A stretch of 64,000 nucleotides of DNA from Streptomyces sp. NBC_00620 (GTDB taxonomy: Bacteria; Actinomycetota; Actinomycetes; Streptomycetales; Streptomycetaceae). Position 1 is the first letter of the stretch; every line of letters starts with the position of its first letter. The notes below the pieces were generated by a model. That model ran no database searches. It saw only the letters and a list, made by a program, of their open reading frames with translations, and was not told the DNA's origin. The stretch lies in contig NZ_JAPENY010000001.1 in the NCBI RefSeq assembly GCF_026341825.1, positions 186,001-250,000 of the forward strand. Direction: 5' to 3'. Below, in pieces: positions 1 to 64,000 of the stretch. Both the position numbers and the translations under genes were made by a program.

Positions 1-389
1 GCGAAGAACTCGGTGGCCGAGTGGGCCTCGACGGCGAAGTACTTCTCGGCGTCATGCTCCTCGCTGCGCCGCAGCACCGAGACGAGCAGGTCCTCCTTGC
101 TGCGGAAGTGGTGCAGCAGCCCGCCCTGGGTGATGCCGACGTCCTTGGCGATCCGGGCCAGCGAGGAGGCGTGGAAGCCCCATTGCGCGAAGTGCTCGAC
201 GGCGGCGTCGAGGATGCGCAGCCGGCGTTCGTCGCCCACGGCGTACGTGCCCCGGGCGGTGGCCGGGGTCTTCCCCTCCGGCACCGCACGCCCCTTCGGC
301 TCAGGCACCGCATGCCCCTCCGGCTCCGGCACCGCACGCCCCTTCGGCCTCTGGCTCGGGCTCTGGTTCTGCACCATGCCCGTCACCAT
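1..389 (-). CDS. TetR-family transcriptional regulator (3' end beyond window)
   Basis: Reverse-strand reading from the ATG at 389 gives a basic, repetitive N-terminal tail of about 45 residues. A typical TetR DNA-binding domain follows: LRILDAAVEHFAQWGF, then SSLARIAKDVGITQGGLLHHF and SKEDLL. The HTH and its recognition helix are complete. The ligand-binding domain runs off the window edge, so the gene is partial. The tail is encoded by three 24-bp tandem repeats (280-351) that preserve the frame, giving repeats around GRAVPEP. The gene diverges from the MFS/GH3 pair that starts at 638, so it probably represses that sugar-uptake operon; this is inferred from position only. An internal ATG at 377 or a start after the repeats is also possible. 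Confidence 0.85.
   Translation of the reverse strand, partial: MVTGMVQNQSPSQRPKGRAVPEPEGHAVPEPKGRAVPEGKTPATARGTYAVGDERRLRILDAAVEHFAQWGFHASSLARIAKDVGITQGGLLHHFRSKEDLLVSVLRRSEEHDAEKYFAVEAHSATEFF
280..351. repeat. Three 24-bp tandem repeats inside the TetR gene
   Basis: Three consecutive 24-base units at 280-303, 304-327 and 328-351 differ at only a few positions. They lie in the N-terminal coding part of the TetR gene, and since 24 is a multiple of three they add 8 residues per copy without shifting the frame. They could vary in number between strains. Confidence 0.8.
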
Positions 390-551
390 AGCCGCCGCAC
401 AGACTGCCGCTCCGGCCGTCCCCGACCCCGGCCCTGACCCCGCCCGACCCGGTCCATACCCCCTCCCCTGACCCGCCCCCAACCGCCGGTTACACGAGTC
501 ATCAGCCCTCCCAATTCAAGCCACGTGCACGGTGATTCTGGCCACAGGAGA

Positions 552-575
552 AAAACCTACTACCCACTCGGTTTT
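552..575. promoter_or_regulatory. Possible TetR operator in the divergent promoter region
   Basis: AAAACC and GGTTTT form an inverted repeat with a 12-base spacer in the 248-bp gap between the TetR gene and the MFS gene. It is the only clear symmetric site I see there. Assignment to the neighbouring TetR protein is inference. Confidence 0.3.
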
Positions 576-637
576 GATGTTTCCCTAAGGGCGCCGGTGC
601 GGCAAAGAAGCCGCCCTCGTCCCCATGGAGAGCCGCC

Positions 638-1942
638 ATGGCCGTCACTCCCGACGCCTCGCTCGGTGCCCGCTCGCCCGAGTTCCCCTCGCAGGACGCG
701 CCTTCCCCCGAGGCCCCCGCGAACGCCCCCGCCAAGCTGGTCGCCGGCCTCGCCTTCGCCCAGTTCGGCGCCTACCTCGCCGTCCTCACCCCCGTGATGG
801 TGACCCTCGCCCTGCGGGTCAGCCAGATCGTGCCGGAGGCGGACCGCGGCGCCGCCCTCGGCCAGGTGCTGTCCGTCGGCGCGCTGCTCGCGATGCTCGG
901 CAACCCGGTCTTCGGAGCCCTCTCCGACCGCACCACCAGCCGTTTCGGCCGCCGCCGCCCCTGGCTGATCGGCGGGATGGCCGCCGGGGTCGCCGGCCTC
1001 CTGGTGGTGGCGCTCGGCAGCAGCGTGCCGACCCTGATGCTCGGCTGGGCGCTCGCGCAGCTCGGTATCAACGCCGCCCTGGCCGCGCTGACCTCCTGCG
1101 TCCCCGACCTGATCCCGCCGCACCAGCAGGCCCGGGTCTCCGCGATCTGCGGCATCTGCACCTCGCTGTCGATGATCGGGGGCTCGGCCCTCGCCCAGGT
1201 GTTCAGCGGCTCGATGGCCCTCGCCTTCCTGGTCCCCGGCGTCATCGGCCTCGCCGCCGTCGCCACCCTGGCCGCCGTGATGAAGGACCGCCCGGCCCGC
1301 GCCGGCGCCTTCGAGCCGTACAGCGTCAAGGAGTTCCTGCGCAGCTTCTGGGTCAACCCGCGCAGGCACCCGGACTTCGCCTGGAACTTCGCCGGCCGCT
1401 TCCTCGTCTACACCGGCGCCGCCTGCGTCACCAGCTACCAGGTCTACTTCCTGATGGACCGCCTCGGCTACGACGACGACCAGGTCACCGGCAAGGTCCT
1501 CGTCGGCACCCTCGTCATGGTCACCGCCACCGCGGCGGGCTCACTCCTCGGCGGCCAGCTCTCCGACAGGTCCGGCCGCCGCAAGCCGTACGTGCTCGGC
1601 GCCTCGCTCGTCATGGCGGTCAGCCTGGCGATGATCGCCTCCGCCGAGTCCTTCGGGATGTACGTCGCCGCCCTGGTCGTCTTCGGTGTCGGCAACGGTC
1701 TCTATCTCTCTGTCGACATGGCGCTCGCCGCCGCGGTCCTCCCGAATCCCGACGAGTCCGCCAAGGACATGGGCGTCCTCAACATCGGCAACGCCCTCCC
1801 CCAGTCCCTCGTCCCCATCGTCGCCCCCGGCCTCCTCGCGATCGGCGGCGGCAGCGGCAACTACGGGGCGCTGTTCCTCTTCGGTGCGGTCGCCGCCATG
1901 CTGGGCGCCTTCGCCGTCCAGTTCATCCGCTCGGTCAAGTAA
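638..1942 (+). CDS. MFS transporter, probably for a sugar or glycoside
   Basis: The 434-residue protein has a polar N-terminal tail of about 30 residues and then twelve hydrophobic segments. Between TM2 and TM3 is the signature loop GALSDRTTSRFGRRRPWL, and its second-half counterpart SDRSGRRKPYVLG lies near residue 315. These loops are diagnostic of the major facilitator superfamily. ATG 638 is preceded by GGAGAGCC, a usable ribosome site. The glycoside hydrolase family 3 gene begins 44 bases downstream, so the pair probably imports and cleaves a glycoside. A divergent TetR regulator lies upstream. The substrate cannot be read from the sequence. Confidence 0.9.
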   Translation: MAVTPDASLGARSPEFPSQDAPSPEAPANAPAKLVAGLAFAQFGAYLAVLTPVMVTLALRVSQIVPEADRGAALGQVLSVGALLAMLGNPVFGALSDRTTSRFGRRRPWLIGGMAAGVAGLLVVALGSSVPTLMLGWALAQLGINAALAALTSCVPDLIPPHQQARVSAICGICTSLSMIGGSALAQVFSGSMALAFLVPGVIGLAAVATLAAVMKDRPARAGAFEPYSVKEFLRSFWVNPRRHPDFAWNFAGRFLVYTGAACVTSYQVYFLMDRLGYDDDQVTGKVLVGTLVMVTATAAGSLLGGQLSDRSGRRKPYVLGASLVMAVSLAMIASAESFGMYVAALVVFGVGNGLYLSVDMALAAAVLPNPDESAKDMGVLNIGNALPQSLVPIVAPGLLAIGGGSGNYGALFLFGAVAAMLGAFAVQFIRSVK

Positions 1943-1986
1943 GTCAGTCCCTCCGAGAAATCCCTACGTACGCAAGGCAGCTGAGG

Positions 1987-3741
1987 ATGACGACCCCCAA
2001 GTACCGCGATCCGAACCGGCCCGTCGACGAGCGTGTCGAGGACCTCCTGACCCGCATGACCCTGGAGGAGAAGGCGGGCCAGCTCTTCCACGCGATGCTG
2101 ACGATGAACCCCGACGGAACCCTCGTCACCGACACGACGGCCAACCCCTTCGTCAGCCACAGCACCACCGACCTGGTCGAGGGCCTGCGCCTGAGCCACT
2201 TCAACCTGCTCGGCCAGCACGGCGTGCGGGAGACGGCCGAGTGGGTCAACCGGCTCCAGGAGCTGGCGGCGAGCACCCGTCTGGGCATCCCCGTCACCCT
2301 GTCCACCGACCCGCGCCACGCCTTCACCGACAACCCGGGCGCCTCCTTCAACTCCGGTGCCTTCTCGGCCTGGCCCGAGCCGCTGGGCCTCGCCGCGATC
2401 GGCGACCCGGAGCTGGTGGAGAAGTTCGGCGACACCGTCCGCCGCGAGTACCTGGCGGTGGGCTTCCGGGTCGCGTTGCACCCGCAGATCGACCTGGCCA
2501 CCGAGCCGCGCTGGTCCCGCCAGTCCGGCACCTTCGGCTCGTCCGCCGACACCACCAGCGAGCTCGTACGGGCGTACGTGCGCGGTCTGCAGGGCCCGGT
2601 GCTCGGCCCCGAGTCCGTCGCCGCCATGGTCAAGCACTTCCCCGGCGGCGGCCCGCAGAAGGACGGCGAGGACCCGCACTTCGCGCACGGCAAGGAGCAG
2701 GTCTACCCGGGCGGTCTGCGCGACTACCACCTGGCGCCCTTCAAGGCGGCCGTCGAGGCCGGGTGCTCGCAGATGATGCCGTACTACGGCCAGCCCGTCG
2801 GCACGGACTGGGAGGAGGTCGGCTTCGGCTTCAACCGTGACGTCCTGACCGGCCTGTTGCGCGAGCGGCTCGGCTTCCAGGGCGTCATCTGCACCGACTG
2901 GGGGCTGCTCAGCGATGCGTCGATCCTCGGCGAGATGTTCCCGGCCCGCGCCTGGGGCGTAGAGCACCTGACCGTCGCCGAGCGCGCGGCGAAGGCGCTG
3001 GACGCGGGTTCCGACCAGTTCGGCGGCGAGCAGTGCCCCGAGGTGATCGTGGAGCTGGTCCGCTCGGGCCGGATCACCGAGGCACGCGTAGACGAATCGG
3101 TACGTCGACTTCTGCGCGAGAAGTTCGTGCTCGGCCTCTTCGAGAACCCGTACGTCGACCCCGACCGGGCCGAGGAGGTCGTCGGGGCACGTGAGTTCAC
3201 CGCACTCGGCGAGGCCGCCCAGCGACGCTCGCTCACCGTCCTGACCAACCGGTCCCTGCTGCCGCTGACCGACCGCCCCAACCTGTACGTGCGGGGCGTC
3301 TCCGAGCAGGTCGCCTCCGCGTACGGCAATATCGTCGCCGACCCCGTCCACGCGGACCTCGCGATCCTGCGCCTGCGCACCCCGCACGAACAACGGCCCG
3401 GCGTCTTCGAGTCCTTCTTCCACTCCGGCTCACTCGCCTTCCCCGAAGAGGAGCTCAAGGACATCCTGCGACTCCTGGACGCGACGCCCACGTTGGTGTG
3501 CGTCAACCTCGAACGGCCCGCCGTACTGCCCGAGATCGCCGAGAAGGCGGCCGCGCTGGTCGCCGACTTCGGCGCGAGCGACACCGCGCTGCTCGACGTC
3601 GCCTTCGGACGCGCCCGCGCCGAGGGCCGGCTCCCCTTCGAACTGCCGCGCTCGATGGCGGCGGTCGAGGCCTCCCACCCGGACGTGCCCAACGACACCG
3701 AGGACCCGGTGTTCGCGTACGGGCACGGGCTGGAGCTCTAG
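1987..3741 (+). CDS. Glycoside hydrolase family 3 protein (beta-glucosidase/xylosidase type)
   Basis: The 584-residue protein shows the GH3 N-terminal barrel: DLLTRMTLEEKAGQLFH, the KHFPGGGPQKDGEDPH motif, and GVICTDWGLLSD, where Asp304 is the expected catalytic nucleophile. A shorter C-terminal alpha/beta sandwich follows, ending in the usual VFAYGHGLEL. No signal peptide is present, so it is likely cytoplasmic and acts on sugar brought in by the MFS transporter just upstream. The open frame extends back to 625 inside the MFS gene, but that part is not real; ATG 1987 follows AGCTGAGG and fits the family N-terminus. The specific sugar is unknown. Confidence 0.92.
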   Translation: MTTPKYRDPNRPVDERVEDLLTRMTLEEKAGQLFHAMLTMNPDGTLVTDTTANPFVSHSTTDLVEGLRLSHFNLLGQHGVRETAEWVNRLQELAASTRLGIPVTLSTDPRHAFTDNPGASFNSGAFSAWPEPLGLAAIGDPELVEKFGDTVRREYLAVGFRVALHPQIDLATEPRWSRQSGTFGSSADTTSELVRAYVRGLQGPVLGPESVAAMVKHFPGGGPQKDGEDPHFAHGKEQVYPGGLRDYHLAPFKAAVEAGCSQMMPYYGQPVGTDWEEVGFGFNRDVLTGLLRERLGFQGVICTDWGLLSDASILGEMFPARAWGVEHLTVAERAAKALDAGSDQFGGEQCPEVIVELVRSGRITEARVDESVRRLLREKFVLGLFENPYVDPDRAEEVVGAREFTALGEAAQRRSLTVLTNRSLLPLTDRPNLYVRGVSEQVASAYGNIVADPVHADLAILRLRTPHEQRPGVFESFFHSGSLAFPEEELKDILRLLDATPTLVCVNLERPAVLPEIAEKAAALVADFGASDTALLDVAFGRARAEGRLPFELPRSMAAVEASHPDVPNDTEDPVFAYGHGLEL

Positions 3742-3756
3742 GACCCGCCGTAGGAC

Positions 3757-3819
3757 CGCGGGGTGCCTGACCGCCCCGCGATACCCGGGGCCCGGACCGT
3801 GGGGGGCCGGGCCCCGGGT
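3757..3819. terminator. Two strong hairpins after the GH3 gene
   Basis: A 7-bp stem (3757-3763 with 3774-3780) is followed by a perfect 13-bp GC stem (3783-3795 with 3807-3819). Together they fill the gap between the GH3 gene and the next gene and probably end the MFS/GH3 transcript. There is no T-run, as is common in Streptomyces. Confidence 0.6.
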
Positions 3820-3861
3820 AATTCGGCCTCCCGTCCTTGCTGAACTGCCAGGATGGGAGCC

Positions 3862-4539
3862 ATGACTGCCTCGTACGACATCCCTGTGGTCATCGACCGT
3901 CGCGAGGGCCCGTACGGCGAGGTCGTGCTGCGGCGCCACGGTGCGCTGTTGCAGATCATCTCCAACGGGTGCTTCCTGATGGACACTTCCGACGGCCGCT
4001 CCGAGCGGCTGCTCGTCGACGCCGCGTACGGCGCGCTGGACGGACGGGCGGAACCGAGTGTGCTGATCGGCGGCCTCGGTGTCGGGTTCTCGCTCGCGCA
4101 CGCGGCCTCGGATCCGCGCTGGGGGCGCATCACCGTCGTGGAGCGCGAACCTGCCGTCATCGACTGGCACCTGGGCGGACCGCTGGCCGCACTGTCCGCC
4201 GAGGCGCTCGACGACCCCCGTACGGAGATCGTCGCAGCGGATCTGCTCGCCTACGTCAATGAGATCTGCGACACATATGACGCGCTGTGTCTCGACATCG
4301 ACAACGGGCCCGCCTGGACGGTCACTGAGGGCAACGAAAGCCTCTACTCGAAGGCCGGAATCGCAAGCTGTGCAAGGGCGTTGAGGCCCGGAGGGGTACT
4401 CGCGGTATGGTCGGCGCAACCCTCTCCGGAATTTGAAGGAACCCTCCGGAATGCCGGGTTCAAGTGGGTGCGTACCGAAGAGATCCCGGTTGCCCGGGGC
4501 GTTCCGGACGTCGTGCACCTCGCGGTCAGACCTGGATAG
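3862..4539 (+). CDS. Spermidine synthase-like methyltransferase-fold protein
   Basis: The 225-residue protein has the Rossmann glycine motif VLIGGLGVGFSLA near residue 70, then VVEREPAVIDWH and CLDIDNGP, the layout of spermidine synthase-like aminopropyl- or methyl-transferases. AGGA at 3850-3853 sits 8 bases before ATG 3862, which I prefer over ATG 3853. It lacks the tetramer-forming N-terminal beta hairpin of true SpeE enzymes and is shorter, so aminopropyl transfer is not assured. It is a single gene between the GH3 operon and the two-component pair. Confidence 0.8.
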   Translation: MTASYDIPVVIDRREGPYGEVVLRRHGALLQIISNGCFLMDTSDGRSERLLVDAAYGALDGRAEPSVLIGGLGVGFSLAHAASDPRWGRITVVEREPAVIDWHLGGPLAALSAEALDDPRTEIVAADLLAYVNEICDTYDALCLDIDNGPAWTVTEGNESLYSKAGIASCARALRPGGVLAVWSAQPSPEFEGTLRNAGFKWVRTEEIPVARGVPDVVHLAVRPG

Positions 4540-4652
4540 CCGAGGCGTGGTGACTGCCCGTACTCTGCTTCCCTGACGCAGATCATTCAAGCGTCAAGCG
4601 CAGTCATGGGATCACCCCACGGATTCCGGAAAGCACACCTCAGGGGCGGGCG

Positions 4653-5390
4653 ATGGAGCAGACACACACCTCCCAAAACGGCGCGGCGGCAACGCCCGGC
4701 GCTCAACGACGGGTCCTGGTCGTCGAGGACGACCCGACGATCGTCGACGCCATCGCGGCACGTCTGCGCGCCGAGGGATTCCTGGTGCAAACCGCGGGCG
4801 ACGGCCCTGCCGCCGTCGACACCGCCGAGGCCTGGCAGCCCGATCTGCTGATCCTCGACATCATGCTGCCCGGCTTCGACGGGCTGGAGGTCTGCCGCCG
4901 CGTGCAGGCCCAGCGCCCGGTGCCGGTGCTGATGCTCACGGCGCGCGACGACGAGACCGACATGCTGGTCGGTCTGGGCGTCGGCGCCGACGACTACATG
5001 ACGAAACCGTTCTCCATGCGCGAGCTGGCCGCCCGCGTGCATGTCCTGCTGCGCCGGGTGGAGCGCGCCGTAGTGGCCGCCTCGACGCCGCGCAGCGGGA
5101 TCCTCAGGCTCGGCGAGCTGGAGATCGACCACGCGCAGCGCCGGGTACGGGTGCGCTCGGAGGACGTGCACCTCACGCCCACCGAGTTCGACCTCCTCGT
5201 ATGTCTCGCGAACACCCCGCGGGCCGTACTCTCGCGTGAGCAACTGCTCGCCGAGGTCTGGGACTGGGCGGACGCCTCCGGCACGCGGACCGTGGACAGC
5301 CACATCAAGGCGCTGCGCCGGAAGATCGGCGCCGAACGGATCCGTACGGTCCACGGCGTGGGCTACGCCCTGGAGACCCCGACTCCCTGA
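4653..5390 (+). CDS. OmpR-family response regulator
   Basis: A receiver domain occupies about residues 20-135, with acidic Asp26/Asp27, phosphoacceptor Asp69 in LLILDIMLPG, and the conserved Lys in DYMTKPF. A C-terminal winged helix (about 145-240) shows LTPTEFDLLVCLA and RTVDSHIKALRRKIG. It binds DNA after phosphorylation by the histidine kinase encoded 40 bases downstream. The start has GGGGCGGG upstream. The pair sits immediately before the 2-oxoglutarate dehydrogenase gene, an arrangement I recall from S. coelicolor (SCO5283/5282/5281); whether it controls that gene is not shown here. Confidence 0.93.
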   Translation: MEQTHTSQNGAAATPGAQRRVLVVEDDPTIVDAIAARLRAEGFLVQTAGDGPAAVDTAEAWQPDLLILDIMLPGFDGLEVCRRVQAQRPVPVLMLTARDDETDMLVGLGVGADDYMTKPFSMRELAARVHVLLRRVERAVVAASTPRSGILRLGELEIDHAQRRVRVRSEDVHLTPTEFDLLVCLANTPRAVLSREQLLAEVWDWADASGTRTVDSHIKALRRKIGAERIRTVHGVGYALETPTP

Positions 5391-5430
5391 GCCGGGCCTC
5401 TGCCCGGACCTTTGTGAGGGGGCTGATGTG

Positions 5431-6591
5431 ATGAGCGGGTTCGGGGAGCGCGAGGGCCCGGACCCCGGGTTCGGAGGGCGCCACGGCGCGGACTCCGGGT
5501 TCGGGGAGCGCAGGAGCGAGAGCCCCTGGAGCGGTGTGCGCCCCTTCTCGATCAAGACCAAGCTCGGCGTGCTCGTCGTCGTCTCGGTCTTCATCACCAC
5601 CGGTCTGTCGATCATCGCGGCGCGCACGCAGACCGAGCTGCGCTTCATCACGGTCTTCTCGATGATCGCCACACTTTTGATAACGCAGTTCGTGGCGCAT
5701 TCACTCACGGCCCCGCTCGACGAGATGAACGCGGTCGCGCGGTCCATCTCGCACGGCGACTACACGCGCCGCGTGCGCGACGACCGCCGGGACGAGCTGG
5801 GCGACCTGGCCCAGACGATCAACCTGATGGCCGACGAGCTGGAGGCCCAGGACCGCCAGCGCAAGGAGCTCGTGGCGAACGTCTCCCACGAGCTCCGTAC
5901 CCCCATCGCGGGGCTCCGCGCGGTCCTGGAGAACGTCGTGGACGGCGTCTCCGCCGCCGACCCCGAGACCATGCGGACCGCGCTCAAGCAGACGGAGCGT
6001 CTGGGACGGCTCGTGGAGACGCTGCTCGACCTGTCCAGGCTGGACAACGGCGTCGTACCACTGCGCCAGCGCCGCTTCGAGGTGTGGCCGTACCTGTCCG
6101 GCGTCCTGAAGGAGGCCAACATGGTCTCCTCCGCGCGCGCGGGCATCGCCTCGGGCTCCGGCAGCCACACGCGCACGGACGTCCATCTGCACCTCGACGT
6201 GTCCCCGCCCGAGCTGACCGCGCACGCGGACCCCGAGCGGATCCACCAGGTCGTCGCCAACCTCATCGACAACGCGGTCAAGCACAGCCCGCCGCACGGC
6301 CGTGTGACCGTCAAGGCCAGACGGGGCGACCACCCGGAGTCCCTCGCCCTGGAGATCCTGGACGAGGGGCCCGGCATTCCGAAGTCGGAGTGGCACCGCG
6401 TCTTCGAGCGGTTCAACCGCGGCGGGGTCCCCTCACCGCACGGCCCGGGCAGCGACGGCGGTACGGGTCTTGGCCTGGCCATCGCCCGCTGGGCGGTCGA
6501 CCTGCACGGCGGCCGCATCGGAGTGGCCGAATCCCAGCGGGGCTGCCGGATCCAGGTCGTCCTTCCGGGTCTTCCATATTTGCCAAGTTGA
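5431..6591 (+). CDS. Sensor histidine kinase (HAMP, HisKA, HATPase)
   Basis: The 386-residue membrane kinase has two TM segments (about residues 44-64 and 70-90) separated by only a few residues, so there is essentially no external sensor domain. A HAMP linker follows, then the phospho-acceptor motif NVSHELRTPIAG with His153. The ATP-binding domain shows NLIDNAVKHS (N box), DEGPGIP and GGTGLGLAIA. The input signal is probably membrane-derived or intracellular. GAGGGGG precedes ATG 5431; GTG 5428 is an alternative. The N-terminus carries three 10-residue repeats starting GFG, encoded by 30-bp tandem repeats at 5437-5526. Confidence 0.92.
   Translation: MSGFGEREGPDPGFGGRHGADSGFGERRSESPWSGVRPFSIKTKLGVLVVVSVFITTGLSIIAARTQTELRFITVFSMIATLLITQFVAHSLTAPLDEMNAVARSISHGDYTRRVRDDRRDELGDLAQTINLMADELEAQDRQRKELVANVSHELRTPIAGLRAVLENVVDGVSAADPETMRTALKQTERLGRLVETLLDLSRLDNGVVPLRQRRFEVWPYLSGVLKEANMVSSARAGIASGSGSHTRTDVHLHLDVSPPELTAHADPERIHQVVANLIDNAVKHSPPHGRVTVKARRGDHPESLALEILDEGPGIPKSEWHRVFERFNRGGVPSPHGPGSDGGTGLGLAIARWAVDLHGGRIGVAESQRGCRIQVVLPGLPYLPS
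5437..5526. repeat. Three 30-bp tandem repeats in the kinase N-terminus
   Basis: Three units at 5437-5466, 5467-5496 and 5497-5526 each begin GGGTTCGG and encode GFG(E/G)R plus five variable residues in the cytoplasmic tail ahead of TM1. The period keeps the reading frame. Confidence 0.75.
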
Positions 6592-6885
6592 CGTAAAGTT
6601 CGAACCGGAGCCACAAGATCCACCGGCGCCCGTCACTGGCGGACACGTGTGATCAGGCAGAGGGCCGCGTGAGTCGTGCCGCGCCCTCGGATCGGCGTAT
6701 CCCGGCGTGCCCGTTCCAGACCGGAACCACGCTTGTTTCCCGCCATTTCCACCCCCGAAACACACTTTCCGATGTGACTTACACGACGATGGACCGGCCC
6801 GGCCTGACCTTCCCGGCCAGGGGGGCGTAGCCTTAATTCCCGCTGTCCATCACCTTGTGAGAAGCGGAAGAGGGCGGTTACCGCC

Positions 6886-9800
6886 GTGTCGCCACAGTCC
6901 CCCAGTAACTCGAGCGTCTCGACCGAAGAGCAGGCTTCCGGGAAGAACCCGGCTGCCGCGTTCGGCCCCAATGAGTGGCTCGTCGACGAGATCTATCAGC
7001 AGTACCTCCAGGACCCGAATTCCGTAGACCGAGCCTGGTGGGACTTCTTCGCCGACTACAAGCCGGGCGCCGCTGTCGCCTCGGCTCCGGCGGGTACTGC
7101 GGCCGCGGGGGCCGCAGCGGCCGTCCCGTCAGCGGTGCCTCCGGCCGCTCCCGCAGCGCCTGCGGCTCCCGCCCAGGCGGCTCCGCCGGCCCAGGCCGTT
7201 CCGGCGCCCGCTCCGGCTCCGGCTCCCGTGAAGCCCGCCGCCGCTGCTCCGGCTCCGGTGAAGGCCGCTCCGGCCGCCGCCAAGCCGGCCGAAGCGAAGG
7301 CCGCGCCCGCGACCGAGGCTCCGGCCGGTCCCGAGTACGTGACGCTGCGCGGCCCCGCCGCCGCGGTCGTGAAGAACATGAACGCCTCGGTCGAGGTGCC
7401 CACGGCCACGTCCGTGCGCGCGGTCCCGGTGAAGCTGCTCTTCGACAACCGCATCGTCATCAACAACCACCTGAAGCGCGCCCGGGGCGGGAAGATCTCC
7501 TTCACCCACCTCATCGGGTACGCGATGGTGCAGGCCATCAAGGCCATGCCGTCGATGAACTACTCCTTCACGGAGAAGGACGGCAAGCCGACCCTGGTCA
7601 AGCCGGAGCACGTCAACTTCGGTCTCGCCATCGACCTGGTGAAGCCCAACGGCGACCGCCAGCTGGTCGTCGCGGGCATCAAGAAGGCCGAGACGCTGAA
7701 CTTCTTCGAGTTCTGGCAGGCCTACGAGGACATCGTCCGCCGCGCCCGTGACGGCAAGCTGACGATGGACGACTTCACCGGTGTCACGGTCTCGCTGACC
7801 AACCCCGGCGGCCTCGGCACCGTCCACTCGGTCCCGCGTCTGATGCCCGGACAGTCGGTCATCATGGGCGTCGGTTCGATGGACTACCCGGCGGAGTTCC
7901 AGGGCACCTCCCAGGACACCCTGAACAAGCTCGGCATCTCGAAGGTCATGACGCTCACGTCGACCTACGACCACCGGGTCATCCAGGGCGCCGCCTCCGG
8001 CGAGTTCCTGCGGATCGTCGCGAACCTCCTGCTCGGCGAGAGCGGCTTCTTCGACGAGGTCTTCGAGGCCCTGCGCATCCCCTACGAGCCGGTCCGCTGG
8101 CTCAAGGACATCGACGCCTCGCACGACGACGACGTCACGAAGGCCGCCCGCGTCTTCGAGCTGATCCACTCCTACCGGGTCCGCGGCCACGTCATGGCCG
8201 ACACCGACCCGCTGGAGTACCGCCAGCGCAAGCACCCCGACCTGGACATCACCGAGCACGGGCTCACCCTGTGGGACCTGGAGCGCGAGTTCGCGGTCGG
8301 CGGCTTCGCGGGCAAGTCCCTGATGAAGCTGCGCGACATCCTCGGCGTGCTGCGCGACTCGTACTGCCGCACCACCGGCGTCGAGTTCATGCACATCCAG
8401 GACCCGAAGCAGCGCAAGTGGATCCAGGACCGCATCGAGCGCTCGCACTCCAAGCCGGAGCGCGAGGAGCAGCTGCGCATCCTGCGCCGGCTGAACGCTG
8501 CGGAGGCCTTCGAGACCTTCCTGCAGACGAAGTACGTCGGCCAGAAGCGCTTCTCCCTGGAGGGCGGCGAGTCGGTCATCCCGCTGCTCGACGCCGTCCT
8601 CGACAGCGCCGCCGAGTCGCGTCTCGACGAGGTCGTCATCGGCATGGCCCACCGCGGCCGGCTGAACGTCCTGGCGAACATCGTCGGCAAGTCGTACGCG
8701 CAGATCTTCCGCGAGTTCGAGGGCAACCTCGACCCGAAGTCGATGCACGGCTCCGGCGACGTGAAGTACCACCTGGGCGCCAACGGCACCTTCACGGGCC
8801 TGGACGGCGAGCAGATCAAGGTCTCCCTTGCCGCGAACCCGTCCCACCTGGAGACGGTCGACCCGATCATTGAGGGCATCGCCCGCGCCAAGCAGGACAT
8901 CATCAACAAGGGCGGCACGGACTTCACGGTCCTGCCCGTCGCCCTGCACGGTGACGCGGCCTTCGCGGGCCAGGGTGTGGTCGCCGAGACGCTCAACATG
9001 TCGCAGCTGCGCGGCTACCGCACGGGCGGCACGGTCCACATCGTCATCAACAACCAGGTCGGCTTCACCGCCGCCCCGGAGTCGTCGCGCTCCTCCATGT
9101 ACGCCACGGACGTGGCCCGCATGATCGAGGCGCCGATCTTCCACGTGAACGGTGACGACCCCGAGGCCGTCGTCCGCGTCGCGCGCCTCGCCTTCGAGTT
9201 CCGCCAGGCGTTCAACAAGGACGTCGTCATCGACCTGATCTGCTACCGCCGTCGGGGCCACAACGAGTCCGACAACCCGGCGTTCACGCAGCCGCTGATG
9301 TACGACCTGATCGACAAGAAGCGCTCGGTGCGCAAGCTGTACACCGAGTCCCTCATCGGTCGCGGCGACATCACCCTGGAAGAGGCCGAGCAGGCCCTGC
9401 AGGACTTCCAGGGCCAGCTGGAGAAGGTCTTCACCGAGGTCCGCGAGGCCATCTCGCAGGCGCCCGAGGCTCATGTCCCGGAGGTGCAGCCCGAGTTCCC
9501 GGTGGCCGTGGCGACCGCGATCTCCCAGGAGGTCGTCAAGCGCATCGCCGAGTCCCAGGTCAACATCCCCGATCACGTCACCGTGCACCCGCGGCTGCTT
9601 CCGCAGCTGCAGCGCCGGGCGGCGATGATCGAGGACGACACGATCGACTGGGGCATGGGCGAGACCCTCGCCATCGGCTCGCTGCTGCTCGAGGGCACCC
9701 CGGTCCGCCTGTCGGGCCAGGACTCACGCCGCGGCACCTTCGGCCAGCGCCACGCGGTCCTCATCGACCGCCGCACGGGCGAGGACTTCACCCCGCTCCA

Positions 9801-10692
9801 GTACCTCGCGGACGACCAGGCGCGCTACAACGTCTACGACTCCCTGCTCTCCGAGTACGCGGTCATGGGCTTCGAGTACGGCTACTCGCTGGCCCGTCCC
9901 GAGTCCCTGGTGATGTGGGAGGCGCAGTTCGGCGACTTCGTCAACGGCGCGCAGACGGTCGTCGACGAGTACATCTCGGCGGCGGAGCAGAAGTGGGGCC
10001 AAACGTCCGGCGTCACCCTCCTCCTGCCCCACGGCTACGAGGGCCAGGGCCCGGACCACTCCTCGGCCCGCATCGAGCGCTTCCTCCAGCTGTGCGCCCA
10101 GAACAACATGACGGTCGCCCAGCCGACGCTCCCGTCGAACTACTTCCACCTCCTGCGGTGGCAGGTGCACAACCCGCACCACAAGCCGCTTGTGGTCTTC
10201 ACCCCGAAGTCGATGCTGCGCCTCAAGGCCGCCGCGTCGAGCACGGAGGAGTTCACGACGGGCGGCTTCCGCCCCGTCATCGGCGACGCGTCGGTCGACC
10301 CGGCCGCCGTCCGTCGGGTCGTCTTCTGCGCCGGCAAGCTCTACTACGACCTTGAGGCCGAACGTAAGAAGCGCGGCAGCACGGACACGGCCATCCTCCG
10401 CATCGAGCGCCTGTACCCCCTCCCGGGTGCCGAGCTCCAGGCGGAGATCGCCAAGTACCCGAACGCCGAGAAGTACCTGTGGGCCCAGGAAGAGCCGGCG
10501 AACCAGGGCGCCTGGCCCTTCATCGCCCTCAACCTGATCGACCACCTCGACCTCGCAGTCGGCGCGGACATCCCGCACGGCGAGCGCCTGCGCCGCATCT
10601 CACGCCCGGCCGGCTCGTCGCCGGCCGTGGGGTCGGCTAAGCGGCACCAGGCGGAGCAGGAGCAGTTGGTTCGGGAGGTGTTCGAGGCCTAG
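6886..10692 (+). CDS. sucA: Multifunctional 2-oxoglutarate dehydrogenase E1 with fused E2-like domain
   Basis: The 1268-residue enzyme is of the actinobacterial SucA/Kgd type. A short E1 N-terminal segment ([20 protein letters not shown]) is followed by a long Ala/Pro linker (about residues 65-145). A 2-oxoacid dehydrogenase acyltransferase domain then carries the active-site motif [10 protein letters not shown] (His363). The thiamine-diphosphate E1 domain has [27 protein letters not shown] and a C-terminal transketolase-like region. It decarboxylates 2-oxoglutarate in the TCA cycle, working with a lipoyl E2/E3 encoded elsewhere. No lipoyl domain is present in this polypeptide. The GTG start has GGAAGAGGG about ten bases upstream. 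Confidence 0.96.
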
Positions 10693-10722
10693 GTCTCGCG
10701 ACACGGGTTCGTACGACGACGG

Positions 10723-10752
10723 AGGCTCGGTTCCCTTTCGAGGGGCCGGGCC
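10723..10752. terminator. Imperfect hairpin between convergent genes
   Basis: An imperfect GC stem-loop (GGCTCGGTTCCC pairing with GGGGCCGGGCC around a short loop) lies in the 75-bp gap between the ends of sucA and the convergent TIR-NB-ARC-TPR gene. It could serve both strands. Confidence 0.35.
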
Positions 10753-10767
10753 TTCGGCGTGTGCGGA

Positions 10768-13700
10768 TCAGGTGGTCAGGGGTTCGAAGTCCCAGTGGGG
10801 GCGCTGACGGTTGCGGGCGGCGCGGGTGCCGGGATGGTCGGGGCCCCGGGTCGCCACGAGGTCGCGGAGGGCGGCGTCCTCCGTCTTGTCGGCCCCTGGC
10901 CGGTCGCCCCAGGCCCGCAGATCGGCGGCGAGGGCGATGCGGGCGGACAGGCTCAGGGGGTGCCGGGGGCCGAGGACGTCGCGGGACTTGGGAGCTGTGT
11001 CCCGGCTGATCGCGAGCGCCGCTTCGTGGTCTCCGGCGAACGCGGCCGCGGACGAGGCGTTGAGGGCACAGCCGAGTGTCCAGGGGTGGCTGGGCCCCAC
11101 GGCCCGCGCCATGTCGTCGAAGGCCTGATCCGCGAGAGCGCGGAACTCGTCCTGTGCACCGACGGCACGCAGGATCAGAGCCTGGTTGGCGTGGGCTCCG
11201 GCGACGAACGGATGCGCAGGGCCGAGCATCCGCTCGTAGTGAGCAGCCACGGACTCGCCCATCTTCCGTGCCTGCTCGATGTCTCCGTGCTCCCGTACGA
11301 AACAGCTGTGGGCTGCGGCGAACATCAGGCTCAGGGGATCGTCCTCGCCGACCGCCCTCTCGCCGCGCACCAGGATCGAGAAGAACAAGGACTCGGCCTG
11401 CGTGAAGTCCCCGGCCTGGTAATGGCACAGGGCCAGGTTGTGCTCTGCCCGCAGGGTCTGCGGGTGGTCCGGACCCAACTCCGCCCGATGAAGGTCCGCG
11501 CTGTGCAGCTGGACCGAGACGGCCTCCCCGGTGCGGCCGAGGAGGCGCAGATCCGTCGCGTAGTGGATTTCGGAGAACAGAGTCCATGGATGATGCGGGC
11601 CCAGGACCCTGCGGCGAGCTGCCAGGGTGCTTCGATCGGTGTCACCTGCGCGCCGATAGTCACCGAGCAGGCGCAGCGACACCGCGAGGTTGTTCCGTGC
11701 CGTGAGGACGTCCGGGTGGTTCTCGTCGCCCGCGAGTTCCTCGTACGCGTCACAGACCTCCTGCGACAGGCCGTACGCCTCCTCGTAGCGTCCCAGTGCC
11801 CGCAGGTCCGCGGCGAGGCTGCCCGCGGCGCGCAGATACTCGCCGTCACGGTGGCCGCCGACCGCCCCGTGCCGCTCGGCCGCGGCGCGGCTGACGGCCT
11901 CGCTGTGCCGGTAGTCGCCGACCGCGCGCAGCAGGTTGGCGTAGTGGTGGCCGAGGTCCCACAGCAGCGGATGGTCGGGGTCGAGGAGTGACTGCCAGGC
12001 GGAGATGGCCAGTTCGGCGAGGTGGAGGCCGGTGCCGTACTCGCCGGAGAGGTAGAGGTAACGCAGACAGTCGACGACCAGTTTCTGCACGGCCGGGTCG
12101 ATGTCGTGCATGGCGTCGGCGTACTCGAGGTGCGGGACGATCTCGGCGTACGCGGGCCACGCCTCCGGATCGCCTGGCCTACCGGGGACCGCGGCGACGA
12201 GTGCGCGGCGTACCGCGGCCGCGAACTCCTCGGCGTCTTCCCAGGGAATGTCCTGGCGGACGACCTGGTGAACCATGCGGTGCATGTAAAGCGCCGCCCC
12301 CTGTGACTCCAGTCGGATCACCGAGTACTGGGACAACCGCTCCAGGGTCCTGTCCCACAACACTGGGTCGCGCATCAACCCGGCCAGGGATTCGGGGCGT
12401 TCACCCGCCGGTATGCCCTTGAGCAGTCGTACGGGGATGGAGCCCGGGGAGAAGAACGCGCAGAGGCGAAGGAGGTCGAGGGATTCGGGGGCGGTTTCCC
12501 ACAACCTGTTCAGCAGGATCGCCCAGGCGGTCCTGAAGGCGAGCGGGAAGTCCGCGGAGACCGAGACGACGTCCTGGTCTGCGCCGCCCCCCAGCAGGGC
12601 GATGTACTCCTGGACGGACATGTCCGAGTCGCGCAGCCAGCCGGCGGTCTGATCGAGCAGGAGCGGCAAGTCCTCCAGAGCCTCGGCGAGTTGGTCGGCC
12701 TCGGCCTCGGTGAGGCGGGGGGCACGGCGACGGATGAAGGCGACGGATTCGCGGCGATCGTAGAACGGGACTTCCAGCAGGGCGGCGCCGTGTTGTGCCC
12801 ACTCGGAATTGCGGGTCGTCAGCAGCACGTCGCCGGGGCCGGTAGGCAGCATGTCCCAGAGCAGGTCCGGCTCGTCCGCGCCGTCCGCGACGAGCAGCCA
12901 GCGGCCGTACGGTTCACCTCTGTGGAGCGCCTGGCGCACGGCTCGGATGCGTTCCCCGTACTCCTGGCCGGTCACCAGGCCGAGTGCCGGGGCGAGTTGC
13001 GCAAGGCGCTCCCGGTAGGTGACACGCCGCTCGGCGGGCACCCACCACACGACGTCGTACTCGGAGCTGAACCGGTACACGTACTCCATGGCCAGTTGGG
13101 TCTTGCCGACACCCGACATGCCGTGCAGCGCGACAGCACCGAAATCCGTGTCCTGGAACAGCCGGCGTACCTCGGTGAGCAGCGCTTCCCGGCCGGTGAA
13201 GCGGACGTTGCGGCGTGGCACTCCGCCCCATACCTCGGGCTGCTCCAAGGGGAACCGTGGGCGGACACGGCCGGAGTCGTCCGGCAGCGGCTCTGTCGGG
13301 AGGCCGAGCCGGTCCAGCAGCCGCCGTTCGGCCTCGCGGGCGTCCATGTCGCGCAGGTCGGCCGGTGCGAGGACCGCGGCAGCGGACGGAACGGGAGTCG
13401 AGGTGATGCTGACAGCCGCGAACCGGTCGGCGTTCGGGGCGACGACCTCGCGCAGGGCCGCGTTCCATTCGGCGTGGCTGCGCGGACCCAGCTGGAAGTA
13501 CCACTCGCTGAGGACCAGGAGTACCTGCCCCGAAGTTGCGAGAAGGTCGTGCAGCGCGTCCGCCACCGGCACCCCCTCGGGCAGGTCCCAGCGCCGCTGG
13601 GTGACGCGCAGGCCGCGCCGCTCCAGCAGGTCCGCGATCCACACGGCCCAGGCCCTGTTGAAGCCGGCATAGCTGATGGTGACGGTCCGCCCGTCGTCCC

Positions 13701-14214
13701 GCTCGGGGACGGGCTCCGGCCGGGTGGTGACGTCGGGGCGCGGCTCGCGCGGAGTCGGCCTGGGCGCGGCGGGCCGGGACGCCCGCGCCCGTACGACCTC
13801 CGCCAGTTGTGCCGCCGGAGCCCGGCCCGGTTCCCGCTCCCGTATCACCGACCGGAGTTCGGCCTTGCGGACCGGCACTCCCCACTGGTTGCTCACTGTC
13901 AGCCACAGCGAGGCGGGCCCCGGGATGGAGCCTGTCGAGACCCGGAAGTCGGCCGGTCCGTAGGTGCCGCCGAACCGGTGCAGGACGACGCTGGGTTCGT
14001 CGAGTGCCGTGCAGACGAAGTGCGGGGAACCGTCGAGGGCAACGGTGAAGGTGAACTCCTCGTCCGGGTAAGGCCATTCGGGGTCGGGGCCGTGCGCTGA
14101 GAGTGGCCCGCGCAGGTCGACGGTGACGAGGTAGTCGCAGTCCGTCTCGGCCTCGTGCGGCCAGGCGACGACGGGTTCGATGAGGAGGGGATGCTGCTCG
14201 TCGGGGGTGGTCAC
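10768..14214 (-). CDS. TIR-NB-ARC-TPR STAND protein with an extra N-terminal domain (FxsT-like paralogue)
   Basis: The 1148-residue protein begins at GTG 14214, overlapping the CHAT gene stop as GTGA. Residues 1-125 form a beta-rich domain of no family I recognise. A Pro/Arg linker follows, then a TIR domain (about 176-290, TVTISYAGFNRAWAVWIADL through LSEWYFQLGPRSHAEW). The NB-ARC NTPase starts near 340 with Walker A GMSGVGKTQ (about 365-373) and Walker B-like LLVADGADEPD. The second half is TPR repeats with recurrent LGPDHPxTL. The C-terminus ends RPHWDFEPLTT, nearly identical to the end of the paralogue at 18739. TIR domains cleave NAD or mediate oligomerisation, and NB-ARC/TPR proteins are signal switches. 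It is the last gene of its operon. Confidence 0.88.
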   Translation of the reverse strand: MTTPDEQHPLLIEPVVAWPHEAETDCDYLVTVDLRGPLSAHGPDPEWPYPDEEFTFTVALDGSPHFVCTALDEPSVVLHRFGGTYGPADFRVSTGSIPGPASLWLTVSNQWGVPVRKAELRSVIREREPGRAPAAQLAEVVRARASRPAAPRPTPREPRPDVTTRPEPVPERDDGRTVTISYAGFNRAWAVWIADLLERRGLRVTQRRWDLPEGVPVADALHDLLATSGQVLLVLSEWYFQLGPRSHAEWNAALREVVAPNADRFAAVSITSTPVPSAAAVLAPADLRDMDAREAERRLLDRLGLPTEPLPDDSGRVRPRFPLEQPEVWGGVPRRNVRFTGREALLTEVRRLFQDTDFGAVALHGMSGVGKTQLAMEYVYRFSSEYDVVWWVPAERRVTYRERLAQLAPALGLVTGQEYGERIRAVRQALHRGEPYGRWLLVADGADEPDLLWDMLPTGPGDVLLTTRNSEWAQHGAALLEVPFYDRRESVAFIRRRAPRLTEAEADQLAEALEDLPLLLDQTAGWLRDSDMSVQEYIALLGGGADQDVVSVSADFPLAFRTAWAILLNRLWETAPESLDLLRLCAFFSPGSIPVRLLKGIPAGERPESLAGLMRDPVLWDRTLERLSQYSVIRLESQGAALYMHRMVHQVVRQDIPWEDAEEFAAAVRRALVAAVPGRPGDPEAWPAYAEIVPHLEYADAMHDIDPAVQKLVVDCLRYLYLSGEYGTGLHLAELAISAWQSLLDPDHPLLWDLGHHYANLLRAVGDYRHSEAVSRAAAERHGAVGGHRDGEYLRAAGSLAADLRALGRYEEAYGLSQEVCDAYEELAGDENHPDVLTARNNLAVSLRLLGDYRRAGDTDRSTLAARRRVLGPHHPWTLFSEIHYATDLRLLGRTGEAVSVQLHSADLHRAELGPDHPQTLRAEHNLALCHYQAGDFTQAESLFFSILVRGERAVGEDDPLSLMFAAAHSCFVREHGDIEQARKMGESVAAHYERMLGPAHPFVAGAHANQALILRAVGAQDEFRALADQAFDDMARAVGPSHPWTLGCALNASSAAAFAGDHEAALAISRDTAPKSRDVLGPRHPLSLSARIALAADLRAWGDRPGADKTEDAALRDLVATRGPDHPGTRAARNRQRPHWDFEPLTT

Positions 14215-15509
14215 CGCGCTTCCCCTTCCCGTGCCGTGAGTCGCAGTGTGGTCAGGGGGTGGCCGTAGTAGTGGAACATGAAGGCGTAGAGCAGCCGCAG
14301 GATCCGTTTCTGGCCCGTCTCGTCCACCTTGCCGTCGTCGTCGCGGATCGGCGGGATGGCGGACGGGGGGCCGAACGCCTCGGCCGCGCGGGCCCGGTAG
14401 GAGAGCAGCGTCCGAGTGACGGGGCGATGCGGGTGGCGGGCGACCTCTTCGACCAGGCCGCGTACCAGGGCGCGGGCATCCTTGTCCCCGACCTGGCCCG
14501 CCGTGACGATGCAGCCTCCGGCCCCTTTGCGCAGGAAGAGTTCGGCGAAGCCGCGCAGCGCGTGCTCTCCTTGGGCGCTGTTGAGCACGGCCCGCCCTGA
14601 GTGGCAGGCGTTCAGGCACACCAGGGAGCGGTCGACGCCCAGGGCGCCCATGGTCTGGCCTTCCAGTTCCGCCCAGGTGCGGTTGCCGAGGGTGAGGCGC
14701 GGGACGCTGTCGCCGTAGGTGCCGTGGCAGCCCATGTACACGAGACCGGTGGGCTCGCCGGGTGTGTCGAGGGTCTGCAGGAAGGGGGTCATCCTGACGT
14801 GCAGTTGGTGTGCGTAGGGCCTGAACACCCGTCCGTCGTCGGCCATCTCGTGGTGGAGGTAACCGAGCACGCGGCCACGGCAGTCCGTCCGCTCGCGCGG
14901 CAGGTCGTAGCGGGTGTCGTGAACGGTCGTCCAGCGGGACAGCACGACCTGCGCGCCCAGCCAGGCTTCCCGCTGGTCTCGACCGGGGTCGGCAGGCAGC
15001 AGGAAGAGTTCCCAGGGGAGTTCGTATCCCGTGTCGTCCCACACGAGGAGGCGAAGTGCGGCGCCGTGCCGGGCGCGGATCCGGTTGAACCACTGGCCCA
15101 GTTCCGGCTGATTGTGCGACCAGAGATGAATGCCGCGCAGGATGTCCGCGGGGTACTCGCCGTCACCGCGGACGTTGCCGAGTCCGACTCCGGGGGCGCT
15201 CAGGCGCGGGGACCGGGACGCGCTGCGGACGCCGAGGTCGCCGCACCAGCCGGTCACCCGGTAGGCGTCCCGCCCGTCGCTGTCGTGGGTACGGACGACG
15301 TACAGCACGGCGTCCCCGTCCTGGAGGCGCTGGTACGGGTGGGACACGCCTCCTCCGACGCCCGCCGCGGCCCGGTGCGGCTGCCGGAGACCGCGTACGG
15401 AAGCGGGAGCGCGGCGGGCCGCCTCCTTCAGGCCCGGCAACGACGCCCGCCGCACCATCGCCCCGGTCCCGGACAGCCACCGGGGGCCGCGCTGGTCGTC
15501 AGCCTCCAT
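14211..15509 (-). CDS. CHAT-domain caspase-like protease
   Basis: The 432-residue protein has the catalytic dyad of CHAT (caspase HetF-associated with TPRs) peptidases: His262 in VYMGCHGTYGD and Cys302 in VCLNACHSG, spaced as in the family. The C-terminal half also matches (FLRKGAGGCIVTAGQV). The N-terminal 120 residues are unassigned. ATG 15509 overlaps the end of the vWA gene by 11 bases and has GAGGGGCGGG upstream; the open frame continues to 15725 but only as a shadow of that gene. Its stop overlaps the start of the STAND protein. CHAT proteases are activated by partner sensors; here the likely partners are the neighbouring STAND and AAA/vWA proteins. The substrate is unknown. Confidence 0.9.
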   Translation of the reverse strand: MEADDQRGPRWLSGTGAMVRRASLPGLKEAARRAPASVRGLRQPHRAAAGVGGGVSHPYQRLQDGDAVLYVVRTHDSDGRDAYRVTGWCGDLGVRSASRSPRLSAPGVGLGNVRGDGEYPADILRGIHLWSHNQPELGQWFNRIRARHGAALRLLVWDDTGYELPWELFLLPADPGRDQREAWLGAQVVLSRWTTVHDTRYDLPRERTDCRGRVLGYLHHEMADDGRVFRPYAHQLHVRMTPFLQTLDTPGEPTGLVYMGCHGTYGDSVPRLTLGNRTWAELEGQTMGALGVDRSLVCLNACHSGRAVLNSAQGEHALRGFAELFLRKGAGGCIVTAGQVGDKDARALVRGLVEEVARHPHRPVTRTLLSYRARAAEAFGPPSAIPPIRDDDGKVDETGQKRILRLLYAFMFHYYGHPLTTLRLTAREGEAR

Positions 15510-17277
15510 CGCGGACCCGCCCCTCCACGACGGTAGCGCCGAGCGTCTCCGCCAGCGCGAACGGCAGGTCCCCGTAAGGACTTCGTGCCGCATCGACGAC
15601 CGCCACCCGCAGTCTGCTGCGGTCCATGGCGGAGATGGGAGCCGCGGCGGTGAGGCTGTCCTCCACTCCCGCAGTGGCAACGGGCCCGTGCAGGCGGCCG
15701 GTGTGACTGGCCAGCAGCGGAACATTGCCGCGGCCGTCGGTCACCACGACCAGCCAGGCCTCCGCGAGGGCACTGCCCTGTCGGCGAAACGCCGCGCGCA
15801 GCACCTGCGCGGCCTGTTCGATCCCGTGGGCAAGGGGTGTGGCCCGCCCCTTCGGCCGGTACAGGGCGGCGAGGACACGCGGGTCGAGTACACCGCGCGC
15901 CGCGAACGACTCGGCGCGAAGTTCGTCCGCCGCGTCGGCGCCGCCGACCTCGATGACGTGGGCGGCGGCTCGTGCGGTGTAGGCCCACTGAAGGAACGGG
16001 GTGAGCGCGTCCTGCCAGTCCCAGTCACCGCGGCAGGTGTGGTCGAGGAGAAGGGTCAGCAGTCGCTCGGGGGCGGGGGCGCGGAGGCGGCTGTGCAGGT
16101 CGACGGGCGCGACCGTGAACCGTGTGTTGCCCCGGATCCGCTGGTGCACGGCTGCTTCCCGCACGGTGCGCACGAGCGCGAGATCCCGGAGGTCGCGCGC
16201 ACGCCGGGTGCCCACGACGGGGCCGCGCGTCGAGGCCGGACCCGAGCGGCGCTGCCAGGGGTTGCGCAGCGGCATGAACTCGCGCAGGACCGCGGCCTCG
16301 TCCTCCGGGTACGGCATGCCCAGCGTGACAGCCGGCGTGGGGCCAACGCCTACGGGGTCCCCGGGCGCGAGCAGCGGCTGCTCCTCGCCCGGAGTGCGCC
16401 GCTGCTCCCGCCGCCCACCGCGATGGCTGCCATGGGGACGTGGCAGCGGTGGAGGGGGCAGCGGGGCCGGGGCTTCGCTGTCCGCGCTGTCATCGACCGC
16501 CGCCGAGTCCGTGACGGGGAGCCCGATGAGCCGCGCCGCCTCCTCGCAGTGCCGGGCGGTGACCTCCGGTTGTCCGTCGAGGGGCGCGAGCGCCCGTGCG
16601 AGCCGTGCGAGCGCCAGGCTTCTGCGCGGTCCCGCTCCCGGCCCGAGGATCTCCTGTACCCGGTCGACGGCCTCGTCCGTGGTGGCCGCGAGGACGGTGG
16701 GGCGCGCCGCCTCGGGCGGCCACTCGTCGGGGACGGCGTGCAGTCCTGGCACGGAGAGCCGTACCGCGAACCGGTCCAGCAGGTGGGGTGTCACCCGCCC
16801 GGCATCCTCGGAACGGCACACCGCGAGCCATCGGGCCTGTGGCCTGATCGCCAGGCGCAGTCCCGGCTGTTCGACGGAGACGACGTCGGAGCCGATGAGC
16901 TGCACGGCCGCCCGCATTCCGGCGACGCTGAGCGTCGTCAGGTCCGGAACCACGGCCAGCGGCGGCGGCCCCGCACTGTCGAGCAGAGGTCCGGGGCCTA
17001 CGGTGAACGCGACGCCGTCCAGGTACCGTTCGAGCCGCGAACGGCTCCAGAGGTCTTCGTCGCGGGTGGCGGCGCCGAGCGGGATCCGGGGGACGGGCGT
17101 GTCGGCCGGGCTGCCGAGGATCGCTGCGAAGAGGCGGGAGACGGGTTCGACCAGACGGGGTTCCAGGTCGAAGAGGAGCACGCCGCCGAGGCCCGGATCG
17201 AGAGCGGCACAGCGGAACGCAAGCTCCAGCCGCCGTGCGTCGTCGGGCGGTTCGGGTGACGGAGTCTCGGTAGTCAT
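15499..17277 (-). CDS. ChlD-like protein: degenerate AAA domain plus C-terminal vWA domain
   Basis: In this 592-residue protein, residues 1-245 resemble the AAA portion of Mg-chelatase D subunits but have no Walker A motif. A Pro/Arg linker spans about 265-300, and a von Willebrand A domain occupies the last 230 residues. The metal-binding MIDAS is only partly kept: DHTCR replaces the usual DxSxS, while the Thr (GRATPLAHG) and Asp (VVVTDGRGN) positions remain. It follows the ChlI-like ATPase by 9 bases and overlaps the CHAT gene, so the three are translationally linked. With no third chelatase subunit or tetrapyrrole genes nearby, a role as an adaptor of a conflict-type AAA/vWA machine is likelier than metal insertion. 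Confidence 0.8.
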   Translation of the reverse strand: MTTETPSPEPPDDARRLELAFRCAALDPGLGGVLLFDLEPRLVEPVSRLFAAILGSPADTPVPRIPLGAATRDEDLWSRSRLERYLDGVAFTVGPGPLLDSAGPPPLAVVPDLTTLSVAGMRAAVQLIGSDVVSVEQPGLRLAIRPQARWLAVCRSEDAGRVTPHLLDRFAVRLSVPGLHAVPDEWPPEAARPTVLAATTDEAVDRVQEILGPGAGPRRSLALARLARALAPLDGQPEVTARHCEEAARLIGLPVTDSAAVDDSADSEAPAPLPPPPLPRPHGSHRGGRREQRRTPGEEQPLLAPGDPVGVGPTPAVTLGMPYPEDEAAVLREFMPLRNPWQRRSGPASTRGPVVGTRRARDLRDLALVRTVREAAVHQRIRGNTRFTVAPVDLHSRLRAPAPERLLTLLLDHTCRGDWDWQDALTPFLQWAYTARAAAHVIEVGGADAADELRAESFAARGVLDPRVLAALYRPKGRATPLAHGIEQAAQVLRAAFRRQGSALAEAWLVVVTDGRGNVPLLASHTGRLHGPVATAGVEDSLTAAAPISAMDRSRLRVAVVDAARSPYGDLPFALAETLGATVVEGRVRDGG

Positions 17278-17286
17278 GTGGCGGGC

Positions 17287-18231
17287 TCAGCCGGACTCGA
17301 AGAGGTCCTTGATCAGGGCATGGTCGTCGAGCCGCCAGTCGAAGGTCCCGCCGTGTGCCGACTCGGGCCTTCGGTGGCGCAGGGCTAGCGGGATGGCCCT
17401 CAGCAGGTGTCGCGGCTCGACCTCTGCGACACCGTCCAGGGCGGCGAGGGCGCGGGCGGCCTGTATGGCGACGATCTCGCCCCGCTGCCCGACGGCGTCG
17501 AGCCGCCCCGCCGCCTCGGCGCACAGACTCAGCACGCCGTCCGGCACCTCGACGCGCGGGAGCCGCTGCCGCGCGGCTACAAGACGGTCGAGGACGGCGG
17601 TGTTGTCCCGCAGGGCCTCGGCCAGCCACTCGGAGGGGCCCCGGGTCCGCTCCGCCTCGAAGTCGAGGACGGTACGGAGCATTCGACGCCGGGCTCCCGT
17701 GTCCAGGTCCGCGGCGCTGACCATGAGCCCGAACCTGTCGAGCAACTGCGGCCGAAGCCCGCCCTCTTCGGGGTTCATGGTTCCGACGAGACCGAAGGCG
17801 AGCTGCTTGGCCGTGGCCAGCCCCTCGCGCTGCACGGACAGCACCCCCGTGGAGACGACGTCGAGGATGATGTTGACGACGTGGTCCTCCAGGAGGTTCA
17901 CCTCGTCGACGTAGAGCAGTCCCTTGTCGTGCGCCTCCTCCAGCAGCCCGGGCTGCTCACGGGTCTCGCCGCGCATCAGGGCATCGAGCCACCAGCCTCC
18001 GACGACTCGGTCCTCGGTCGCGTTGATGGGCAGGGTGACGGGCAGTTCCCCCTCCGCCATCAGGGCGAAGGCCCGGACGATCGTGGACTTGGCGGTGCCG
18101 CGCTGCCCGGCGATGAGAACACCCCCGATGCGCGGCTGCACATGGTTGAGCTCCAGGGCCAGTTTCAGGTCGTCCTGGCCCACGATGCGGCTGTACGGGA
18201 GGATCCACACCCCTGGTGGTGTGCCGCTCAC
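17287..18231 (-). CDS. ChlI/MoxR-type AAA+ ATPase
   Basis: The 314-residue ATPase shows Walker A GQRGTAKST (residues 42-50), Walker B LLYVDEVNLLEDHV (about 105-118), the sensor stretch GTMNPEEG, the LLDRFGL arginine-finger region and a C-terminal lid, as in Mg-chelatase I subunits. I chose GTG 18231, which overlaps the trypco1 stop as GTGA and begins VSGTPPGVWILPYSRIVGQD, the usual family start; ATG 18285 would extend into the trypco1 gene. It pairs with the ChlD-like vWA protein immediately downstream, an arrangement in which the ATPase remodels a target selected by the vWA partner. Confidence 0.88.
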   Translation of the reverse strand: MSGTPPGVWILPYSRIVGQDDLKLALELNHVQPRIGGVLIAGQRGTAKSTIVRAFALMAEGELPVTLPINATEDRVVGGWWLDALMRGETREQPGLLEEAHDKGLLYVDEVNLLEDHVVNIILDVVSTGVLSVQREGLATAKQLAFGLVGTMNPEEGGLRPQLLDRFGLMVSAADLDTGARRRMLRTVLDFEAERTRGPSEWLAEALRDNTAVLDRLVAARQRLPRVEVPDGVLSLCAEAAGRLDAVGQRGEIVAIQAARALAALDGVAEVEPRHLLRAIPLALRHRRPESAHGGTFDWRLDDHALIKDLFESG

Positions 18232-18656
18232 GAGGCGGCTCCGGGCGCGCTCCCCGCCGCGTCCGGAGCGCCGGAGGTCTGCCATCGGAAGGTGATCTGG
18301 AGCTGCGCTTCGGCGCCGCTCTTGACCAGCGCCGCGACACCCGCGTCGACCTTGATGGAAAGCTGCAGCTCGATCTCGTCGGGGCGCAGATCGTCGCCGA
18401 GTTCGCCGAACCTCCGTACGGCCTGTGCCGCACAGCGGCGTGCCAGGTCGAGACCGTCGGTGTAGGCGTCGCGGGCGACCTCGACGACGCGCTGGGCGGG
18501 GTTGCCCCTGGTCTCCTCGTCGCCGTAGACGAGATCGAGACCGTCGAGAGCGGCCGGGCCGAGGTCCGAGTCGACTTCGACGGGGATCGGCCCGTCCGCG
18601 CCCTCCGGGACAGGCCCCACTAAGATCACCACACGTCCCCCTGGTTCAACTCTCAT
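18228..18656 (-). CDS. Trypsin-co-occurring domain 1 (CU044_2847-like) protein
   Basis: In the 142-residue protein, residues 20-125 match the small trypco1 fold as I know it: a short beta start (IPVEVDSD), a helix (AQRVVEVARDAYTDGLDLARR), then LRPDEIELQLSIKVDAGVAAL and AEAQLQITFRW. The same pattern appears in the protein at 32036, which opens the other half of the cluster. Such proteins co-occur with trypsin-like, CHAT and STAND effectors and are thought to be adaptor or regulatory components. The start may instead be the GTG about 24 bases further in, after GGGGGA. It is the first gene of the downstream operon, 82 bases after the FxsT stop. Confidence 0.7.
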   Translation of the reverse strand: MRVEPGGRVVILVGPVPEGADGPIPVEVDSDLGPAALDGLDLVYGDEETRGNPAQRVVEVARDAYTDGLDLARRCAAQAVRRFGELGDDLRPDEIELQLSIKVDAGVAALVKSGAEAQLQITFRWQTSGAPDAAGSAPGAAS

Positions 18657-18738
18657 GTCCTGTGCGGCTGTTGAGAGAGAACTGGGTCATTCCCCGGCAC
18701 ACAGTGGGTTATGCGCACCGGGGTCTTACCACCGCGCG

Positions 18739-21700
18739 TCAGGTCGTCTGGGGTTCGAAGTCCCAGAAGGGGCGGTTGCGGGAACGGGCCGAGATGGTGT
18801 GGATGTGCTGGGCGCCCAAGGTCTGTTCGAGGTCGGTGAGGGCCTCTTGCTCGACCTTCTCGGCCTGGCGGCGTTCCCTCAGTCCGCGTAGGTCCGCGGC
18901 GTGAGCGATGCGGGCCGACAGGGTCAGGGGGTGGGTGCGGCCCAGGACCTCGATGGCCCGGGTGGCCGTGTCCCGGGTGAGCGAAGCCGCCGACTCGGTG
19001 TCGCCGACGAGGTTGCGCAGCGAGGCGGCGTTGATGGCGCAGCCGAGACTCCAGGGGTGGTTCTCGCCGACGGCCTCGGTCATTTCGGCCAGCGCCTGTT
19101 CGAGCAGCGCGTGTGCGTGGTCCCGCTCGCCCACATTGCGCAGGATCAGCGCCTGGTTGGCGCGGGCTCCGGCGAGGAAGGGGTGCCCGTCGGTGAGCAT
19201 CACCTCGTACCGGGCCACGACGGACTCACTGACCTCCCGGGCCTGGTCGATGTCACCGTGCTCCCGCGCGAAACAGCTCTGACTGACGGCGAACACCAGG
19301 AACCACGGGTTCATCTCGCCCAGTACGCGTTCACCGCGTTCCAGCACCCGGGCGAAGAGCTGCCTCGCCGTGTCCCGCTCCCCGCTGCGATAGAGGCACA
19401 GCGCGAGATTGTGCTCGGCGAGCAGCGTCTGTGGATTGTCGTGACCCATCACGAGCCGGTGCTCGCGCACGTTCTTCACCTGAATCGATTCGGCCTCGGC
19501 ATATCTGCCGAGAAGTCGCAGGTCAATCGCGTAGGAGAGCTCGGAATACATGGTCCAGGGATGCCGCGCACGCAACAACTGCCGACGCGCTTCCAGCGTC
19601 CGCCGATCCATGTCCAGGGCCGCGTCGTAGCGGCCGAGCAGCCTCAGCGAAACACCCAGGTTGTTCTGCGCGTTCAGGGTGCGGGAGTCCTGCTCGCCGA
19701 GAAGCTCCCGGTAGGCCGTGAGGCTCCATTCACCGACCTCCAGCGCTTCGTCATAGCGCGCGAGCCCCCTCAGGTCGGCGGCCAGCCCGCCAACCGCGCG
19801 CAGGTACTCCAGATCCTGCGCCCCCCGCTCCTCCCGCAGATGTTCCACGGCGGCGCGGGCGATGGCTTCGGTACGACCGTAGTCGCCCACCGCTCGCAGC
19901 AAGTTGGTGTAGTGGTAGGTGAGTTCCCACACCCGGGGATGCGTCTCGCCGAGGAGCTGGCGCCAGGCGTCCATTGCCCGTTCACCGAGCTTGATGCCCG
20001 CCGCGTACTCGCCGGAGAAGTACATGTAGCGCAGGCAGTTGAAGACCAAACGCTGGACGTTCGGATCGTCGGTCTGCAGTACGTCCGCGTATTTCAGGTG
20101 CGGGACGATCTCCGCGTATCCACTCCACAGGTCGGGGTCCGTCGGCCGCCGTGGATCCGCCGCCGCCAGGGCGCGCCGTACGACGTCGGTGAACTCCTTG
20201 CGGTCCTGGTCCGGCATGTCCTTGTGGACGATCTGGTGGACCATGCGGTGCAGGTAGAGGGACTCGCCGGAGGAGACGGCCTCGTCGAGGGTCGCCTCGT
20301 GGGACTCCAAACGGACCACCGAGTACTGGCGCAGCTGGTTGATCGCCTTGTTCCACAGGAGCGGGTCGTTGACGAGGCCTGCGATCTGTTCGGGCAGGTC
20401 GTCGTGCGGCATCTCCTTCAGGAGACGTACAGGAATGAAGCCGGGCGCGAAGAAGGTGCACAAGCGGAGCAGGTCGACGGACTCCGGGACGGTGTCCTTC
20501 AGCTTGTTCAGCAGTATCGACCAGGCGGTCTGGAAAGCGAGGGGGAAGTCCGCGGAGACCTTCACGACGTCCTGGTCGATGCCGCCCTCCAGCAGAGCGA
20601 TGTACTCCCGTACGGACAGGTCCGAGTCGTTGAGCCAGCCGGCCGTCTGGTCAAGGAGAAGAGGCAGGTCTTCCAGAGCGTGCGCCAGCAGGTCGGCCTC
20701 GGGCTCGGTCAGCCGGGGCGCGCGGCGGCGGATGAACGCCACGGATTCGTACCGCTCGTAGACGGGCACCTCCAGCAGTTTGCTGTTGTGCTCGGTCCAC
20801 TCCGGGTTCCGGGAGGTGATGAGGACGTGGCCGGGGCCGTTCGGCAGCAGGTCCCAGATCTGGTCCGGCTCGTCCGCGCCGTCCAGGATCAGCAGCCAGC
20901 GCCCGTACGGGTCGCCCCGGCGCAGCGAGTCACGTACGGCACGCAACCGTTCGCCGTACTCGGCGCCCGTGGACAGACCCAACTGCGGTGCCAGTTCGGC
21001 GAGTCGGCGCCGGTAGGTGACCCGCTTCTCCGCGTTGACCCACCAGACCACGTCGTACTCGGAACCGAAGCGGTACACGTACTCGGCCGCGAGCTGGGTC
21101 TTGCCCACGCCCGACATGCCGTGCAAGGTGACGACGCCCGCGCCCGGCTCGGCGCCTTGGAGGAGGTGGTAGGCGTCGTTCAGGAGCGGCTCGCGGCCGG
21201 TGAAGCGGGTGTTGCGGCGCGGTACGCCACCCCATACCTCGGGCATGGCCGCAGGGAAGCGCGGGCCCTGGCGGGCGCCCTCCGCGGACTCCGGGACGGG
21301 GTCGGCGGGCAGGTCGAGGCGGTCCATGACACGGCGCTCGGCCTCTTCTGCGCCCATGTTGTTCAGCTCTACCGCGCCGAGCACGGTGGTGGCGGACGGC
21401 AGCTGGCTCGTGGTGACCGAGACGGCCGCGAATCGAGTCGGGTCGGGCGCGACGATCTCCCGCAGTGCCGTGTTCCACTCGTCGTGGGTGCGCGGGCCGA
21501 GCTGGAAATACCACTCACTGACGACGATCAGGATCCGGCCCTTGGCGAGTGTGAGGTCGCGCAGCAGATCCACAAGAGGTACTTCGGCCGGTGAGTCCCA
21601 GCGCTGGTACACGACGCGATGACCACGCCGCTCCAGACGGTCCCCGATCCAGGCCGCCCAGGCCCGGTTGAAACCGGCGAAGCTGATGGTGATGGTCTGC

Positions 21701-21750
21701 TTCGCGGCCTCCCTCTCGGTTGGCCCGACCGGCGTACGCGCTCCAGACAT
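18739..21750 (-). CDS. fxsT: FxSxx-COOH system TIR-NB-ARC-TPR protein (FxsT)
   Basis: The 1003-residue protein starts at ATG 21750 after GGGGAGG. The TIR domain spans about residues 18-130 (TITISFAGFNRAWAAWIGDRL, VSEWYFQLGPRTHDEW). An NB-ARC NTPase has FTGREPLL and Walker A GMSGVGKTQL (211-220), Walker B-like LLILDGADEPD, and the GLPL-like DLPLLLDQTAGWL. About 450 residues of TPR repeats follow, including several NNLGVSLRLLGRYDAA-type units. The end RPFWDFEPQTT is shared with the paralogue at 10768. This architecture is what is annotated as FxsT beside FxsA/FxsB. It probably senses the peptide or a linked signal and triggers TIR activity; that function is inferred. Confidence 0.88.
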   Translation of the reverse strand: MSGARTPVGPTEREAAKQTITISFAGFNRAWAAWIGDRLERRGHRVVYQRWDSPAEVPLVDLLRDLTLAKGRILIVVSEWYFQLGPRTHDEWNTALREIVAPDPTRFAAVSVTTSQLPSATTVLGAVELNNMGAEEAERRVMDRLDLPADPVPESAEGARQGPRFPAAMPEVWGGVPRRNTRFTGREPLLNDAYHLLQGAEPGAGVVTLHGMSGVGKTQLAAEYVYRFGSEYDVVWWVNAEKRVTYRRRLAELAPQLGLSTGAEYGERLRAVRDSLRRGDPYGRWLLILDGADEPDQIWDLLPNGPGHVLITSRNPEWTEHNSKLLEVPVYERYESVAFIRRRAPRLTEPEADLLAHALEDLPLLLDQTAGWLNDSDLSVREYIALLEGGIDQDVVKVSADFPLAFQTAWSILLNKLKDTVPESVDLLRLCTFFAPGFIPVRLLKEMPHDDLPEQIAGLVNDPLLWNKAINQLRQYSVVRLESHEATLDEAVSSGESLYLHRMVHQIVHKDMPDQDRKEFTDVVRRALAAADPRRPTDPDLWSGYAEIVPHLKYADVLQTDDPNVQRLVFNCLRYMYFSGEYAAGIKLGERAMDAWRQLLGETHPRVWELTYHYTNLLRAVGDYGRTEAIARAAVEHLREERGAQDLEYLRAVGGLAADLRGLARYDEALEVGEWSLTAYRELLGEQDSRTLNAQNNLGVSLRLLGRYDAALDMDRRTLEARRQLLRARHPWTMYSELSYAIDLRLLGRYAEAESIQVKNVREHRLVMGHDNPQTLLAEHNLALCLYRSGERDTARQLFARVLERGERVLGEMNPWFLVFAVSQSCFAREHGDIDQAREVSESVVARYEVMLTDGHPFLAGARANQALILRNVGERDHAHALLEQALAEMTEAVGENHPWSLGCAINAASLRNLVGDTESAASLTRDTATRAIEVLGRTHPLTLSARIAHAADLRGLRERRQAEKVEQEALTDLEQTLGAQHIHTISARSRNRPFWDFEPQTT

Positions 21751-21784
21751 GCAGTGGCCTCCCCGCACGGGCCTTCCCGCGCGA

Positions 21785-21879
21785 TTTTAGAACGTCGGGG
21801 CGGCCCGGCGATAGGCGCTGACGGACTTTCACTCGCACCGCGGTCCCTTCCAAGTGCCGATCTTGGCGCAAAGATCGGC
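21785..21879 (-). promoter_or_regulatory. Leader of fxsT with a perfect stem-loop and possible promoter
   Basis: The 170-bp gap between the HEXXH gene and fxsT contains a perfect 9-bp stem (GCCGATCTT at 21856-21864 with AAGATCGGC at 21871-21879, 6-base loop). Closer to fxsT, on the minus strand near 21785-21795, is TAAAAT, a plausible -10 in an otherwise very GC-rich stretch. The stem could terminate the upstream transcript or attenuate fxsT. Both roles are inference. Confidence 0.35.
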
Positions 21880-21920
21880 CTGCGTCCGGGAAGCGGGACA
21901 TTCGGCGGGTGAATGGCGCT

Positions 21921-23378
21921 TCATTCGGCGGGCGCATGCCGTTGTGTCCACAGGGCGCGCGCCGCTTTGACGTACGCGGCTGCCCTGGCGGCCTGGCCGC
22001 GGGGCGCCGGACGCCCGGCGAGCCGTTCGTGCACCGCGACCATTTGATCGACGAACTGGCGTCCCTGTGCGGTGAGATCGGCCGATCCGACGAGGATCGG
22101 CAGTACGGCTCTGACCTGCTCCTGATAGCGGGCGTGCTGGGCCCACGCGGAGTCCCGGTGGGCCGGGTGGGCGGTGGCGAGGGCGTGGCGCTGGAAGAAG
22201 TCGGCCAGCGCGAGGTGGGAGTAGGCGCCCTGGAGGAGACCGTCGTACGGGCGTGGGTCGGGGCGCCAGGGAGCGAAGTAGCGTGCCTGCGGACCGGCGC
22301 GATGAAGCGTCAGCATGTCGCAGAGGGCAGAGAGTTTGGTGTGCTGCAGTTCGTGCACGAGGGTGGCCGCGAAGGTGGTGGGTGTGGGCGGGGTGGTGCT
22401 GAGGACGGCGCCGAAGGCCTCACGCCGGGTGCCGCTGCAGCTGCCACCGGGGCGGCCGCCGGGTTCCGAGCCGGGCGGCGCGGAAAGCGGGACCAGACAG
22501 CGCAGCAGGCTCAGTGTCTCCGCGAGTCGGTGCTCGCCACCGGGCCCGAGGGCGGACGCCGTGCCCGACCAGGCGTGCAGCCACCGTTTGCGTTCGGCGT
22601 CGTCGAGGGTGACGGGACCGCTCAGCGCGTGGTGGCGGGGGCCGCCGCGCACGGTGCGGTACGGGTCGAGGTCGTCCAGCGGTACGGGATCGGAGTCGGA
22701 CAGCAGACCGGGCAACGCGTACGCGGGGGTCCAGGCGGCGGCGCAGGACCACGCGCCGATACCGCTCTGGAGGTGTACGACGATGTCCGCCTCGCCCACT
22801 TGACCGAGTGTCAGGCGTTGGCGGCGGTGGACCACTCGGACCTGGGTGTCCCCGGGCACGTTCGTGCGCAGCGACCCGAGCGAGGGCAGCGTGAGCACTC
22901 CGTCACGGGCGGTCAGCCGTACCTCGAAGGGCACGCCGGACCGGGCGGCGGCCACTGCGGCGAGCGCTCCGAAGTAGCCGAGGTCACGGTTCAGTTCACG
23001 CGTGTCCCGCTCGGCACGCGGCCCGCCTGCCGCGCCGAGCCCACGCAGGCAGTGGCGGGCCCAGGGACCGATGAACGGGTGGAGGAGGCCGGCGCGTACG
23101 GGCCCGTACGTCCCCGCCTCCGCTCCCACCCTCGCCGAAGCCGAAGGCGCGACCGTCCGCTCCGCCTCCTCCAGCAGGGCCCAGTCCTCCAGCAGCCGCC
23201 CCCGCGCGCCCGCGGAACACACCCCCGCGTCGGCCACCTCGGCGGCGTCGAGTACCGCGCGGAGCAGGAGCAGGCGTCGGGTGTGCTGATCGCGTACGAG
23301 GAGCCGCAGGGTGTCGGGGCCGCCTTCGGTGCGGCCGAGTTCCAGCAGGGCCCTCTCCGGGACCACCGGCAGGATCAC
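21921..23378 (-). CDS. HEXXH-motif protein of the FxsB neighbourhood (putative peptide modification or peptidase)
   Basis: The 485-residue protein starts at GTG 23378, overlapping the FxsB stop as GTGA; the longer frame to 23906 is a shadow of fxsB. The zinc-metallohydrolase-like motif TFAATLVHELQHTKLSAL gives HELQH, followed by YFAPWRPDPRPYDGLLQGAYSHLALADF. This is the signature of the family annotated as HEXXH motif-containing putative peptide modification protein next to cyclophane-forming radical SAM enzymes. The N-terminal 250 residues are variable. It may cleave the leader of the FxsA-like precursor or modify the peptide further; neither role is demonstrated by sequence. It is translationally coupled to fxsB. 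Confidence 0.82.
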   Translation of the reverse strand: MILPVVPERALLELGRTEGGPDTLRLLVRDQHTRRLLLLRAVLDAAEVADAGVCSAGARGRLLEDWALLEEAERTVAPSASARVGAEAGTYGPVRAGLLHPFIGPWARHCLRGLGAAGGPRAERDTRELNRDLGYFGALAAVAAARSGVPFEVRLTARDGVLTLPSLGSLRTNVPGDTQVRVVHRRQRLTLGQVGEADIVVHLQSGIGAWSCAAAWTPAYALPGLLSDSDPVPLDDLDPYRTVRGGPRHHALSGPVTLDDAERKRWLHAWSGTASALGPGGEHRLAETLSLLRCLVPLSAPPGSEPGGRPGGSCSGTRREAFGAVLSTTPPTPTTFAATLVHELQHTKLSALCDMLTLHRAGPQARYFAPWRPDPRPYDGLLQGAYSHLALADFFQRHALATAHPAHRDSAWAQHARYQEQVRAVLPILVGSADLTAQGRQFVDQMVAVHERLAGRPAPRGQAARAAAYVKAARALWTQRHAPAE

Positions 23379-24766
23379 GGGGTGTCTCCTTCGGGTCCTT
23401 CGGAAGATGCGGAGACGGGCACAAGCCCGGCGAGCCGCCGCGCCACATGGCGGATGAAGCGCTCGAGGTCGGCGCAGTAGACCGAGGGGTTGGTGAAGCC
23501 CTGTCCGGCGCGGTAGCGGTGCGCGTAGTTGCCGCCGCCGCAGACGGAGAGCAGAGGGCAGGCCCGGCAGCCCGCGGCCAGCGCGGCGGCGCCCGCCTGT
23601 CGTGCGGCCACGCCCGGGTGGCGCAGCGCCGCGTCGAAGGTGTGGCGGAAGACGTCGAGGCCGGTCCGCGCGGCGCCCTCGTAGGCGGACTTGAGCGAGT
23701 CGACCTGCTCGATCGACCCGTCGGTCTCCACCACCACAGCGTCGAAGGGCGCGAGGCCCAGCGACTCGGTCGCGGCGGGCAGCCCGAGCAGCAGGGCGAC
23801 ACACTCCTCGAAGAGCCGCACGCGGGTCTCCCGTCGCCCGGCGTCCCACCAGCGGTCGAAGACGGCGCACAGCCAGTCCCCGTACGGGGCACCCGAGGAA
23901 TCCCAACCCGGCGGCGGCGCCGACCAGTTGCCGTGCGGCAGCAGCAGGTCGATGGCCGGTGGCCGCAGGTCGAGCAGGGACTCGTACAGCTCGACGGGGT
24001 CGGTCCCGGGGTCCACGACCGTGAGGATTCCGGCGTACGTCCCCGGAAATCGGTCGGCGATCAGGCGCGTGCCGCGTGAGGCGGCGGGCCAGGACGGGCG
24101 TCCTGCGTGGTCGGCGCGCCGCGTGTTGTGCGCGGACAGGCCGCCGTCGAGGCTGATGCCGACGCGGATGCCGTGCCTGGCCAGGACGGCGAGCCGCTCC
24201 TCGGTGAGGAGGGTGGCGTTGGTCTGGACGGTGGCGTGGACCGTGCAGGAGGCGGGGACCTCGTCGCGGACGAGATCGGTGAAGCTCGCGAGCGTGTCCG
24301 CGCCCGCGAGCAGGGGCTCGCCGCCGTGCAGGACCAGGGAGATCGCCGTGAGCCCGTGGGCGCGCGCGTGCTCGCCGATACGGGACGCGGTGCGGGCCAG
24401 GACGGCCGGCGGGGCGGCGGCGGGGCGCGCGCGCCAGGTGTGGTCGGGGCCCTCGTACAGGTAGCAGTAGGTGCAGGCGAGGTTGCAGCGGCCGTGCATC
24501 TTGACGATGAACTGCCGGAAGGGGAACGGGAGTTCGCGCACCGCCGATATGGAAGGGACGGAGGGGGCGGAATCCGCAGACACCGGAGATGTCGCAGACG
24601 CCACGGACGCCGCAGACACCCCTGAAGCCGTCGGCATCACCGGAGCCGTCGTCGGCATCGCGGAAACCACCGAATTGAAAGCTGCCGCCGCCCTCACAGA
24701 ACCCGGAAAACCCGCCGAACCCACCGAAGTCGAACCCGAAGCCCCGGAGGTCACCTCTTCAGACAC
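23375..24766 (-). CDS. fxsB: FxsB-type radical SAM/SPASM cyclophane-forming peptide maturase
   Basis: The 463-residue protein has a radical SAM core with the CxxxCxxC cluster motif in HGRCNLACTYC (Cys94, Cys98, Cys101), followed by YLYEGPDHTW, typical of the FxsB family. The GGEPLL motif is present, and a C-terminal SPASM domain has CRACPLLSVCGGGNYAHRY and a late Cys in VYCADLERF for auxiliary clusters. FxsB enzymes form a C-C link between an aromatic ring and a nearby side chain at the C-terminus of FxsA. The GTG start at 24766 gives an odd Ser/Ala/Val/Pro-rich leader of about 75 residues before RELPFPFRQF, where the family normally begins. The precursor gene lies 205 bases upstream. Confidence 0.92.
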   Translation of the reverse strand: MSEEVTSGASGSTSVGSAGFPGSVRAAAAFNSVVSAMPTTAPVMPTASGVSAASVASATSPVSADSAPSVPSISAVRELPFPFRQFIVKMHGRCNLACTYCYLYEGPDHTWRARPAAAPPAVLARTASRIGEHARAHGLTAISLVLHGGEPLLAGADTLASFTDLVRDEVPASCTVHATVQTNATLLTEERLAVLARHGIRVGISLDGGLSAHNTRRADHAGRPSWPAASRGTRLIADRFPGTYAGILTVVDPGTDPVELYESLLDLRPPAIDLLLPHGNWSAPPPGWDSSGAPYGDWLCAVFDRWWDAGRRETRVRLFEECVALLLGLPAATESLGLAPFDAVVVETDGSIEQVDSLKSAYEGAARTGLDVFRHTFDAALRHPGVAARQAGAAALAAGCRACPLLSVCGGGNYAHRYRAGQGFTNPSVYCADLERFIRHVARRLAGLVPVSASSEGPEGDTP

Positions 24767-24971
24767 TCAGGCCACCCCCATGATGTACGGCCCGTGATCC
24801 CACGGTACGGCCCGCGCCACGACCCCCTGACCCGTACGGGGCCGCATTCCCTGAAGGGGACCGGACGCAAACGCCGCCCAATCGAACTTGTCCGGTTCAA
24901 CCACAAGGCAGACCGGAACCACCGCCCCGCGGGCTCCGTTTGAGTACGTTTGTTCCTCACCGAGAGGCGCC

Positions 24972-25157
24972 TCAGAACGCGTTGTTGAACCCCCAGAGCA
25001 TCTCGCTCGGTTGCCCGGCCCGCTCCGTCAGCTCGGCCAACACCTCGGCCAGCACCGGGTGTTGAACCGTCCTCAGGTCCGCCAGATCCAGCGACAGCAG
25101 ATCGGGCAACTCCGGCAGCTCCTCCCCGGAACCCGGCAGATCACTCTGTACGCCCAT
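24972..25157 (-). CDS. fxsA: FxsA-like RiPP precursor peptide (variant C-terminal core)
   Basis: The 61-residue acidic peptide contains LRTVQHPVLAEVLAEL, the leader helix found in FxSxx-COOH precursors, and ends MLWGFNNAF. The last residues are F-N-N-A-F rather than the canonical F-x-S-x-x, so Asn replaces the usual Ser. An aromatic-x-Asn triplet is a known target pattern of three-residue cyclophane maturases, which makes FNN a credible crosslink site. GGAGGGGG precedes ATG 25157. The gene follows the vWA gene by only 27 bases and precedes fxsB, so it is probably co-transcribed with both. Crosslinking and export are not visible from sequence. Confidence 0.85.
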   Translation of the reverse strand: MGVQSDLPGSGEELPELPDLLSLDLADLRTVQHPVLAEVLAELTERAGQPSEMLWGFNNAF

Positions 25158-25184
25158 GCTTTCCCCCTCCTTCGCTCACTCCGG

Positions 25185-28100
25185 TCACTCCAGCTCGGCC
25201 AGCCGCTGGGCGGTCTGCCGGGCGGTCGGCTCACCCGTGGCCACCGCGCCGTCGGGCAGCCTCGACCACTCGGCCCGGGCAGCCCGGTACGCCTCGCGTG
25301 CGGCGCGCGGGCGCGCGGCCGCCTCGTAGGACATACCCCGCCAGTGGTGCGCCTGCGCGCCCAACTCCATGGCCTCCTGGCGCCGCCGGTCGGTCTCGGC
25401 GACCTCCTCGGCATCGCGGGCCGACTCCGCCGCGGCGCGGAAGGCGTCGACGGCCTCGTCGAGGCGCGCGGGGCGGCCCAGGCTCTGGTACGCCTCGAAA
25501 TGGGCCTGCCCGAGCTCCAGCCAGCAGCGCGCGGCCATCAGCGGTTCACCGGCCTCCTGGGCCGCGAGGCCGAGGAGGTGTTCGGCCTCGCGCAGATCGA
25601 CGCGGTCGCCCCGGTCGCGGTGGCGCAGCATCAGGGCCCGGCCGAGCAGCAGCAGGCGGCGGGCGAGGTGGGCGCTGCCCGCAGGAGTCTCCGTACGGCA
25701 GTCGCGCAGCACCCGGATGGCCCGGGAGAGCGAGTCGCGTGCACCGGGTCCGGTGTCGAGCACGGCGCGGCGCAGCAGCACTTCGCCCCACTCGGCGAGG
25801 ACGTCCGCGTGCGCGGGGGCGTCCCTGGGCACACCTCGGGCGGCGTGCTCGAAGTGCTCGGCGGCGGCCCGCAGTTCACCCGGGTCGCCCGACTCGGCGT
25901 ACCGCGCCACCCTGATGCGGCCCGCGCGCACCAACAGCGAGGCACGCAGGCCCTGTTCACGGGTCAGGCCCAGTGCCTCGTCGACGCGTGCCTGGGCGTC
26001 GTCGAGGGCGCCGCCGGACTTCAGGAGCGCGTCGATGAGGTCGAGGAGGATGCGGACGCGGGCGCGGGAGGGTTCGCCCGCGAGGGGGAGCACATGGCCG
26101 GGGCCCGGGTCGAGGGCGTCGCGCAGGGAGTGCGCGCCCTGCTCCGCGTACAGCCGGGCCTGTTCGTCGTCGGCGGTGTCTCCCGACAGGTGCAGCAGTA
26201 CGCGGCCGTGGGCCAGCGGGAGTTCGGGCGGGCGCTGGCTCCGTTCGGGCCAGGCGTCGGCGAATGCCTCCAGCATGCCGACCGCGCTCTGGAGCAGCGC
26301 GCTGTCGCCGCCGAGCCGCCACTGTGTCTCCAGCGCGCGCACCCGCTCCAGGGTGAGCCCGAGTGCTTCCTCGGTCTCCAGTTCGGTCGCCGCGCAGGCC
26401 ACCGCGTACTCGCGGTCGGCGCGCTGCAGGAGGTCGAGCGCGCCGCGCTTGTCGCCGCGGCGCCTGCGGTCGATGGCGGCGGAGTGCAACACCCTTGCCA
26501 GCGCGGCCCGTTCACGCAGCGCCCTGGGGTGCGCGACGGCTCGCTCGGCGGCCGCCTCCGCCTCCCGCAGCAGCTCCGGGCCGCCCTGTACCTCCCACAG
26601 CCGCAGCAGGCTGGTGGCGTACTCGGCCCAGAGTTCGGGGTCGGCCCCGGCGGGTCGTTCGTGTTCGGTGGCGCCGCGCAGCAGCTGTACGGCGTCGATG
26701 AGGTCCTGCACCATGCCGTCGGTGTCGAACTGGCCGACCAGGGAGCGGGCCCGGATCACCGCGGTGTGGGTCGGGCGGTCGTCGACGAGGTCCGTCCGAC
26801 CCCGGCCGCCGTACAGCGCGAACTGTTCCGGCAATGGCATGAAGCGCTCCAATACCCGTGCGGCGACCTCGGCGAAGGGCTGCGGCACGAGGGTGCCGCC
26901 GCCGTTGTCCCCGTTGTCTCCGTGCCCGCTCTGGTATCCGTCACCGGGCGCGTACGGCCGCCCGGAACCGCCCTCGCCGAGCTGCGCGAGCGCCAGGGCC
27001 GGGAAGTTGGGGCCGCCCTTGCCGAAGCGGTTCTCGATGTACTCGGAACAGTGCTTGAGGACGAGCATGGCCTCGTCCCGTCCCAGCGGCGACAGCAGCG
27101 CCTCCTGCACGCCGGGCGCGAACTCGTACCACTGGGCGCCGTCCGCCCCGTACTCCTCTTCCTTGGCCCGCGAGACCAGGCCGCTGAGCAGCACCTCGGC
27201 CAGTTCGGAGGGTCCGGAGTCGGGCAGCATGGTCCGCTGCACCAGCTGCATCACGGGCAGGCTGAGCGGCGCCGCCGCGACATAGCCGGCGAGTCGTCCG
27301 GCGGTCTGGGAGGCGTTGGAGCGGAACCGGCTGACCAGTTCGAGCGCGGACAGTGTGCGTCCGGGGCGGGCCGCCCGGGCGGGCGCGTGGTTCGCGCGCA
27401 CCCAGCCGACCGCTCCGGCGACGGGACCGGCGCCGGCACCGGACAGCAGCCGCGCCCAGGCGCCGAGCGCGGCGGGCTCCGGAGGCAGTACGGGCACCGG
27501 GAGCGCGCCTTCGCGGGCCTCCGGCGGGGCGCCCGCCGGCAGCCGGACCTTCAGCGTGGCGGCGCCCGCGAGCGCCTCGCCGCGCGTCAACTCGCCGTAC
27601 GAGACGGGGAGTCGGGTGCGGTTCCACATGCGCTGCGGCAGCGGCTGGAGTACGGCGGCGGGGCCCTGCCGGGACAGGTGGTGGAGCAGCCGGTGGGCGT
27701 GGCCGCTGTGCCACAGCGGGCCCGCGCAGTCGCTGACCAGAACGGTGATCCGGCGGCCCGTGGGGTCGCTCAGCCGGTCCGCGGAGTGCAGCGGGGCCGC
27801 GTGCGGCTCCGGACTGCGGCTGACGGCCGGCGCGCCGTCCGGGCCGGGGTGCAGATGGCTGACCTGGATGTCCCAGAAGGCACCCAACTGGCCGAAGACC
27901 TGCTCCAGTTCGGCGAACATCCGGTCCCACACCCGCATCGACGAGGAGGCGTCCATCACCAGCTGGAGCGCGGCGTCGGCCCGGGTCACCCCGCGGAACA
28001 CCGGCAGCACGAGACCGCCCGCCCGGGCGCTCAGCTCCGCGGTCGCCGTCTCGTCGAGGACCGTCCGCAGGGGCGGGGCGGCGGTCCGGTAGCCCTGCAA

Positions 28101-28607
28101 CGGCCGTAAGGCGCGCTGGAGTTCGAGCGGCGCGGGGAACGCGGGCGCGGCGGGCACCCCGATCGGCAGCGCCGTGGCCCGGCCGTACCCACGCGTGCGC
28201 GCCCCGCCGTCCAGCGGTACGGGGTACAGCGCGACACGGCGGTCCGCGCCCGCACCCTGCTCGGGCTCCGGCCGGTCGCCGGGCGGGACGGCAACCGTGT
28301 CCTGGGTGTCCGGCCGATCGGCGACCGGGTCGCGACCGGCGGGCAGCGCGCCGGGCGACGGGACGGCTCCCTCCTGCACGTCACCGGCGTCCGGCGGACG
28401 GGTCCAGCGGGCCAGCCAGAGGGTGTCGCACAGCTGCTCGGCGTCGGGGTCGAGCCCGATCCGCCGCAGCCGGACGACGAGTTCGGCGATCGGGTCGCCG
28501 CCGGAAGGCCCGGAGGATCCGGAGGGCCCGGAAGGTCCGGAAGGTGTCGACCCGCTTCCGGTCGGTATCGGAGGGACGGGCCCGTGGCGCGCCGCTGCGT
28601 CAGGCAT
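25185..28607 (-). CDS. SAV_2336-type vWA protein with TPR-like C-terminal half
   Basis: The 1140-residue protein begins with a Ser/Gly/Pro-rich tail and a short helical segment (IAELVVRLRRIGLDPDAEQL). A vWA-like domain near residues 200-350 carries an intact MIDAS (LQLVMDASSSMRVWDRM) and a later VLVSDCAG. The C-terminal 550 residues are alpha-helical repeats rich in Ala/Leu/Arg, of TPR type. It begins 7 bases after the MoxR-like stop, with its ribosome site overlapping that stop. A vWA protein with an adjacent MoxR ATPase and a VMAP-type protein matches the described vWA-MoxR-VMAP ternary systems, so it probably selects or presents the target of the ATPase. Confidence 0.82.
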   Translation of the reverse strand: MPDAAARHGPVPPIPTGSGSTPSGPSGPSGSSGPSGGDPIAELVVRLRRIGLDPDAEQLCDTLWLARWTRPPDAGDVQEGAVPSPGALPAGRDPVADRPDTQDTVAVPPGDRPEPEQGAGADRRVALYPVPLDGGARTRGYGRATALPIGVPAAPAFPAPLELQRALRPLQGYRTAAPPLRTVLDETATAELSARAGGLVLPVFRGVTRADAALQLVMDASSSMRVWDRMFAELEQVFGQLGAFWDIQVSHLHPGPDGAPAVSRSPEPHAAPLHSADRLSDPTGRRITVLVSDCAGPLWHSGHAHRLLHHLSRQGPAAVLQPLPQRMWNRTRLPVSYGELTRGEALAGAATLKVRLPAGAPPEAREGALPVPVLPPEPAALGAWARLLSGAGAGPVAGAVGWVRANHAPARAARPGRTLSALELVSRFRSNASQTAGRLAGYVAAAPLSLPVMQLVQRTMLPDSGPSELAEVLLSGLVSRAKEEEYGADGAQWYEFAPGVQEALLSPLGRDEAMLVLKHCSEYIENRFGKGGPNFPALALAQLGEGGSGRPYAPGDGYQSGHGDNGDNGGGTLVPQPFAEVAARVLERFMPLPEQFALYGGRGRTDLVDDRPTHTAVIRARSLVGQFDTDGMVQDLIDAVQLLRGATEHERPAGADPELWAEYATSLLRLWEVQGGPELLREAEAAAERAVAHPRALRERAALARVLHSAAIDRRRRGDKRGALDLLQRADREYAVACAATELETEEALGLTLERVRALETQWRLGGDSALLQSAVGMLEAFADAWPERSQRPPELPLAHGRVLLHLSGDTADDEQARLYAEQGAHSLRDALDPGPGHVLPLAGEPSRARVRILLDLIDALLKSGGALDDAQARVDEALGLTREQGLRASLLVRAGRIRVARYAESGDPGELRAAAEHFEHAARGVPRDAPAHADVLAEWGEVLLRRAVLDTGPGARDSLSRAIRVLRDCRTETPAGSAHLARRLLLLGRALMLRHRDRGDRVDLREAEHLLGLAAQEAGEPLMAARCWLELGQAHFEAYQSLGRPARLDEAVDAFRAAAESARDAEEVAETDRRRQEAMELGAQAHHWRGMSYEAAARPRAAREAYRAARAEWSRLPDGAVATGEPTARQTAQRLAELE

Positions 28608-28614
28608 CAGCGGT

Positions 28615-29649
28615 TCACCTCGGGCGGTCGAGTCGCTGGATGAGCAGGTCCGCGAGACGGTCGCGACTTGGCGGGGCTGCCGCGTCGGTGAGGTAGATGG
28701 CGTTCAACAGCTGGTCGGCGGCCACTAGTTCGCTGCGGGAGCGTTCCAGGAAGTGGGTGATGAGATCGTCTCCGGCCCGCGCGGCCTCGTCGCCGAGGTG
28801 GGCGCGTACGAAGGTGGCGAGACGTTTGTGATCCGGGCGGCCGAGTTCCAGGTGGATGCAGCGGCGCATGAGGGGGGCGGGAAAGTCGCGCTCGCCGTTG
28901 CTGGTGAGCACCACGAACGGGAAGGCGCGGCAGCGCACCCGGCCGTCCCGCACCCGCGCCTTGGTGCCGTCGGCGGTGAGCACCTCGGCCTCGCCGTCCG
29001 GCAGCCGGTCGGCGACGCGCTCCAGCTCGGGGATCGCGAACTCGCCCTCCTCCAGCACGTTGAGAAGGTCGTTCGGCAGGTCGATGTCACTCTTGTCCAG
29101 CTCGTCGATGAGCAGCACACGCGGGGTGTCGGACGCCAGCAGCGCGGTTCCGAGGGGGCCGAGGCGGATGTAGCTGCCGATGCCCTCGACGGAGCCGGGG
29201 GCCCCGGGGGTGGCCGGGTCGGCGCCCTGCGGCGCGGCGATCTGCACGTCCTGGAGCCGGGCGATCGCGTCGTAGTGGTACAGCCCGTCCTGGAGTGTGG
29301 ACCGGCTGACGATCGGCCACCGCAGCACATTGCCCAGACCCAGTTCGTACGCCACGGAATGCGCGAGCGTGCTCTTGCCCGCGCCCGGACTGCCGGTGAC
29401 GAGGAGGGGCCGGCGCAGATAGAGCGCCGCGTTGATCATCTCGAGTTCCTCGGCGCCCGGCCGGTGCAGTTCGGCCAGGTGCCGGTGCGCGCCCAGCCTG
29501 CGGTCCTCGGAACCGTCACCGTTCGTCCCGGCCGCGGCCTCGGCCCGGCTCGCGAAATCGCGCCACGGAGGCGGGTCCGGGAGGCGGTCTATGCCGTCGT
29601 GGGGTTCACCGGCGCCCCGGTAGATGAGCCACTCGCTGGATTCGGTCAT
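28615..29649 (-). CDS. MoxR-like AAA+ ATPase
   Basis: The 344-residue ATPase has Walker A GSPGAGKST (residues 86-94), Walker B VLLIDELDKSDIDLPNDLL, sensor VLTSNGERDFPAPLMRRC and an arginine-finger region, all in MoxR order. The N-terminal 60 residues are specific to this subfamily. ATG 29649 follows GAGGA with good spacing; the upstream ATG 29703 is poorer. It is placed between the protease/VMAP gene and the vWA gene and probably forms a hexamer that remodels one of them. Confidence 0.9.
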   Translation of the reverse strand: MTESSEWLIYRGAGEPHDGIDRLPDPPPWRDFASRAEAAAGTNGDGSEDRRLGAHRHLAELHRPGAEELEMINAALYLRRPLLVTGSPGAGKSTLAHSVAYELGLGNVLRWPIVSRSTLQDGLYHYDAIARLQDVQIAAPQGADPATPGAPGSVEGIGSYIRLGPLGTALLASDTPRVLLIDELDKSDIDLPNDLLNVLEEGEFAIPELERVADRLPDGEAEVLTADGTKARVRDGRVRCRAFPFVVLTSNGERDFPAPLMRRCIHLELGRPDHKRLATFVRAHLGDEAARAGDDLITHFLERSRSELVAADQLLNAIYLTDAAAPPSRDRLADLLIQRLDRPR

Positions 29650-29665
29650 TGCCCAGTCCTCGTCG

Positions 29666-29812
29666 TCACTCGTCCACCACGGCAGCCGTCGAACGTGCAT
29701 CACGGTATCGACCCTCGGGGGGCCTCGATAGAGCCAAGTGCGAGGTCATGGCAGCCCAGTTGGGCGCCGTACGGCCGTGTTCGGCCACGTGGTCCCGGCC
29801 CTGCTCGGCCAT
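29666..29812 (-). CDS. Possible small ORF between protease and ATPase genes
   Basis: The 227-bp gap after the protease stop contains a reading frame with strong G/C third-position bias. From ATG 29812 it encodes a 48-residue peptide starting MAEQGRDHVAEHGRTAPNWA and ending STAAVVDE. The coding-like bias extends further 5' in this frame (HPAVQSPYEVAPPGPYG), but there is no start codon there. The ATG that overlaps the protease stop (ATGA) is in a different frame. It is either a small gene with an unusual start, or one damaged by a frameshift. No domain is recognised. Confidence 0.35.
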   Translation of the reverse strand: MAEQGRDHVAEHGRTAPNWAAMTSHLALSRPPEGRYRDARSTAAVVDE

Positions 29813-29876
29813 GCCGTACGGGCCCGGCGGGGCCACCTCGTACGGGCTCTGTACGGCGGGGTGCCGGATCCTCCGG

Positions 29877-32039
29877 TCATGGCGCCTCCAACAGGTCTCC
29901 GGTCCCCGGCAAGGGCTGGCGTGGATCGTCGTAGAACAGGGCAATTCCCTTGGCCCAGAAGGTCTCTGGCTTTCCCGCGCGCAGGCCCGCCCGCAACGCG
30001 TGGACGAGCTCGGGGAGCCGCTCCGCGCTGCCCGCGCCCGCGACGGTGTCACCCGCCCGCCGGTGGAACTCGCCGCAGACGGCGTCCGTCTGGCCCCGCC
30101 AGCGCCGCCAGAGCGCGACGCCGAAGCCTCCGTGCACGATCCGTACGAGCGCCACCGGATCGTCCTCGAAACGCTGGTCGCCGTAGCGGCAGAGCACCGG
30201 AACCGTTCTGTGCGACAGGTCGCGCAGTGACCCCGCGGGTGGCACGGGTACCCGCAACCCGTCCTCGCAGTCCAGGACTTCGGCCCTCGCGCCGTACGCG
30301 TGGATGAAGTGCCAGCGGGCCTCGCGTCCGTCGTGCGCGTCGTGCTCCTCCTCCACGGGAACCTGCCCCCCGCCGGGTGAAGGGCGATCGTCACCGTCGG
30401 AGAGCCGGTCCGCGTCGGGCAACTGGTCCCGGTCGGCGCAGCGCACGACGACGGGCCTGCGGGCGCCGAGCGGTGGCTCGTCCGGCCCGAACTTCCAGGC
30501 GTCGACGTCCAGTCCGAGCAGCGGATGCGGCAGCGCGACCTGGAGGACGGCGGGCCGTCCGGGTTCGTCGCACTCGCGGAACGCCTCGGCGAGGGGCGCC
30601 GCGAGGGCACCCGGCAGGCCGGTCAGCGGGGTGCGCTCGCCGTCGCCGAAGCGCACCACCTCGCCGGTCGGCCGGCTCACGGAGACCCGCCAGTCGCAGC
30701 GGTCCGGTTCCCAGCCCAGCTGCACCAGTTCGACGAGGGCGAAGGGGTGGGGCGCACCGTGGGCGGCGTGTGCCGTCGCGTGCGCCGAGTCGTGCGCCGG
30801 CTGTGCTTCCGAAGGGAACGGCTCACGCTGCGGCGCCTGGAGCCGCTCGATCCGCTGCCGGCCGAGGCGGCGGCGGTACTCGGGACCCGCGCGGCCCTCC
30901 GCGGTCTGCCGCACCCACTCCCACAGCGACCGCTCCGCGCTCTGGGTGCCGGGCGTGACGAAGGGGCGCTCCGCGGACAGCACCCGCATCGCGTAGTCCA
31001 GGACGAGTTCCAGCGCGCCGTCCTGGCGGGGGCTCTCGTACAGCGCGCCCAGTCCGTCGCGCCAGCCGCGCGGCGCCGGGTGCGGGATCGCGGCCCGGCC
31101 GCCGAGGAGGGATTCGAGGATGTCCAGCAGGGCGCGGGTGCTGACCGGCGGCGGCAGATCGGCGAGCCGGCCGAGCAACTGGGTCCGCTCGTCGGGGTCG
31201 AGGGCGCGGCCCGGTCGTGCACCCAGCTGGTTCTGCACGTCGGCCCAGGTGCTGCGGTCGTTGTCGGGGTGGCGCTGCCGGTCCCGGTGGTATCTGTCAT
31301 GGGCGTGGAAGACGGCCTGGTAGAGGTCGTCGTGCTCGGCCCGCACCTCTTCAGCGGGCACGGCCAGGGAACGCAGCTGCTCCACGCCCGTGGAGGTGCC
31401 GCCGAGCCCGCGGTCCGCCTGCGACTTCAGTACGCCGACGACCGCACCGCTCACGGGATCGACCACCGGCCCGCCCGAGACGCCCGGCGGCAGCACATCG
31501 CCGCCCAGCCGTATCTGCTCGTCCGCGGACCAGCCACCGAGGGTGCCCTGCACCGTGCAGGTGCCGTTCAGACGGGTCAGCTCCCCGCCCACCACGGACC
31601 ATCCCGAGTAGAAGACTCTCGCCTCCCCGTAGTACGCGGCCGGACGCTCGGTGACATAGGAGCAGTCGTGGTCGACGGGCTCGCGCAGCCGCACGAGCGC
31701 CAGGTCCGGGGCCGGCCAACTGCCCCGTACGGCACGCTCGACGTGCTCCGGGAGAGACGTCGCCACCTCACCGGCGACAGCGGACGTACCGCGTCCCGGC
31801 CCGGTCTCGTACACCACGGTGACCTCGCCCCCCTCCCCGCTCCGTGCCACATGCGCGCAGGTGAGAACCCAGTTGGGAGCGACAAAGAACCCGCTCCCGA
31901 GGAACGTGCCGGGTTCGTCCAGGTCATACCCGGCCCCCGCCCGATGGATGCGGACCGTCGCCGCCATGACGAGATCACGCAGCGCACGGTGAGCGTTCCC
32001 GAGCCCGCCCGATGCGCCTGGGGCGTGCCCGTCCGTCAT
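29877..32039 (-). CDS. Trypsin-like serine protease fused to a VMAP-type region
   Basis: In this 720-residue protein the trypsin fold covers about residues 25-210 with the full triad: His63 in VLTCAHV, Asp112 in DLALVRL, Ser188 in GVSGGPVV. No signal peptide is present, so it acts in the cytoplasm. A helical middle segment (YQAVFHAHDRYHRDRQ through TRALLDILESLL) resembles the death-like or VMAP middle modules. The last 350 residues (FALVELVQLGWEPDR and following, VVVRCADRDQLPDADRLSD) match the vWA-MoxR-associated C-terminal region. Its ATG overlaps the trypco1 stop (ATGA). It is the likely effector of the ternary system, held inactive until the AAA/vWA pair acts. Confidence 0.88.
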   Translation of the reverse strand: MTDGHAPGASGGLGNAHRALRDLVMAATVRIHRAGAGYDLDEPGTFLGSGFFVAPNWVLTCAHVARSGEGGEVTVVYETGPGRGTSAVAGEVATSLPEHVERAVRGSWPAPDLALVRLREPVDHDCSYVTERPAAYYGEARVFYSGWSVVGGELTRLNGTCTVQGTLGGWSADEQIRLGGDVLPPGVSGGPVVDPVSGAVVGVLKSQADRGLGGTSTGVEQLRSLAVPAEEVRAEHDDLYQAVFHAHDRYHRDRQRHPDNDRSTWADVQNQLGARPGRALDPDERTQLLGRLADLPPPVSTRALLDILESLLGGRAAIPHPAPRGWRDGLGALYESPRQDGALELVLDYAMRVLSAERPFVTPGTQSAERSLWEWVRQTAEGRAGPEYRRRLGRQRIERLQAPQREPFPSEAQPAHDSAHATAHAAHGAPHPFALVELVQLGWEPDRCDWRVSVSRPTGEVVRFGDGERTPLTGLPGALAAPLAEAFRECDEPGRPAVLQVALPHPLLGLDVDAWKFGPDEPPLGARRPVVVRCADRDQLPDADRLSDGDDRPSPGGGQVPVEEEHDAHDGREARWHFIHAYGARAEVLDCEDGLRVPVPPAGSLRDLSHRTVPVLCRYGDQRFEDDPVALVRIVHGGFGVALWRRWRGQTDAVCGEFHRRAGDTVAGAGSAERLPELVHALRAGLRAGKPETFWAKGIALFYDDPRQPLPGTGDLLEAP

Positions 32040-32572
32040 CCCCGGCCCCCAAGCGCCGCGTCCCCACCGACACCGTGCGCCGGGGCGCCGGGGGGCGCGC
32101 CCCCTGGGACGGCGCGCGGCGAACCGGCACTCCCGTCCGTCGGGGCGAGGTCCGGTCCGTCGTCGGCTCCGTCGACCGGGTCGATGACCGGTCCGCCTCC
32201 GCCCCCGTCGACCGAGTCGAGGTCCGGTGGGCCGCCGTTCCAGGTGAGGGTCACCGTGAGACCGGCCTTGGCCTCGCCGTCCGCGAGGAGGCCGATCACC
32301 TTGCCGGCCTTCGCCGTCAGCTCGATGCCGAACTCGACGCTGACCTCGTCGGGACGGACGGCGCGCAGCGGTGCGGCCAGTGAGCGCGCGACGCTGGTGA
32401 TCACCGACTGCAGGCTCTCGACCTGTGCCTCGATCCGCTCACCGAACCCCGTGTCCGTGTACGACAGCCCGCCGGCCGGCGCCTCCAGCTCCTCGGCCCC
32501 CGAGATCCGGGCCCACACCGGTGTCCCGTCGGGCATCTCGATCCGTGCGATCCGGGTCACTCCATCACCCAT
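32036..32572 (-). CDS. Trypco1 (CU044_2847-like) protein, first gene of the upstream operon
   Basis: The 178-residue protein has residues 5-110 in the trypco1 pattern: ARIEMPDGTPVWARISG, then a helix (ERIEAQVESLQSVITSVARSL), LRAVRPDEVSVEFGIELTAKAG and AKAGLTVTLTWNGG. The remaining 65 residues are Asp/Gly/Pro-rich and probably disordered. It is translationally coupled to the trypsin-like protease, the partner for which the domain is named. GTG 32560 is an alternative start. The 184-bp gap to the divergent gene at 32757 must hold the operon promoter. Confidence 0.8.
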   Translation of the reverse strand: MGDGVTRIARIEMPDGTPVWARISGAEELEAPAGGLSYTDTGFGERIEAQVESLQSVITSVARSLAAPLRAVRPDEVSVEFGIELTAKAGKVIGLLADGEAKAGLTVTLTWNGGPPDLDSVDGGGGGPVIDPVDGADDGPDLAPTDGSAGSPRAVPGGAPPGAPAHGVGGDAALGGRG

Positions 32573-32756
32573 GACATCCCCGTTCCCCCGTTCCCCCCAC
32601 GCCCCCGTGGTCCCACCTGCCCGTTGCGCAGGCTAGTGGCAGGCCCACGGCCGCGCGAGAGGACCTCAGGGGCGGCACCCGCCCCCGCCTATCCTTTTCC
32701 CAGCCTTCCCTTACGGGAAGACTCCCGCCCACCACTTACCTCACGGAGCACCATCC

Positions 32757-32942
32757 ATGTACTTCACCGACCGCGGCATCGAGGAACTGGAGAAGCGGCG
32801 CGGCGAGGAGGAGGTCACCTTCGAGTGGCTCGCCGAGCAGCTGCGTACGTTTGTCGACCTCAACCCGGACTTCGAGGTCCCGGTGGAGCGGCTGGCGACG
32901 TGGCTGGCGCGGCTGGACGATGAGGACGACGACGAGGAGTAG
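32757..32942 (+). CDS. Small acidic DUF6104-like protein
   Basis: The 61-residue, highly acidic protein (MYFTDRGIEELEKRRGEEEV, ending LDDEDDDEE) is of a type conserved across Streptomyces, which I recall as DUF6104; the function is unknown. It is divergent from the trypco1-led operon. Codon bias is clearly coding. Confidence 0.75.
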   Translation: MYFTDRGIEELEKRRGEEEVTFEWLAEQLRTFVDLNPDFEVPVERLATWLARLDDEDDDEE

Positions 32943-32970
32943 AGGCGGGGCGGTTCCGTGTCGTGCCGTC

Positions 32971-33092
32971 AGTCGCTGGAGCTTGCTTCCGTAGACGTCA
33001 GTCGCCGGCGCGCGCTTTCGTAGACGTCGTGAGTCGCTGGCGCACGCTTCCGTAGACGTCGTGAGTCGCTGGCGCACGCTTCCGTAGACGTC
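32971..33092. repeat. 29-bp minisatellite, four copies
   Basis: Four copies of a 29-base unit that begins AGTCG and ends GTAGACGTC lie at 32971-32999, 33000-33028, 33032-33060 and 33064-33092. They are adjacent or separated by GTG. The third and fourth copies are identical; the first two diverge. The last copy runs into the stop codon of the minus-strand gene ending at 33091, so the array fills the space between two convergent genes. Confidence 0.9.
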
Positions 33093-33924
33093 AGTCGAAG
33101 GCCCGCAGCCGGTCGTACGCGAGCCCCAGGGCACCGTGGATCACCAGCAGGGCCCCCGCCGCGATCCAGCCGCCACTGCGTCGCCGTACGCCCCAGGCGG
33201 CGAGCGGTACACCGGCGGCCAGCTGGGCCACCGCGAGGGCACGGGCCTTCGGGCCGCGCAGCCACGGTCCCAGGCTGCCGCCCTCCACGACGTCGAGCTC
33301 CGCACGGACCGCGGCACGCCACCCGGTCCACTCGATCTGCTCGGCACCGGGCTGGAGACGGGCCACTTCACGGAGCCGCCCGACGGACTCGCCAGGGGTG
33401 AGCCCGGCCGGAAGTACCACCCCCGCGCGCGTGAGGACGGCGAGCAGCCCGCGCATACGCGCGCCGGCGTCGGCGGCCGCGTCGGGCTTGGCCAACTGCT
33501 CCAGGGACTGCATGTCGAGCACGGGATCGAGCCCGAGGCGGGCCGCGAAGGTACGCATCGCCTCGTCCTCGCCGACCGGGGTGCCGTTCGCCAGCCACTC
33601 GTAGCCGACGGTGCGCCGGAACCCGGACGCGAGGGTGTAGCCGCTGTGGTCGGCGTCCCACCAGAGGGCGAGTACGGGCCAGGGGGCGCCGACGCCGAGA
33701 GCCGTGGCCCAGCCGGTGAGCACCCGGTCGACGGGTTCGGCACCGTGCAGCCATGGCCTGCCCTCGGGAACCAGCACGCTCCACTCGTCTCCGGCCCCGG
33801 TGAGCAGCATCCGCTCACGCAGCAACTGGGCGGCGGGCCCGACGGACGAGGGTTGCGCCCGGCAGAGGAGCAGGGCACCGGGGGCTTGGCCCGAGGGCTC
33901 GCCGGACGTCGTGGACATGGTCAT
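33091..33924 (-). CDS. Hypothetical protein with two C-terminal membrane segments
   Basis: The 277-residue protein belongs to no family I recognise. The N-terminal 200 residues are soluble and rich in Ala/Leu/Trp (ALWWDADHSGYTLASGF). Two hydrophobic segments follow near the end (AVAQLAAGVPLAAWGV and GWIAAGALLVIHGALGLAY). Coding bias is good and a divergent DUF4097 gene lies upstream. Its stop codon is inside the last minisatellite unit. Confidence 0.75.
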   Translation of the reverse strand: MTMSTTSGEPSGQAPGALLLCRAQPSSVGPAAQLLRERMLLTGAGDEWSVLVPEGRPWLHGAEPVDRVLTGWATALGVGAPWPVLALWWDADHSGYTLASGFRRTVGYEWLANGTPVGEDEAMRTFAARLGLDPVLDMQSLEQLAKPDAAADAGARMRGLLAVLTRAGVVLPAGLTPGESVGRLREVARLQPGAEQIEWTGWRAAVRAELDVVEGGSLGPWLRGPKARALAVAQLAAGVPLAAWGVRRRSGGWIAAGALLVIHGALGLAYDRLRAFD

Positions 33925-34024
33925 ACGGTAGGCCCACCCAGGAGCAACTTGCCCCTTTTGTCCACCCGGAGGGCATCAGAAGACCACCACAGAGCCGTCG
34001 GGCGAGATCACCGGAAAAGGTGTC

Positions 34025-34080
34025 TTGACTTTCCGTATCCGCGATATATCGTGTTCAGTGATAGACGCGATATGGCGCGT
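34025..34080 (+). promoter_or_regulatory. Promoter/operator region of the DUF4097-padR operon
   Basis: TTGACT at 34025-34030 is a good -35. Downstream are the palindrome CGATATATCG (34042-34051) and the arms ACGCG/CGCGT (34065-34080). The octamer CGCGATAT occurs twice, at 34040-34047 and 34066-34073. PadR regulators often bind A/T-rich palindromes at their own promoters, so autoregulation by the PadR protein of this operon is a reasonable inference. Confidence 0.5.
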
Positions 34081-34111
34081 CACATCCCGATCCGGTCGAG
34101 GAGGTCGCACC

Positions 34112-35023
34112 ATGTCCGAGTGGTCCGTAGCCGAGCCCAGCAAGCTCACCTTCGACGCCCCCGTGACGGCACTGCATGTGCGCGTGGTCAACGGAACAGT
34201 GAACGTCGTGGGCACCGACGAGGGTTCCGCCCGGCTCGAGGTGTCCGAGCTGGAGGGCCCGCCACTCGTGGTGACCCAGAAGGACGGCACGCTCACTGTG
34301 GCGTACGAGGACCTTCCCTGGAAGGGCTTCCTCAAGTGGCTCGACCGCAAGGGCTGGCGCCGCAGCGTGGTGGTCTCCCTGGCCGTCCCCGCGAGCACGC
34401 GGGTCGAGGTGGGCGTCGTCGGCGCCAACGCCGTGGTGTCCGGGACGGACGGACGGGTGGAGGTGAAGGGCGTCACGGGCGACACGACGCTGGTCCGCAT
34501 CGCCGGTCAGGTACGCGTGGACACGGTGTCCGGGAACCTGGAGGCCCAGGCCGTCACCGGCGACCTCCGCTTCAACTCCGTCTCCGGCGACCTGACGGTC
34601 GTCGAGGGCTCGGGCTCCTCCGTGCGGGCCGAATCGGTGAGCGGCTCGATGATCGTGGACCTGGACACCACGGGCTTCCCGACCGACGTCCAGCTGTCGA
34701 ACGTCTCGGGCGAGATCGCCATCCGGCTCCCGCACCCGGCGGACGCGGTGGTGGAGGCGAACACCACGAGCGGCAAAGTCTCCAACGCCTTCGAGGATCT
34801 CCGGGTCAACGGACAGTGGGGCGCCAAGAAGATCACCGGCCGGCTTGGCGCCGGAAACGGCAAGCTGAAGGCGATCACCGTCTCCGGTTCCATCGCCCTG
34901 CTGCGCAGGCCACCGACGGAGGACGAGCCGCCCGAGGACCCGCAGGACGCCGCACCCAAGGCCTCGGCCGAAGCTCCCTCCGCCGCCCCGACCGACGGCC
35001 CGACCGACAAGAAGGTGCTCTGA
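34112..35023 (+). CDS. DUF4097-type beta-strand repeat protein
   Basis: The 303-residue protein consists of short repeated beta strands with alternating Val/Gly/Ser (GVTGDTTLVRIAGQVRVDTVSGN, FNSVSGDLTVVEGSGSSVRAES), the pattern of DUF4097/DUF4098 beta-helix proteins. It has no signal peptide or TM. GAGGAGG precedes ATG 34112; the frame open from 34025 overlaps the promoter. It is followed after one base by a PadR-family regulator, a common pairing. The molecular role is unknown. Confidence 0.82.
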   Translation: MSEWSVAEPSKLTFDAPVTALHVRVVNGTVNVVGTDEGSARLEVSELEGPPLVVTQKDGTLTVAYEDLPWKGFLKWLDRKGWRRSVVVSLAVPASTRVEVGVVGANAVVSGTDGRVEVKGVTGDTTLVRIAGQVRVDTVSGNLEAQAVTGDLRFNSVSGDLTVVEGSGSSVRAESVSGSMIVDLDTTGFPTDVQLSNVSGEIAIRLPHPADAVVEANTTSGKVSNAFEDLRVNGQWGAKKITGRLGAGNGKLKAITVSGSIALLRRPPTEDEPPEDPQDAAPKASAEAPSAAPTDGPTDKKVL

Positions 35024-35024
35024 G

Positions 35025-36146
35025 ATGGCCCCCGTCTTCGCCCATGGCCGTCTCCGGCTCTACCTCCTGAAGCTGCTGGACGAGGCGCCGCGCCACGGGT
35101 ACGAAGTGATCAGGCTCCTGGAGGAGCGCTTCCAGGGCCTGTACGCCCCCTCGGCGGGCACCGTCTACCCGCGGCTCGCCAAGCTGGAGGCCGAGGGACT
35201 CGTCACGCACACCACCGAGGGCGGTCGCAAGGTGTACGCGATCACGGACGCGGGCCGCGCCGAACTGGCCGACCGCGGTGGCGAGCTGGCCGACCTGGAG
35301 CTGGAGATCCGCGAGTCGGTGGCGGAGCTCGCGGCGGAGATCCGTGCCGATGTACGGGGCGCGGCAGGCGATCTGCGACGCGAGATGCGAGCGGCGGCCA
35401 CGGAGGCCCGGCGCGGCGGCTCGGGCGGCGCCGGAGCCAAGGAACACGACGGCGCGCAGGGCGAGTTCGGGGACTTCGGCGACTACCGCGACAAGGAGTC
35501 GTGGCGGGTGGCGAAGGAGGAGATGCGGCGCGTCAAGCAGGAGTGGAAGGAGCAGGCCCGCCGCGCGAAGGACGAGAGCCGCCGCGCCCGCGACGAGGCG
35601 CAGCGCGCCCGCCGCCAGGCCAAGGAGGCCCAGGAAAGGGTCCGCGCCCAGGCCCAGGAGGAGATGCAGCGCATGGCCAAGCATGTCCAGGATCAGGTCC
35701 AGGACCACTTCGCACGGGGCGACTGGCCGACGGGGGTCCGCGAGGGTCTGACCGAACTGGCCAAGGAGTTCGGCGAGTTCGGGAAGAACTTCGGCAAGGA
35801 CCTGAGCAAGGACTTCGGGAAGGACTTCGGCTTCGGTCGCCCGGAAACGGCAGCCGGACCGGCCGGCGAGACCAGGACGGCCAAGGAAACCCGGACGGAC
35901 AAGGAGCCGGAGTACACGGTCACCCCGGACGACTTCCCCGCCGGCTACGAACCCTCCTGGGCCCACGAGGACTCCACCGGCAACCCGGCCCGCGACCTGG
36001 ACCGCCTCCTGGACCGCTTCCGCGACGACATCCGCGACGCGGCCCGCGACCACGGCGTGACGGAGGACCAACTCCGCGAGACCCGCCGCCACTTGTCGAC
36101 GGCGGCGGCGCACATCGGAGCGGCGCTGAGGAAAACGAAGGGCTGA
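35025..36146 (+). CDS. PadR-family regulator with long charged C-terminal region
   Basis: The 373-residue protein has an N-terminal winged helix (about 8-85) matching PadR: LYLLKLLDEAPRHGYEVIRL, GTVYPRLAKLEAEGLV, GRKVYAITDAGRAEL. The next 180 residues are an Arg/Glu/Lys/Ala-rich coiled coil (EQARRAKDESRRARDEAQR), then Phe/Gly/Lys repeats around FGKNFGKDLSKDFGKDFG, and a conserved C-terminal helical region. Ordinary PadR proteins are 110-180 residues, so the extension is large. It is transcribed with the DUF4097 gene and probably autoregulates it. Confidence 0.88.
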   Translation: MAPVFAHGRLRLYLLKLLDEAPRHGYEVIRLLEERFQGLYAPSAGTVYPRLAKLEAEGLVTHTTEGGRKVYAITDAGRAELADRGGELADLELEIRESVAELAAEIRADVRGAAGDLRREMRAAATEARRGGSGGAGAKEHDGAQGEFGDFGDYRDKESWRVAKEEMRRVKQEWKEQARRAKDESRRARDEAQRARRQAKEAQERVRAQAQEEMQRMAKHVQDQVQDHFARGDWPTGVREGLTELAKEFGEFGKNFGKDLSKDFGKDFGFGRPETAAGPAGETRTAKETRTDKEPEYTVTPDDFPAGYEPSWAHEDSTGNPARDLDRLLDRFRDDIRDAARDHGVTEDQLRETRRHLSTAAAHIGAALRKTKG

Positions 36147-36159
36147 CGTTTCAGCTCCG

Positions 36160-36205
36160 TCCGAGCCTCTCGGTCCGGTAATTGAGGACGAGTCCTTCGG
36201 CCCGC
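36160..36205. repeat. Degenerate copy of a dispersed Streptomyces intergenic motif
   Basis: The stretch with CCGAG-CCT-CTCGG followed by TTGAGGACGAG resembles part of the intergenic element at 39724-39878, which has CTCGTCCTCAA in the other orientation. It may act as the terminator of the padR operon. The remaining gap to 36377 holds nothing I can support. Confidence 0.35.
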
Positions 36206-36377
36206 CGCCCCGCCCCCATCCCCGACTCCAACGCGCCTACCCCATGTGCCTCTTCGCTCTCTCCCTCACCCGTTCGCTATGCCCGACCGCACCCTCGACC
36301 ACCGCGCGCATCCTTACGTACACCGCTCGAACATCACTCCTACCGAGCTTGCCCAACTGCTCCAGCAGCGTCTCTGA

Positions 36378-38381
36378 CTAGCTAAGCGATCCCATGCCGG
36401 ACGTGGTGTCTGGGACGGGTTCTGCCCACTGTGGAGGGGTGGCGTGGGCGTGCAGGTGGAAGCCTGCGCCCAGTGCTGCTCCTCGCGGCCGGTGCCGGTT
36501 GGTGGGTGTGCTGATCGTCGTCACGCCCTGGTGCCGGTGGGCTGCACGGGGCAGCCGGGTCCGGTCCGTGTGAGCGTGTCCCTCCGGACGCTGGCCCGCC
36601 GGACCCGGAGGTCTGGTGGGGGAGGGTGTCCGGCGTCGCCTGGGCGTCGGACCTGCTGCGCGTCGCCGGGTGGATCCGGTCTTGGACCGGTCTGTCCGGC
36701 GGGTCTTCGGCGCGGGCGTTGTGATCACCGCACGCGCTTCGAGTCTGTCCACCACCGCGCGGATGACCATGGCCCCGCTGGTGCGGTCGGTCGCGGTTTT
36801 GGTCTGGTGAGTGAGGCCGCGTGCAGCGATGCGCTGCCAGGCCCCTTGATCGCGGTCGCCTTGCCAGCCGCAGGCGCCGCACCGAGCCCATTTCCAGCCG
36901 GGTGTGGTGGGCCGGTCGGGGGCCTTGCGGTGCCGCAGCGGGACCAGGCACTGCGGGCAGTGCTTCGAGGTGTTCCGGGCCGGGACGGTGACGACGGCGA
37001 TACCGGTCTCGGCGGCCAGGTGCCGCATCCGGTCCACGATCTGGCCGCGCACCTGCTGGGACATGCGAGTGTTGTGGGTGCGGCCCATGCCGCGCGCTTC
37101 CATCGAGCGGAGGTCTTCGACGTAGATGACACTCGCCCCGGCAGCGATGGCCTGGTCCACGGCCCAGCGGGCGGCAGCCAAGGCCAGAGCGTCATTGAGG
37201 TTCGACCGCCTGTCGCAGACGCGCCGGATCTCCTCGGCCAGGACCGCATACCTGCTGGTCAGATGGTGATGTTCGGCTCTGCCAATGAGTTGCTGGTAGT
37301 GGTCGGCCTTAGCATGCAGGTGCTCGGACAGACGGCGCAGACGGTGCTGCTTCGCGAGGACCCCTGCGGCGCGGAACATGGCCCCGGCCCCGAGGGCGGT
37401 GATGGTGCCGTCGTTGTGGAGTCGGGCAGCTCCGGCGGACAGCAGTGTGTTTAGGCCCCAGTCCACGCCCAGCGCGATCACATGCCCGCTCCGTTGCGGC
37501 TTCGGGACGGCGTGGGTGTAGGCGAGATCGGCCCGCACCTTGCCCTGATGAAGGCGCAGGGTGGGCAGGTGCAGCACTGCACTGGCGGGGATCGTCGGCG
37601 GCAGCGCAATGCGGCAGGCCACCCACGTCCAGTCCGCGTAGGACCGCGGGTCGGGGCGGGTGGGCAGTTGCAGGCGCAGCAGCGCCCGGATCGGATCGTC
37701 GGTGCGCTCGATGGTGGCCTGCTGCCCGTCGCAGGCAGACAGCAACAGCATCCGCGCCACGCGGGGCGCGGCCTCTAGCTCAAACACATCGCCCGGCATC
37801 CGGCCGTGCCTCTTGACGAAGGCGGCGATCTGCCGGGTACGCGACTTGATGGCAGTGGACGGCAGAACCCGACCGCCAAGCACCGCCTCACGCACCGCGT
37901 CCCATTCCTCAGAGGTGCGCTTGGCAGGGTCGGCAGGCCAGGTCTCGATGACTGCGCCGGTGAGGTCTGCGCGCCACTTCACCGAGCGCAGCGTCCGCCC
38001 AGCCGTCTCCTGGGCCATCCGCACTATGCGGTCATTTGCGCGGATGCCCTCGGCCGGGCCAACAGTCCAGCCCAGGCGGCGCAAGGCCATCCAGGCATTC
38101 GACGGCAGCGCGCGGCCCCCGGCATCCTCACCGCACGCCAGCACATCCACATCAGCGGCATTCCAGTGCTCGGTCAGCAGGGCGGCGACCATCCCGGACA
38201 CCAGATCAGCAGCCCAGCCCACCCGCTCCACCAACACGACAGCCGACAGGACCTCACCCGACTTCTCGTCGACTGCGGCGCGCAGCAGGCCACGGGCGCA
38301 GGCCGTACGAGCAGTCTCCCCGTCGGCCATCTGCAGCTTCCGTCCCACCACCGCCCCCGTCCCCACCCTTAATGCTGACAT
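36378..38381 (-). CDS. Large TnpB-like (IS200/IS605 OrfB, RuvC-type) RNA-guided nuclease homologue
   Basis: The 667-residue protein has a RuvC-like core: Asp307 in VIALGVDWGLNTLLS, Glu422 in VIYVEDLRSME, a zinc ribbon with Cys475/Cys478 and Cys501/Cys504, and a final acidic motif GDRDQGAW (Asp509 or Asp511). The nuclease triad therefore looks intact. It is much longer than typical TnpB (about 400 residues): the N-terminal 290 residues do not match the usual TnpB wedge/HTH start, and about 145 basic residues follow the zinc ribbon. No TnpA, CRISPR array or cas gene is nearby. It interrupts otherwise core gene order. The start is uncertain; ATG at residue 18 is an alternative. Confidence 0.8.
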   Translation of the reverse strand: MSALRVGTGAVVGRKLQMADGETARTACARGLLRAAVDEKSGEVLSAVVLVERVGWAADLVSGMVAALLTEHWNAADVDVLACGEDAGGRALPSNAWMALRRLGWTVGPAEGIRANDRIVRMAQETAGRTLRSVKWRADLTGAVIETWPADPAKRTSEEWDAVREAVLGGRVLPSTAIKSRTRQIAAFVKRHGRMPGDVFELEAAPRVARMLLLSACDGQQATIERTDDPIRALLRLQLPTRPDPRSYADWTWVACRIALPPTIPASAVLHLPTLRLHQGKVRADLAYTHAVPKPQRSGHVIALGVDWGLNTLLSAGAARLHNDGTITALGAGAMFRAAGVLAKQHRLRRLSEHLHAKADHYQQLIGRAEHHHLTSRYAVLAEEIRRVCDRRSNLNDALALAAARWAVDQAIAAGASVIYVEDLRSMEARGMGRTHNTRMSQQVRGQIVDRMRHLAAETGIAVVTVPARNTSKHCPQCLVPLRHRKAPDRPTTPGWKWARCGACGWQGDRDQGAWQRIAARGLTHQTKTATDRTSGAMVIRAVVDRLEARAVITTPAPKTRRTDRSKTGSTRRRAAGPTPRRRRTPSPTRPPGPAGQRPEGHAHTDRTRLPRAAHRHQGVTTISTPTNRHRPRGAALGAGFHLHAHATPPQWAEPVPDTTSGMGSLS

Positions 38382-38596
38382 CCGATCAACGACAGCTCCG
38401 CGGAAAGGTCACACACTCGACCATCGAACTCAAGTGCGACATCAACACCGGACGGACGGCGTGACGCCCAGAGTTGACGAAACGCTGCGGATATCCAAGG
38501 AAGTTCGTGAGCCTCCGCAGCATGGCGACCGCCCGCAGTCCGATGTGCGGATCACGCCACATGCACGCTCGGCTAGATCCGTCCATTCGGTCACGC

Positions 38597-38614
38597 TGTC
38601 AACCACGGTTGACA
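38597..38614. promoter_or_regulatory. Symmetric TGTCAACC-AC-GGTTGACA site
   Basis: Two perfect 8-bp arms are separated by two bases in the 287-bp gap between the TnpB-like gene and the quinone oxidoreductase gene. Each arm contains a TTGACA-like -35 hexamer, so it could be an operator, a promoter, or both. The regulator is unknown. Confidence 0.5.
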
Positions 38615-38621
38615 CGCAACA

Positions 38622-38646
38622 GCGGGCTCGCGGAACCCGAGCCCGC
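38622..38646 (-). terminator. Hairpin downstream of the quinone oxidoreductase gene
   Basis: A perfect 9-bp stem (GCGGGCTCG with CGAGCCCGC, 7-base loop) lies 23 bases past the minus-strand stop at 38669. It is a plausible terminator without a T-run. Confidence 0.55.
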
Positions 38647-38668
38647 CGCAGGGAGCAGCCAAATGCGG

Positions 38669-39634
38669 TCAGCTCACCGTCAGAACGATCTTCCCGAACT
38701 GATCGCCCGACTCCAGCCGTTCGAACCCCTCGCGGGCCCGGTCGAGCGGATGCACCTCATCGATGACGGGCCGCACGCCGGTGGCGGCGCAGAAGGACAG
38801 CAGGTCCTCCAGTTCGTCCTTGGTGCCCATGGTCGAGCCGACGATCTTGAGCTCGAGGAAGAAGACGCGGGTCAGTTCGGCGTGCGAGGGCCGGTCGCCG
38901 CTGGTGGCGCCCGAGATGACCAGAGTGCCGCCGGGCTTCAGCGACTTGACGGAATGCGACCAGGTGGCGGCGCCCACCGTCTCGATGACGGCGTCGACCC
39001 GCTGCGGCAGCCGAGCCCCGGATTCCAGCGCCTCCACCGCTCCCAGCTCGACGGCCCTCTTCCGCTTGGCCTCGTCGCGGCTGGTGGCGAACACCCGCAG
39101 CCCCGCGGCCTTGCCGAGCACGATCGCGGCCGTCGCCACACCTCCGCCGGCGCCCTGGACGAGGACGGAGTCACCGGGGCGCACCCCGGCATTGGTGAAG
39201 AGCATGCGGTACGCCGTCAGCCAGGCGGTGGGCAGACAGGCGGCCTCCGCGAACGACAGTTCCTTGGGCTTCGGCAGTACGTTCCACGCGGGCACGGAGA
39301 CCTGTTCGGCGAAGGTGCCCTGGTAGCGCTCGGTGAGGATGGAACGGGGTTCCTTGGGGCCGACCCCGTGGCCGGTCTGCCCGATGACGGAGTGCAGCAC
39401 GACCTCGTTGCCGTCCTCGTCGATGCCGGCGGCGTCGCATCCGAGGATCATCGGGAGCTTGTCCTCGGCGAGGCCGACTCCGCGCAGCGACCACAGGTCG
39501 TGGTGGTTGAGGGAGGCGGCCCTGACGTTCACGGTCGTCCATCCCGGCCTCTGCTCGGGGGCCGGGCGCTCCCCCAACTCCAGGCCGTTGAGCGGCTGGT
39601 CACGGTCGATTCGGGAAGCGTAGGCAGCGAACAT
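38669..39634 (-). CDS. Medium-chain dehydrogenase/reductase, quinone oxidoreductase type
   Basis: The 321-residue protein has a GroES-like N-terminus (VNVRAASLNHHDLWSLRG, LGCDAAGIDEDGNEV) and a Rossmann domain with VLVQGAGGGVATAAIVLGKAAGL. It lacks the structural-zinc Cys cluster and resembles zinc-independent NADPH:quinone oxidoreductases. It lies next to malic enzyme in the same order I recall from S. coelicolor. The substrate is unknown. Confidence 0.9.
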   Translation of the reverse strand: MFAAYASRIDRDQPLNGLELGERPAPEQRPGWTTVNVRAASLNHHDLWSLRGVGLAEDKLPMILGCDAAGIDEDGNEVVLHSVIGQTGHGVGPKEPRSILTERYQGTFAEQVSVPAWNVLPKPKELSFAEAACLPTAWLTAYRMLFTNAGVRPGDSVLVQGAGGGVATAAIVLGKAAGLRVFATSRDEAKRKRAVELGAVEALESGARLPQRVDAVIETVGAATWSHSVKSLKPGGTLVISGATSGDRPSHAELTRVFFLELKIVGSTMGTKDELEDLLSFCAATGVRPVIDEVHPLDRAREGFERLESGDQFGKIVLTVS

Positions 39635-39723
39635 GACCTTGACGATAGGCTCCGCCGCCGCCTGGCGGAACCACGCCCCTCTGTGACACGCGTCCCGCCG
39701 TGTACGGGGCTCACGTCACAGGG

Positions 39724-39878
39724 TTTTCGCCCCCTCCGCCCCTGCCCGTCCCGTACCTGGGGGCTGCGCCCCCAGACCCCCGCTTTCGGCCTGAACGGCC
39801 TCGTCCTCAAACGCCGGACGGGCTGAAACCGGGCGTAGCCCGGAAGCAAGGGACGGGCAGGGGCGGAGGGGGCGAAAA
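39724..39878. repeat. Long intergenic inverted-repeat element
   Basis: A perfect 29-bp inverted repeat (39724-39752 and 39850-39878) encloses 97 bases that hold a second hairpin (CTGGGGGCTGCGCCCCCAG, 39757-39775) and the motif CTCGTCCTCAAACGCCGG. Pieces of this type recur in Streptomyces intergenic regions. It lies between two minus-strand genes and encodes nothing. Confidence 0.85.
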
Positions 39879-39910
39879 AACGGCCCCGCCGGAAAGTCCC
39901 GGCGGGGCCG
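39875..39910 (-). terminator. Rho-independent terminator of the malic enzyme gene
   Basis: On the minus strand, GGCCCCGCCGG pairs with CCGGCGGGGCC around a 5-base loop (39881-39910) and is followed directly by six T residues. It lies 12 bases past the stop of the malic enzyme gene and is a textbook intrinsic terminator. Confidence 0.85.
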
Positions 39911-39921
39911 AACACCGCACC

Positions 39922-41172
39922 TCAGCGCCGGGCCACACCCTCCGCCCGAGCAGCCGCGGCCACCGCGGCCGTGACCGCCGGAGCCACCCGCTCGTCGAAC
40001 GGCGAGGGAATCACGTAGTCCGCGGCAAGGTCGTCCCCGACGACCGCGGCCAGCGCGTCGGCCGCCGCGATCTTCATTCCCTCGGTGATGCGAGAGGCCC
40101 GCACCTGCAGCGCCCCGGCGAAGATCCCGGGGAACGCCAGCACGTTGTTGATCTGGTTCGGGAAGTCGGACCGCCCGGTCGCGACGACAGCCGCGTACTT
40201 GTGGGCGATGTCCGGGTGCACCTCGGGGTTCGGGTTGGCCATGGCGAACACGAACGCGCCCTCGGCCATGGAGGCCACCGCCGGCTCCGGCACCGTACCG
40301 CCGGAGACGCCGATGAAGACGTCGGCGCCGGCCAGGGCGGACTCCAGTGACCCGGAGATACCCGCCTTGTTGGTGATCTCGGCCAGCTCGCGCTTGACGT
40401 CCGTCAGGTCGTCCCGGTCCTTCGAGACGACACCCTTGCGGTCCGTGACGGCGACGTCGCCGAGCCCGGCCTCGAGCAGGAACTTGGCGATGGCGACACC
40501 GGCCGCACCCGCACCGGAGATCACCGCGCGCAGGTCACCCAGCTCCCGCCCGGTCAGCTTCGCGGCGTTCCGCAGGGCCGCCAGTGTCACGACCGCGGTC
40601 CCGTGCTGGTCGTCGTGGAAGACCGGGATGTCCAGCCGCTCCTGGAGCTTGTGCTCGATCTCGAAGCACCGGGGTGCCGAGATGTCCTCGAGGTTCACTC
40701 CACCGAAGGAGGGCGCGAGCCGGACCACCGTCTCGACGATCTCGTCGACGCCGGTGCAGGCGAGCGCGATCGGCACGGCGTCGACCCCGCCGAACTGCTT
40801 GAAGAGGATCGCCTTCCCCTCCATCACCGGAAGGGAGGCCTCGGGACCGATGTCCCCGAGTCCGAGCACCGCCGTACCGTCCGTCACCACTGCGACGACG
40901 GACGACTTCCACGTGTAGTCGTGGACGAGCTCCGGCTGCTCGGCGATCGCGCTGCACACCTTCGCGACGCCGGGCGTGTACGCCAGGGAAAGGTCGTCCT
41001 TGTCGCGGATCGGCACGGTGGCCTGCACGGCCATCTTGCCGCCACGGTGCAGGGCGAACGCGGGATCGAAGGAATCGAGGGGCTCGCCCAGGCGATCCTG
41101 ATCGGTACTGCCGCTGTCGCCGCTGCTGTCACCACTGCTCGCGGTGCGAGGATTGACAATCTCCGCTGCCAC
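39922..41172 (-). CDS. Malic enzyme (oxaloacetate-decarboxylating, NAD(P)-dependent)
   Basis: The 416-residue protein has the malic enzyme signature VAVVTDGTAVLGLGDIGPEA, active-site VNLEDISAPRCFEIE, a FHDDQHGTAVV metal-site segment and the Rossmann motif VISGAGAAGVAIAKF. It converts malate to pyruvate and CO2. It is the shorter bacterial form, without a phosphotransacetylase domain. The first 25 residues are Ser/Asp-rich. The NAD versus NADP preference cannot be fixed from sequence alone. Confidence 0.95.
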   Translation of the reverse strand: MAAEIVNPRTASSGDSSGDSGSTDQDRLGEPLDSFDPAFALHRGGKMAVQATVPIRDKDDLSLAYTPGVAKVCSAIAEQPELVHDYTWKSSVVAVVTDGTAVLGLGDIGPEASLPVMEGKAILFKQFGGVDAVPIALACTGVDEIVETVVRLAPSFGGVNLEDISAPRCFEIEHKLQERLDIPVFHDDQHGTAVVTLAALRNAAKLTGRELGDLRAVISGAGAAGVAIAKFLLEAGLGDVAVTDRKGVVSKDRDDLTDVKRELAEITNKAGISGSLESALAGADVFIGVSGGTVPEPAVASMAEGAFVFAMANPNPEVHPDIAHKYAAVVATGRSDFPNQINNVLAFPGIFAGALQVRASRITEGMKIAAADALAAVVGDDLAADYVIPSPFDERVAPAVTAAVAAAARAEGVARR

Positions 41173-41712
41173 TTTGTTTTACCCCTTAAGTCTTCATGGT
41201 TTGAGGGTGACCACTCCTGGTTGAGGGGTGGGCGGGCACCGCGTAAGCCCTGCCGCCGTGGTTGCGTACGGGCGAAACGCGACGGGCGCGCCGCACACGC
41301 GCCCTGAGCCCCGGATGAGGGGTGTAAAGAACCTTCCTACCCGACGGACCGTGCCGACGGCGAGTCCATAGCGCGAAGGTCACACGCCGGTGAGATGACT
41401 CATGGCGGAATATGTGGACAAGTCCCTGACTTGCCCGCATGGCTCCGCAAATGCCGAGTAGCGGCCGCTTGCATCCTGAGGTACACCGAAGATCCTCCGG
41501 CCGGAAGGATCAGTTCCCGCACAAGATCCGGCCTTGCTGTACAGGCCCGCAGCGCTCCGGGGGTCACCCGTTATCCGATTTTGACATAGCTGGTCGTCTG
41601 AATGACGAGGTCCGAATGGCAAGATGCCGTAATCACACAAGGTCGCGACACCCGAAGGTGTGTGTTCTCGTCGACCCATCGGCATCTCACTTCATCCGCC
41701 GGAGGACCCAAC
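41173..41712. other. 540-bp intergenic region between malic enzyme and the ABC importer
   Basis: This divergent promoter region is less GC-rich towards 41400-41700. TTGACA at 41581-41586 is a possible -35 for the importer, without a convincing -10. CACAC at 41635 and GTGTG near 41660 could form a leader stem. The reading frames here have no coding bias, and I see no gene. Confidence 0.4.
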
Positions 41713-42675
41713 ATGACCGCAAGCTCCACCCGTCGTACGACCGTCACGCGCTCCCGGACAGCCGCGGTCGGCGCGATCGCGGTCGCGGGTGCCCTGCTGC
41801 TCGCCGGCTGTGGTGACCAGACGGACGACAGCAGCAGCAGCTCGGACACGGCGTCGACCTCAGCGGCACCGCTCGCCGACAAGCTCCCCGCGGACATCAA
41901 GCCGGGAAGCACCCTGAAGGTCGGATCGGACATCGCCTACCCGCCGGTCGAGTACATGGAGGGCGGCAAGGCCGTCGGTATCGACCCGGACATCGCGGAC
42001 GCCCTCGGCAAGCAGCTGGGCGTGAAGTTCGAGTTCCAGAACGGCAAGTTCGACCAGCTGATCGTGGGCCTGCAGTCCAAGCGGTTCAACGTGATCATGT
42101 CGGCGATGAACGACACGAAGGACCGCCAGGAAGGCATCGACTCGGACACCGGCAAGAAGGCCGGCAACGGCCTCGACTTCGTCGACTACTTCACCGCCGG
42201 CACCTCGATCCTCGTCCAGAAGGACAACCCCAAGGGCATCAAGTCCCTGGACGACCTGTGCGGCCAGGTGGTGGCCCTGCAGAAGGGCACCACGTCCGAG
42301 GGCATCGCCAAGGCGCAGAGCACGAAGTGCAAGGACGACGGCAAGAAGGCCATCACGCTGCAGACCTTCGACACCGACCCCGAGGCTCTGCTCCGCCTCA
42401 AGCAGGGCGCTTCCGTCGCGGACCTCAACGACTTCCCGGTCGCGGCCTACAACGCGAAGACGTCGGGTGGCGGCAACGACTTCGAGGTCGTCGGCGACCA
42501 GATCGAGGCGGGCCCGTACGGCATCGGTGTGAGCAAGGAGAACACCGAGCTGCGGGACGCCCTTCAGGCGGCGCTGAGCGCGATCATCGAGAACGGTGAG
42601 TACTCGAAGATCCTGGAGAAGTGGAACGTCACGGACGGCGCGGTGACCGAGGCCAAGATCAACGGCGGCTCCTGA
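41713..42675 (+). CDS. ABC transporter amino acid-binding lipoprotein
   Basis: The 320-residue protein has a lipoprotein signal peptide with lipobox LLAGC at about residues 28-32, a Ser/Asp/Thr linker, and a type-3 periplasmic-binding fold (LKVGSDIAYPPVEYMEGGKAVGIDPDIADAL). This is typical of polar amino acid (glutamate/arginine/cystine type) binders. GGAGGA is ideally spaced before ATG 41713; the frame open from 41602 precedes this. It delivers substrate to the permease and ATPase encoded next. Confidence 0.94.
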   Translation: MTASSTRRTTVTRSRTAAVGAIAVAGALLLAGCGDQTDDSSSSSDTASTSAAPLADKLPADIKPGSTLKVGSDIAYPPVEYMEGGKAVGIDPDIADALGKQLGVKFEFQNGKFDQLIVGLQSKRFNVIMSAMNDTKDRQEGIDSDTGKKAGNGLDFVDYFTAGTSILVQKDNPKGIKSLDDLCGQVVALQKGTTSEGIAKAQSTKCKDDGKKAITLQTFDTDPEALLRLKQGASVADLNDFPVAAYNAKTSGGGNDFEVVGDQIEAGPYGIGVSKENTELRDALQAALSAIIENGEYSKILEKWNVTDGAVTEAKINGGS

Positions 42676-42708
42676 CCCTGCCTGACGCAACACTGAAGGG
42701 CAGTCACT

Positions 42709-43638
42709 GTGGCTGACACTGTCGACAAGGCTCCGGCGCCGTCCGTGCCGCCGGAGCAGATCAAGGCCATCCCGGTGCGCCACTACGGCCGCTGGGTGGC
42801 CGGCGCGGCGGTCATCGCCGTGTTGGTGCTGATCGGGATCGCGTTCTCCAACGCGAACATCAACTACGACATCATCCCGGACTACCTCACGGACGGCACG
42901 ATCCTGTCCGGGGTCTGGCACACGCTGTACATCTCCGTACTCGCCATGGCGCTCGGACTGGTCCTGGGCGTCATCCTCGCGGTGATGCGGATGTCCTCGA
43001 ACCCGGTCACCAGCACCGTGGCCTGGTTCTACATCTGGTTCTTCCGCGGCACTCCGGTGCTGGTGCAGCTGCTTCTCTGGTACAACATCGCCCTCGTGTT
43101 CCCCATCCTCAATCTGGGGTTCTACAAGGACGAGATGAACGACGTGATGACGCCGTTCCTGGCGGCGCTGCTCGGTCTCGGTCTCAACGAGGCCGCGTAC
43201 ATGTCCGAGATCGTCCGGGCCGGCATCCAGTCGGTCGACGAGGGGCAGACGGAGGCCTCGCACGCGCTGGGCATGACCCAGGGCAAGACGCTGCGGCGCG
43301 TGGTCCTCCCGCAGGCCATGCGCGTGATCGTGCCGCCGACCGGCAACGAGTTCATCAACATGCTCAAGACCTCGTCGCTCGCCTACGCGGTCCAGTTCAA
43401 CGAACTCATCAAACGGGCGCAGGACGTCTCCAGTACCTCACTCGCGGTCGTCGAGATGTACTTCGTGGCATCGATCTGGTACCTGATCCTGACCAGCGTG
43501 TTCAGCGTCTTCCAGTACTACCTGGAGCGCCGCTACGCCCGTGGTTCGTCGCGCAGCCTGCCACCGACGCCACTGCAGCGCCTGCGCAAGAACCTCCGTC
43601 TGTTCGGTTCGTTCCGCCGCCCGGAGGTGACCCGATGA
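42709..43638 (+). CDS. Polar amino acid ABC transporter permease
   Basis: The 309-residue membrane protein has a cytoplasmic N-terminal tail, one TM (about 28-46), and a HisM/GlnP-type core with the EAA loop [22 protein letters not shown]. Because only one permease gene is present, it probably homodimerises. The GTG start lies 33 bases after the binding-protein stop, and the end overlaps the ATPase start (ATGA). Confidence 0.94.
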
Positions 43639-44438
43639 GCGGTCTCAGCAAGGACATCGCCCCGAGCACGAGCAGCGGCCACCCCATGGTCAAAGCCGAG
43701 GGCGTGCACAAGTCCTTCGGGCTCTCGCACATCCTCAAGGGCATCGACCTGGAGGTGAACGCCCGCGAGGTGTTCTGCCTGATCGGCCCGTCCGGCTCCG
43801 GCAAGTCGACCTTCCTGCGGTGCATCAACCACCTGGAGAAGATCAGCGCGGGCCGGCTGTCGGTCGACGGCCAGCTGGTCGGCTACCGGCAGAAGGGCGA
43901 CAAGCTCTACGAGCTCAAGGAAAGGGAAGTGGCCGCGCAGCGGCGGGACATCGGCATGGTGTTCCAGCGCTTCAACCTCTTCCCCCACATGACGGCGCTG
44001 GAGAACGTGATGGAGGCGCCGCTCCAGGTCAAGGGTGAGACCAAGGCCGTCGCCCGGGAGCGCGCGCAGCGGCTCCTGGACCGGGTGGGCCTCGGCGACC
44101 GCAAGGGCCACTACCCGGCCCAGCTCTCCGGCGGCCAGCAGCAGCGCGTGGCCATCGCGCGGGCGCTGGCGATGGAGCCCAAGCTGATGCTCTTCGACGA
44201 GCCGACCTCGGCCCTCGACCCCGAGTTGGTCGGCGAAGTCCTCGACGTCATGCGGGACCTCGCGGCGGACGGCATGACGATGATCGTCGTCACCCACGAG
44301 ATGGGCTTCGCCCGCGAGGTCGGCGACTCGCTGGTCTTCATGGACGACGGTGTGGTGGTCGAGTCCGGCAACCCCCGCGACGTACTGACGAATCCGCAGC
44401 ACGAGCGGACGCAGTCGTTCCTGTCCAAGGTGCTGTGA
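43635..44438 (+). CDS. Polar amino acid ABC transporter ATP-binding protein
   Basis: The 267-residue ATPase has Walker [10 protein letters not shown], the signature [15 protein letters not shown], Walker [20 protein letters not shown] and the H-loop [12 protein letters not shown], which places it in the PAAT family. A 30-residue insertion after the Walker A domain ([19 protein letters not shown]) is common in this group. It completes the three-gene importer. Confidence 0.95.
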
Positions 44439-44457
44439 CCGACTGAGCAACTGAGCA

Positions 44458-44486
44458 GGGGCGGTACGGGAAATCCGTACCGCCCC
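44458..44486 (+). terminator. Terminator of the amino acid importer operon
   Basis: A perfect 12-bp stem (GGGGCGGTACGG with CCGTACCGCCCC) around a 5-base loop starts 20 bases after the ATPase stop and is followed by TCCTT. Confidence 0.85.
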
Positions 44487-44853
44487 TCCTTCGCGCCCTG
44501 GTGCCGTCTACGCCTCTGTTACCGCAGCAGCTTCACGAGAACAAGGAAGCACTTTCGCGGTGCTCGAAGCCCGACGGTGCCCTTGGACTGCTGTCGCGTA
44601 TCCGGCCGCAATTGTCACCGCAGCGGACACACCCTCTGATGAGAGGTGGTGGAAATCACAGACCAAGGCGGGCTCCCCCTGATTCAGACAGAAAAGTGGC
44701 GCAATCTACCCCACGCCAGCCTTCCGCGAACACGGTGAAACGCGAAGGGAACGGAATCCTCTTGCAACTTATACATCAAGCAACTTAGGGTCAAAGAGAG
44801 TTGGAGCACTTAGGGGCTCCGCCATCCCCATCCCTCAAGGCTAAGGACCCTAT
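44487..44853. other. AT-richer intergenic stretch
   Basis: These 367 bases have clearly lower GC than the surroundings, especially 44690-44800, and no reading frame with coding bias. They precede the small secreted protein gene and must hold its promoter. The change in composition suggests DNA of different origin. Confidence 0.4.
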
Positions 44854-45249
44854 ATGCGAGCCACACGAAGGATCATTACGGCTTCAACAACAGCGGCCGC
44901 TTCGGTGGCGGCGTTGCTTGCCATCGGTACACCGGCTCACGCCGCAACCACAAAATTCTGTGGCCCCCCTTACGCCTTTGCCCTTGGGTGTTTCTACTCA
45001 ACAGGCGACTACTTCACTGTCCAGGACATGCGCGTCGACGGAAAGCGTGCCGTCCTCAAATGGACGACGGACTACGGGCGCAGTGGCGAGTGCCATGACG
45101 CAAATGGCGCCAACAACCCTCCCACGAAGTGTGATTACGACTTTACGGAAGGGCACACTCTGATGTTCACCACGGTGGTACGGAACGGCGCCAATGGCGC
45201 AGATGAGTTTGAATCCGATCTGATGACGGCATGGATATCCGGTCGATAA
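44854..45249 (+). CDS. Small secreted protein of unknown function
   Basis: The 131-residue protein has a clear Sec signal peptide (RRIITASTTAAASVAALLAI, cleavage after AHA at about residue 30) and a roughly 100-residue mature part with four cysteines (FCGPP, LGCFY, GECHD, KCDYDF) that probably form two disulfides. AAGGA precedes ATG 44854. Codon use is less biased than in neighbouring genes. No family is recognised. Confidence 0.75.
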   Translation: MRATRRIITASTTAAASVAALLAIGTPAHAATTKFCGPPYAFALGCFYSTGDYFTVQDMRVDGKRAVLKWTTDYGRSGECHDANGANNPPTKCDYDFTEGHTLMFTTVVRNGANGADEFESDLMTAWISGR

Positions 45250-45319
45250 GGTCGTTTTACACAGCGCGCCGAGGGGGCGGCGCGGGGCTTCCACACCGCC
45301 CCCTCTTCGTGTCGGGAAG

Positions 45320-46198
45320 CTACGGCAACAGGTCCGGCTTGAGCACCGGCTCGCACAATTGCTCCAGCGTCAACGAGAATTCATTTAGCATCGGGCCCTT
45401 TTCACCCGTCTCGCTGAAATCCGTCGAGTCATTTACTTTCAGCAACATGCCGTCTTTCAACTGCAGCCGACCTCCGATTCGATTTTCCGCTCCCGGACCG
45501 GCAGTGGAGCTCCGTCCAGCAATTAGTTCGGGAACTCCGTGGCGCCCTTTCTTCGCGCAGTGGTGACATCCGCACCAAGGAAGCCGGAACCTGTCGCGGA
45601 TGTGGAGGATGGTGTCGTTCTTATGCTTGAGGACGACTTCGCACTCCTCGCCCCTGGGGAGTTCCCTGCACGTCCGAGAGCTTCTCGGACGTGCAGGCCA
45701 GCTGGCCCTCCTGAGGACAGGCCTCGCAGGGACCCTCCCCGATCATGTCCTGGCCGTGGGGTCGGTCTTCGGGTTGGCCCACCCGCACGGTGATGCCTCC
45801 GGTACCGCCGTCGCGGCTCACCGCGCAGTCCCCGCCGTAGGGCCCGACCGGCTTCGGCGGCGGCGCCTTGGGCACCTGCATGATCAGGCGCGTCAAGGAC
45901 ACCTCGCGGATCTCACCGGTTCCGGCGGGAAGCGGTTTCCCGAACCCGGACGCGCCGGAGGCGAGTTCACCAGCGACGCTCTCCCGGCTCTCACCACCGT
46001 TCAGAAGGCCGGGGCCGAGAACCAGCCCGGCGGCAACCACCACCGGCGCGACGCTGATTGCCGCCCCGCGCGCCGCCCGCAGCAGGGAGGCTGCGCGAAG
46101 AGGGCCTCGCTGCCGCGGCCGACGGGCGCCCGGACGTCAGCAAGGGCGCGCCCGAGCAGATCCCTGACCCGGCTGGTCTCAACCTCTTTGTGGTCCAT
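45320..46198 (-). pseudogene. Frameshifted anti-sigma-like membrane protein gene
   Basis: From ATG 46198 the frame reads MDHKEVETSRVRDLLGRALA, a start common in genes following SigE-type sigma factors. It then goes out of phase. A second frame continues with a membrane segment (ISVAPVVVAAGLVLGPGLL) and an extracellular-type domain ending near 45690. The original frame resumes with RELPRGEECEVVLKHKND and runs to the TAG at 45320-45322. Two opposite frameshifts, near 46060-46100 and near the 16-bp hairpin at 45666-45697, are needed. It is either a decayed gene or two sequence errors; decay of the neighbouring sigma gene favours the former. Confidence 0.55.
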
Positions 46199-46537
46199 AC
46201 GCGTCCCTCCCGCGCTGCGGCCCTGAGCACCGCGAGTCCCCTGGCCGCCTGGCTCTTGACCCTGCTCGCTCGCATCCCGAGCAGTTCGGCGGCGGCCGCG
46301 GCCCGGAAACACGGCACCAGCACCGCCTGCTGCTTGAGCGGGAGCCCCACGAGAGCAGCCCGCACCATGAGCCACGTGTCACTGCCCACGGTCGCTCCGC
46401 CGCGTCCGGCACTTCGCCGTACCCGTCTCGGTCCTCCGCCTCTTCACGGTTGCCGCACACCAGGTAGTCGATACGGACAGTGCCGCACGCCTGCCCTCCA
46501 CGAAGGCAAACAGAGCAGCTCTCTCACCGCGCGTCAT
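46190..46537 (-). pseudogene. Degraded SigE-type ECF sigma factor gene
   Basis: ATG 46537, after GGAAGGGACGGG, reads MTRGERAALFAFVEGRRAAL, the usual start of Streptomyces SigE-family sigma factors. The next conserved piece, DYLVCGNREEAED, is in another frame. The region-4 part (MVRAALVGLPLKQQAVLV, LLGMRASRVKSQAARGLAVLR) is in a third. Most of regions 2 and 3 is missing: about 110 residues can be assembled, against about 170 normally. The gene is clearly inactive and is followed by an equally frameshifted anti-sigma-like gene. Confidence 0.65.
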
Positions 46538-46661
46538 CCCGTCCCTTCCCCTGCCCGCGTTCATGGGCGGTCTCACCCTTCCAGTGCGGCGGGGACCGCA
46601 GGACACGGAAGAGGCGGTACGAATTTTCCTGTACCACCTCTGAATCTCCGTACCGGAGCGC

Positions 46662-47420
46662 CTACCTGACCGCGAGCACCAGCGCGTCGGACGGCGAGCG
46701 CCACACGGTCCTGGCCTCGCCGAACCCCTGCTCGCGCAGTACGCGCGCGTGCCAGTCGGCGGACGGGGTGTCGCCCTCCGCGTGCTCGCCGTAGATCTCG
46801 AACCGGCGGGCGGTCGGCGCGGCGAGGACGGGGTCCTGGGCGGCCAGCTGCCACCATTCGGCCCAGTCGAGGACGCCGCTCGCCTTGGCCTGATCCATAC
46901 GGGCGTGGCGCTGGGCGCGGTCGGCCGCGTTGATCCGGGGCGTCGTCTCGTCGATCATGTGGTCGGCGTTCATGAAGACACCGCCGTCGCGGACGAGTTC
47001 CGCGATCGAGCCGTAGAGAGCCGCGAGGGGTTCGCTGTGCAGCCAGTGCAGGGCCGTGGCGGTCAGTACGGCGTCGTACGAGTCGTACGGCAGCAGCGAG
47101 GGCCACTGGGGGTCCTTGAGGTCGGCCGTGACGAAGGAGACCCGGTCGTCGCCCTCGAAGGTGCCCCGGGCGATGGTGAGCAGCGCGGGGTCGAGGTCGA
47201 CGCCGGTGCTGGTGGCCCCGGGGAAGCGGTCGAGCAGCCGGGCCGTGATGGTGCCCGTGCCGCAGGCGAGGTCGAGGACGCGCGGCTCGGGCCCGACGAG
47301 GGCCTCGACCATGTCGAGCATCACCCGGAAGCGCTCCTCGCGGTCCGGCATGTACCACTCCTGCTGCCGGTCCCAGCTCTCCTGCCAGGCGCCCCAGTCG
47401 GTTCCGGTGGTGGTGGTCAT
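46662..47420 (-). CDS. Class I SAM-dependent methyltransferase
   Basis: The 252-residue protein has motif I VLDLACGTGTITARL (about 48-62), an acidic residue for ribose binding in TGVDLDPALL, and a motif IV-like DAVLTATALHWL. This HWL form is shared with trans-aconitate methyltransferase-like enzymes. The substrate is unknown. The gene is monocistronic, divergent from the CGNR gene at 47536. Confidence 0.88.
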   Translation of the reverse strand: MTTTTGTDWGAWQESWDRQQEWYMPDREERFRVMLDMVEALVGPEPRVLDLACGTGTITARLLDRFPGATSTGVDLDPALLTIARGTFEGDDRVSFVTADLKDPQWPSLLPYDSYDAVLTATALHWLHSEPLAALYGSIAELVRDGGVFMNADHMIDETTPRINAADRAQRHARMDQAKASGVLDWAEWWQLAAQDPVLAAPTARRFEIYGEHAEGDTPSADWHARVLREQGFGEARTVWRSPSDALVLAVR

Positions 47421-47535
47421 GAAAGCCCCTTCACTCGGCCGCGTGATACCGGCACAGCCCGTAATACCCTTGAAGCAGAGTCATCCGTTACTTCTCCGCA
47501 GCCACGACGATAGAGCGCCACCGTAAGGACTACAA

Positions 47536-48165
47536 GTGGAACTGGCCTATTACTCGGATTACGCGGTACGCCTCGTGAACAGCGAGGAACCACTCCGGGG
47601 CAAGGACTCGCTCACCTCGGTGGACGCCGTCCGTGACCTCTTCGGGGGCAACTCCTCGGCGGCCCGCCGGGCCACGGATGCGGACGTCACCCGCTTCCGC
47701 TCGGTACGGGCCCGTCTGCGCGCGGTCTTCGAGGCGGCCGACGGCGGCAACGAGACCCTGGCCGTTGACCTGCTGAACTCACTCCTCCTTGAGTTCCCGG
47801 TCAGCCCGCAGATCTCCGGCCACGACTACCGGGACGACAACGGGCGCCCGCTGTGGCACATGCACCTGGCGGACCACCCGTCGAACGCGACGGCGGGCTA
47901 CGCCGCGATCGCCGCGATGGGGCTGGCGTTCCACCTGACGGAGTACGGCGTCGACCGCCTCGGCCAGTGCGAGGCGACCCCCTGCCGCAACGCCTTCCTG
48001 GACACCTCGACCAACCGCTCCCGGCGCTACTGCTCGGACCGCTGCGCGACCCGCGCCAACGTGGCCGCCTACCGCGCCCGCAAGCGCCTGGAGGCGGACC
48101 GGTCGGACAGCACGGGCCTGGCGGCACCGAGCACCCAGCGCACCAGCGCGAACGGCGACCGCTGA
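47536..48165 (+). CDS. ABATE/CGNR zinc-finger protein, probable regulator
   Basis: In the 209-residue protein, the first 130 residues match the ABATE (putative stress-induced) domain, including NSEEPLRGKDSLTSVDAVRDL. The C-terminal zinc finger has Cys pairs in CEATPCRNAF and RRYCSDRCATRANVAAYRARKR, the CGNR motif with ATRA in place of GNR. GTG 47536 is the start. It is likely a DNA-binding regulator. Confidence 0.88.
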   Translation: MELAYYSDYAVRLVNSEEPLRGKDSLTSVDAVRDLFGGNSSAARRATDADVTRFRSVRARLRAVFEAADGGNETLAVDLLNSLLLEFPVSPQISGHDYRDDNGRPLWHMHLADHPSNATAGYAAIAAMGLAFHLTEYGVDRLGQCEATPCRNAFLDTSTNRSRRYCSDRCATRANVAAYRARKRLEADRSDSTGLAAPSTQRTSANGDR

Positions 48166-48503
48166 CCGCTCTTCAGCGGGCGGTACCGGAACCGCACCTT
48201 CCCGAGGACGAGCTCCTCGGGCACGGTGCCGTAGTCGGTGCTGTCCCCACCGGCGAACGCATTGTCGCCGAGCACCCACCACCCGCCCTCACGCCGCTCC
48301 GCGACCCGCTTCACGACCAGCAGGTCCTGTTGGAACGGATGACGCAGAACGACCACGTCACCGGGCCTGAACCGCGTCCCGTACTGCACGACGAGCCGGT
48401 CCCCGTGCTCGAGCGTGGGCACCATCGACGGCCCCGTCACCTCCGCCGCCCCAAACGGCAGGGCGTTCCTCCCACGCTCGGTCTCCTGCGACAGCTCCGG
48501 CAT
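48069..48503 (-). CDS. sodX: Nickel-type superoxide dismutase maturation protease
   Basis: The 144-residue S26-family (signal peptidase-like) protease has catalytic Ser in VTGPSMVPTLEHGDRL and Lys in LLVVKRVAER, followed by VLGDN and a DYGTVP segment. It lacks a membrane anchor, as SodX does. It removes the short leader of SodN so that the nickel-hook His becomes the N-terminus. GGAGG precedes ATG 48503. It is divergent from sodN. The 3' end overlaps the CGNR gene by about 97 bases on the opposite strand. Confidence 0.92.
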   Translation of the reverse strand: MPELSQETERGRNALPFGAAEVTGPSMVPTLEHGDRLVVQYGTRFRPGDVVVLRHPFQQDLLVVKRVAERREGGWWVLGDNAFAGGDSTDYGTVPEELVLGKVRFRYRPLKSGQRSPFALVRWVLGAARPVLSDRSASRRLRAR

Positions 48504-48648
48504 CACCGGCACCTCCCCGGTCCTATCCTCCACGAGTCCCAGTCTCACCCTGGACTTTTGTCCTAAGCCCATGGGGGCACTCGCGAAAACCCGTCTCCTA
48601 CGGAGTAATGTCCCACCTGAGAAGACGATCACGAGGAAGGACAGCAGC

Positions 48649-49044
48649 ATGCTTTCCCGCCTGTTTGCCCCCACGGTCAAGGTCAGCGCGCACTGCGACC
48701 TGCCCTGCGGTGTGTACGACCCTGCCCAGGCCCGCATCGAGGCGGAGTCGGTAAAGGCCGTCCAGGAAAAGCTGGCCGCCAACGACGACCCGCACTTCCA
48801 GGCCCGCGGCACCGTTATCAAGGAGCAGCGCGCCGAGCTCGCCAAGCACCACGTCTCGGTGCTCTGGAGCGACTACTTCAAGCCCCCGCACTTCGAGAAG
48901 TACCCGGAGCTGCACCAGCTGGTCAACGACACCCTGAAGGCCCTCTCGGCCGCCAAGGCGTCCACCGACCCGGCGACGGGCCAGAAGGCGCTGGACTACA
49001 TCGCCCAGATCGACAAGATCTTCTGGGAGACCAAGAAGGCCTGA
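48649..49044 (+). CDS. sodN: Nickel-containing superoxide dismutase
   Basis: The 131-residue precursor has a 14-residue leader (MLSRLFAPTVKVSA) followed by the nickel hook HCDLPCGVYDP, which supplies the His1, Cys2 and Cys6 ligands of the mature enzyme. The rest is the four-helix subunit of the hexameric cytoplasmic enzyme. AGGAAGGA precedes ATG 48649. The adjacent divergent sodX encodes the leader peptidase. In S. coelicolor this gene is nickel-induced and its 3' UTR yields an sRNA against sodF. Confidence 0.97.
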   Translation: MLSRLFAPTVKVSAHCDLPCGVYDPAQARIEAESVKAVQEKLAANDDPHFQARGTVIKEQRAELAKHHVSVLWSDYFKPPHFEKYPELHQLVNDTLKALSAAKASTDPATGQKALDYIAQIDKIFWETKKA

Positions 49045-49168
49045 TCCAGGGCCGATTACCAGTAGTACAAGTTCGCCAAGACCGGCGAGCGGTGCACCCT
49101 CGCAGGTCAGCGGGCCTTCATATGTGGAAGGGACCCGGCCGGAAAACCGGCCGGGTCCCTTCCGCTTG
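49045..49168 (+). ncRNA. sodN 3' UTR, candidate s-SodF small RNA with terminator
   Basis: The sodN 3' UTR ends in a perfect 17-bp stem (49126-49142 with 49147-49163, loop AAAA) that is a strong terminator. In S. coelicolor the 3' UTR of sodN is processed to s-SodF, which pairs with sodF mRNA and gives inverse Ni/Fe SOD expression (work from Roe's group). Position and layout match. Pairing to sodF cannot be tested here because sodF is outside the window. Confidence 0.7.
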
Positions 49169-49265
49169 TCCTGAGCCGATCAACACTGATCCACAGCCTC
49201 CCCACAGGGCATAGGGTCTGGCTCTTCTTCGATCTTTTTTGACCGCCCGCTCGCGGGAGAAGGAA

Positions 49266-51548
49266 GTGCGCGTCGACATGAGGCGTCGTTGGTGGGGTGC
49301 CGCCACTTTGGTGGCCGCGACGGTTTCCGGGGCTCTGGCCGTACAGGGGCTCACAGGCGGGTCGAGTGACGACTCGGCGGACGACGGGAAGTCCGGGCCC
49401 GTCCAGAGCAAGACACGATCGGCCCGCCTGGCGGTGGCCGACGACGGTGCGTCAGCCCAGTTGGGCAAGCGGGACACCGAACCGTTCAGCATGCTGGGCG
49501 TCACCTGGACGGATCCGTCCGCGGCGGTGGCGGGGGCTGTCGAGATCCGGACCCGGAGCACGGAGACCGGCACGTGGTCGAACTGGCTGGCGCTGGACGG
49601 GAACAGCGGCCAGGGCGAGTCGGGCGCGGCCCGCGGCGGCACCGAGCCGGCCTGGGTGGGGCCCTCCGACGGGGTGGAAGTCCGGGTGGACGGCAAGGGG
49701 TCGGCGCGGCTGCCCGAGGGACTGCGCCTCGACATGGTCGACCCCGGGAGCGGGACGGTCTCGGGGCTGGAACCGGCCGCGTACGTGGTGGAGGAGAGCG
49801 GCACACCCTCCCCCGGGGAGTCCACCACCGAGACCGCCACGGAATCGGCCACCGCGACGACCTCGCCGGAGGCGACCACCTCCGAGACGGTGACGTCCGA
49901 GCCCTCCGACTCGGAGTCGGCGTCGGCATCGGAGAGTTCCAGTTCCACACCGAGCGGGTCACCGACGGCCTCCGGCTCGGTCTCGCCGAGCCCCTCCACG
50001 AGCGTCCCCTCGGCTCCGCCGTCCACCGCGCCCAAGCCCGCGATCACCTCGCGTGCCGGCTGGGGCGCGGACGAGTCGATCAGCCCGGAGGAGCCGGGCT
50101 ATCTGCCCGACGGGAAGATCAAGGCAGTGGTGGTCCACCACACCGCCGAGTCCAACGACTACACCTGCGAGCAGGCCCCGGCGGTCGTGCGCGGCATCTA
50201 CGCCTACCACGTGAAGGAACTGGGCTGGAAGGACATCGGCTACAACTTCCTGGTCGACAAGTGCGGCACCGTCTATGAGGGCCGCAAGGGCGGCGTGGAC
50301 CTGCCGGTCATGGGCGCGCACGCCTACGGCTTCAACTCCGAGACCACCGGCATCTCCGTCCTGGGCACCTACACCGACACCGCCCCTTCGACGGCGGCGA
50401 TGACCTCGGTCGCCCGGATCGCGGCCTGGAAGCTCGGCCAGTACGGCGTCGACCCGACCGGCACCACCACCCTGACCGCGGGCGCGGACGGCACCAACTA
50501 CTTCCACAAGTCCTGGGTGAAGGGCGCGCAGTTGAGCCTTCCGGTCATCCACGGACACCGTGACGGCTACAACACCCAGTGTCCCGGGGACGCCCTCTAC
50601 AACCAGCTCGCCACGATCCGCAGCTGGGCGGGCGGTCCGGTCGCCGGGCTCACGCTGAAGTCCATCGGCGGCGCCGGCCTCTCCGGTTCGACGTACTACA
50701 CCAAGGCCGGCATCACGGTGAACTGGTCGGCCACGACGCCTGCCGCGCTGATCTCGACGTACGAGGTGCTGGTGGACGGCAAGGTCGTCGCCACGACGGC
50801 CGGTACGGCAACCTCCGCGAAGGCCACCCTGGGCGCGGGCACGCACAAGGTGACCGTGCGGGCCCGCCATCAGTCCGGGAGGACGACGACCACGGCAGCG
50901 GCCACGGTCGTCGCCGAAACCACGCCGCCCACCTTCTCCACCAAGCCCGGCCTGGCCCTGCGCACCGGCACGGTGAACACCACCGCCGTCCCGCTGACGC
51001 TGAACTGGAAGGCCACGGACACGACCGCGCTGAAGGAGGTCCGGCTCACCGCTCCGGTCGCCGCGACGTACGGCCCCACCGTCACCAGCGCCGCCCACAC
51101 CGCCAAGTCCGGCGCCGCCACTGCCTGGTCGCTGACCGCCTACGACCGGGCGGGCAACACCGGCACGGCCGCGGTCACCGGCACTCCGGTGATCCTCCAG
51201 GAGACGTCCGCCACCAAGTCCGGCACCTGGACGGCCAAGTCCTCCGCCAGTTACCTCGGCGGCAAGTCGTACACCAGCTCCGCCAAGAACGCCTCCCTGA
51301 CCTGGACCTTCACCGGCCGCTCGGTCGCCTGGACGGTCTCGCGCGCCGCCACCTCCGGCCAGGCCAACATCTACGTCGACGGCACCAAGGTCACCACCGT
51401 CGACCTGAAGTCGGCCACCACCAAGTACCGCGACGCGATCTGGACCAAGACCTGGACCTCCAGCGCGAAGCACACCGTCAAGATCGTGGTCGTCGGCACC
51501 AGCGGCCGACCGACGGTGACCACGGACGGCCTGGTCTACCTCAAGTAG
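49266..51548 (+). CDS. Secreted peptidoglycan-recognition (PGRP) N-acetylmuramoyl-L-alanine amidase
   Basis: The 760-residue protein has an N-terminal hydrophobic export segment (WWGAATLVAATVSGALAVQ). A domain of about 130 residues, a long Ser/Thr/Glu linker (about 185-260), and the amidase/PGRP domain (SRAGWGADES, VVHHTAESNDYTC, AYHVKELGWKDIGYNFLVD, IHGHRDGYNTQCPGD) follow. The two zinc His and the late His/Cys positions are present. The C-terminal 330 residues are three Ig-like beta modules rich in Thr/Ala. It probably acts on cell wall outside the membrane. GTG 49266 has GGAGAAGGA upstream; ATG 49278 is the alternative. Confidence 0.9.
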   Translation: MRVDMRRRWWGAATLVAATVSGALAVQGLTGGSSDDSADDGKSGPVQSKTRSARLAVADDGASAQLGKRDTEPFSMLGVTWTDPSAAVAGAVEIRTRSTETGTWSNWLALDGNSGQGESGAARGGTEPAWVGPSDGVEVRVDGKGSARLPEGLRLDMVDPGSGTVSGLEPAAYVVEESGTPSPGESTTETATESATATTSPEATTSETVTSEPSDSESASASESSSSTPSGSPTASGSVSPSPSTSVPSAPPSTAPKPAITSRAGWGADESISPEEPGYLPDGKIKAVVVHHTAESNDYTCEQAPAVVRGIYAYHVKELGWKDIGYNFLVDKCGTVYEGRKGGVDLPVMGAHAYGFNSETTGISVLGTYTDTAPSTAAMTSVARIAAWKLGQYGVDPTGTTTLTAGADGTNYFHKSWVKGAQLSLPVIHGHRDGYNTQCPGDALYNQLATIRSWAGGPVAGLTLKSIGGAGLSGSTYYTKAGITVNWSATTPAALISTYEVLVDGKVVATTAGTATSAKATLGAGTHKVTVRARHQSGRTTTTAAATVVAETTPPTFSTKPGLALRTGTVNTTAVPLTLNWKATDTTALKEVRLTAPVAATYGPTVTSAAHTAKSGAATAWSLTAYDRAGNTGTAAVTGTPVILQETSATKSGTWTAKSSASYLGGKSYTSSAKNASLTWTFTGRSVAWTVSRAATSGQANIYVDGTKVTTVDLKSATTKYRDAIWTKTWTSSAKHTVKIVVVGTSGRPTVTTDGLVYLK

Positions 51549-51561
51549 GGCGGAGGACGCG

Positions 51562-51990
51562 GTGATCACGTTCAGGCAAGGGCCTCTCCAGCTGGCCCTT
51601 CCTGCCTTCCTCGGCATTCTCGGGGGCACGGCGCTCGTCTACGCGGGCCTTGCGTTCACCGCCGATCCGATGCCGCTCAGCGAGGTCAAAGTATGCGTGT
51701 CGGTGGCGGTGGTGGCCGCCGCCGGCATCGCCCTCCTGAACAGGCACCACGGCGTGAGCCTCACCGAGGAGGCTCTCGTCGTGCGCGGCAACCGGCGTCG
51801 GCGGATCCCCTGGACCGACATCATCCGGTTGGAGGTCCGACGCGTCCTCGGCGTACGTCAGGTCGTCGTGCACACCAGGGACGGCCGACGCACGGTGCTG
51901 CGCGCCCCGACGTCCTTCATCGACGGCCGGTTCGACCGGAAGGTGGGGATCCTTACGGAACATTGGGAAGCGAGGCGGAGGTTCGCCTGA
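51562..51990 (+). CDS. Small membrane protein with PH-like domain
   Basis: The 142-residue protein has two hydrophobic segments (LALPAFLGILGGTALVYAGLAF and CVSVAVVAAAGIALL), then a PH-like beta region (VSLTEEALVVRGNRRRRIPWTDIIRLEVRR, VVHTRDGRRTVLRAPTSF). This is typical of small Streptomyces PH-domain proteins of unknown function. The GTG start is 13 bases after the amidase stop. Confidence 0.8.
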   Translation: MITFRQGPLQLALPAFLGILGGTALVYAGLAFTADPMPLSEVKVCVSVAVVAAAGIALLNRHHGVSLTEEALVVRGNRRRRIPWTDIIRLEVRRVLGVRQVVVHTRDGRRTVLRAPTSFIDGRFDRKVGILTEHWEARRRFA

Positions 51991-51998
51991 AGCCACCC

Positions 51999-52031
51999 GT
52001 GAAACCGCGGTGAAACCGCCGTAAAGCCGCC
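51999..52031 (+). promoter_or_regulatory. Three tandem 11-bp repeats upstream of the drrA-like gene: candidate SARP box
   Basis: GTGAAACCGCG, GTGAAACCGCC and GTAAAGCCGCC follow each other without gaps at 51999-52009, 52010-52020 and 52021-52031. The array ends 18 bases before the ATG of the ABC transporter gene. SARP regulators bind direct heptamer repeats spaced by four bases, an 11-bp period, and a SARP-domain regulator is encoded convergently just beyond the transporter. The match in architecture is direct; regulation is inferred. Confidence 0.6.
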
Positions 52032-52049
52032 GCCCCGCACGCTCCTCCC

Positions 52050-53054
52050 ATGACCACGACACGCACCACCACAACCACAGCGGGGCAGGCGGGGCAGGCC
52101 ATCACCGCGAGCGGCCTGCGCAAGGCGTACGGCGATCACGTCGTCCTCGACGGGATCGACCTGGCCGTGCCCGCGGGGACCGTCTTCTCGCTGCTCGGGC
52201 CGAACGGCGCGGGCAAGACCACGGCCGTGCAGATTCTCTCGACGCTCATCGAGGCGGACGCCGGGGAGGTGCGGGTCGGCGGGCACGACCTGTCACGCGA
52301 TGCGGAGGCGGTGCGCGGACAGATCGGTGTGACCGGGCAGTTCGCCGCCGTGGACGCCATGCTCACCGGCGAGGAGAACCTGGTCCTGATGGCTGACCTG
52401 CACCATCTGGGCCGGCGGGAGGGCAGGCGGCGGGCCGCCGAGCTGCTCGAGCGGTTCGAGCTGACCGGCGCGGCGAAGAAGCTGCCCGCCGCCTACTCCG
52501 GCGGGATGCGGCGGCGCCTCGACATCGCGATGACGCTGGTCGGCGACCCCCGCATCCTCTTCCTCGACGAACCGACGACCGGTCTCGACCCGCGCAGCCG
52601 GCACTCCATGTGGCAGATCGTGCGGGACCTCGTCGCGGACGGGGTCACGGTGTTCCTGACGACCCAATACCTGGAAGAGGCCGACCAGTTGGCCGACCGG
52701 ATCGCCGTACTGAACGGCGGGAAGGTCGTCGCCGAGGGAACCCCCGACGAGCTGAAGCGGCTCGTCCCCGGCGGGCACGTACGGCTCAGGTTCGCCGACC
52801 CGGCCGCCTACCAGCGGGCCACCGCCGCCCTGCGCGAGATGTCCCGCGACGACACCGCGCTCACCCTCCACGTGCCCAGCGACGGCAGCAGCCGCGAACT
52901 GCGCGCCCTGCTCGACTGGTTGGACGCCGAGTCCATCGAGGCCGAGAGCCTCACCGTGCACACCCCCGACCTCGACGACGTCTTCTTCGCTCTCACGAAC
53001 CCGACGAGCGCCTCCGCCGAACTCCCCGACTCCCGCAAGGAGACCGTCCGATGA
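52050..53054 (+). CDS. DrrA-type ABC transporter ATP-binding protein
   Basis: The 334-residue protein has Walker A GPNGAGKTT, signature YSGGMRRRLDIAMTL, Walker B ILFLDEPTTGLDPRSR, Q-loop VTGQFAAVD, and the C-terminal DrrA extension with the conserved DLDDVFFALT. It energises the membrane protein encoded next, probably exporting a drug or lipid. It is preceded by three 11-bp repeats. Confidence 0.94.
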   Translation: MTTTRTTTTTAGQAGQAITASGLRKAYGDHVVLDGIDLAVPAGTVFSLLGPNGAGKTTAVQILSTLIEADAGEVRVGGHDLSRDAEAVRGQIGVTGQFAAVDAMLTGEENLVLMADLHHLGRREGRRRAAELLERFELTGAAKKLPAAYSGGMRRRLDIAMTLVGDPRILFLDEPTTGLDPRSRHSMWQIVRDLVADGVTVFLTTQYLEEADQLADRIAVLNGGKVVAEGTPDELKRLVPGGHVRLRFADPAAYQRATAALREMSRDDTALTLHVPSDGSSRELRALLDWLDAESIEAESLTVHTPDLDDVFFALTNPTSASAELPDSRKETVR

Positions 53055-53839
53055 GCACCCTCTCCTACGCCCTCGCCGACTCGGCGACCATGCTCCGCCG
53101 CAACCTGAGGCACGCGCTGCGCTACCCGTCCATGACGCTCACCAGCGCCGCGATCCCCATCATCATGCTGCTGCTGTTCGTGTACGTCTTCGGCAACGCC
53201 CTCGGTGCGGGCATCGGCCCGGCTTCGGAGGGCGGCGGCGAGTACGTCGACTACGTGGCCCCCGGCATCATCCTGATGGCCGCGACCTCCGGAGCCATCG
53301 CCGTCGCGGTGTCCGTCTGTGTCGACATGACCGAGGGCATCGTCAACCGGTTCCGCACGATGTCCATCTCCCGGGCCGCCGTGCTGAACGGCCATGTCGT
53401 CGGCGGCGTGATCCAGACGATGGTGAGCGTCGTCCTGGTCATCGGTGTCGCGCTGCTGACCGGGTTCCGGCCGAACGCCACGCCCGTCGAGTGGGTCGCG
53501 ACCATCGGCGTCCTCGCCATGGTGGTCCTCGCGCTCACCTGGGTCTCGGCGGCCATGGGCCTGGTGAGCAGGACCGTCGAGTCCGCGAGCAACGCGCCGA
53601 CTCCGCTGACCTTCCTGCCCTTCCTCGGCAGCGCGATCGTGCCGACCGACTCGATGCCGACCGGCGTGCGCTGGTTCGCCGAGTACCAGCCCTTCACGCC
53701 GGTCATCGAGACGCTGCGAGGGCTGCTGATGGGCACGGAGATCGGCAACAGCGCGCTCATCGCGGTCGCCTGGTGCGTCGGCCTCAGCGTCCTGGGCTAC
53801 TTCTGGGCCCGGTCGGCGTACGACCGCGCCCGCAAGTGA
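53051..53839 (+). CDS. DrrB-type ABC-2 transporter permease
   Basis: The 262-residue protein has six hydrophobic segments and ABC-2 features (NLRHALRYPSMTLTSAAIPI, NRFRTMSISRAAVLNGHV, FLPFLGSAIVPTDSMP). ATG 53051 overlaps the ATPase stop as ATGA; the longer frame upstream is a shadow. It forms an exporter with the preceding ATPase. The end is 5 bases from the convergent regulator. Confidence 0.93.
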   Translation: MSTLSYALADSATMLRRNLRHALRYPSMTLTSAAIPIIMLLLFVYVFGNALGAGIGPASEGGGEYVDYVAPGIILMAATSGAIAVAVSVCVDMTEGIVNRFRTMSISRAAVLNGHVVGGVIQTMVSVVLVIGVALLTGFRPNATPVEWVATIGVLAMVVLALTWVSAAMGLVSRTVESASNAPTPLTFLPFLGSAIVPTDSMPTGVRWFAEYQPFTPVIETLRGLLMGTEIGNSALIAVAWCVGLSVLGYFWARSAYDRARK

Positions 53840-53844
53840 CCGGG

Positions 53845-56800
53845 TCAGTCACCCCGGGTGCGCAGCACCTCCAGCGCCGCACCCCGCAACTCCACACGCC
53901 CCAGGGCGGCATACGCCGACACCGCGTCGTCGTAGGCCGCCCGGTCGGCGTGTCCGGCCGCCTCCCGTACGCGGGCGGAGGACATCGTCGGCTGGAAGCC
54001 GCGGAGGTAGCGGAAACGCTCGGCCAGGGCGAACAGCCGCGCCGCCGTCTTCGTCGAACCCCGCTCCAGATCGACCATCGCGAGCGCCACCAGGAACGCC
54101 CCGCACACCGGCAGATCCATCACGTACGCCGGCTGCGTGACGGTCGGGTGGGTGAGCAACACCCCGAGTTTGCCCGGGAGTTCACGTACAAGCTGCTCCA
54201 CCAGGTCGAGGCGGCCGTGCTGGGCGTGGGCGATCACGGCGACGGCCCGGGCCTCCAGGTTCCACGCCTCGACGTCGTCCACGCCGGCCACGCCGGACGG
54301 GTCCTTCTCGAAGAGCGGCCCTTCCGGGCTGTGCCCGGGATCGGCGGCCAGCCGCCACAGCCGCAGCCCCTCCTCGGTCCGCCCGCGCGCGAGCAGGATC
54401 TCCGCGCGCACCCCGTAGCCGAACATCAGCATGCCGAACGGGTCCTCCGCCTGGTTCAGCGCCGTCTGCTCCAGCCAGTGCTCCGCCTCGTCGAAGGCGC
54501 CGAGCAGGAGATGGGCGAGGACCATGGCCCAGCGGACGCCCAGCGCGTCGACCGAGGGGCCGAGCAGCTGTTCCTGGAGCCGCACCGCCGCCTGGATATG
54601 GCTCAGCGCCTCCTCGCCCCGCTCCAGCTGGAGACAGAGTTCGCTGATCCGGGCGTGCGCCTGGGTCAGCGTCCAGGGACCGCCGTGCCCGTCGAGCGCG
54701 GCGAGCATCCGCCGGGCCGCCGCCAGGGCCTGCGGCGGGTCGTTCTCGTTCTCCGCCAGGAAGCTCGCGACGGCGTTGGCGACACCGGCCACCAGCGGCT
54801 CGTGGCTGTCGCACAGCTCCCGTAGCGCCACGCGGTCCCCGCGCAGCGCCTGCGGCAGGGCGCCCAGCACCGTCGCCGCGGCCCGGACCAGGGTGTCCGG
54901 CGGGGCCGGGGGCAGTCTGAGCACGGTGACCAGGGAACGCACCGCGGGCGTCCGCGGCCCGTGCAGCATGAACTGGTTCGCGGTGAACAGCACGGCCGCC
55001 GTCCGGGTGACCTCGACGTCGTCGGGCCCGGGCCGGAAACGCGACAGCAGCGGGCCGATCTCCTCGAACAGCGTGACCGTGCGGGCGTAGTTGGACTCCA
55101 GGTTCCAGGCACCGGCGAGCACCGCGGTGACCGCCGCGACGGTGGGCATGTCGGCGCGGGCCTGCGCGAGCCGCAGCGCGTGGACGAGGTTGTCCTGCTC
55201 CGCGCGGATCCGGTCCAGGTCCGCGACCGAGCCGGCGTCGAGGACCGCCTCGTGCCGCGTCCGCCCGAAGTCGCGGGCCCACTCCAGGAGTTGGCCGGTC
55301 GCACGGTCCGTCCCGCACGCCTCCTCCCGACGGGCGGCACTGAACTCCCGTACGGTCTCCAGCATTCGGAAGCGCACGCCGGACGCGGTGTCCGTGACCT
55401 TGAGCAGCGACTGGTCGACGAGGTTCTCCAAGACGTCGAGTACGTCGAGTACGTCGCCCTCACCGACGAGATGCCGCGCCGCCTCCGCCGTGAAGCCGTC
55501 CGGGAAGACCGACAACCCGCGCAGCGCCGCCCGCCCTTCGGTGTCGAGCAGGTTCCAGCTCCAGTCGACGACGGCGAGCAGGGTGCGGTGCCGCTCCGGG
55601 GCGTCGCGCGCACCGCCCTTGAGCAGGGCGAAACGGTCGTCGAGACGGCGGGCGATCTCGGTGACCGACATGACGCGGACGCGGGCGGCCGCCAGCTCCG
55701 TCGCGAGCGGCAGCCCGTCCAGGTGACGGCAGAGTTCCTCGACGGTGGCCGTCGGCAGTTCGACGCCGGGCCGCGCGGACCGGGCCCGCTGTCCGAACAG
55801 CTCGACGGTCGTCGCGAGGCTCAACTCCGGGAGCAGGTACACCGATTCGGAGCTGAGGCCGAGCGGGGCCCGGCTGGTGGTGAGGACGCGCAGGTCGCGG
55901 GTGGTGGACACGAGGGCCTGTACGAGGTCGGCGGCGCCGCGTACGACGTGCTCGCAGTTGTCCAGGACCAGCAGGGCGGCAGGGCCGAGGGCCCCGGCTA
56001 TGCCGGCGAGGACGTCCGCGGAGACGGCGAGGTGGCCGGCGGAGGCGAGCCGGGGCTCGCTGACGCCGAGTGCGGAGGCGACTTCGGCGGCCACGTCGGC
56101 GTCGGTGGTGACACCGGCGAGCGCCACGAAGTGCACGGACTTCTGCTCGGCGGCACGGCTCACGACATGCGCGAGGCGCGTCTTGCCGAGGCCGCCCGCG
56201 CCGACGATCGAGGTGACCCGGGAGGTGCGGAGCAGGTCCGTGACCGCCGCGATGTCCTCGGCCCGCCCGAGCAGCGGGTTGGGCTCGTGCGGGACACCGC
56301 GCCGGACGGCGGGGGCCTCTTCGCGCAGCAGCTCCTGGTGCAGGGCGCGCAGGGCCGGGCCGGGTTCGGTGCCGAGGTCTTCGCGCAGGGTGCGGCGGTA
56401 GGTGTCGTAGCGGGCGAGGGCGGCGGCCGGTCCGACGGTGGCGGCCTCGCAGCGCAGCAGCTCGGCGAGCACCTCCTCGTCGCGGGGGTGTTCTCGTACG
56501 AGGGCGGTGAGGGCCTCGGTGGCCTCGGCGCGGCGTCCGAGGCGGGCCAGGGACAGCGCGCGGGCGCGCACCAGGGCCGTGTACGCCGGGACGCGCGCCG
56601 CCCGTAACGCGGAGACCGGGTCGGCCGCCAGGTCGTCGGCAGCGCCGTCCCACAGCGCGAGGCCGGCCTCGGCGTGTGCGAGGGCGGCGGTGTGGTCGCC
56701 GTCCTGGACCGCCCGGGAGCTGTCCCCGGCGGCGAGCACGACGGCGGAACTGTCGACCTGGTCCTCGCCGAGCGTGAGCCGGTACCCGGTGGCGGTGCTG

Positions 56801-57030
56801 GCGATCAGCTCGGCGCCGAGCTGGGAACGGGCCCGTGAGACGAGCACCTGAAGCGCCTTCGTCGGATTCTCCGGCTGCTCGTCGGGCCACAGCCCGTCCA
56901 CGAGCCGGGCGGTGCTGCATCCGGTGCGCAGGTCGTCCGCCAGCAGCGCGAGCAGGCCGCGCAGCCGGGGTCCTGCGACCTCTCGGCCGCGATAGGACAC
57001 CCGCGAGAGGAAGATCAGCTCGGCCGTCAT
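53845..57030 (-). CDS. SARP-type BTAD/NB-ARC transcriptional regulator (AfsR-like)
   Basis: The 1061-residue protein has an N-terminal OmpR-like winged helix (about 15-90, ARLVDGLWPDEQPENPTKAL, ALQVLVSRARSQLG, ATGYRL). A BTAD domain spans about 95-245 (HAEAGLALWDG, REDLGTEPGPALRALHQELL). An NB-ARC/AAA-like NTPase has Walker A VGAGGLGKTRLA and LLVLDNCEHV, and the last 400 residues are TPR-like helices. It resembles AfsR-type large SARPs but lacks a LuxR C-terminus. The first helix of the wing domain is slightly short. It is convergent with the DrrAB genes, which have SARP-like repeats at their promoter. Confidence 0.9.
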   Translation of the reverse strand: MTAELIFLSRVSYRGREVAGPRLRGLLALLADDLRTGCSTARLVDGLWPDEQPENPTKALQVLVSRARSQLGAELIASTATGYRLTLGEDQVDSSAVVLAAGDSSRAVQDGDHTAALAHAEAGLALWDGAADDLAADPVSALRAARVPAYTALVRARALSLARLGRRAEATEALTALVREHPRDEEVLAELLRCEAATVGPAAALARYDTYRRTLREDLGTEPGPALRALHQELLREEAPAVRRGVPHEPNPLLGRAEDIAAVTDLLRTSRVTSIVGAGGLGKTRLAHVVSRAAEQKSVHFVALAGVTTDADVAAEVASALGVSEPRLASAGHLAVSADVLAGIAGALGPAALLVLDNCEHVVRGAADLVQALVSTTRDLRVLTTSRAPLGLSSESVYLLPELSLATTVELFGQRARSARPGVELPTATVEELCRHLDGLPLATELAAARVRVMSVTEIARRLDDRFALLKGGARDAPERHRTLLAVVDWSWNLLDTEGRAALRGLSVFPDGFTAEAARHLVGEGDVLDVLDVLENLVDQSLLKVTDTASGVRFRMLETVREFSAARREEACGTDRATGQLLEWARDFGRTRHEAVLDAGSVADLDRIRAEQDNLVHALRLAQARADMPTVAAVTAVLAGAWNLESNYARTVTLFEEIGPLLSRFRPGPDDVEVTRTAAVLFTANQFMLHGPRTPAVRSLVTVLRLPPAPPDTLVRAAATVLGALPQALRGDRVALRELCDSHEPLVAGVANAVASFLAENENDPPQALAAARRMLAALDGHGGPWTLTQAHARISELCLQLERGEEALSHIQAAVRLQEQLLGPSVDALGVRWAMVLAHLLLGAFDEAEHWLEQTALNQAEDPFGMLMFGYGVRAEILLARGRTEEGLRLWRLAADPGHSPEGPLFEKDPSGVAGVDDVEAWNLEARAVAVIAHAQHGRLDLVEQLVRELPGKLGVLLTHPTVTQPAYVMDLPVCGAFLVALAMVDLERGSTKTAARLFALAERFRYLRGFQPTMSSARVREAAGHADRAAYDDAVSAYAALGRVELRGAALEVLRTRGD

Positions 57031-57092
57031 CCGAGTAGGTTAACGAGCTGTTCGTCGGCCTGGCTGTCAGTGCCCCGTGCCATCCTGGTGGG

Positions 57093-57521
57093 GTGACTGT
57101 GGTGGAGGACTTGGTCCGGCTGCGCCGGGCCCGCGACCGGATGGACCGTGAGTACGCCGAGCCGCTGGAGATGGCGGAGCTCGCGCGCACCGCGCTGATG
57201 TCGCCCGGCCATTTCCAGCGGAGCTTCCGGGCCGCCTTCGGCGAGACCCCGTACACCTATCTCATGACCCGCAGGATCGAGCGCGCCAAGGCCCTCCTGC
57301 GCCGCGGCGACCTGACGGTCACGGAGGTGTGCTTCGCCGTGGGCTGCACATCGCTCGGTTCCTTCAGCTCCCGCTTCACGGAGCTGGTCGGCGAGACCCC
57401 CAGCGCCTACCGCGCCCGGCCGCACGACCACGGCGCCCCCATCCCGTCCTGCGTGGCCCAACGCCTCACCCGCCCGTCCCGCCACCGCAACCCGGAAGCG
57501 GAACCGGGCACACGCCTCTGA
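57093..57521 (+). CDS. Short AraC-family transcriptional regulator
   Basis: The 142-residue protein consists essentially of the two AraC helix-turn-helix motifs: MAELARTALMSPGHFQRSFRAAFGETPYTYL and CFAVGCTSLGSFSSRFTELVGETPSAYR. There is no cupin sensor domain. The GTG start lies 62 bases from the divergent SARP gene. It is followed by a VOC protein gene, a recurring pair in actinobacteria that suggests the AraC protein controls it. Confidence 0.9.
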   Translation: MTVVEDLVRLRRARDRMDREYAEPLEMAELARTALMSPGHFQRSFRAAFGETPYTYLMTRRIERAKALLRRGDLTVTEVCFAVGCTSLGSFSSRFTELVGETPSAYRARPHDHGAPIPSCVAQRLTRPSRHRNPEAEPGTRL

Positions 57522-57533
57522 CGCCCGTCGGGC

Positions 57534-57556
57534 GGATCCTGCCGGACAGGCCCTAG
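57534..57556. repeat. Solo end related to the 60 kb MITE
   Basis: On the minus strand this reads TAGGGCCTGTCCGGC and then GATC after a 2-base insertion, matching the terminal sequence of the inverted-repeat element at 60053-60253. No partner arm is visible nearby, so it is probably a relic. Confidence 0.5.
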
Positions 57557-57565
57557 CGTGGACCC

Positions 57566-58000
57566 ATGATTGGACCCATGGATGACGTAAAGCTGTCCCA
57601 GTGCTTCATCGCCGTCGACGACCACGACAAGGCGCTCGCCTTCTACCGTGACGTCCTGGGGCTGGAAGTCCGCAATGACGTCGGCTTCGAGGGCATGCGA
57701 TGGGTCACCGTCGGCTCGCCGCTCCAGCCGGATGTGGAGATCGTCCTGGAACCCCCGGGGGCGGACCCGAACGCGTCCCCGGCCGACCGGCAGGCCATGG
57801 CCGAGCTGCTGGCCAAGGGAATGCTCCGCGGCGTGATCTTCTCGACGACGGACTGCGACGCCCTCTTCGCCCGCGTCGAGGCCGCCGGCGCCGAAGTCCT
57901 CCAGGAACCGACGGACCAGCCGTACGGCGTCCGCGACTGCGCCTTCCGCGACCCGGCGGGCAACCTCCTCCGCTTCAACGAACGGTCCCCCCGCGCCTGA
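57566..58000 (+). CDS. VOC-superfamily protein (glyoxalase/bleomycin-resistance fold)
   Basis: The 144-residue protein has paired beta-alpha-beta modules (CFIAVDDHDKALAFYRDVLGLEV, then EPTDQPYGVRDCAFRDPAGNLLRF) with metal-site-like Glu/His positions partly kept. ATG 57578 (MDDVKLS) is an alternative start. It is likely transcribed under the AraC-type regulator just upstream. The substrate is unknown. Confidence 0.9.
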   Translation: MIGPMDDVKLSQCFIAVDDHDKALAFYRDVLGLEVRNDVGFEGMRWVTVGSPLQPDVEIVLEPPGADPNASPADRQAMAELLAKGMLRGVIFSTTDCDALFARVEAAGAEVLQEPTDQPYGVRDCAFRDPAGNLLRFNERSPRA

Positions 58001-58079
58001 CCGCGCCCGCGGACGGCCCCTCGGCCCCTCCGGACGCACCGGGCCTACCATCGGCTGGTCACGATCACCGGGAGACCTC

Positions 58080-58919
58080 ATGACGTCCACGCGCCGCAGC
58101 ATCCTGTACGTCAGCGACCTGGCCTACCCCGCCAAGGGCCGCCGGTACTGCGACGAGGACATCTTCCTCACCTCCCGGCTGCGCGAGGAGTTCGACCTCG
58201 CCGTGTGCCACCCGCTGGACGCGGCCGCGCTGATGCACTCCTTCGACGCGGTGGTCGTACGCAACAGCGGCCCTGTCCTGAACTACCAGGCGCGGTACGA
58301 CGCCTTCCGCGAGCAGGCGGTCGCGGACGGCGTACGCGTCTACAACCAGCTGTCGGGCAGGGGCGACATGGCAGGGAAGGGGTACCTGTTGGAGCTCACG
58401 GCCGCGGGGTATCCGGTCATCCCCACCATCGACCGCGCGGAGGACCTCGGCAAGCTCCCCGACGTCGACACGTACGTGGTGAAGCCGAAGCTGGGGGCGG
58501 ACTCCATAGGCCTCGAGTTCGTGCCCCGTGAGCGGCTCACCGACCCGGCGGCGTACGGCGACGTCCTCGTCCAGCCGCGCATCGACTTCCGCTACGAGGT
58601 GTCCTTCTACTTCGTGGACCGCACCTTCCAGTACGCCCTGTACGCGCCGCGCCCCGACGAGCGGTGGGCCCTGGAACACTACGAACCGACCGAGCAGGAC
58701 CGGGAGTTCGCGCAGCGCTTCGTCGACTGGAACGACATCGCGTACGGGATCCAGCGCGTGGACGCCTGCCGGGCGCCCGGCGGTGAGCTCCTCCTCGTCG
58801 AGCTGGAGGATCTCAACCCGTATCTGTCCCTGGACGTCCTCTCCCCCACCGCTCGGGACGCGTTCGTCGCGCGCGTGAAGACCTCGCTGCACGCCCTGAT
58901 CGGAGAAAAGACCCCATGA
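58080..58919 (+). CDS. ATP-grasp-like protein of unknown function
   Basis: The 279-residue protein has an N-terminal Rossmann-like part (ILYVSDLAYPAKGRRYCDED, VVVRNSGPVLNYQ), a central lysine segment TYVVKPKLGADSIGLEFV, and LVQPRIDFRYEVSFYFVD. This order matches the ATP-grasp fold, with VELEDLNPYLSLD near the end supplying the acidic metal ligands. It overlaps the following VOC gene (ATGA). No substrate can be assigned. Confidence 0.65.
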   Translation: MTSTRRSILYVSDLAYPAKGRRYCDEDIFLTSRLREEFDLAVCHPLDAAALMHSFDAVVVRNSGPVLNYQARYDAFREQAVADGVRVYNQLSGRGDMAGKGYLLELTAAGYPVIPTIDRAEDLGKLPDVDTYVVKPKLGADSIGLEFVPRERLTDPAAYGDVLVQPRIDFRYEVSFYFVDRTFQYALYAPRPDERWALEHYEPTEQDREFAQRFVDWNDIAYGIQRVDACRAPGGELLLVELEDLNPYLSLDVLSPTARDAFVARVKTSLHALIGEKTP

Positions 58920-59698
58920 CAGCCCCCATGAGCGACCCACCGACGGGGCCGATCCGGTGGACTTACGCCTTTGTCGACCGGCCGATGAAGAAGTTCGGGC
59001 CCGCCTGCGACTTCTGGACCGCGGTCACGCGCACCAAGCTGTCCGAACGACGCGGCGCACGCGGCGAGTTCGTCACCCTGCTGCCCGACGGGGGCGCCGA
59101 CGCCTGTGTGAAGGTTCAGGGCGTCGTGGGGGCGGTCTCCGGGGGCGCGCATCTCGACCTCGCCGTCGAGGACGTACAGGGAACGGTGGAGTCGGCGCTG
59201 CTGCTGGGCGCCGAGCTCGTCGCGGGTCACGCCGGGTGGGCCGTGCTGCGTTCCCCCGGTGGGCAGTTGTTCTGCGCGGTGCCGTGGCACGGGGAGTCGA
59301 CGCGGCCCCCGGTGGTCAAGGGGCCGTCCGGTGTCACCAGCCGCCTCGACCAGGTGTGCATCGACCTGGCGCCCGCCGTGTACGAGGCGGAGATCGCCTT
59401 CTGGAGCGCCCTCACCGGATGGGAGTCCCAGCCCGGCGCGCTCGAGGAGTTCCATGTGGTCAAGCCGCCGGCCGCGCTCCCGATCCGCATCCTCCTGCAA
59501 CGCCTCGGTACCGCGCGCCCCACCTCCGCCCACCTCGACATCGCCTGCTCCGACATCGACGCGGTCCGCATCCGCCACGAGCTCCTCGGCGCCACGCTCA
59601 TCGGCCGGGGCGCCCGCTGGGCGGTGATGCGGGACCCGTCGGGCGGCACGTACTGCCTGACGCCCCGCGACCCCGAAACTGGCGGCCTCCTGCGCTAG
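58916..59698 (+). CDS. VOC-superfamily protein, two-module
   Basis: The 260-residue protein has two VOC modules (about 10-125 and 135-258), each ending in a typical GWAVLRSPGGQLFC or RWAVMRDPSGGTYCL strand. This is an antibiotic-resistance/glyoxalase-type fold without an obvious full metal triad. ATG 58928 is an alternative start. It is coupled to the ATP-grasp-like gene. Its stop overlaps that of the convergent DUF952 gene by 4 bases. Confidence 0.88.
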   Translation: MTAPMSDPPTGPIRWTYAFVDRPMKKFGPACDFWTAVTRTKLSERRGARGEFVTLLPDGGADACVKVQGVVGAVSGGAHLDLAVEDVQGTVESALLLGAELVAGHAGWAVLRSPGGQLFCAVPWHGESTRPPVVKGPSGVTSRLDQVCIDLAPAVYEAEIAFWSALTGWESQPGALEEFHVVKPPAALPIRILLQRLGTARPTSAHLDIACSDIDAVRIRHELLGATLIGRGARWAVMRDPSGGTYCLTPRDPETGGLLR

Positions 59699-60042
59699 CC
59701 GATCGCCGCCTCGCCCGAGTCCCACACCTCGACGTCCACGACAGCTTCCACCGGAATCGGTCCGTAGATGTGCGGGAACTCCTCGCCCCCGGCCTCCACG
59801 GCCTCGTACCGCAAGGGGACGCCCAGCCGTTCGGCGTCGATCACCAGGACCACCAGCTCGTCGGGGCCGACGTACGAGCCGTACAAGAAGGCGGCCACCT
59901 TGGGGAGTTGGTGGCGCAGGGAGCAGTGGATGAAGCCCTCCTCCTGGAGGGTCCGGCCACGGGTGGACATCTGGTAGGCGCCGGACGCGCGCGCCGCGTC
60001 CCACAGGGAGCGCTCGGTGATGTGAAGGAGAGGTTCGGGCAT
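59695..60042 (-). CDS. DUF952 family protein
   Basis: The 115-residue protein with LLHITERSLWDAARASGAYQ, EGFIHCSLRHQLPKVAAFLY and PHIYGPIPVEAVVDV matches DUF952, a small family related to the tRNA 2'-phosphotransferase-like ADP-ribosyltransferase fold by prediction; the function is unknown. ATG 60042 lies just outside the inverted-repeat element. Confidence 0.88.
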   Translation of the reverse strand: MPEPLLHITERSLWDAARASGAYQMSTRGRTLQEEGFIHCSLRHQLPKVAAFLYGSYVGPDELVVLVIDAERLGVPLRYEAVEAGGEEFPHIYGPIPVEAVVDVEVWDSGEAAIG

Positions 60043-60052
60043 ACCCGAACGC

Positions 60053-60253
60053 TAGTGCCTGTCCGGCGGATCAGGTCGGAGGAAATCGGCGGCGCCTCAC
60101 TGACGCAGGTGAGCGGGGTGTGGTGCGTGCAGCTGCAAGGCGGAGGAGGGAGCCATGGCGACCGACGACAACGCCGCAGATGGGCGCCCGCCGCGGAGCG
60201 GCTGATGTTACGGCCACCCCGCGTCTCCGACATGATCCGCCGGACAGGCCCTA
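60053..60253. mobile_element. 201-bp MITE-like element with 29-bp terminal inverted repeats
   Basis: The ends 60053-60081 and 60225-60253 are inverted repeats matching at 27 of 29 positions, both starting TAG and containing GCCTGTCCGGCGGATCA. The interior has no coding frame. TA at each outer edge could be the target duplication. The right end supplies the TAG stop of the sigma factor gene. Size and structure fit a non-autonomous miniature element; no transposase in this window matches. Confidence 0.75.
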
Positions 60254-61492
60254 AGGCCTGAGGCGGGCGGCGCGCGCCTGCAAATACCGCTGTTCGGGAA
60301 GGCTGAGGGTCTTGCCGGCCGCCGACTCGTAGGCGGCACGGGCTCCCGCCGCGTCCCCCGCGCGCTCCAGCAGATGACCGCGTACCGCGTCGAGCCGATG
60401 CCCGAGCGCCGACTCGCCCTCCAGCAGGTCCAGTTCGGCAAGGCCCGCCCGGGGCCCGTGCACCATGGCCACCGCCACCGCGCGGTTGAGCCGCTCGACG
60501 GGCCCTGGGACCCGGCGGACCAGGATGTCGTAGAGGCCGAGGATCTCGCGCCAGTCCGTGGCGTCCGCCGACGGCGACTCGTCATGCACCGCGGCGATGG
60601 CCGCCCTCAGCTGATACGGCCCCGCCCCACCCCGAGACACCGACAAAGCCTCCGTCACCAGCGCCACGCCCTCCTCCACCGCCGCCTTGTCCCACAGGCC
60701 GCGGTCCTGCTCGTCGAGCGGGACCAGTTCGCCGTGCGGGCCGGTGCGCGCGGGACGCCGGGCGTCGGTCAGCAGCATCAGCGCCAGCAGCCCCGCCACC
60801 TCGCGGTCCTCGGGGAGGAGATGGTGCACCGAGCGGGTCAACCGGATGGCCTCGCCCGCGAGTTCGGCCCGCTGGAGGGCCGCACCCGAGGTCGCCGTGT
60901 ACCCCTCGTTGAAGATCAGGTAGAGGGTATGAAGGACGGCGGGCAGCCGTTCCTCCCAGTCCTCCGGGCGCCCGAATGCCGTCCCCCGTACCCGCTGCTT
61001 CGCCCGGCTGATCCGCTGCGCCATCGTCGCCTCGGGCACGAGATACGCCCGGGCGATCTCCGCCGTCGTCAGACCGCCGACGGCCCGCAGGGTGAGCGCG
61101 ATCTGGCCGGACGGGGTCAGCTCCGGATGACAGCAGAGGAAAAGCAGGGAGAGCGTGTCGTCCTCGCTCGGCGCCCGGGCCGCGCCCGGTGGCGGGGCCA
61201 CGAACGCGTCCCGGGGCGTCAGCGCCGCCACCTTCTCCTCCCGCAGCCGCCGCGCCTCCTCACTGCGCAGGGCATCGGTCAGCCGCCGCGAGGCGACCTT
61301 GATCAGCCAGCCGCGCGGATTGTCGGGCACGCCTGTGCCGGCCCACTGCCCGGCAGCCGCGAGCAGCGCCTCCTGTACGGCGTCCTCGGCGGCGTCGAAG
61401 TGCCCGTACCGGCGTACGAGCGCGCCGAGGACCTGAGGCGCGTGCAGGCGCAGCAGGTCCTCGACCTCGGTCGTACGACTCGGACGGCTCAT
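60251..61492 (-). CDS. ECF42-type RNA polymerase sigma factor
   Basis: The 413-residue protein has sigma region 2 (LLRLHAPQVLGALVRRYGHFDAAEDAVQEAL, GWLIKVASRRLTDALRSEE) and region 4 (ALTLRAVGGLTTAEIARAYLVPEATMAQRISRAKQRVR). A C-terminal domain of about 230 residues (YLIFNEGYTATSG, LLALMLLTDARRPAR, TPR-like end) is characteristic of ECF42 (DUF6596). There is no anti-sigma gene. It is preceded by its usual partner, a DGPF protein, 5 bases away. ATG 61492 is the start; the frame to 61621 overlaps that gene. The TAG stop coincides with the end of the MITE. Confidence 0.93.
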   Translation of the reverse strand: MSRPSRTTEVEDLLRLHAPQVLGALVRRYGHFDAAEDAVQEALLAAAGQWAGTGVPDNPRGWLIKVASRRLTDALRSEEARRLREEKVAALTPRDAFVAPPPGAARAPSEDDTLSLLFLCCHPELTPSGQIALTLRAVGGLTTAEIARAYLVPEATMAQRISRAKQRVRGTAFGRPEDWEERLPAVLHTLYLIFNEGYTATSGAALQRAELAGEAIRLTRSVHHLLPEDREVAGLLALMLLTDARRPARTGPHGELVPLDEQDRGLWDKAAVEEGVALVTEALSVSRGGAGPYQLRAAIAAVHDESPSADATDWREILGLYDILVRRVPGPVERLNRAVAVAMVHGPRAGLAELDLLEGESALGHRLDAVRGHLLERAGDAAGARAAYESAAGKTLSLPEQRYLQARAARLRP

Positions 61493-61497
61493 CCGCC

Positions 61498-61911
61498 TCA
61501 GATGTCCCCGGAGCCGTCCGGAATCGGCCGGATGACCACCGGGTATTCGGTGGATCCCTCGGGAACGGGGCACTGGGCGACGCGCGCGGCGATCTCCGTG
61601 ACCCGCTCCAGGCTCTCGCACTCCAGGATCCAGAAGCCGGCCATCTGCTCCTTGGTCTCGCCGTACGGCCCGTCGGTGATGACGGGCTTGCCGTCCTTGT
61701 CGGCCGTGACCAGCCGGGTCCGGTCGTACTCGGCCAGCCCCTGCACGTCGAGCAGTTCCCCGGACTCGGAGAGGTCATTGTTGATCGCGCCCATGAAGGC
61801 GTACATGGCCTGAATCTCCTGCTCGCTCCAGACCGGGGAGCCGGGGGAGGGGTTGCCCCGCATGCCCTCGTGGTCGGCCTGTGTTCCCTGCACCATCACC
61901 AGGTACTTCAT
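61498..61911 (-). CDS. YCII-related DGPF-type protein
   Basis: The 137-residue protein starts MKYLVMVQGTQADHEGM and carries ITDGPYGETKEQMAGFWILE, the DGPF motif in its DGPY form. These proteins are encoded with ECF42 sigma factors, and as known from S. venezuelae their genes are ECF42 targets. The biochemical role is not established. It is co-transcribed with the sigma gene. Confidence 0.93.
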   Translation of the reverse strand: MKYLVMVQGTQADHEGMRGNPSPGSPVWSEQEIQAMYAFMGAINNDLSESGELLDVQGLAEYDRTRLVTADKDGKPVITDGPYGETKEQMAGFWILECESLERVTEIAARVAQCPVPEGSTEYPVVIRPIPDGSGDI

Positions 61912-61940
61912 GAGTCCGCTCCTTGGTTTCCTCGGTTCGG

Positions 61941-61960
61941 ACCGCCCTCTTCGGGCGGCT
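61941..61960 (-). terminator. Small hairpin downstream of the zinc-ribbon gene
   Basis: CCGCCC pairs with GGGCGG around TCTTC, in the 105-bp gap between the zinc-ribbon gene and the DGPF gene. It is a weak terminator candidate. Confidence 0.4.
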
Positions 61961-62016
61961 CTCGCAGGAGACGTCGGAGCCGGCCCGCGTTTCTCTACAC
62001 GGCCGCGCGCTCTCGC

Positions 62017-62220
62017 TTAGGTTTTTTTCGTGACGGGCTCCTCGGGCCGAACTGCGGCCCGGGGCTCCTCCTCGGCTTCCTCGGCATACGTCTTGCACTC
62101 CGGGTTCCGGCAGGGTCCGGGTACCCACACGGGGACCCATGCGCCCAAGGTCTTGTGTCGCTTCACGACCGTGGCGACCGGCTGCCCGCAAGCGGAACAA
62201 ACATACTCATCGGTGCCCAT
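62017..62220 (-). CDS. Small zinc-ribbon protein
   Basis: The 67-residue protein has two Cys pairs (VCSACGQP and PGPCRNPECKTY) that would bind one zinc, and a Glu-rich tail ending in KKT. ATG 62220 is the only sensible start. It lies downstream of the RibD-type reductase gene on the same strand. The function is unknown. Confidence 0.75.
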   Translation of the reverse strand: MGTDEYVCSACGQPVATVVKRHKTLGAWVPVWVPGPCRNPECKTYAEEAEEEPRAAVRPEEPVTKKT

Positions 62221-62246
62221 GCCTTCAGGGTATTGCGGAAGGGCGT

Positions 62247-62834
62247 TCAGCGCTTCCTGCTGTACGTCCTCACGAGCACCCCGTTCTTGAACACGCGTAC
62301 TTGGTCGAGCGCGAACTCGGCGACGTCGAAACCGGAGCCAAACATCGGCATACCGGAGCCGAGGACCACCGGGTACGTCTTGATGACCAGTTCGTCCACT
62401 TCGTCGATCAACGCGCCCGCGAGCTGCGAGCCGCCGCACAGATAGATGCCGAACTCGCCGTCCTCCGCCTTGAGTTCACGGACCTTCCCGACGACGTCGT
62501 CCGCAACGATCTCGACGTGCGGGTCGGGCGACTCCTTGAGGCTCCGCGAGGCGACGTACTCACGCAGATGCGCGTACGGGCTGGTGACGCCGAGGTCCAG
62601 TGCGAGGTCGTAGCTGGCGCGGCCCTGGATGATCGTGTCGAAGTTGCGGTTCTCCAGGTCGTCGATGCCGAGCGGGCGGCGGGCGTGGGTCGGCAGGGTC
62701 TCCGGGTACTCCGCCTTCAGGAAGTCCTCGAGGTACTCCGCGTCGACGAACGGCATGAACGACTGCGCGTCGCCGTCCGGGGCTCCGATGAAGCCGTCGA
62801 TCGAACACGCGATGAAGTAGGTGAGCTTGCGCAA
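62247..62834 (-). CDS. RibD C-terminal / dihydrofolate reductase-family protein
   Basis: The 195-residue protein has KLTYFIACSIDGFIGAPDGD at the start, TIIQGRASYDLALDLG in the middle and IYLCGGSQLAGALIDEVDELVIKTYPVVLGSG towards the end, the NADPH-binding pattern of the DHFR/RibD_C superfamily. Such stand-alone proteins are probably NADPH-dependent reductases of unknown substrate. It is divergent from a TetR gene with a shared palindromic operator, so it is likely repressed by it. Confidence 0.93.
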   Translation of the reverse strand: MRKLTYFIACSIDGFIGAPDGDAQSFMPFVDAEYLEDFLKAEYPETLPTHARRPLGIDDLENRNFDTIIQGRASYDLALDLGVTSPYAHLREYVASRSLKESPDPHVEIVADDVVGKVRELKAEDGEFGIYLCGGSQLAGALIDEVDELVIKTYPVVLGSGMPMFGSGFDVAEFALDQVRVFKNGVLVRTYSRKR

Positions 62835-62886
62835 GCGGGTCTCTTTTCGTGGTCAGCGTTCATGGCGACTCCGGTGGCCACCCTTG

Positions 62887-62922
62887 AACCACTGCAGTTA
62901 TAGTACTTCACCTGTAGTGGTT
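62887..62922. promoter_or_regulatory. Palindromic operator between the reductase and TetR genes
   Basis: A 36-bp imperfect palindrome: AACCACTGCAG (62887-62897) faces CTGTAGTGGTT (62912-62922) with 10 of 11 positions matching, and AGTACT is at the centre. It is the only AT-containing stretch in the 133-bp divergent gap and includes TATAGT, a likely -10. It is very probably the binding site of the adjacent TetR protein. Confidence 0.75.
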
Positions 62923-62967
62923 GCAAGCGTTTTGGTGGCACCGGCGAGATTTTGGGAGGAAACCCGG

Positions 62968-63573
62968 ATGGCAAGGAACCCGGAGCGCAGGGCGGCTCTC
63001 GTCGACGCGGCCGTCGAGGTGCTGGCACGGGAGGGCGCGCGGGGACTGACGTTCCGCGCGGTGGACGCCGGGGCGGGCGTGCCGGTGGGCACCTCGTCGA
63101 ACTACTTCACCGACCGCGACGACCTGCTGGCCCAGGTCGACGCCCGCATCCACCAGCGCCTCGCACCCGACCCGTCGGTGATCGCCGAGCTGCTGAAGGG
63201 CCCGAAGGACCGCTCACTGGTCCTGGAGTTCATGCGCGACGTAATGGCCCGCGCCATCCGCGACCGCACGGGCTATCTCGCCCTCTTCGAAATGCGCCTG
63301 GAGGCCACCCGCCGCCCTGCCCTGCGTGCCTCGTACACCAAGTCGGTACGCGGCGACCTGGTGGACGGCATGGACTTCCACCGCACCGCCGGCCTGCCCG
63401 GCAGCGACGAGACCGTGACCGTCCTCTACCTCGCCATGCTCGGCCTGCTCCTGGAACACCTGACACTCCCGGGCGTCCTGGACGGCGTACTGCCGGAGGT
63501 CACCGTCCCGGACGGCCTGGTGGAACGGATCGTGGCGACGATCGTGCCGGACGGCGCTCCCGAGAAGGACTAG
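62968..63573 (+). CDS. TetR-family transcriptional regulator
   Basis: The 201-residue protein has an N-terminal HTH (RRAALVDAAVEVLAREGARGLTFRAVDAGAGVPVGTSSNYFTDRDDLL) and a helical ligand-binding domain ending in ERIVATIVPDGAP. GGGAGGA precedes ATG 62968; the frame open from 62821 crosses the operator. It likely represses itself and the divergent reductase. Confidence 0.94.
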   Translation: MARNPERRAALVDAAVEVLAREGARGLTFRAVDAGAGVPVGTSSNYFTDRDDLLAQVDARIHQRLAPDPSVIAELLKGPKDRSLVLEFMRDVMARAIRDRTGYLALFEMRLEATRRPALRASYTKSVRGDLVDGMDFHRTAGLPGSDETVTVLYLAMLGLLLEHLTLPGVLDGVLPEVTVPDGLVERIVATIVPDGAPEKD

Positions 63574-63580
63574 GGCTGCC

Positions 63581-64000
63581 CTAGGCCTGCGGCTCGCGCC
63601 ACATGGGCCACATCTGCGGGCCGCCGGGCAGGTCGAGGGGCCGGCCGGTCAGCTCGAAGCCGAGCCGCTCGTACAGCTTGCGGCTGCGGGCACTGCTCGC
63701 TTCCAGGTACGCGGGCGTCCCCTCGCGGTCGCAACGGTCGAGGACCGACTCGATGAGCGCGGTGCCGAGCCCCTCACCCTGGCGTCCCGGCGCCACGGCG
63801 ATCATCCACAGGTACTCGTGGGCCCGGCCCGCCGGGTGGATCCCCGCGGTCAACCGGCCGATGAGCTCCACCCGCTCATTCTCCGGGTCGACGGCCTCAC
63901 GCAACTGCCCGGGCCCGTCCTCGTCGCCATGCTCATCGGCAGGCACGGACAGCCACAGCGCACACGCCGCCCCGTCCTCGGTGACATCGACGCGCCCCTC
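63581..64000 (-). CDS. GNAT-family N-acetyltransferase (5' end beyond window)
   Basis: The reading frame continues from ATG 63946 upstream to the window edge (GRVDVTEDGAACALWLSVPADEHG), so the true start lies beyond 64000. The acetyl-CoA motif is present as WMIAVAPGRQGEGLGTALI, followed by PAYLEASSARSRKLYERLGFEL, which is typical of GNAT enzymes. The substrate is unknown. Confidence 0.9.
   Translation of the reverse strand, partial: EGRVDVTEDGAACALWLSVPADEHGDEDGPGQLREAVDPENERVELIGRLTAGIHPAGRAHEYLWMIAVAPGRQGEGLGTALIESVLDRCDREGTPAYLEASSARSRKLYERLGFELTGRPLDLPGGPQMWPMWREPQA

Follow-up and report, generated by a model that had tools for sequence, protein, structure and literature searches.

The window analysed here is a 64,000-nucleotide stretch of a contig of Streptomyces sp. 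NBC_00620. Between positions 10768 and 32572 its minus strand carries 13 genes, and the named domains proposed for them in an earlier note were confirmed by profile searches of the translations. The genes can be divided into a peptide core and two arms. In the following list, kgd and the left-hand neighbours are site markers, and kgd lies outside the system.

32036..32572, minus strand: Trypco1a (trypsin-co-occurring domain 1), arm 1; PF19493, 71.9 bits
29877..32039, minus strand: trypsin-like protease fused to VMAP-C, arm 1; PF20028, 125.5 bits, and PF13365, 46.5 bits
28615..29703, minus strand: MoxR-type AAA+ ATPase, arm 1; PF07728, 26.3 bits
25185..28607, minus strand: SAV_2336-type vWA protein, arm 1; NF041121, 498 bits
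24972..25157, minus strand: FxsA precursor peptide, 61 aa, core; TIGR04268, 45.5 bits (cut-off 28)
23375..24766, minus strand: FxsB radical SAM/SPASM maturase, core; TIGR04269, 428 bits (cut-off 370)
21921..23378, minus strand: HExxH protein, core; TIGR04267, 165 bits (cut-off 40)
18739..21768, minus strand: FxsT1, TIR-NB-ARC-TPR STAND switch, core; NF040586, 840.7 bits
18228..18656, minus strand: Trypco1b, arm 2; PF19493, 54.6 bits
17287..18231, minus strand: ChlI, chelatase-I-like (MoxR clade) AAA+ ATPase, arm 2; PF07728, PF17863 and TIGR02442 (287 bits, below the cut-off of 779)
15499..17277, minus strand: ChlD, chelatase-D-like, AAA lid and degenerate-MIDAS vWA, arm 2; TIGR02442, 71 bits
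14211..15509, minus strand: CHAT (caspase-like) protease, arm 2; PF12770, 31.5 bits
10768..14214, minus strand: FxsT2, N-terminal Ig/macroglobulin-like domain and TIR-NB-ARC-TPR, arm 2; NF040586, 838.3 bits
6886..10692, plus strand: kgd, multifunctional 2-oxoglutarate decarboxylase, right-hand neighbour; NF008907, 2105 bits
32757..36146, plus strand: left-hand conserved neighbours (61-aa ORF, hypothetical gene, DUF4097, PadR)
32757..32942: the left-side 61-aa ORF
33091..33924, minus strand: the left-side hypothetical gene

The duplicated components noticed earlier, namely two Trypco1 copies, two AAA/vWA pairs and two TIR-NB-ARC-TPR proteins, were all recovered by profile matches, and both proteases, trypsin and CHAT, retain their catalytic residues in alignments. 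The claim that most genes are coupled by 4-base overlaps is true of only 4 of the 12 junctions: Trypco1a/trypsin-VMAP, FxsB/HExxH, Trypco1b/ChlI (ChlI has a GTG start at 18231) and CHAT/FxsT2. ChlD and CHAT overlap by 11 bases. At the remaining 7 junctions the genes lie 7 to 205 bases apart, with 82 bases before Trypco1b; these lengths take the start codon that comes first in a frame, together with starts read individually. A search of PADLOC 2023 with 10 of the 13 proteins gave weak partial matches only. The gene-order search suggested in the earlier note found the same order in dozens of genomes, which is more than chance would give.

In arm 1, trypsin is the N-terminal effector of a VMAP-C protein adjoined by Trypco1, and the order VMAP, MoxR, vWA is that required of a VMAP ternary system. 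The catalytic residues His63, Asp112 and Ser188 of trypsin are intact in all 20 aligned trypsin-VMAP proteins, including that of the window. The Walker A Lys and Walker B Asp/Glu of MoxR are kept in 22/22 rows, and its N-terminal motifs, read by eye on the translation as WLIYRG and PPWRDF, agree with the WxhapG and PsWRxa forms given for VMAP ternary systems (PMC7159879). The vWA protein had no match in the Pfam scan; its MIDAS Asp is kept in 22 of the 24 aligned rows, with gaps in the two that remain, and its C-terminal region is long and repeat-like.

The core is predicted to be a cyclophane-peptide locus composed of FxsA, FxsB, a HExxH hydroxylase homologue and FxsT1. Both the precursor model TIGR04268 and the adjacent FxsB model TIGR04269 are matched above their cut-offs, so the earlier assignment to the FxSxx family holds at the level of family models. 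It does not hold to the letter, since FxsA ends in MLWGFNNAF: its last five residues, FNNAF, depart from F-x-S-x-x, and in WGFNNAF the Ser is replaced by Asn. Asn occupies this third core position in 31 of 32 arm-2 rows (one of which, L141, duplicates L029) versus 1 of 12 others; among 6 independent pairs, 4 agree with the association and 2 show no difference (p = 0.125). The CxxxCxxC motif of FxsB is present in 74/74 aligned rows and the HExxH motif in 53/53. Since TIGR04267 is the family now named aKG-HExxH peptide beta-hydroxylase by NCBI, the HExxH protein is predicted to be an alpha-ketoglutarate-dependent peptide hydroxylase and is probably not a third protease. Within the literature searched, as far as the available texts extend, no functional test of the FxSxx peptide was found.

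Both switches match the NCBIfam model FxSxx_TPR far above its cut-off of 300. The TPRs of FxsT1 match kinesin light chain, with some matched entries carrying cargo names, and its NB-ARC domain matches APAF-1 weakly. The P-loop Lys of FxsT2 is kept in 34/34 rows, and its Ig/macroglobulin-like N-domain covers approximately residues 1-125 (model pLDDT 88.4). The putative TIR catalytic Glu is kept in 61 of 69 FxsT1 rows and 26 of 34 FxsT2 rows; owing to this incomplete conservation, some TIR domains may be inactive. A tree of 36 of the 106 FxsT rows requires 8 changes of the T1/T2 label, 7 of them forced by supported branches; a FastTree analysis of all 106 rows requires 11, with 8 forced. These changes arise because, in several lineages, FxsT2 branches with the FxsT1 encoded at the same locus. 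The trees thus indicate that the STAND body of FxsT2 was repeatedly re-copied from FxsT1, which can be explained by plain gene conversion between close paralogues.

No description of the five-gene arm 2 (Trypco1, ChlI, ChlD, CHAT and FxsT2) was found in the literature searched; judged from its gene content, it appears to be the new part of the block and an undescribed module. His262 of CHAT is present in 72/72 rows and Cys302 in 71/72, the remaining row being a gap. Over 78 rows, the vWA MIDAS of ChlD is degenerate, D-x-T/S-x-[RLHWG] instead of DxSxS. A total of 79 arm-2 loci were collected, including loci from Calothrix, Nostoc, Anaerolineae, Actinomadura and Sorangium; ChlI occurs in 73 of them, CHAT in 68, Trypco1 in 56 and the N-domain in 73. 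The core of the arm is thus seen in cyanobacteria, Chloroflexi, other actinobacteria and Sorangium. One database cluster of 34 arm-2 ChlD sequences bears the name of S. anthocyanicus, a member of the S. violaceoruber group, in which S. coelicolor A3(2) and S. lividans are also placed. Outside Streptomycetaceae, FxsB lies within the fetched flanks of only 1 of 32 resolvable loci, and in the fifth gene, effectors that differ between loci come after a conserved Ig-like domain. Among the 79 loci, 34 fifth genes have Pfam matches behind this N-domain, to 79 families in all, including NACHT (6), TIR (5), CHAT (4), NB-ARC (4), FGE-sulfatase (3), caspase C14 (3) and FHA (3), and in two loci (L035, L036) VMAP-C with NYN. 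A constant Ig-like domain with variable effectors is the pattern of a conflict system. That ChlI and ChlD are instead a genuine metal chelatase pair, with arm 2 a metabolic insertion, is very improbable and was rejected: the best-scoring NCBIfam models are named for subunits of cobalto- and magnesium-chelatase, and database relatives carry the name magnesium chelatase, but no score reaches a curated cut-off (287 of 779, 234 of 467 and 71 of 779), the MIDAS is degenerate, the CHAT partner recurs, and no porphyrin-binding large subunit was recognised in the block.

The kgd neighbour is the same in relatives of the locus, and the 61-aa ORF lies on the far side in 20/20 arm-1-only and 6/6 arm-2-only tree loci. 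Three states exist at this site: arm 1 only, both arms, and arm 2 only. Fetched stretches that reach kgd number 52 (50 distinct, as L140 repeats L020 and L141 repeats L029), and none of the 52 lacks both arms. The 53 rows of the FxsB tree comprise 27 loci with both arms, 20 with arm 1 only (including L129 and L131, where N runs obscure whether arm 2 is present), 6 with arm 2 only and none with neither. When L129, L131 and L081 are removed, arm 2 needs 7 changes on this tree and arm 1 needs 2. Each arm has therefore been gained or lost independently at one conserved site. The arm-2-only genomes G109 and G014 carry SAV_2336 vWA genes elsewhere, and arm 1 could therefore be working in trans. Given the fixed housekeeping neighbourhood and only 2 distant matches in the plasmid set, the locus is unlike a typical mobile defence island.

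The earlier note would have been contradicted if the two arms lay apart in most genomes. A search of 150 Streptomyces genomes gave 7 matches to arm 2, and 6 of these have the peptide genes linked to them; the seventh is partial, covering query 301-589, and seems to lie where a contig ends. FxsB accompanies arm 2 in 30 of the 31 Streptomycetaceae-like loci that could be resolved. The idea of a single two-armed machine fares less well. FxsB is common in streptomycetes, exceeding its family cut-off in 94 of the 150 genomes, versus 7 with the arm-2 ChlD, and in the FxsB tree arm 1 is missing from six of the arm-2 loci; this indicates recurring linkage around the peptide core rather than an obligate machine.

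The main reading, to which we give a probability of roughly 0.45, is that the locus beside kgd holds two separable AAA+/vWA/protease modules and acts as a suicide alarm, in which a modified peptide switches on the TIR proteins. FxsB would form a cyclophane from Phe to the third residue in the C-terminal WGFxN tail of FxsA, and the HExxH protein would hydroxylate this tail. MoxR-vWA or ChlI-ChlD may set an energy-gated threshold for activating trypsin-VMAP or CHAT, and the activated protease would release the peptide or remove a brake. Once either module was triggered, the modified peptide could bind the kinesin-light-chain-like TPRs of FxsT, which would assemble and consume NAD+ through its TIR domain. 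The whole is predicted to be an infection or stress alarm, with two exchangeable modules that would feed one peptide-STAND core in a putative immunity or cell-death role. It is a reasonable inference, in line with the earlier note, that the peptide is the signal for a self-targeting system. Arm 2 is probably a second ternary-type conflict cassette, which in this reading tied its own switch to the peptide core by exchanging its variable effector for an FxsT copy. The likeness of arm 1 and the core to a published ternary system argues by analogy for the alarm, and the same-locus grouping of FxsT2 with FxsT1 is consistent with it if taken as shared recognition. Also in its favour are the single conserved site with its independently varying arms, the portability of arm 2 and its variable effectors, the further links between arm 2 and FxSxx genes, and the kinesin-light-chain matches of the TPRs. 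Weighing against it are the gene conversion that could account for FxsT2, arm 2 without FxsB in the S. radicis stretch (L073), the few independent pairs behind the Asn association, the SAV_2336 vWA genes elsewhere in arm-2-only genomes, FxsB loci at other sites with neither arm detected, the incompletely conserved TIR Glu, the weak PADLOC matches and the fixed housekeeping neighbourhood. More tentative is the joint reading in which arm 2 is a fifth MoxR-vWA conflict class, whose parts are Trypco1, a chelatase-type AAA plus vWA pair, CHAT and a carrier of Ig/macroglobulin type that bears hypervariable effectors. Rewiring in streptomycetes would then have coupled this class to a cyclophane RiPP shared as second messenger by two TIR-STAND death switches.

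RiPP families usually require a leader peptidase, and the core has no dedicated one. Trypsin-VMAP and CHAT could thus be alternative leader proteases of FxsA, the product being a secreted developmental or interbacterial peptide and the TIR-STAND proteins serving self-recognition or immunity. The presence of at least one protease arm in every kgd-bounded stretch fits this explanation, which is nevertheless unlikely: domain scans recognised no transporter gene among the 13, FxsB loci with neither arm detected occur at other sites (e.g. L133, L143, L145), plain RiPP export seldom involves AAA/vWA partners or TIR-STAND proteins, and Trypco1-ChlI-ChlD-CHAT occurs in many genomes without FxsB nearby. 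Somewhat less probable still is a chance pile-up of two unrelated conflict systems in a kgd-side defence hot spot, with co-inheritance only and the likeness of FxsT2 due to gene conversion. The free gain and loss of arm 2 on the FxsB tree, its absence from most FxSxx loci, the scarcity of FxsB beside it outside Streptomycetaceae, and S. radicis (L073), where arm 2 has an FxsT-type switch and FxsB is absent from the fetched stretch, all favour such accumulation. Against it stand the near-constant presence of FxsB beside Streptomycetaceae-like arm 2 and the FxsT type of the arm-2 switch gene. The link to the peptide is also found away from this site and in a further family: S. canus-type arm 2 (L067, L142) comes with an FxsB of its own and an additional FxsA-like precursor, and in Actinoplanes (L060) the FxSxx protein FxsC, encoded beside FxsBH and FxsT, carries the arm-2 N-domain as a fusion.

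Should a TIR-STAND protein be activated by the peptide, as the alarm reading supposes, bacterial cell death would have a ligand that is made on the ribosome and chemically modified, beside the known nucleotide messengers. If the fifth-class reading is true, the peptide would be a bacterial suicide hormone with interchangeable caspase-like and trypsin-like triggers. The allelic series at kgd offers clean natural comparisons for the role of the peptide and the acting proteases, and arm 2 adds an apparently unlisted AAA/vWA/caspase-like module to the candidate conflict systems.

Compared with known systems, the core resembles the FxsBH/aKG-HExxH beta-hydroxylase pathway (PMC12636437) in pairing a radical SAM cyclophane maturase with a HExxH hydroxylase homologue; here they are two separate genes within a conflict-type locus, and the modification of this peptide is a predicted one. 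The FxSxx-type VMAP (MoxR-vWA) ternary system of Kaur et al. 2020 in eLife (PMC7159879) shares trypsin-VMAP, MoxR and vWA-TPR in that order, Trypco1, the FxSxx peptide, radical SAM and HExxH proteins, and a downstream TIR-AP-ATPase-TPR; it differs in that the HExxH protein is read there as a metallopeptidase and the peptide has FxS where FxN is found here. On gene content, arm 1 with the peptide genes is this previously described system and no new union. The union of modules proposed in the earlier note thus narrows to the addition of arm 2, apparently undescribed. The words CHAT and ChlI are absent from Kaur et al., who mention caspase-superfamily peptidases and, in other contexts, magnesium chelatase (PMC7159879). 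DGR-linked ternary systems carry Trypco1/2 and CHAT or TIR effectors and likewise place Trypco adaptors near caspase-like CHAT; the accessible text of PMC10907252 describes no ChlI-ChlD-CHAT order or RiPP for them. The iSTAND, FtsH and beta-propeller MoxR-vWA ternary systems (PMC7159879) share with arm 2 an AAA protein, a vWA protein and a further component with variable effectors, and the arm-2 P-loop GQRGTAKS fits the GXXXTAKS form of the FtsH and beta-propeller systems. Arm 2 differs from them in having Trypco1, CHAT and the Ig-like domain without VMAP; Pfam scans found no VMAP-C (PF20028) in the arm-2 genes of the window, and no inactive STAND core, FtsH or propeller in arm 2.

The stretch from 10768 to 32572 of the window is occupied by 13 genes, all on the minus strand, which the earlier note had read as a single two-armed cluster around a cyclophane peptide. 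Its gene names were in part upheld by family scans, and some needed correction. The genes can be divided into 3 sets beside kgd, the 2-oxoglutarate decarboxylase gene:

Arm 1 (family scans): Trypco1a, trypsin-VMAP-C, MoxR and an SAV_2336-type vWA protein
Core (family scans): the precursor peptide FxsA, the radical SAM/SPASM maturase FxsB, an HExxH protein and the TIR-NB-ARC-TPR protein FxsT1
Arm 2 (family scans): Trypco1b, a chelatase-I-like AAA ATPase (ChlI), a chelatase-D-like vWA protein (ChlD), CHAT and a second TIR-NB-ARC-TPR protein, FxsT2

The 4-base overlaps said to couple most of the genes occur at only 4 of 12 junctions. FxsT1 and FxsT2 are so named because both TIR-STAND proteins match the 'FxSxx-COOH system TPR protein' family (about 840 bits). 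The C-terminus of FxsA is WGFNNAF, an FxN and not an FxS tail. The catalytic triad of trypsin-VMAP is retained in 20 of 20 aligned proteins, the CHAT catalytic His in 72 of 72 rows and the Cys in 71, the remaining row being a gap. Elsewhere in the window, the STAND region (G000:C2:241519-242292) of a large gene at 53845-57030 (minus strand) weakly matches the FxSxx_TPR model (24 bits); possibly, at a guess, this gene encodes an AfsR-like regulator.

As seen in the flanks, the locus is bordered by kgd at one end and, at the opposite end, by a 61-aa ORF, DUF4097 and PadR, and the loci of relatives have these same neighbours. Directly beyond the conserved left flank in the window is a TnpB-like gene (36378-38381, minus strand), scoring 40 bits for Cas12f1-like_TNB and 45 bits for the TnpB model, below the cut-off of 100. 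All 52 fetched stretches that reach kgd (50 distinct) carry arm 1, arm 2 or both. Of the 20 tree loci counted without arm 2, 13 have the end of FxsT1, or of a further FxsT, no more than 201 bases from kgd, 5 (L144, L146, L148, L150 and L156) have 2.0 to 4.6 kb between FxsT1 and kgd, and N runs obscure the interval in the other 2, L129 and L131. In 6 loci without arm 1, FxsA comes next after the 61-aa ORF or DUF4097. The FxsB tree of 53 rows holds 27 loci with both arms, 20 with arm 1 only, 6 with arm 2 only and 0 with neither; since all were found via ChlD or FxsB and entry required kgd or ChlD, these ratios should not be taken as frequencies. Once unresolved rows are removed, this tree requires 7 changes for arm 2 and 2 for arm 1. 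This makes a case against an obligate two-armed machine and in favour of arms that would be modules exchangeable on one core. The arm-2-only genomes G109 and G014 carry SAV_2336 genes elsewhere. Further FxSxx loci exist in the genome of the window; at one of them, about 3.7 Mb away, FxsB is accompanied by a SAV_2336 vWA gene. Two loci of this genome, L001 and L002, have FxSxx_TPR scores of 1015 and 983 bits, above the pair in the window, each with an FxsB gene at 4-5 kb.

Among 150 drawn Streptomyces genomes, FxsB exceeded the cut-off in 94 and the arm-2 ChlD was found in 7, by a single protein query that diverged arm-2 genes may therefore escape. In 6 of the 7, ChlD and FxsB share a strand at a distance of about 1.5 to 7 kb; the seventh (G028) has a partial match, apparently at a contig end. 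Within the best 80 of 95 ChlD relatives, FxsB was present in 30 of 31 resolvable Streptomycetaceae-like loci (at least 8 kb upstream, or FxsB found; 7 further loci cut), including one titled only 'Actinobacteria bacterium' (L020), and in 1 of 32 loci outside this group (L060; 9 more cut). The sole exception of the 31, L073 of S. radicis, carries arm 2, including a switch of the FxsT type, in a stretch that has no FxsB, and it stands against a tie between arm 2 and the core.

A profile of the window ChlD protein recovered at least 79 loci from the same best 80 of 95 relatives. Re-annotation of these 79 with the window proteins found ChlI and the FxsT2 N-terminal domain in 73 each, CHAT in 68 and Trypco1 in 56, some misses being contig ends. 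Judged by gene content, arm 2 is a portable module. Outside Streptomycetaceae the N-domain of its fifth gene is constant and the downstream part variable, with 79 Pfam families matched across 34 such genes. Behind the N-domain are found:

Nostoc: NB-ARC/TPR
Anaerolineae bin: NACHT-EAD7-HATPase
Actinomadura: VMAP-C and NYN nuclease
Calothrix: CHAT-FHA

VMAP-C with an NYN nuclease domain is the variable effector in loci L036 (12785-16120) and L035, away from its usual trypsin/MoxR context; the L035 effector also has EAD2. Structure prediction gives the FxsT2 N-domain an Ig/macroglobulin-like beta-sandwich fold (pLDDT 88.4).

Several observations tie arm 2 to the peptide core. FxsT2 is not a single clade. 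In S. canus-type, Actinacidiphila and L016/L017 loci, FxsT2 falls together with the FxsT1 encoded at the same locus. For this reason, a carefully built tree of 36 rows chosen from 106 (a second tree took all 106) requires 8 changes of the FxsT1 and FxsT2 labels, of which supported branches force 7. We read this as repeated overwriting of the FxsT2 STAND body from FxsT1, with the N-domain probably staying put. In the S. canus-type loci L067 and L142, arm 2 contains a further FxsB together with a further FxsA-like precursor (6992-7201 in L067); the precursor, recognised by eye, has the tail AFYEDGPYQL. The Actinoplanes locus L060 encodes a fusion of the arm-2 N-domain with the FxSxx protein FxsC, adjoining FxsBH and an FxsT. 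Beside this module, a candidate precursor (14204-14374) ends in AFQSAI, a true FxSxx tail, and overlaps the reading frame of the fused FxsB-HExxH gene. Asn occupies the third core position in 31 of 32 rows with arm 2 compared to 1 of 12 resolved rows without it (L134); on independent pairs 4 agree, 0 oppose and 2 are equal (p = 0.125), and thus the association is a lead only. Separately, a third FxsT gene was seen in L032 (S. niger), and its relative L135, without arm 2, retains the matching gene.

The P-loop of FxsT is intact, and its TPRs match kinesin light chain, with entry names including JIP and Torsin-1A fusions. The groove of the kinesin light chain repeat binds short cargo peptides. 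The ligand of FxsT may be the modified FxsA tail; trypsin-VMAP or CHAT, gated in turn by their AAA/vWA partners, would control either the release of this tail or a brake, and the output would be TIR NADase activity. The TIR glutamate, in our reading the putative catalytic residue, is not universal (61 of 69 FxsT1 rows and 26 of 34 FxsT2 rows).

Within the literature searched, arm 2 was not found described in print. Kaur et al. 2020 (PMC7159879) described VMAP ternary systems of the FxSxx type, in which the vWA protein carries TPRs alone and a TIR-AP-ATPase gene lies downstream of those for the peptide; by their account, peptide-processing genes accompany about 20% of actinobacterial VMAP systems. 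Arm 1 and the core contain every part that the paper names for this type. The words CHAT and ChlI are absent from its text, although caspase-like peptidases do appear. The same paper gives a constant AAA/vWA core with hypervariable effectors as the hallmark of conflict systems, and the pattern of arm 2, a fixed core and an N-domain with varied effectors, appears to fit this hallmark.
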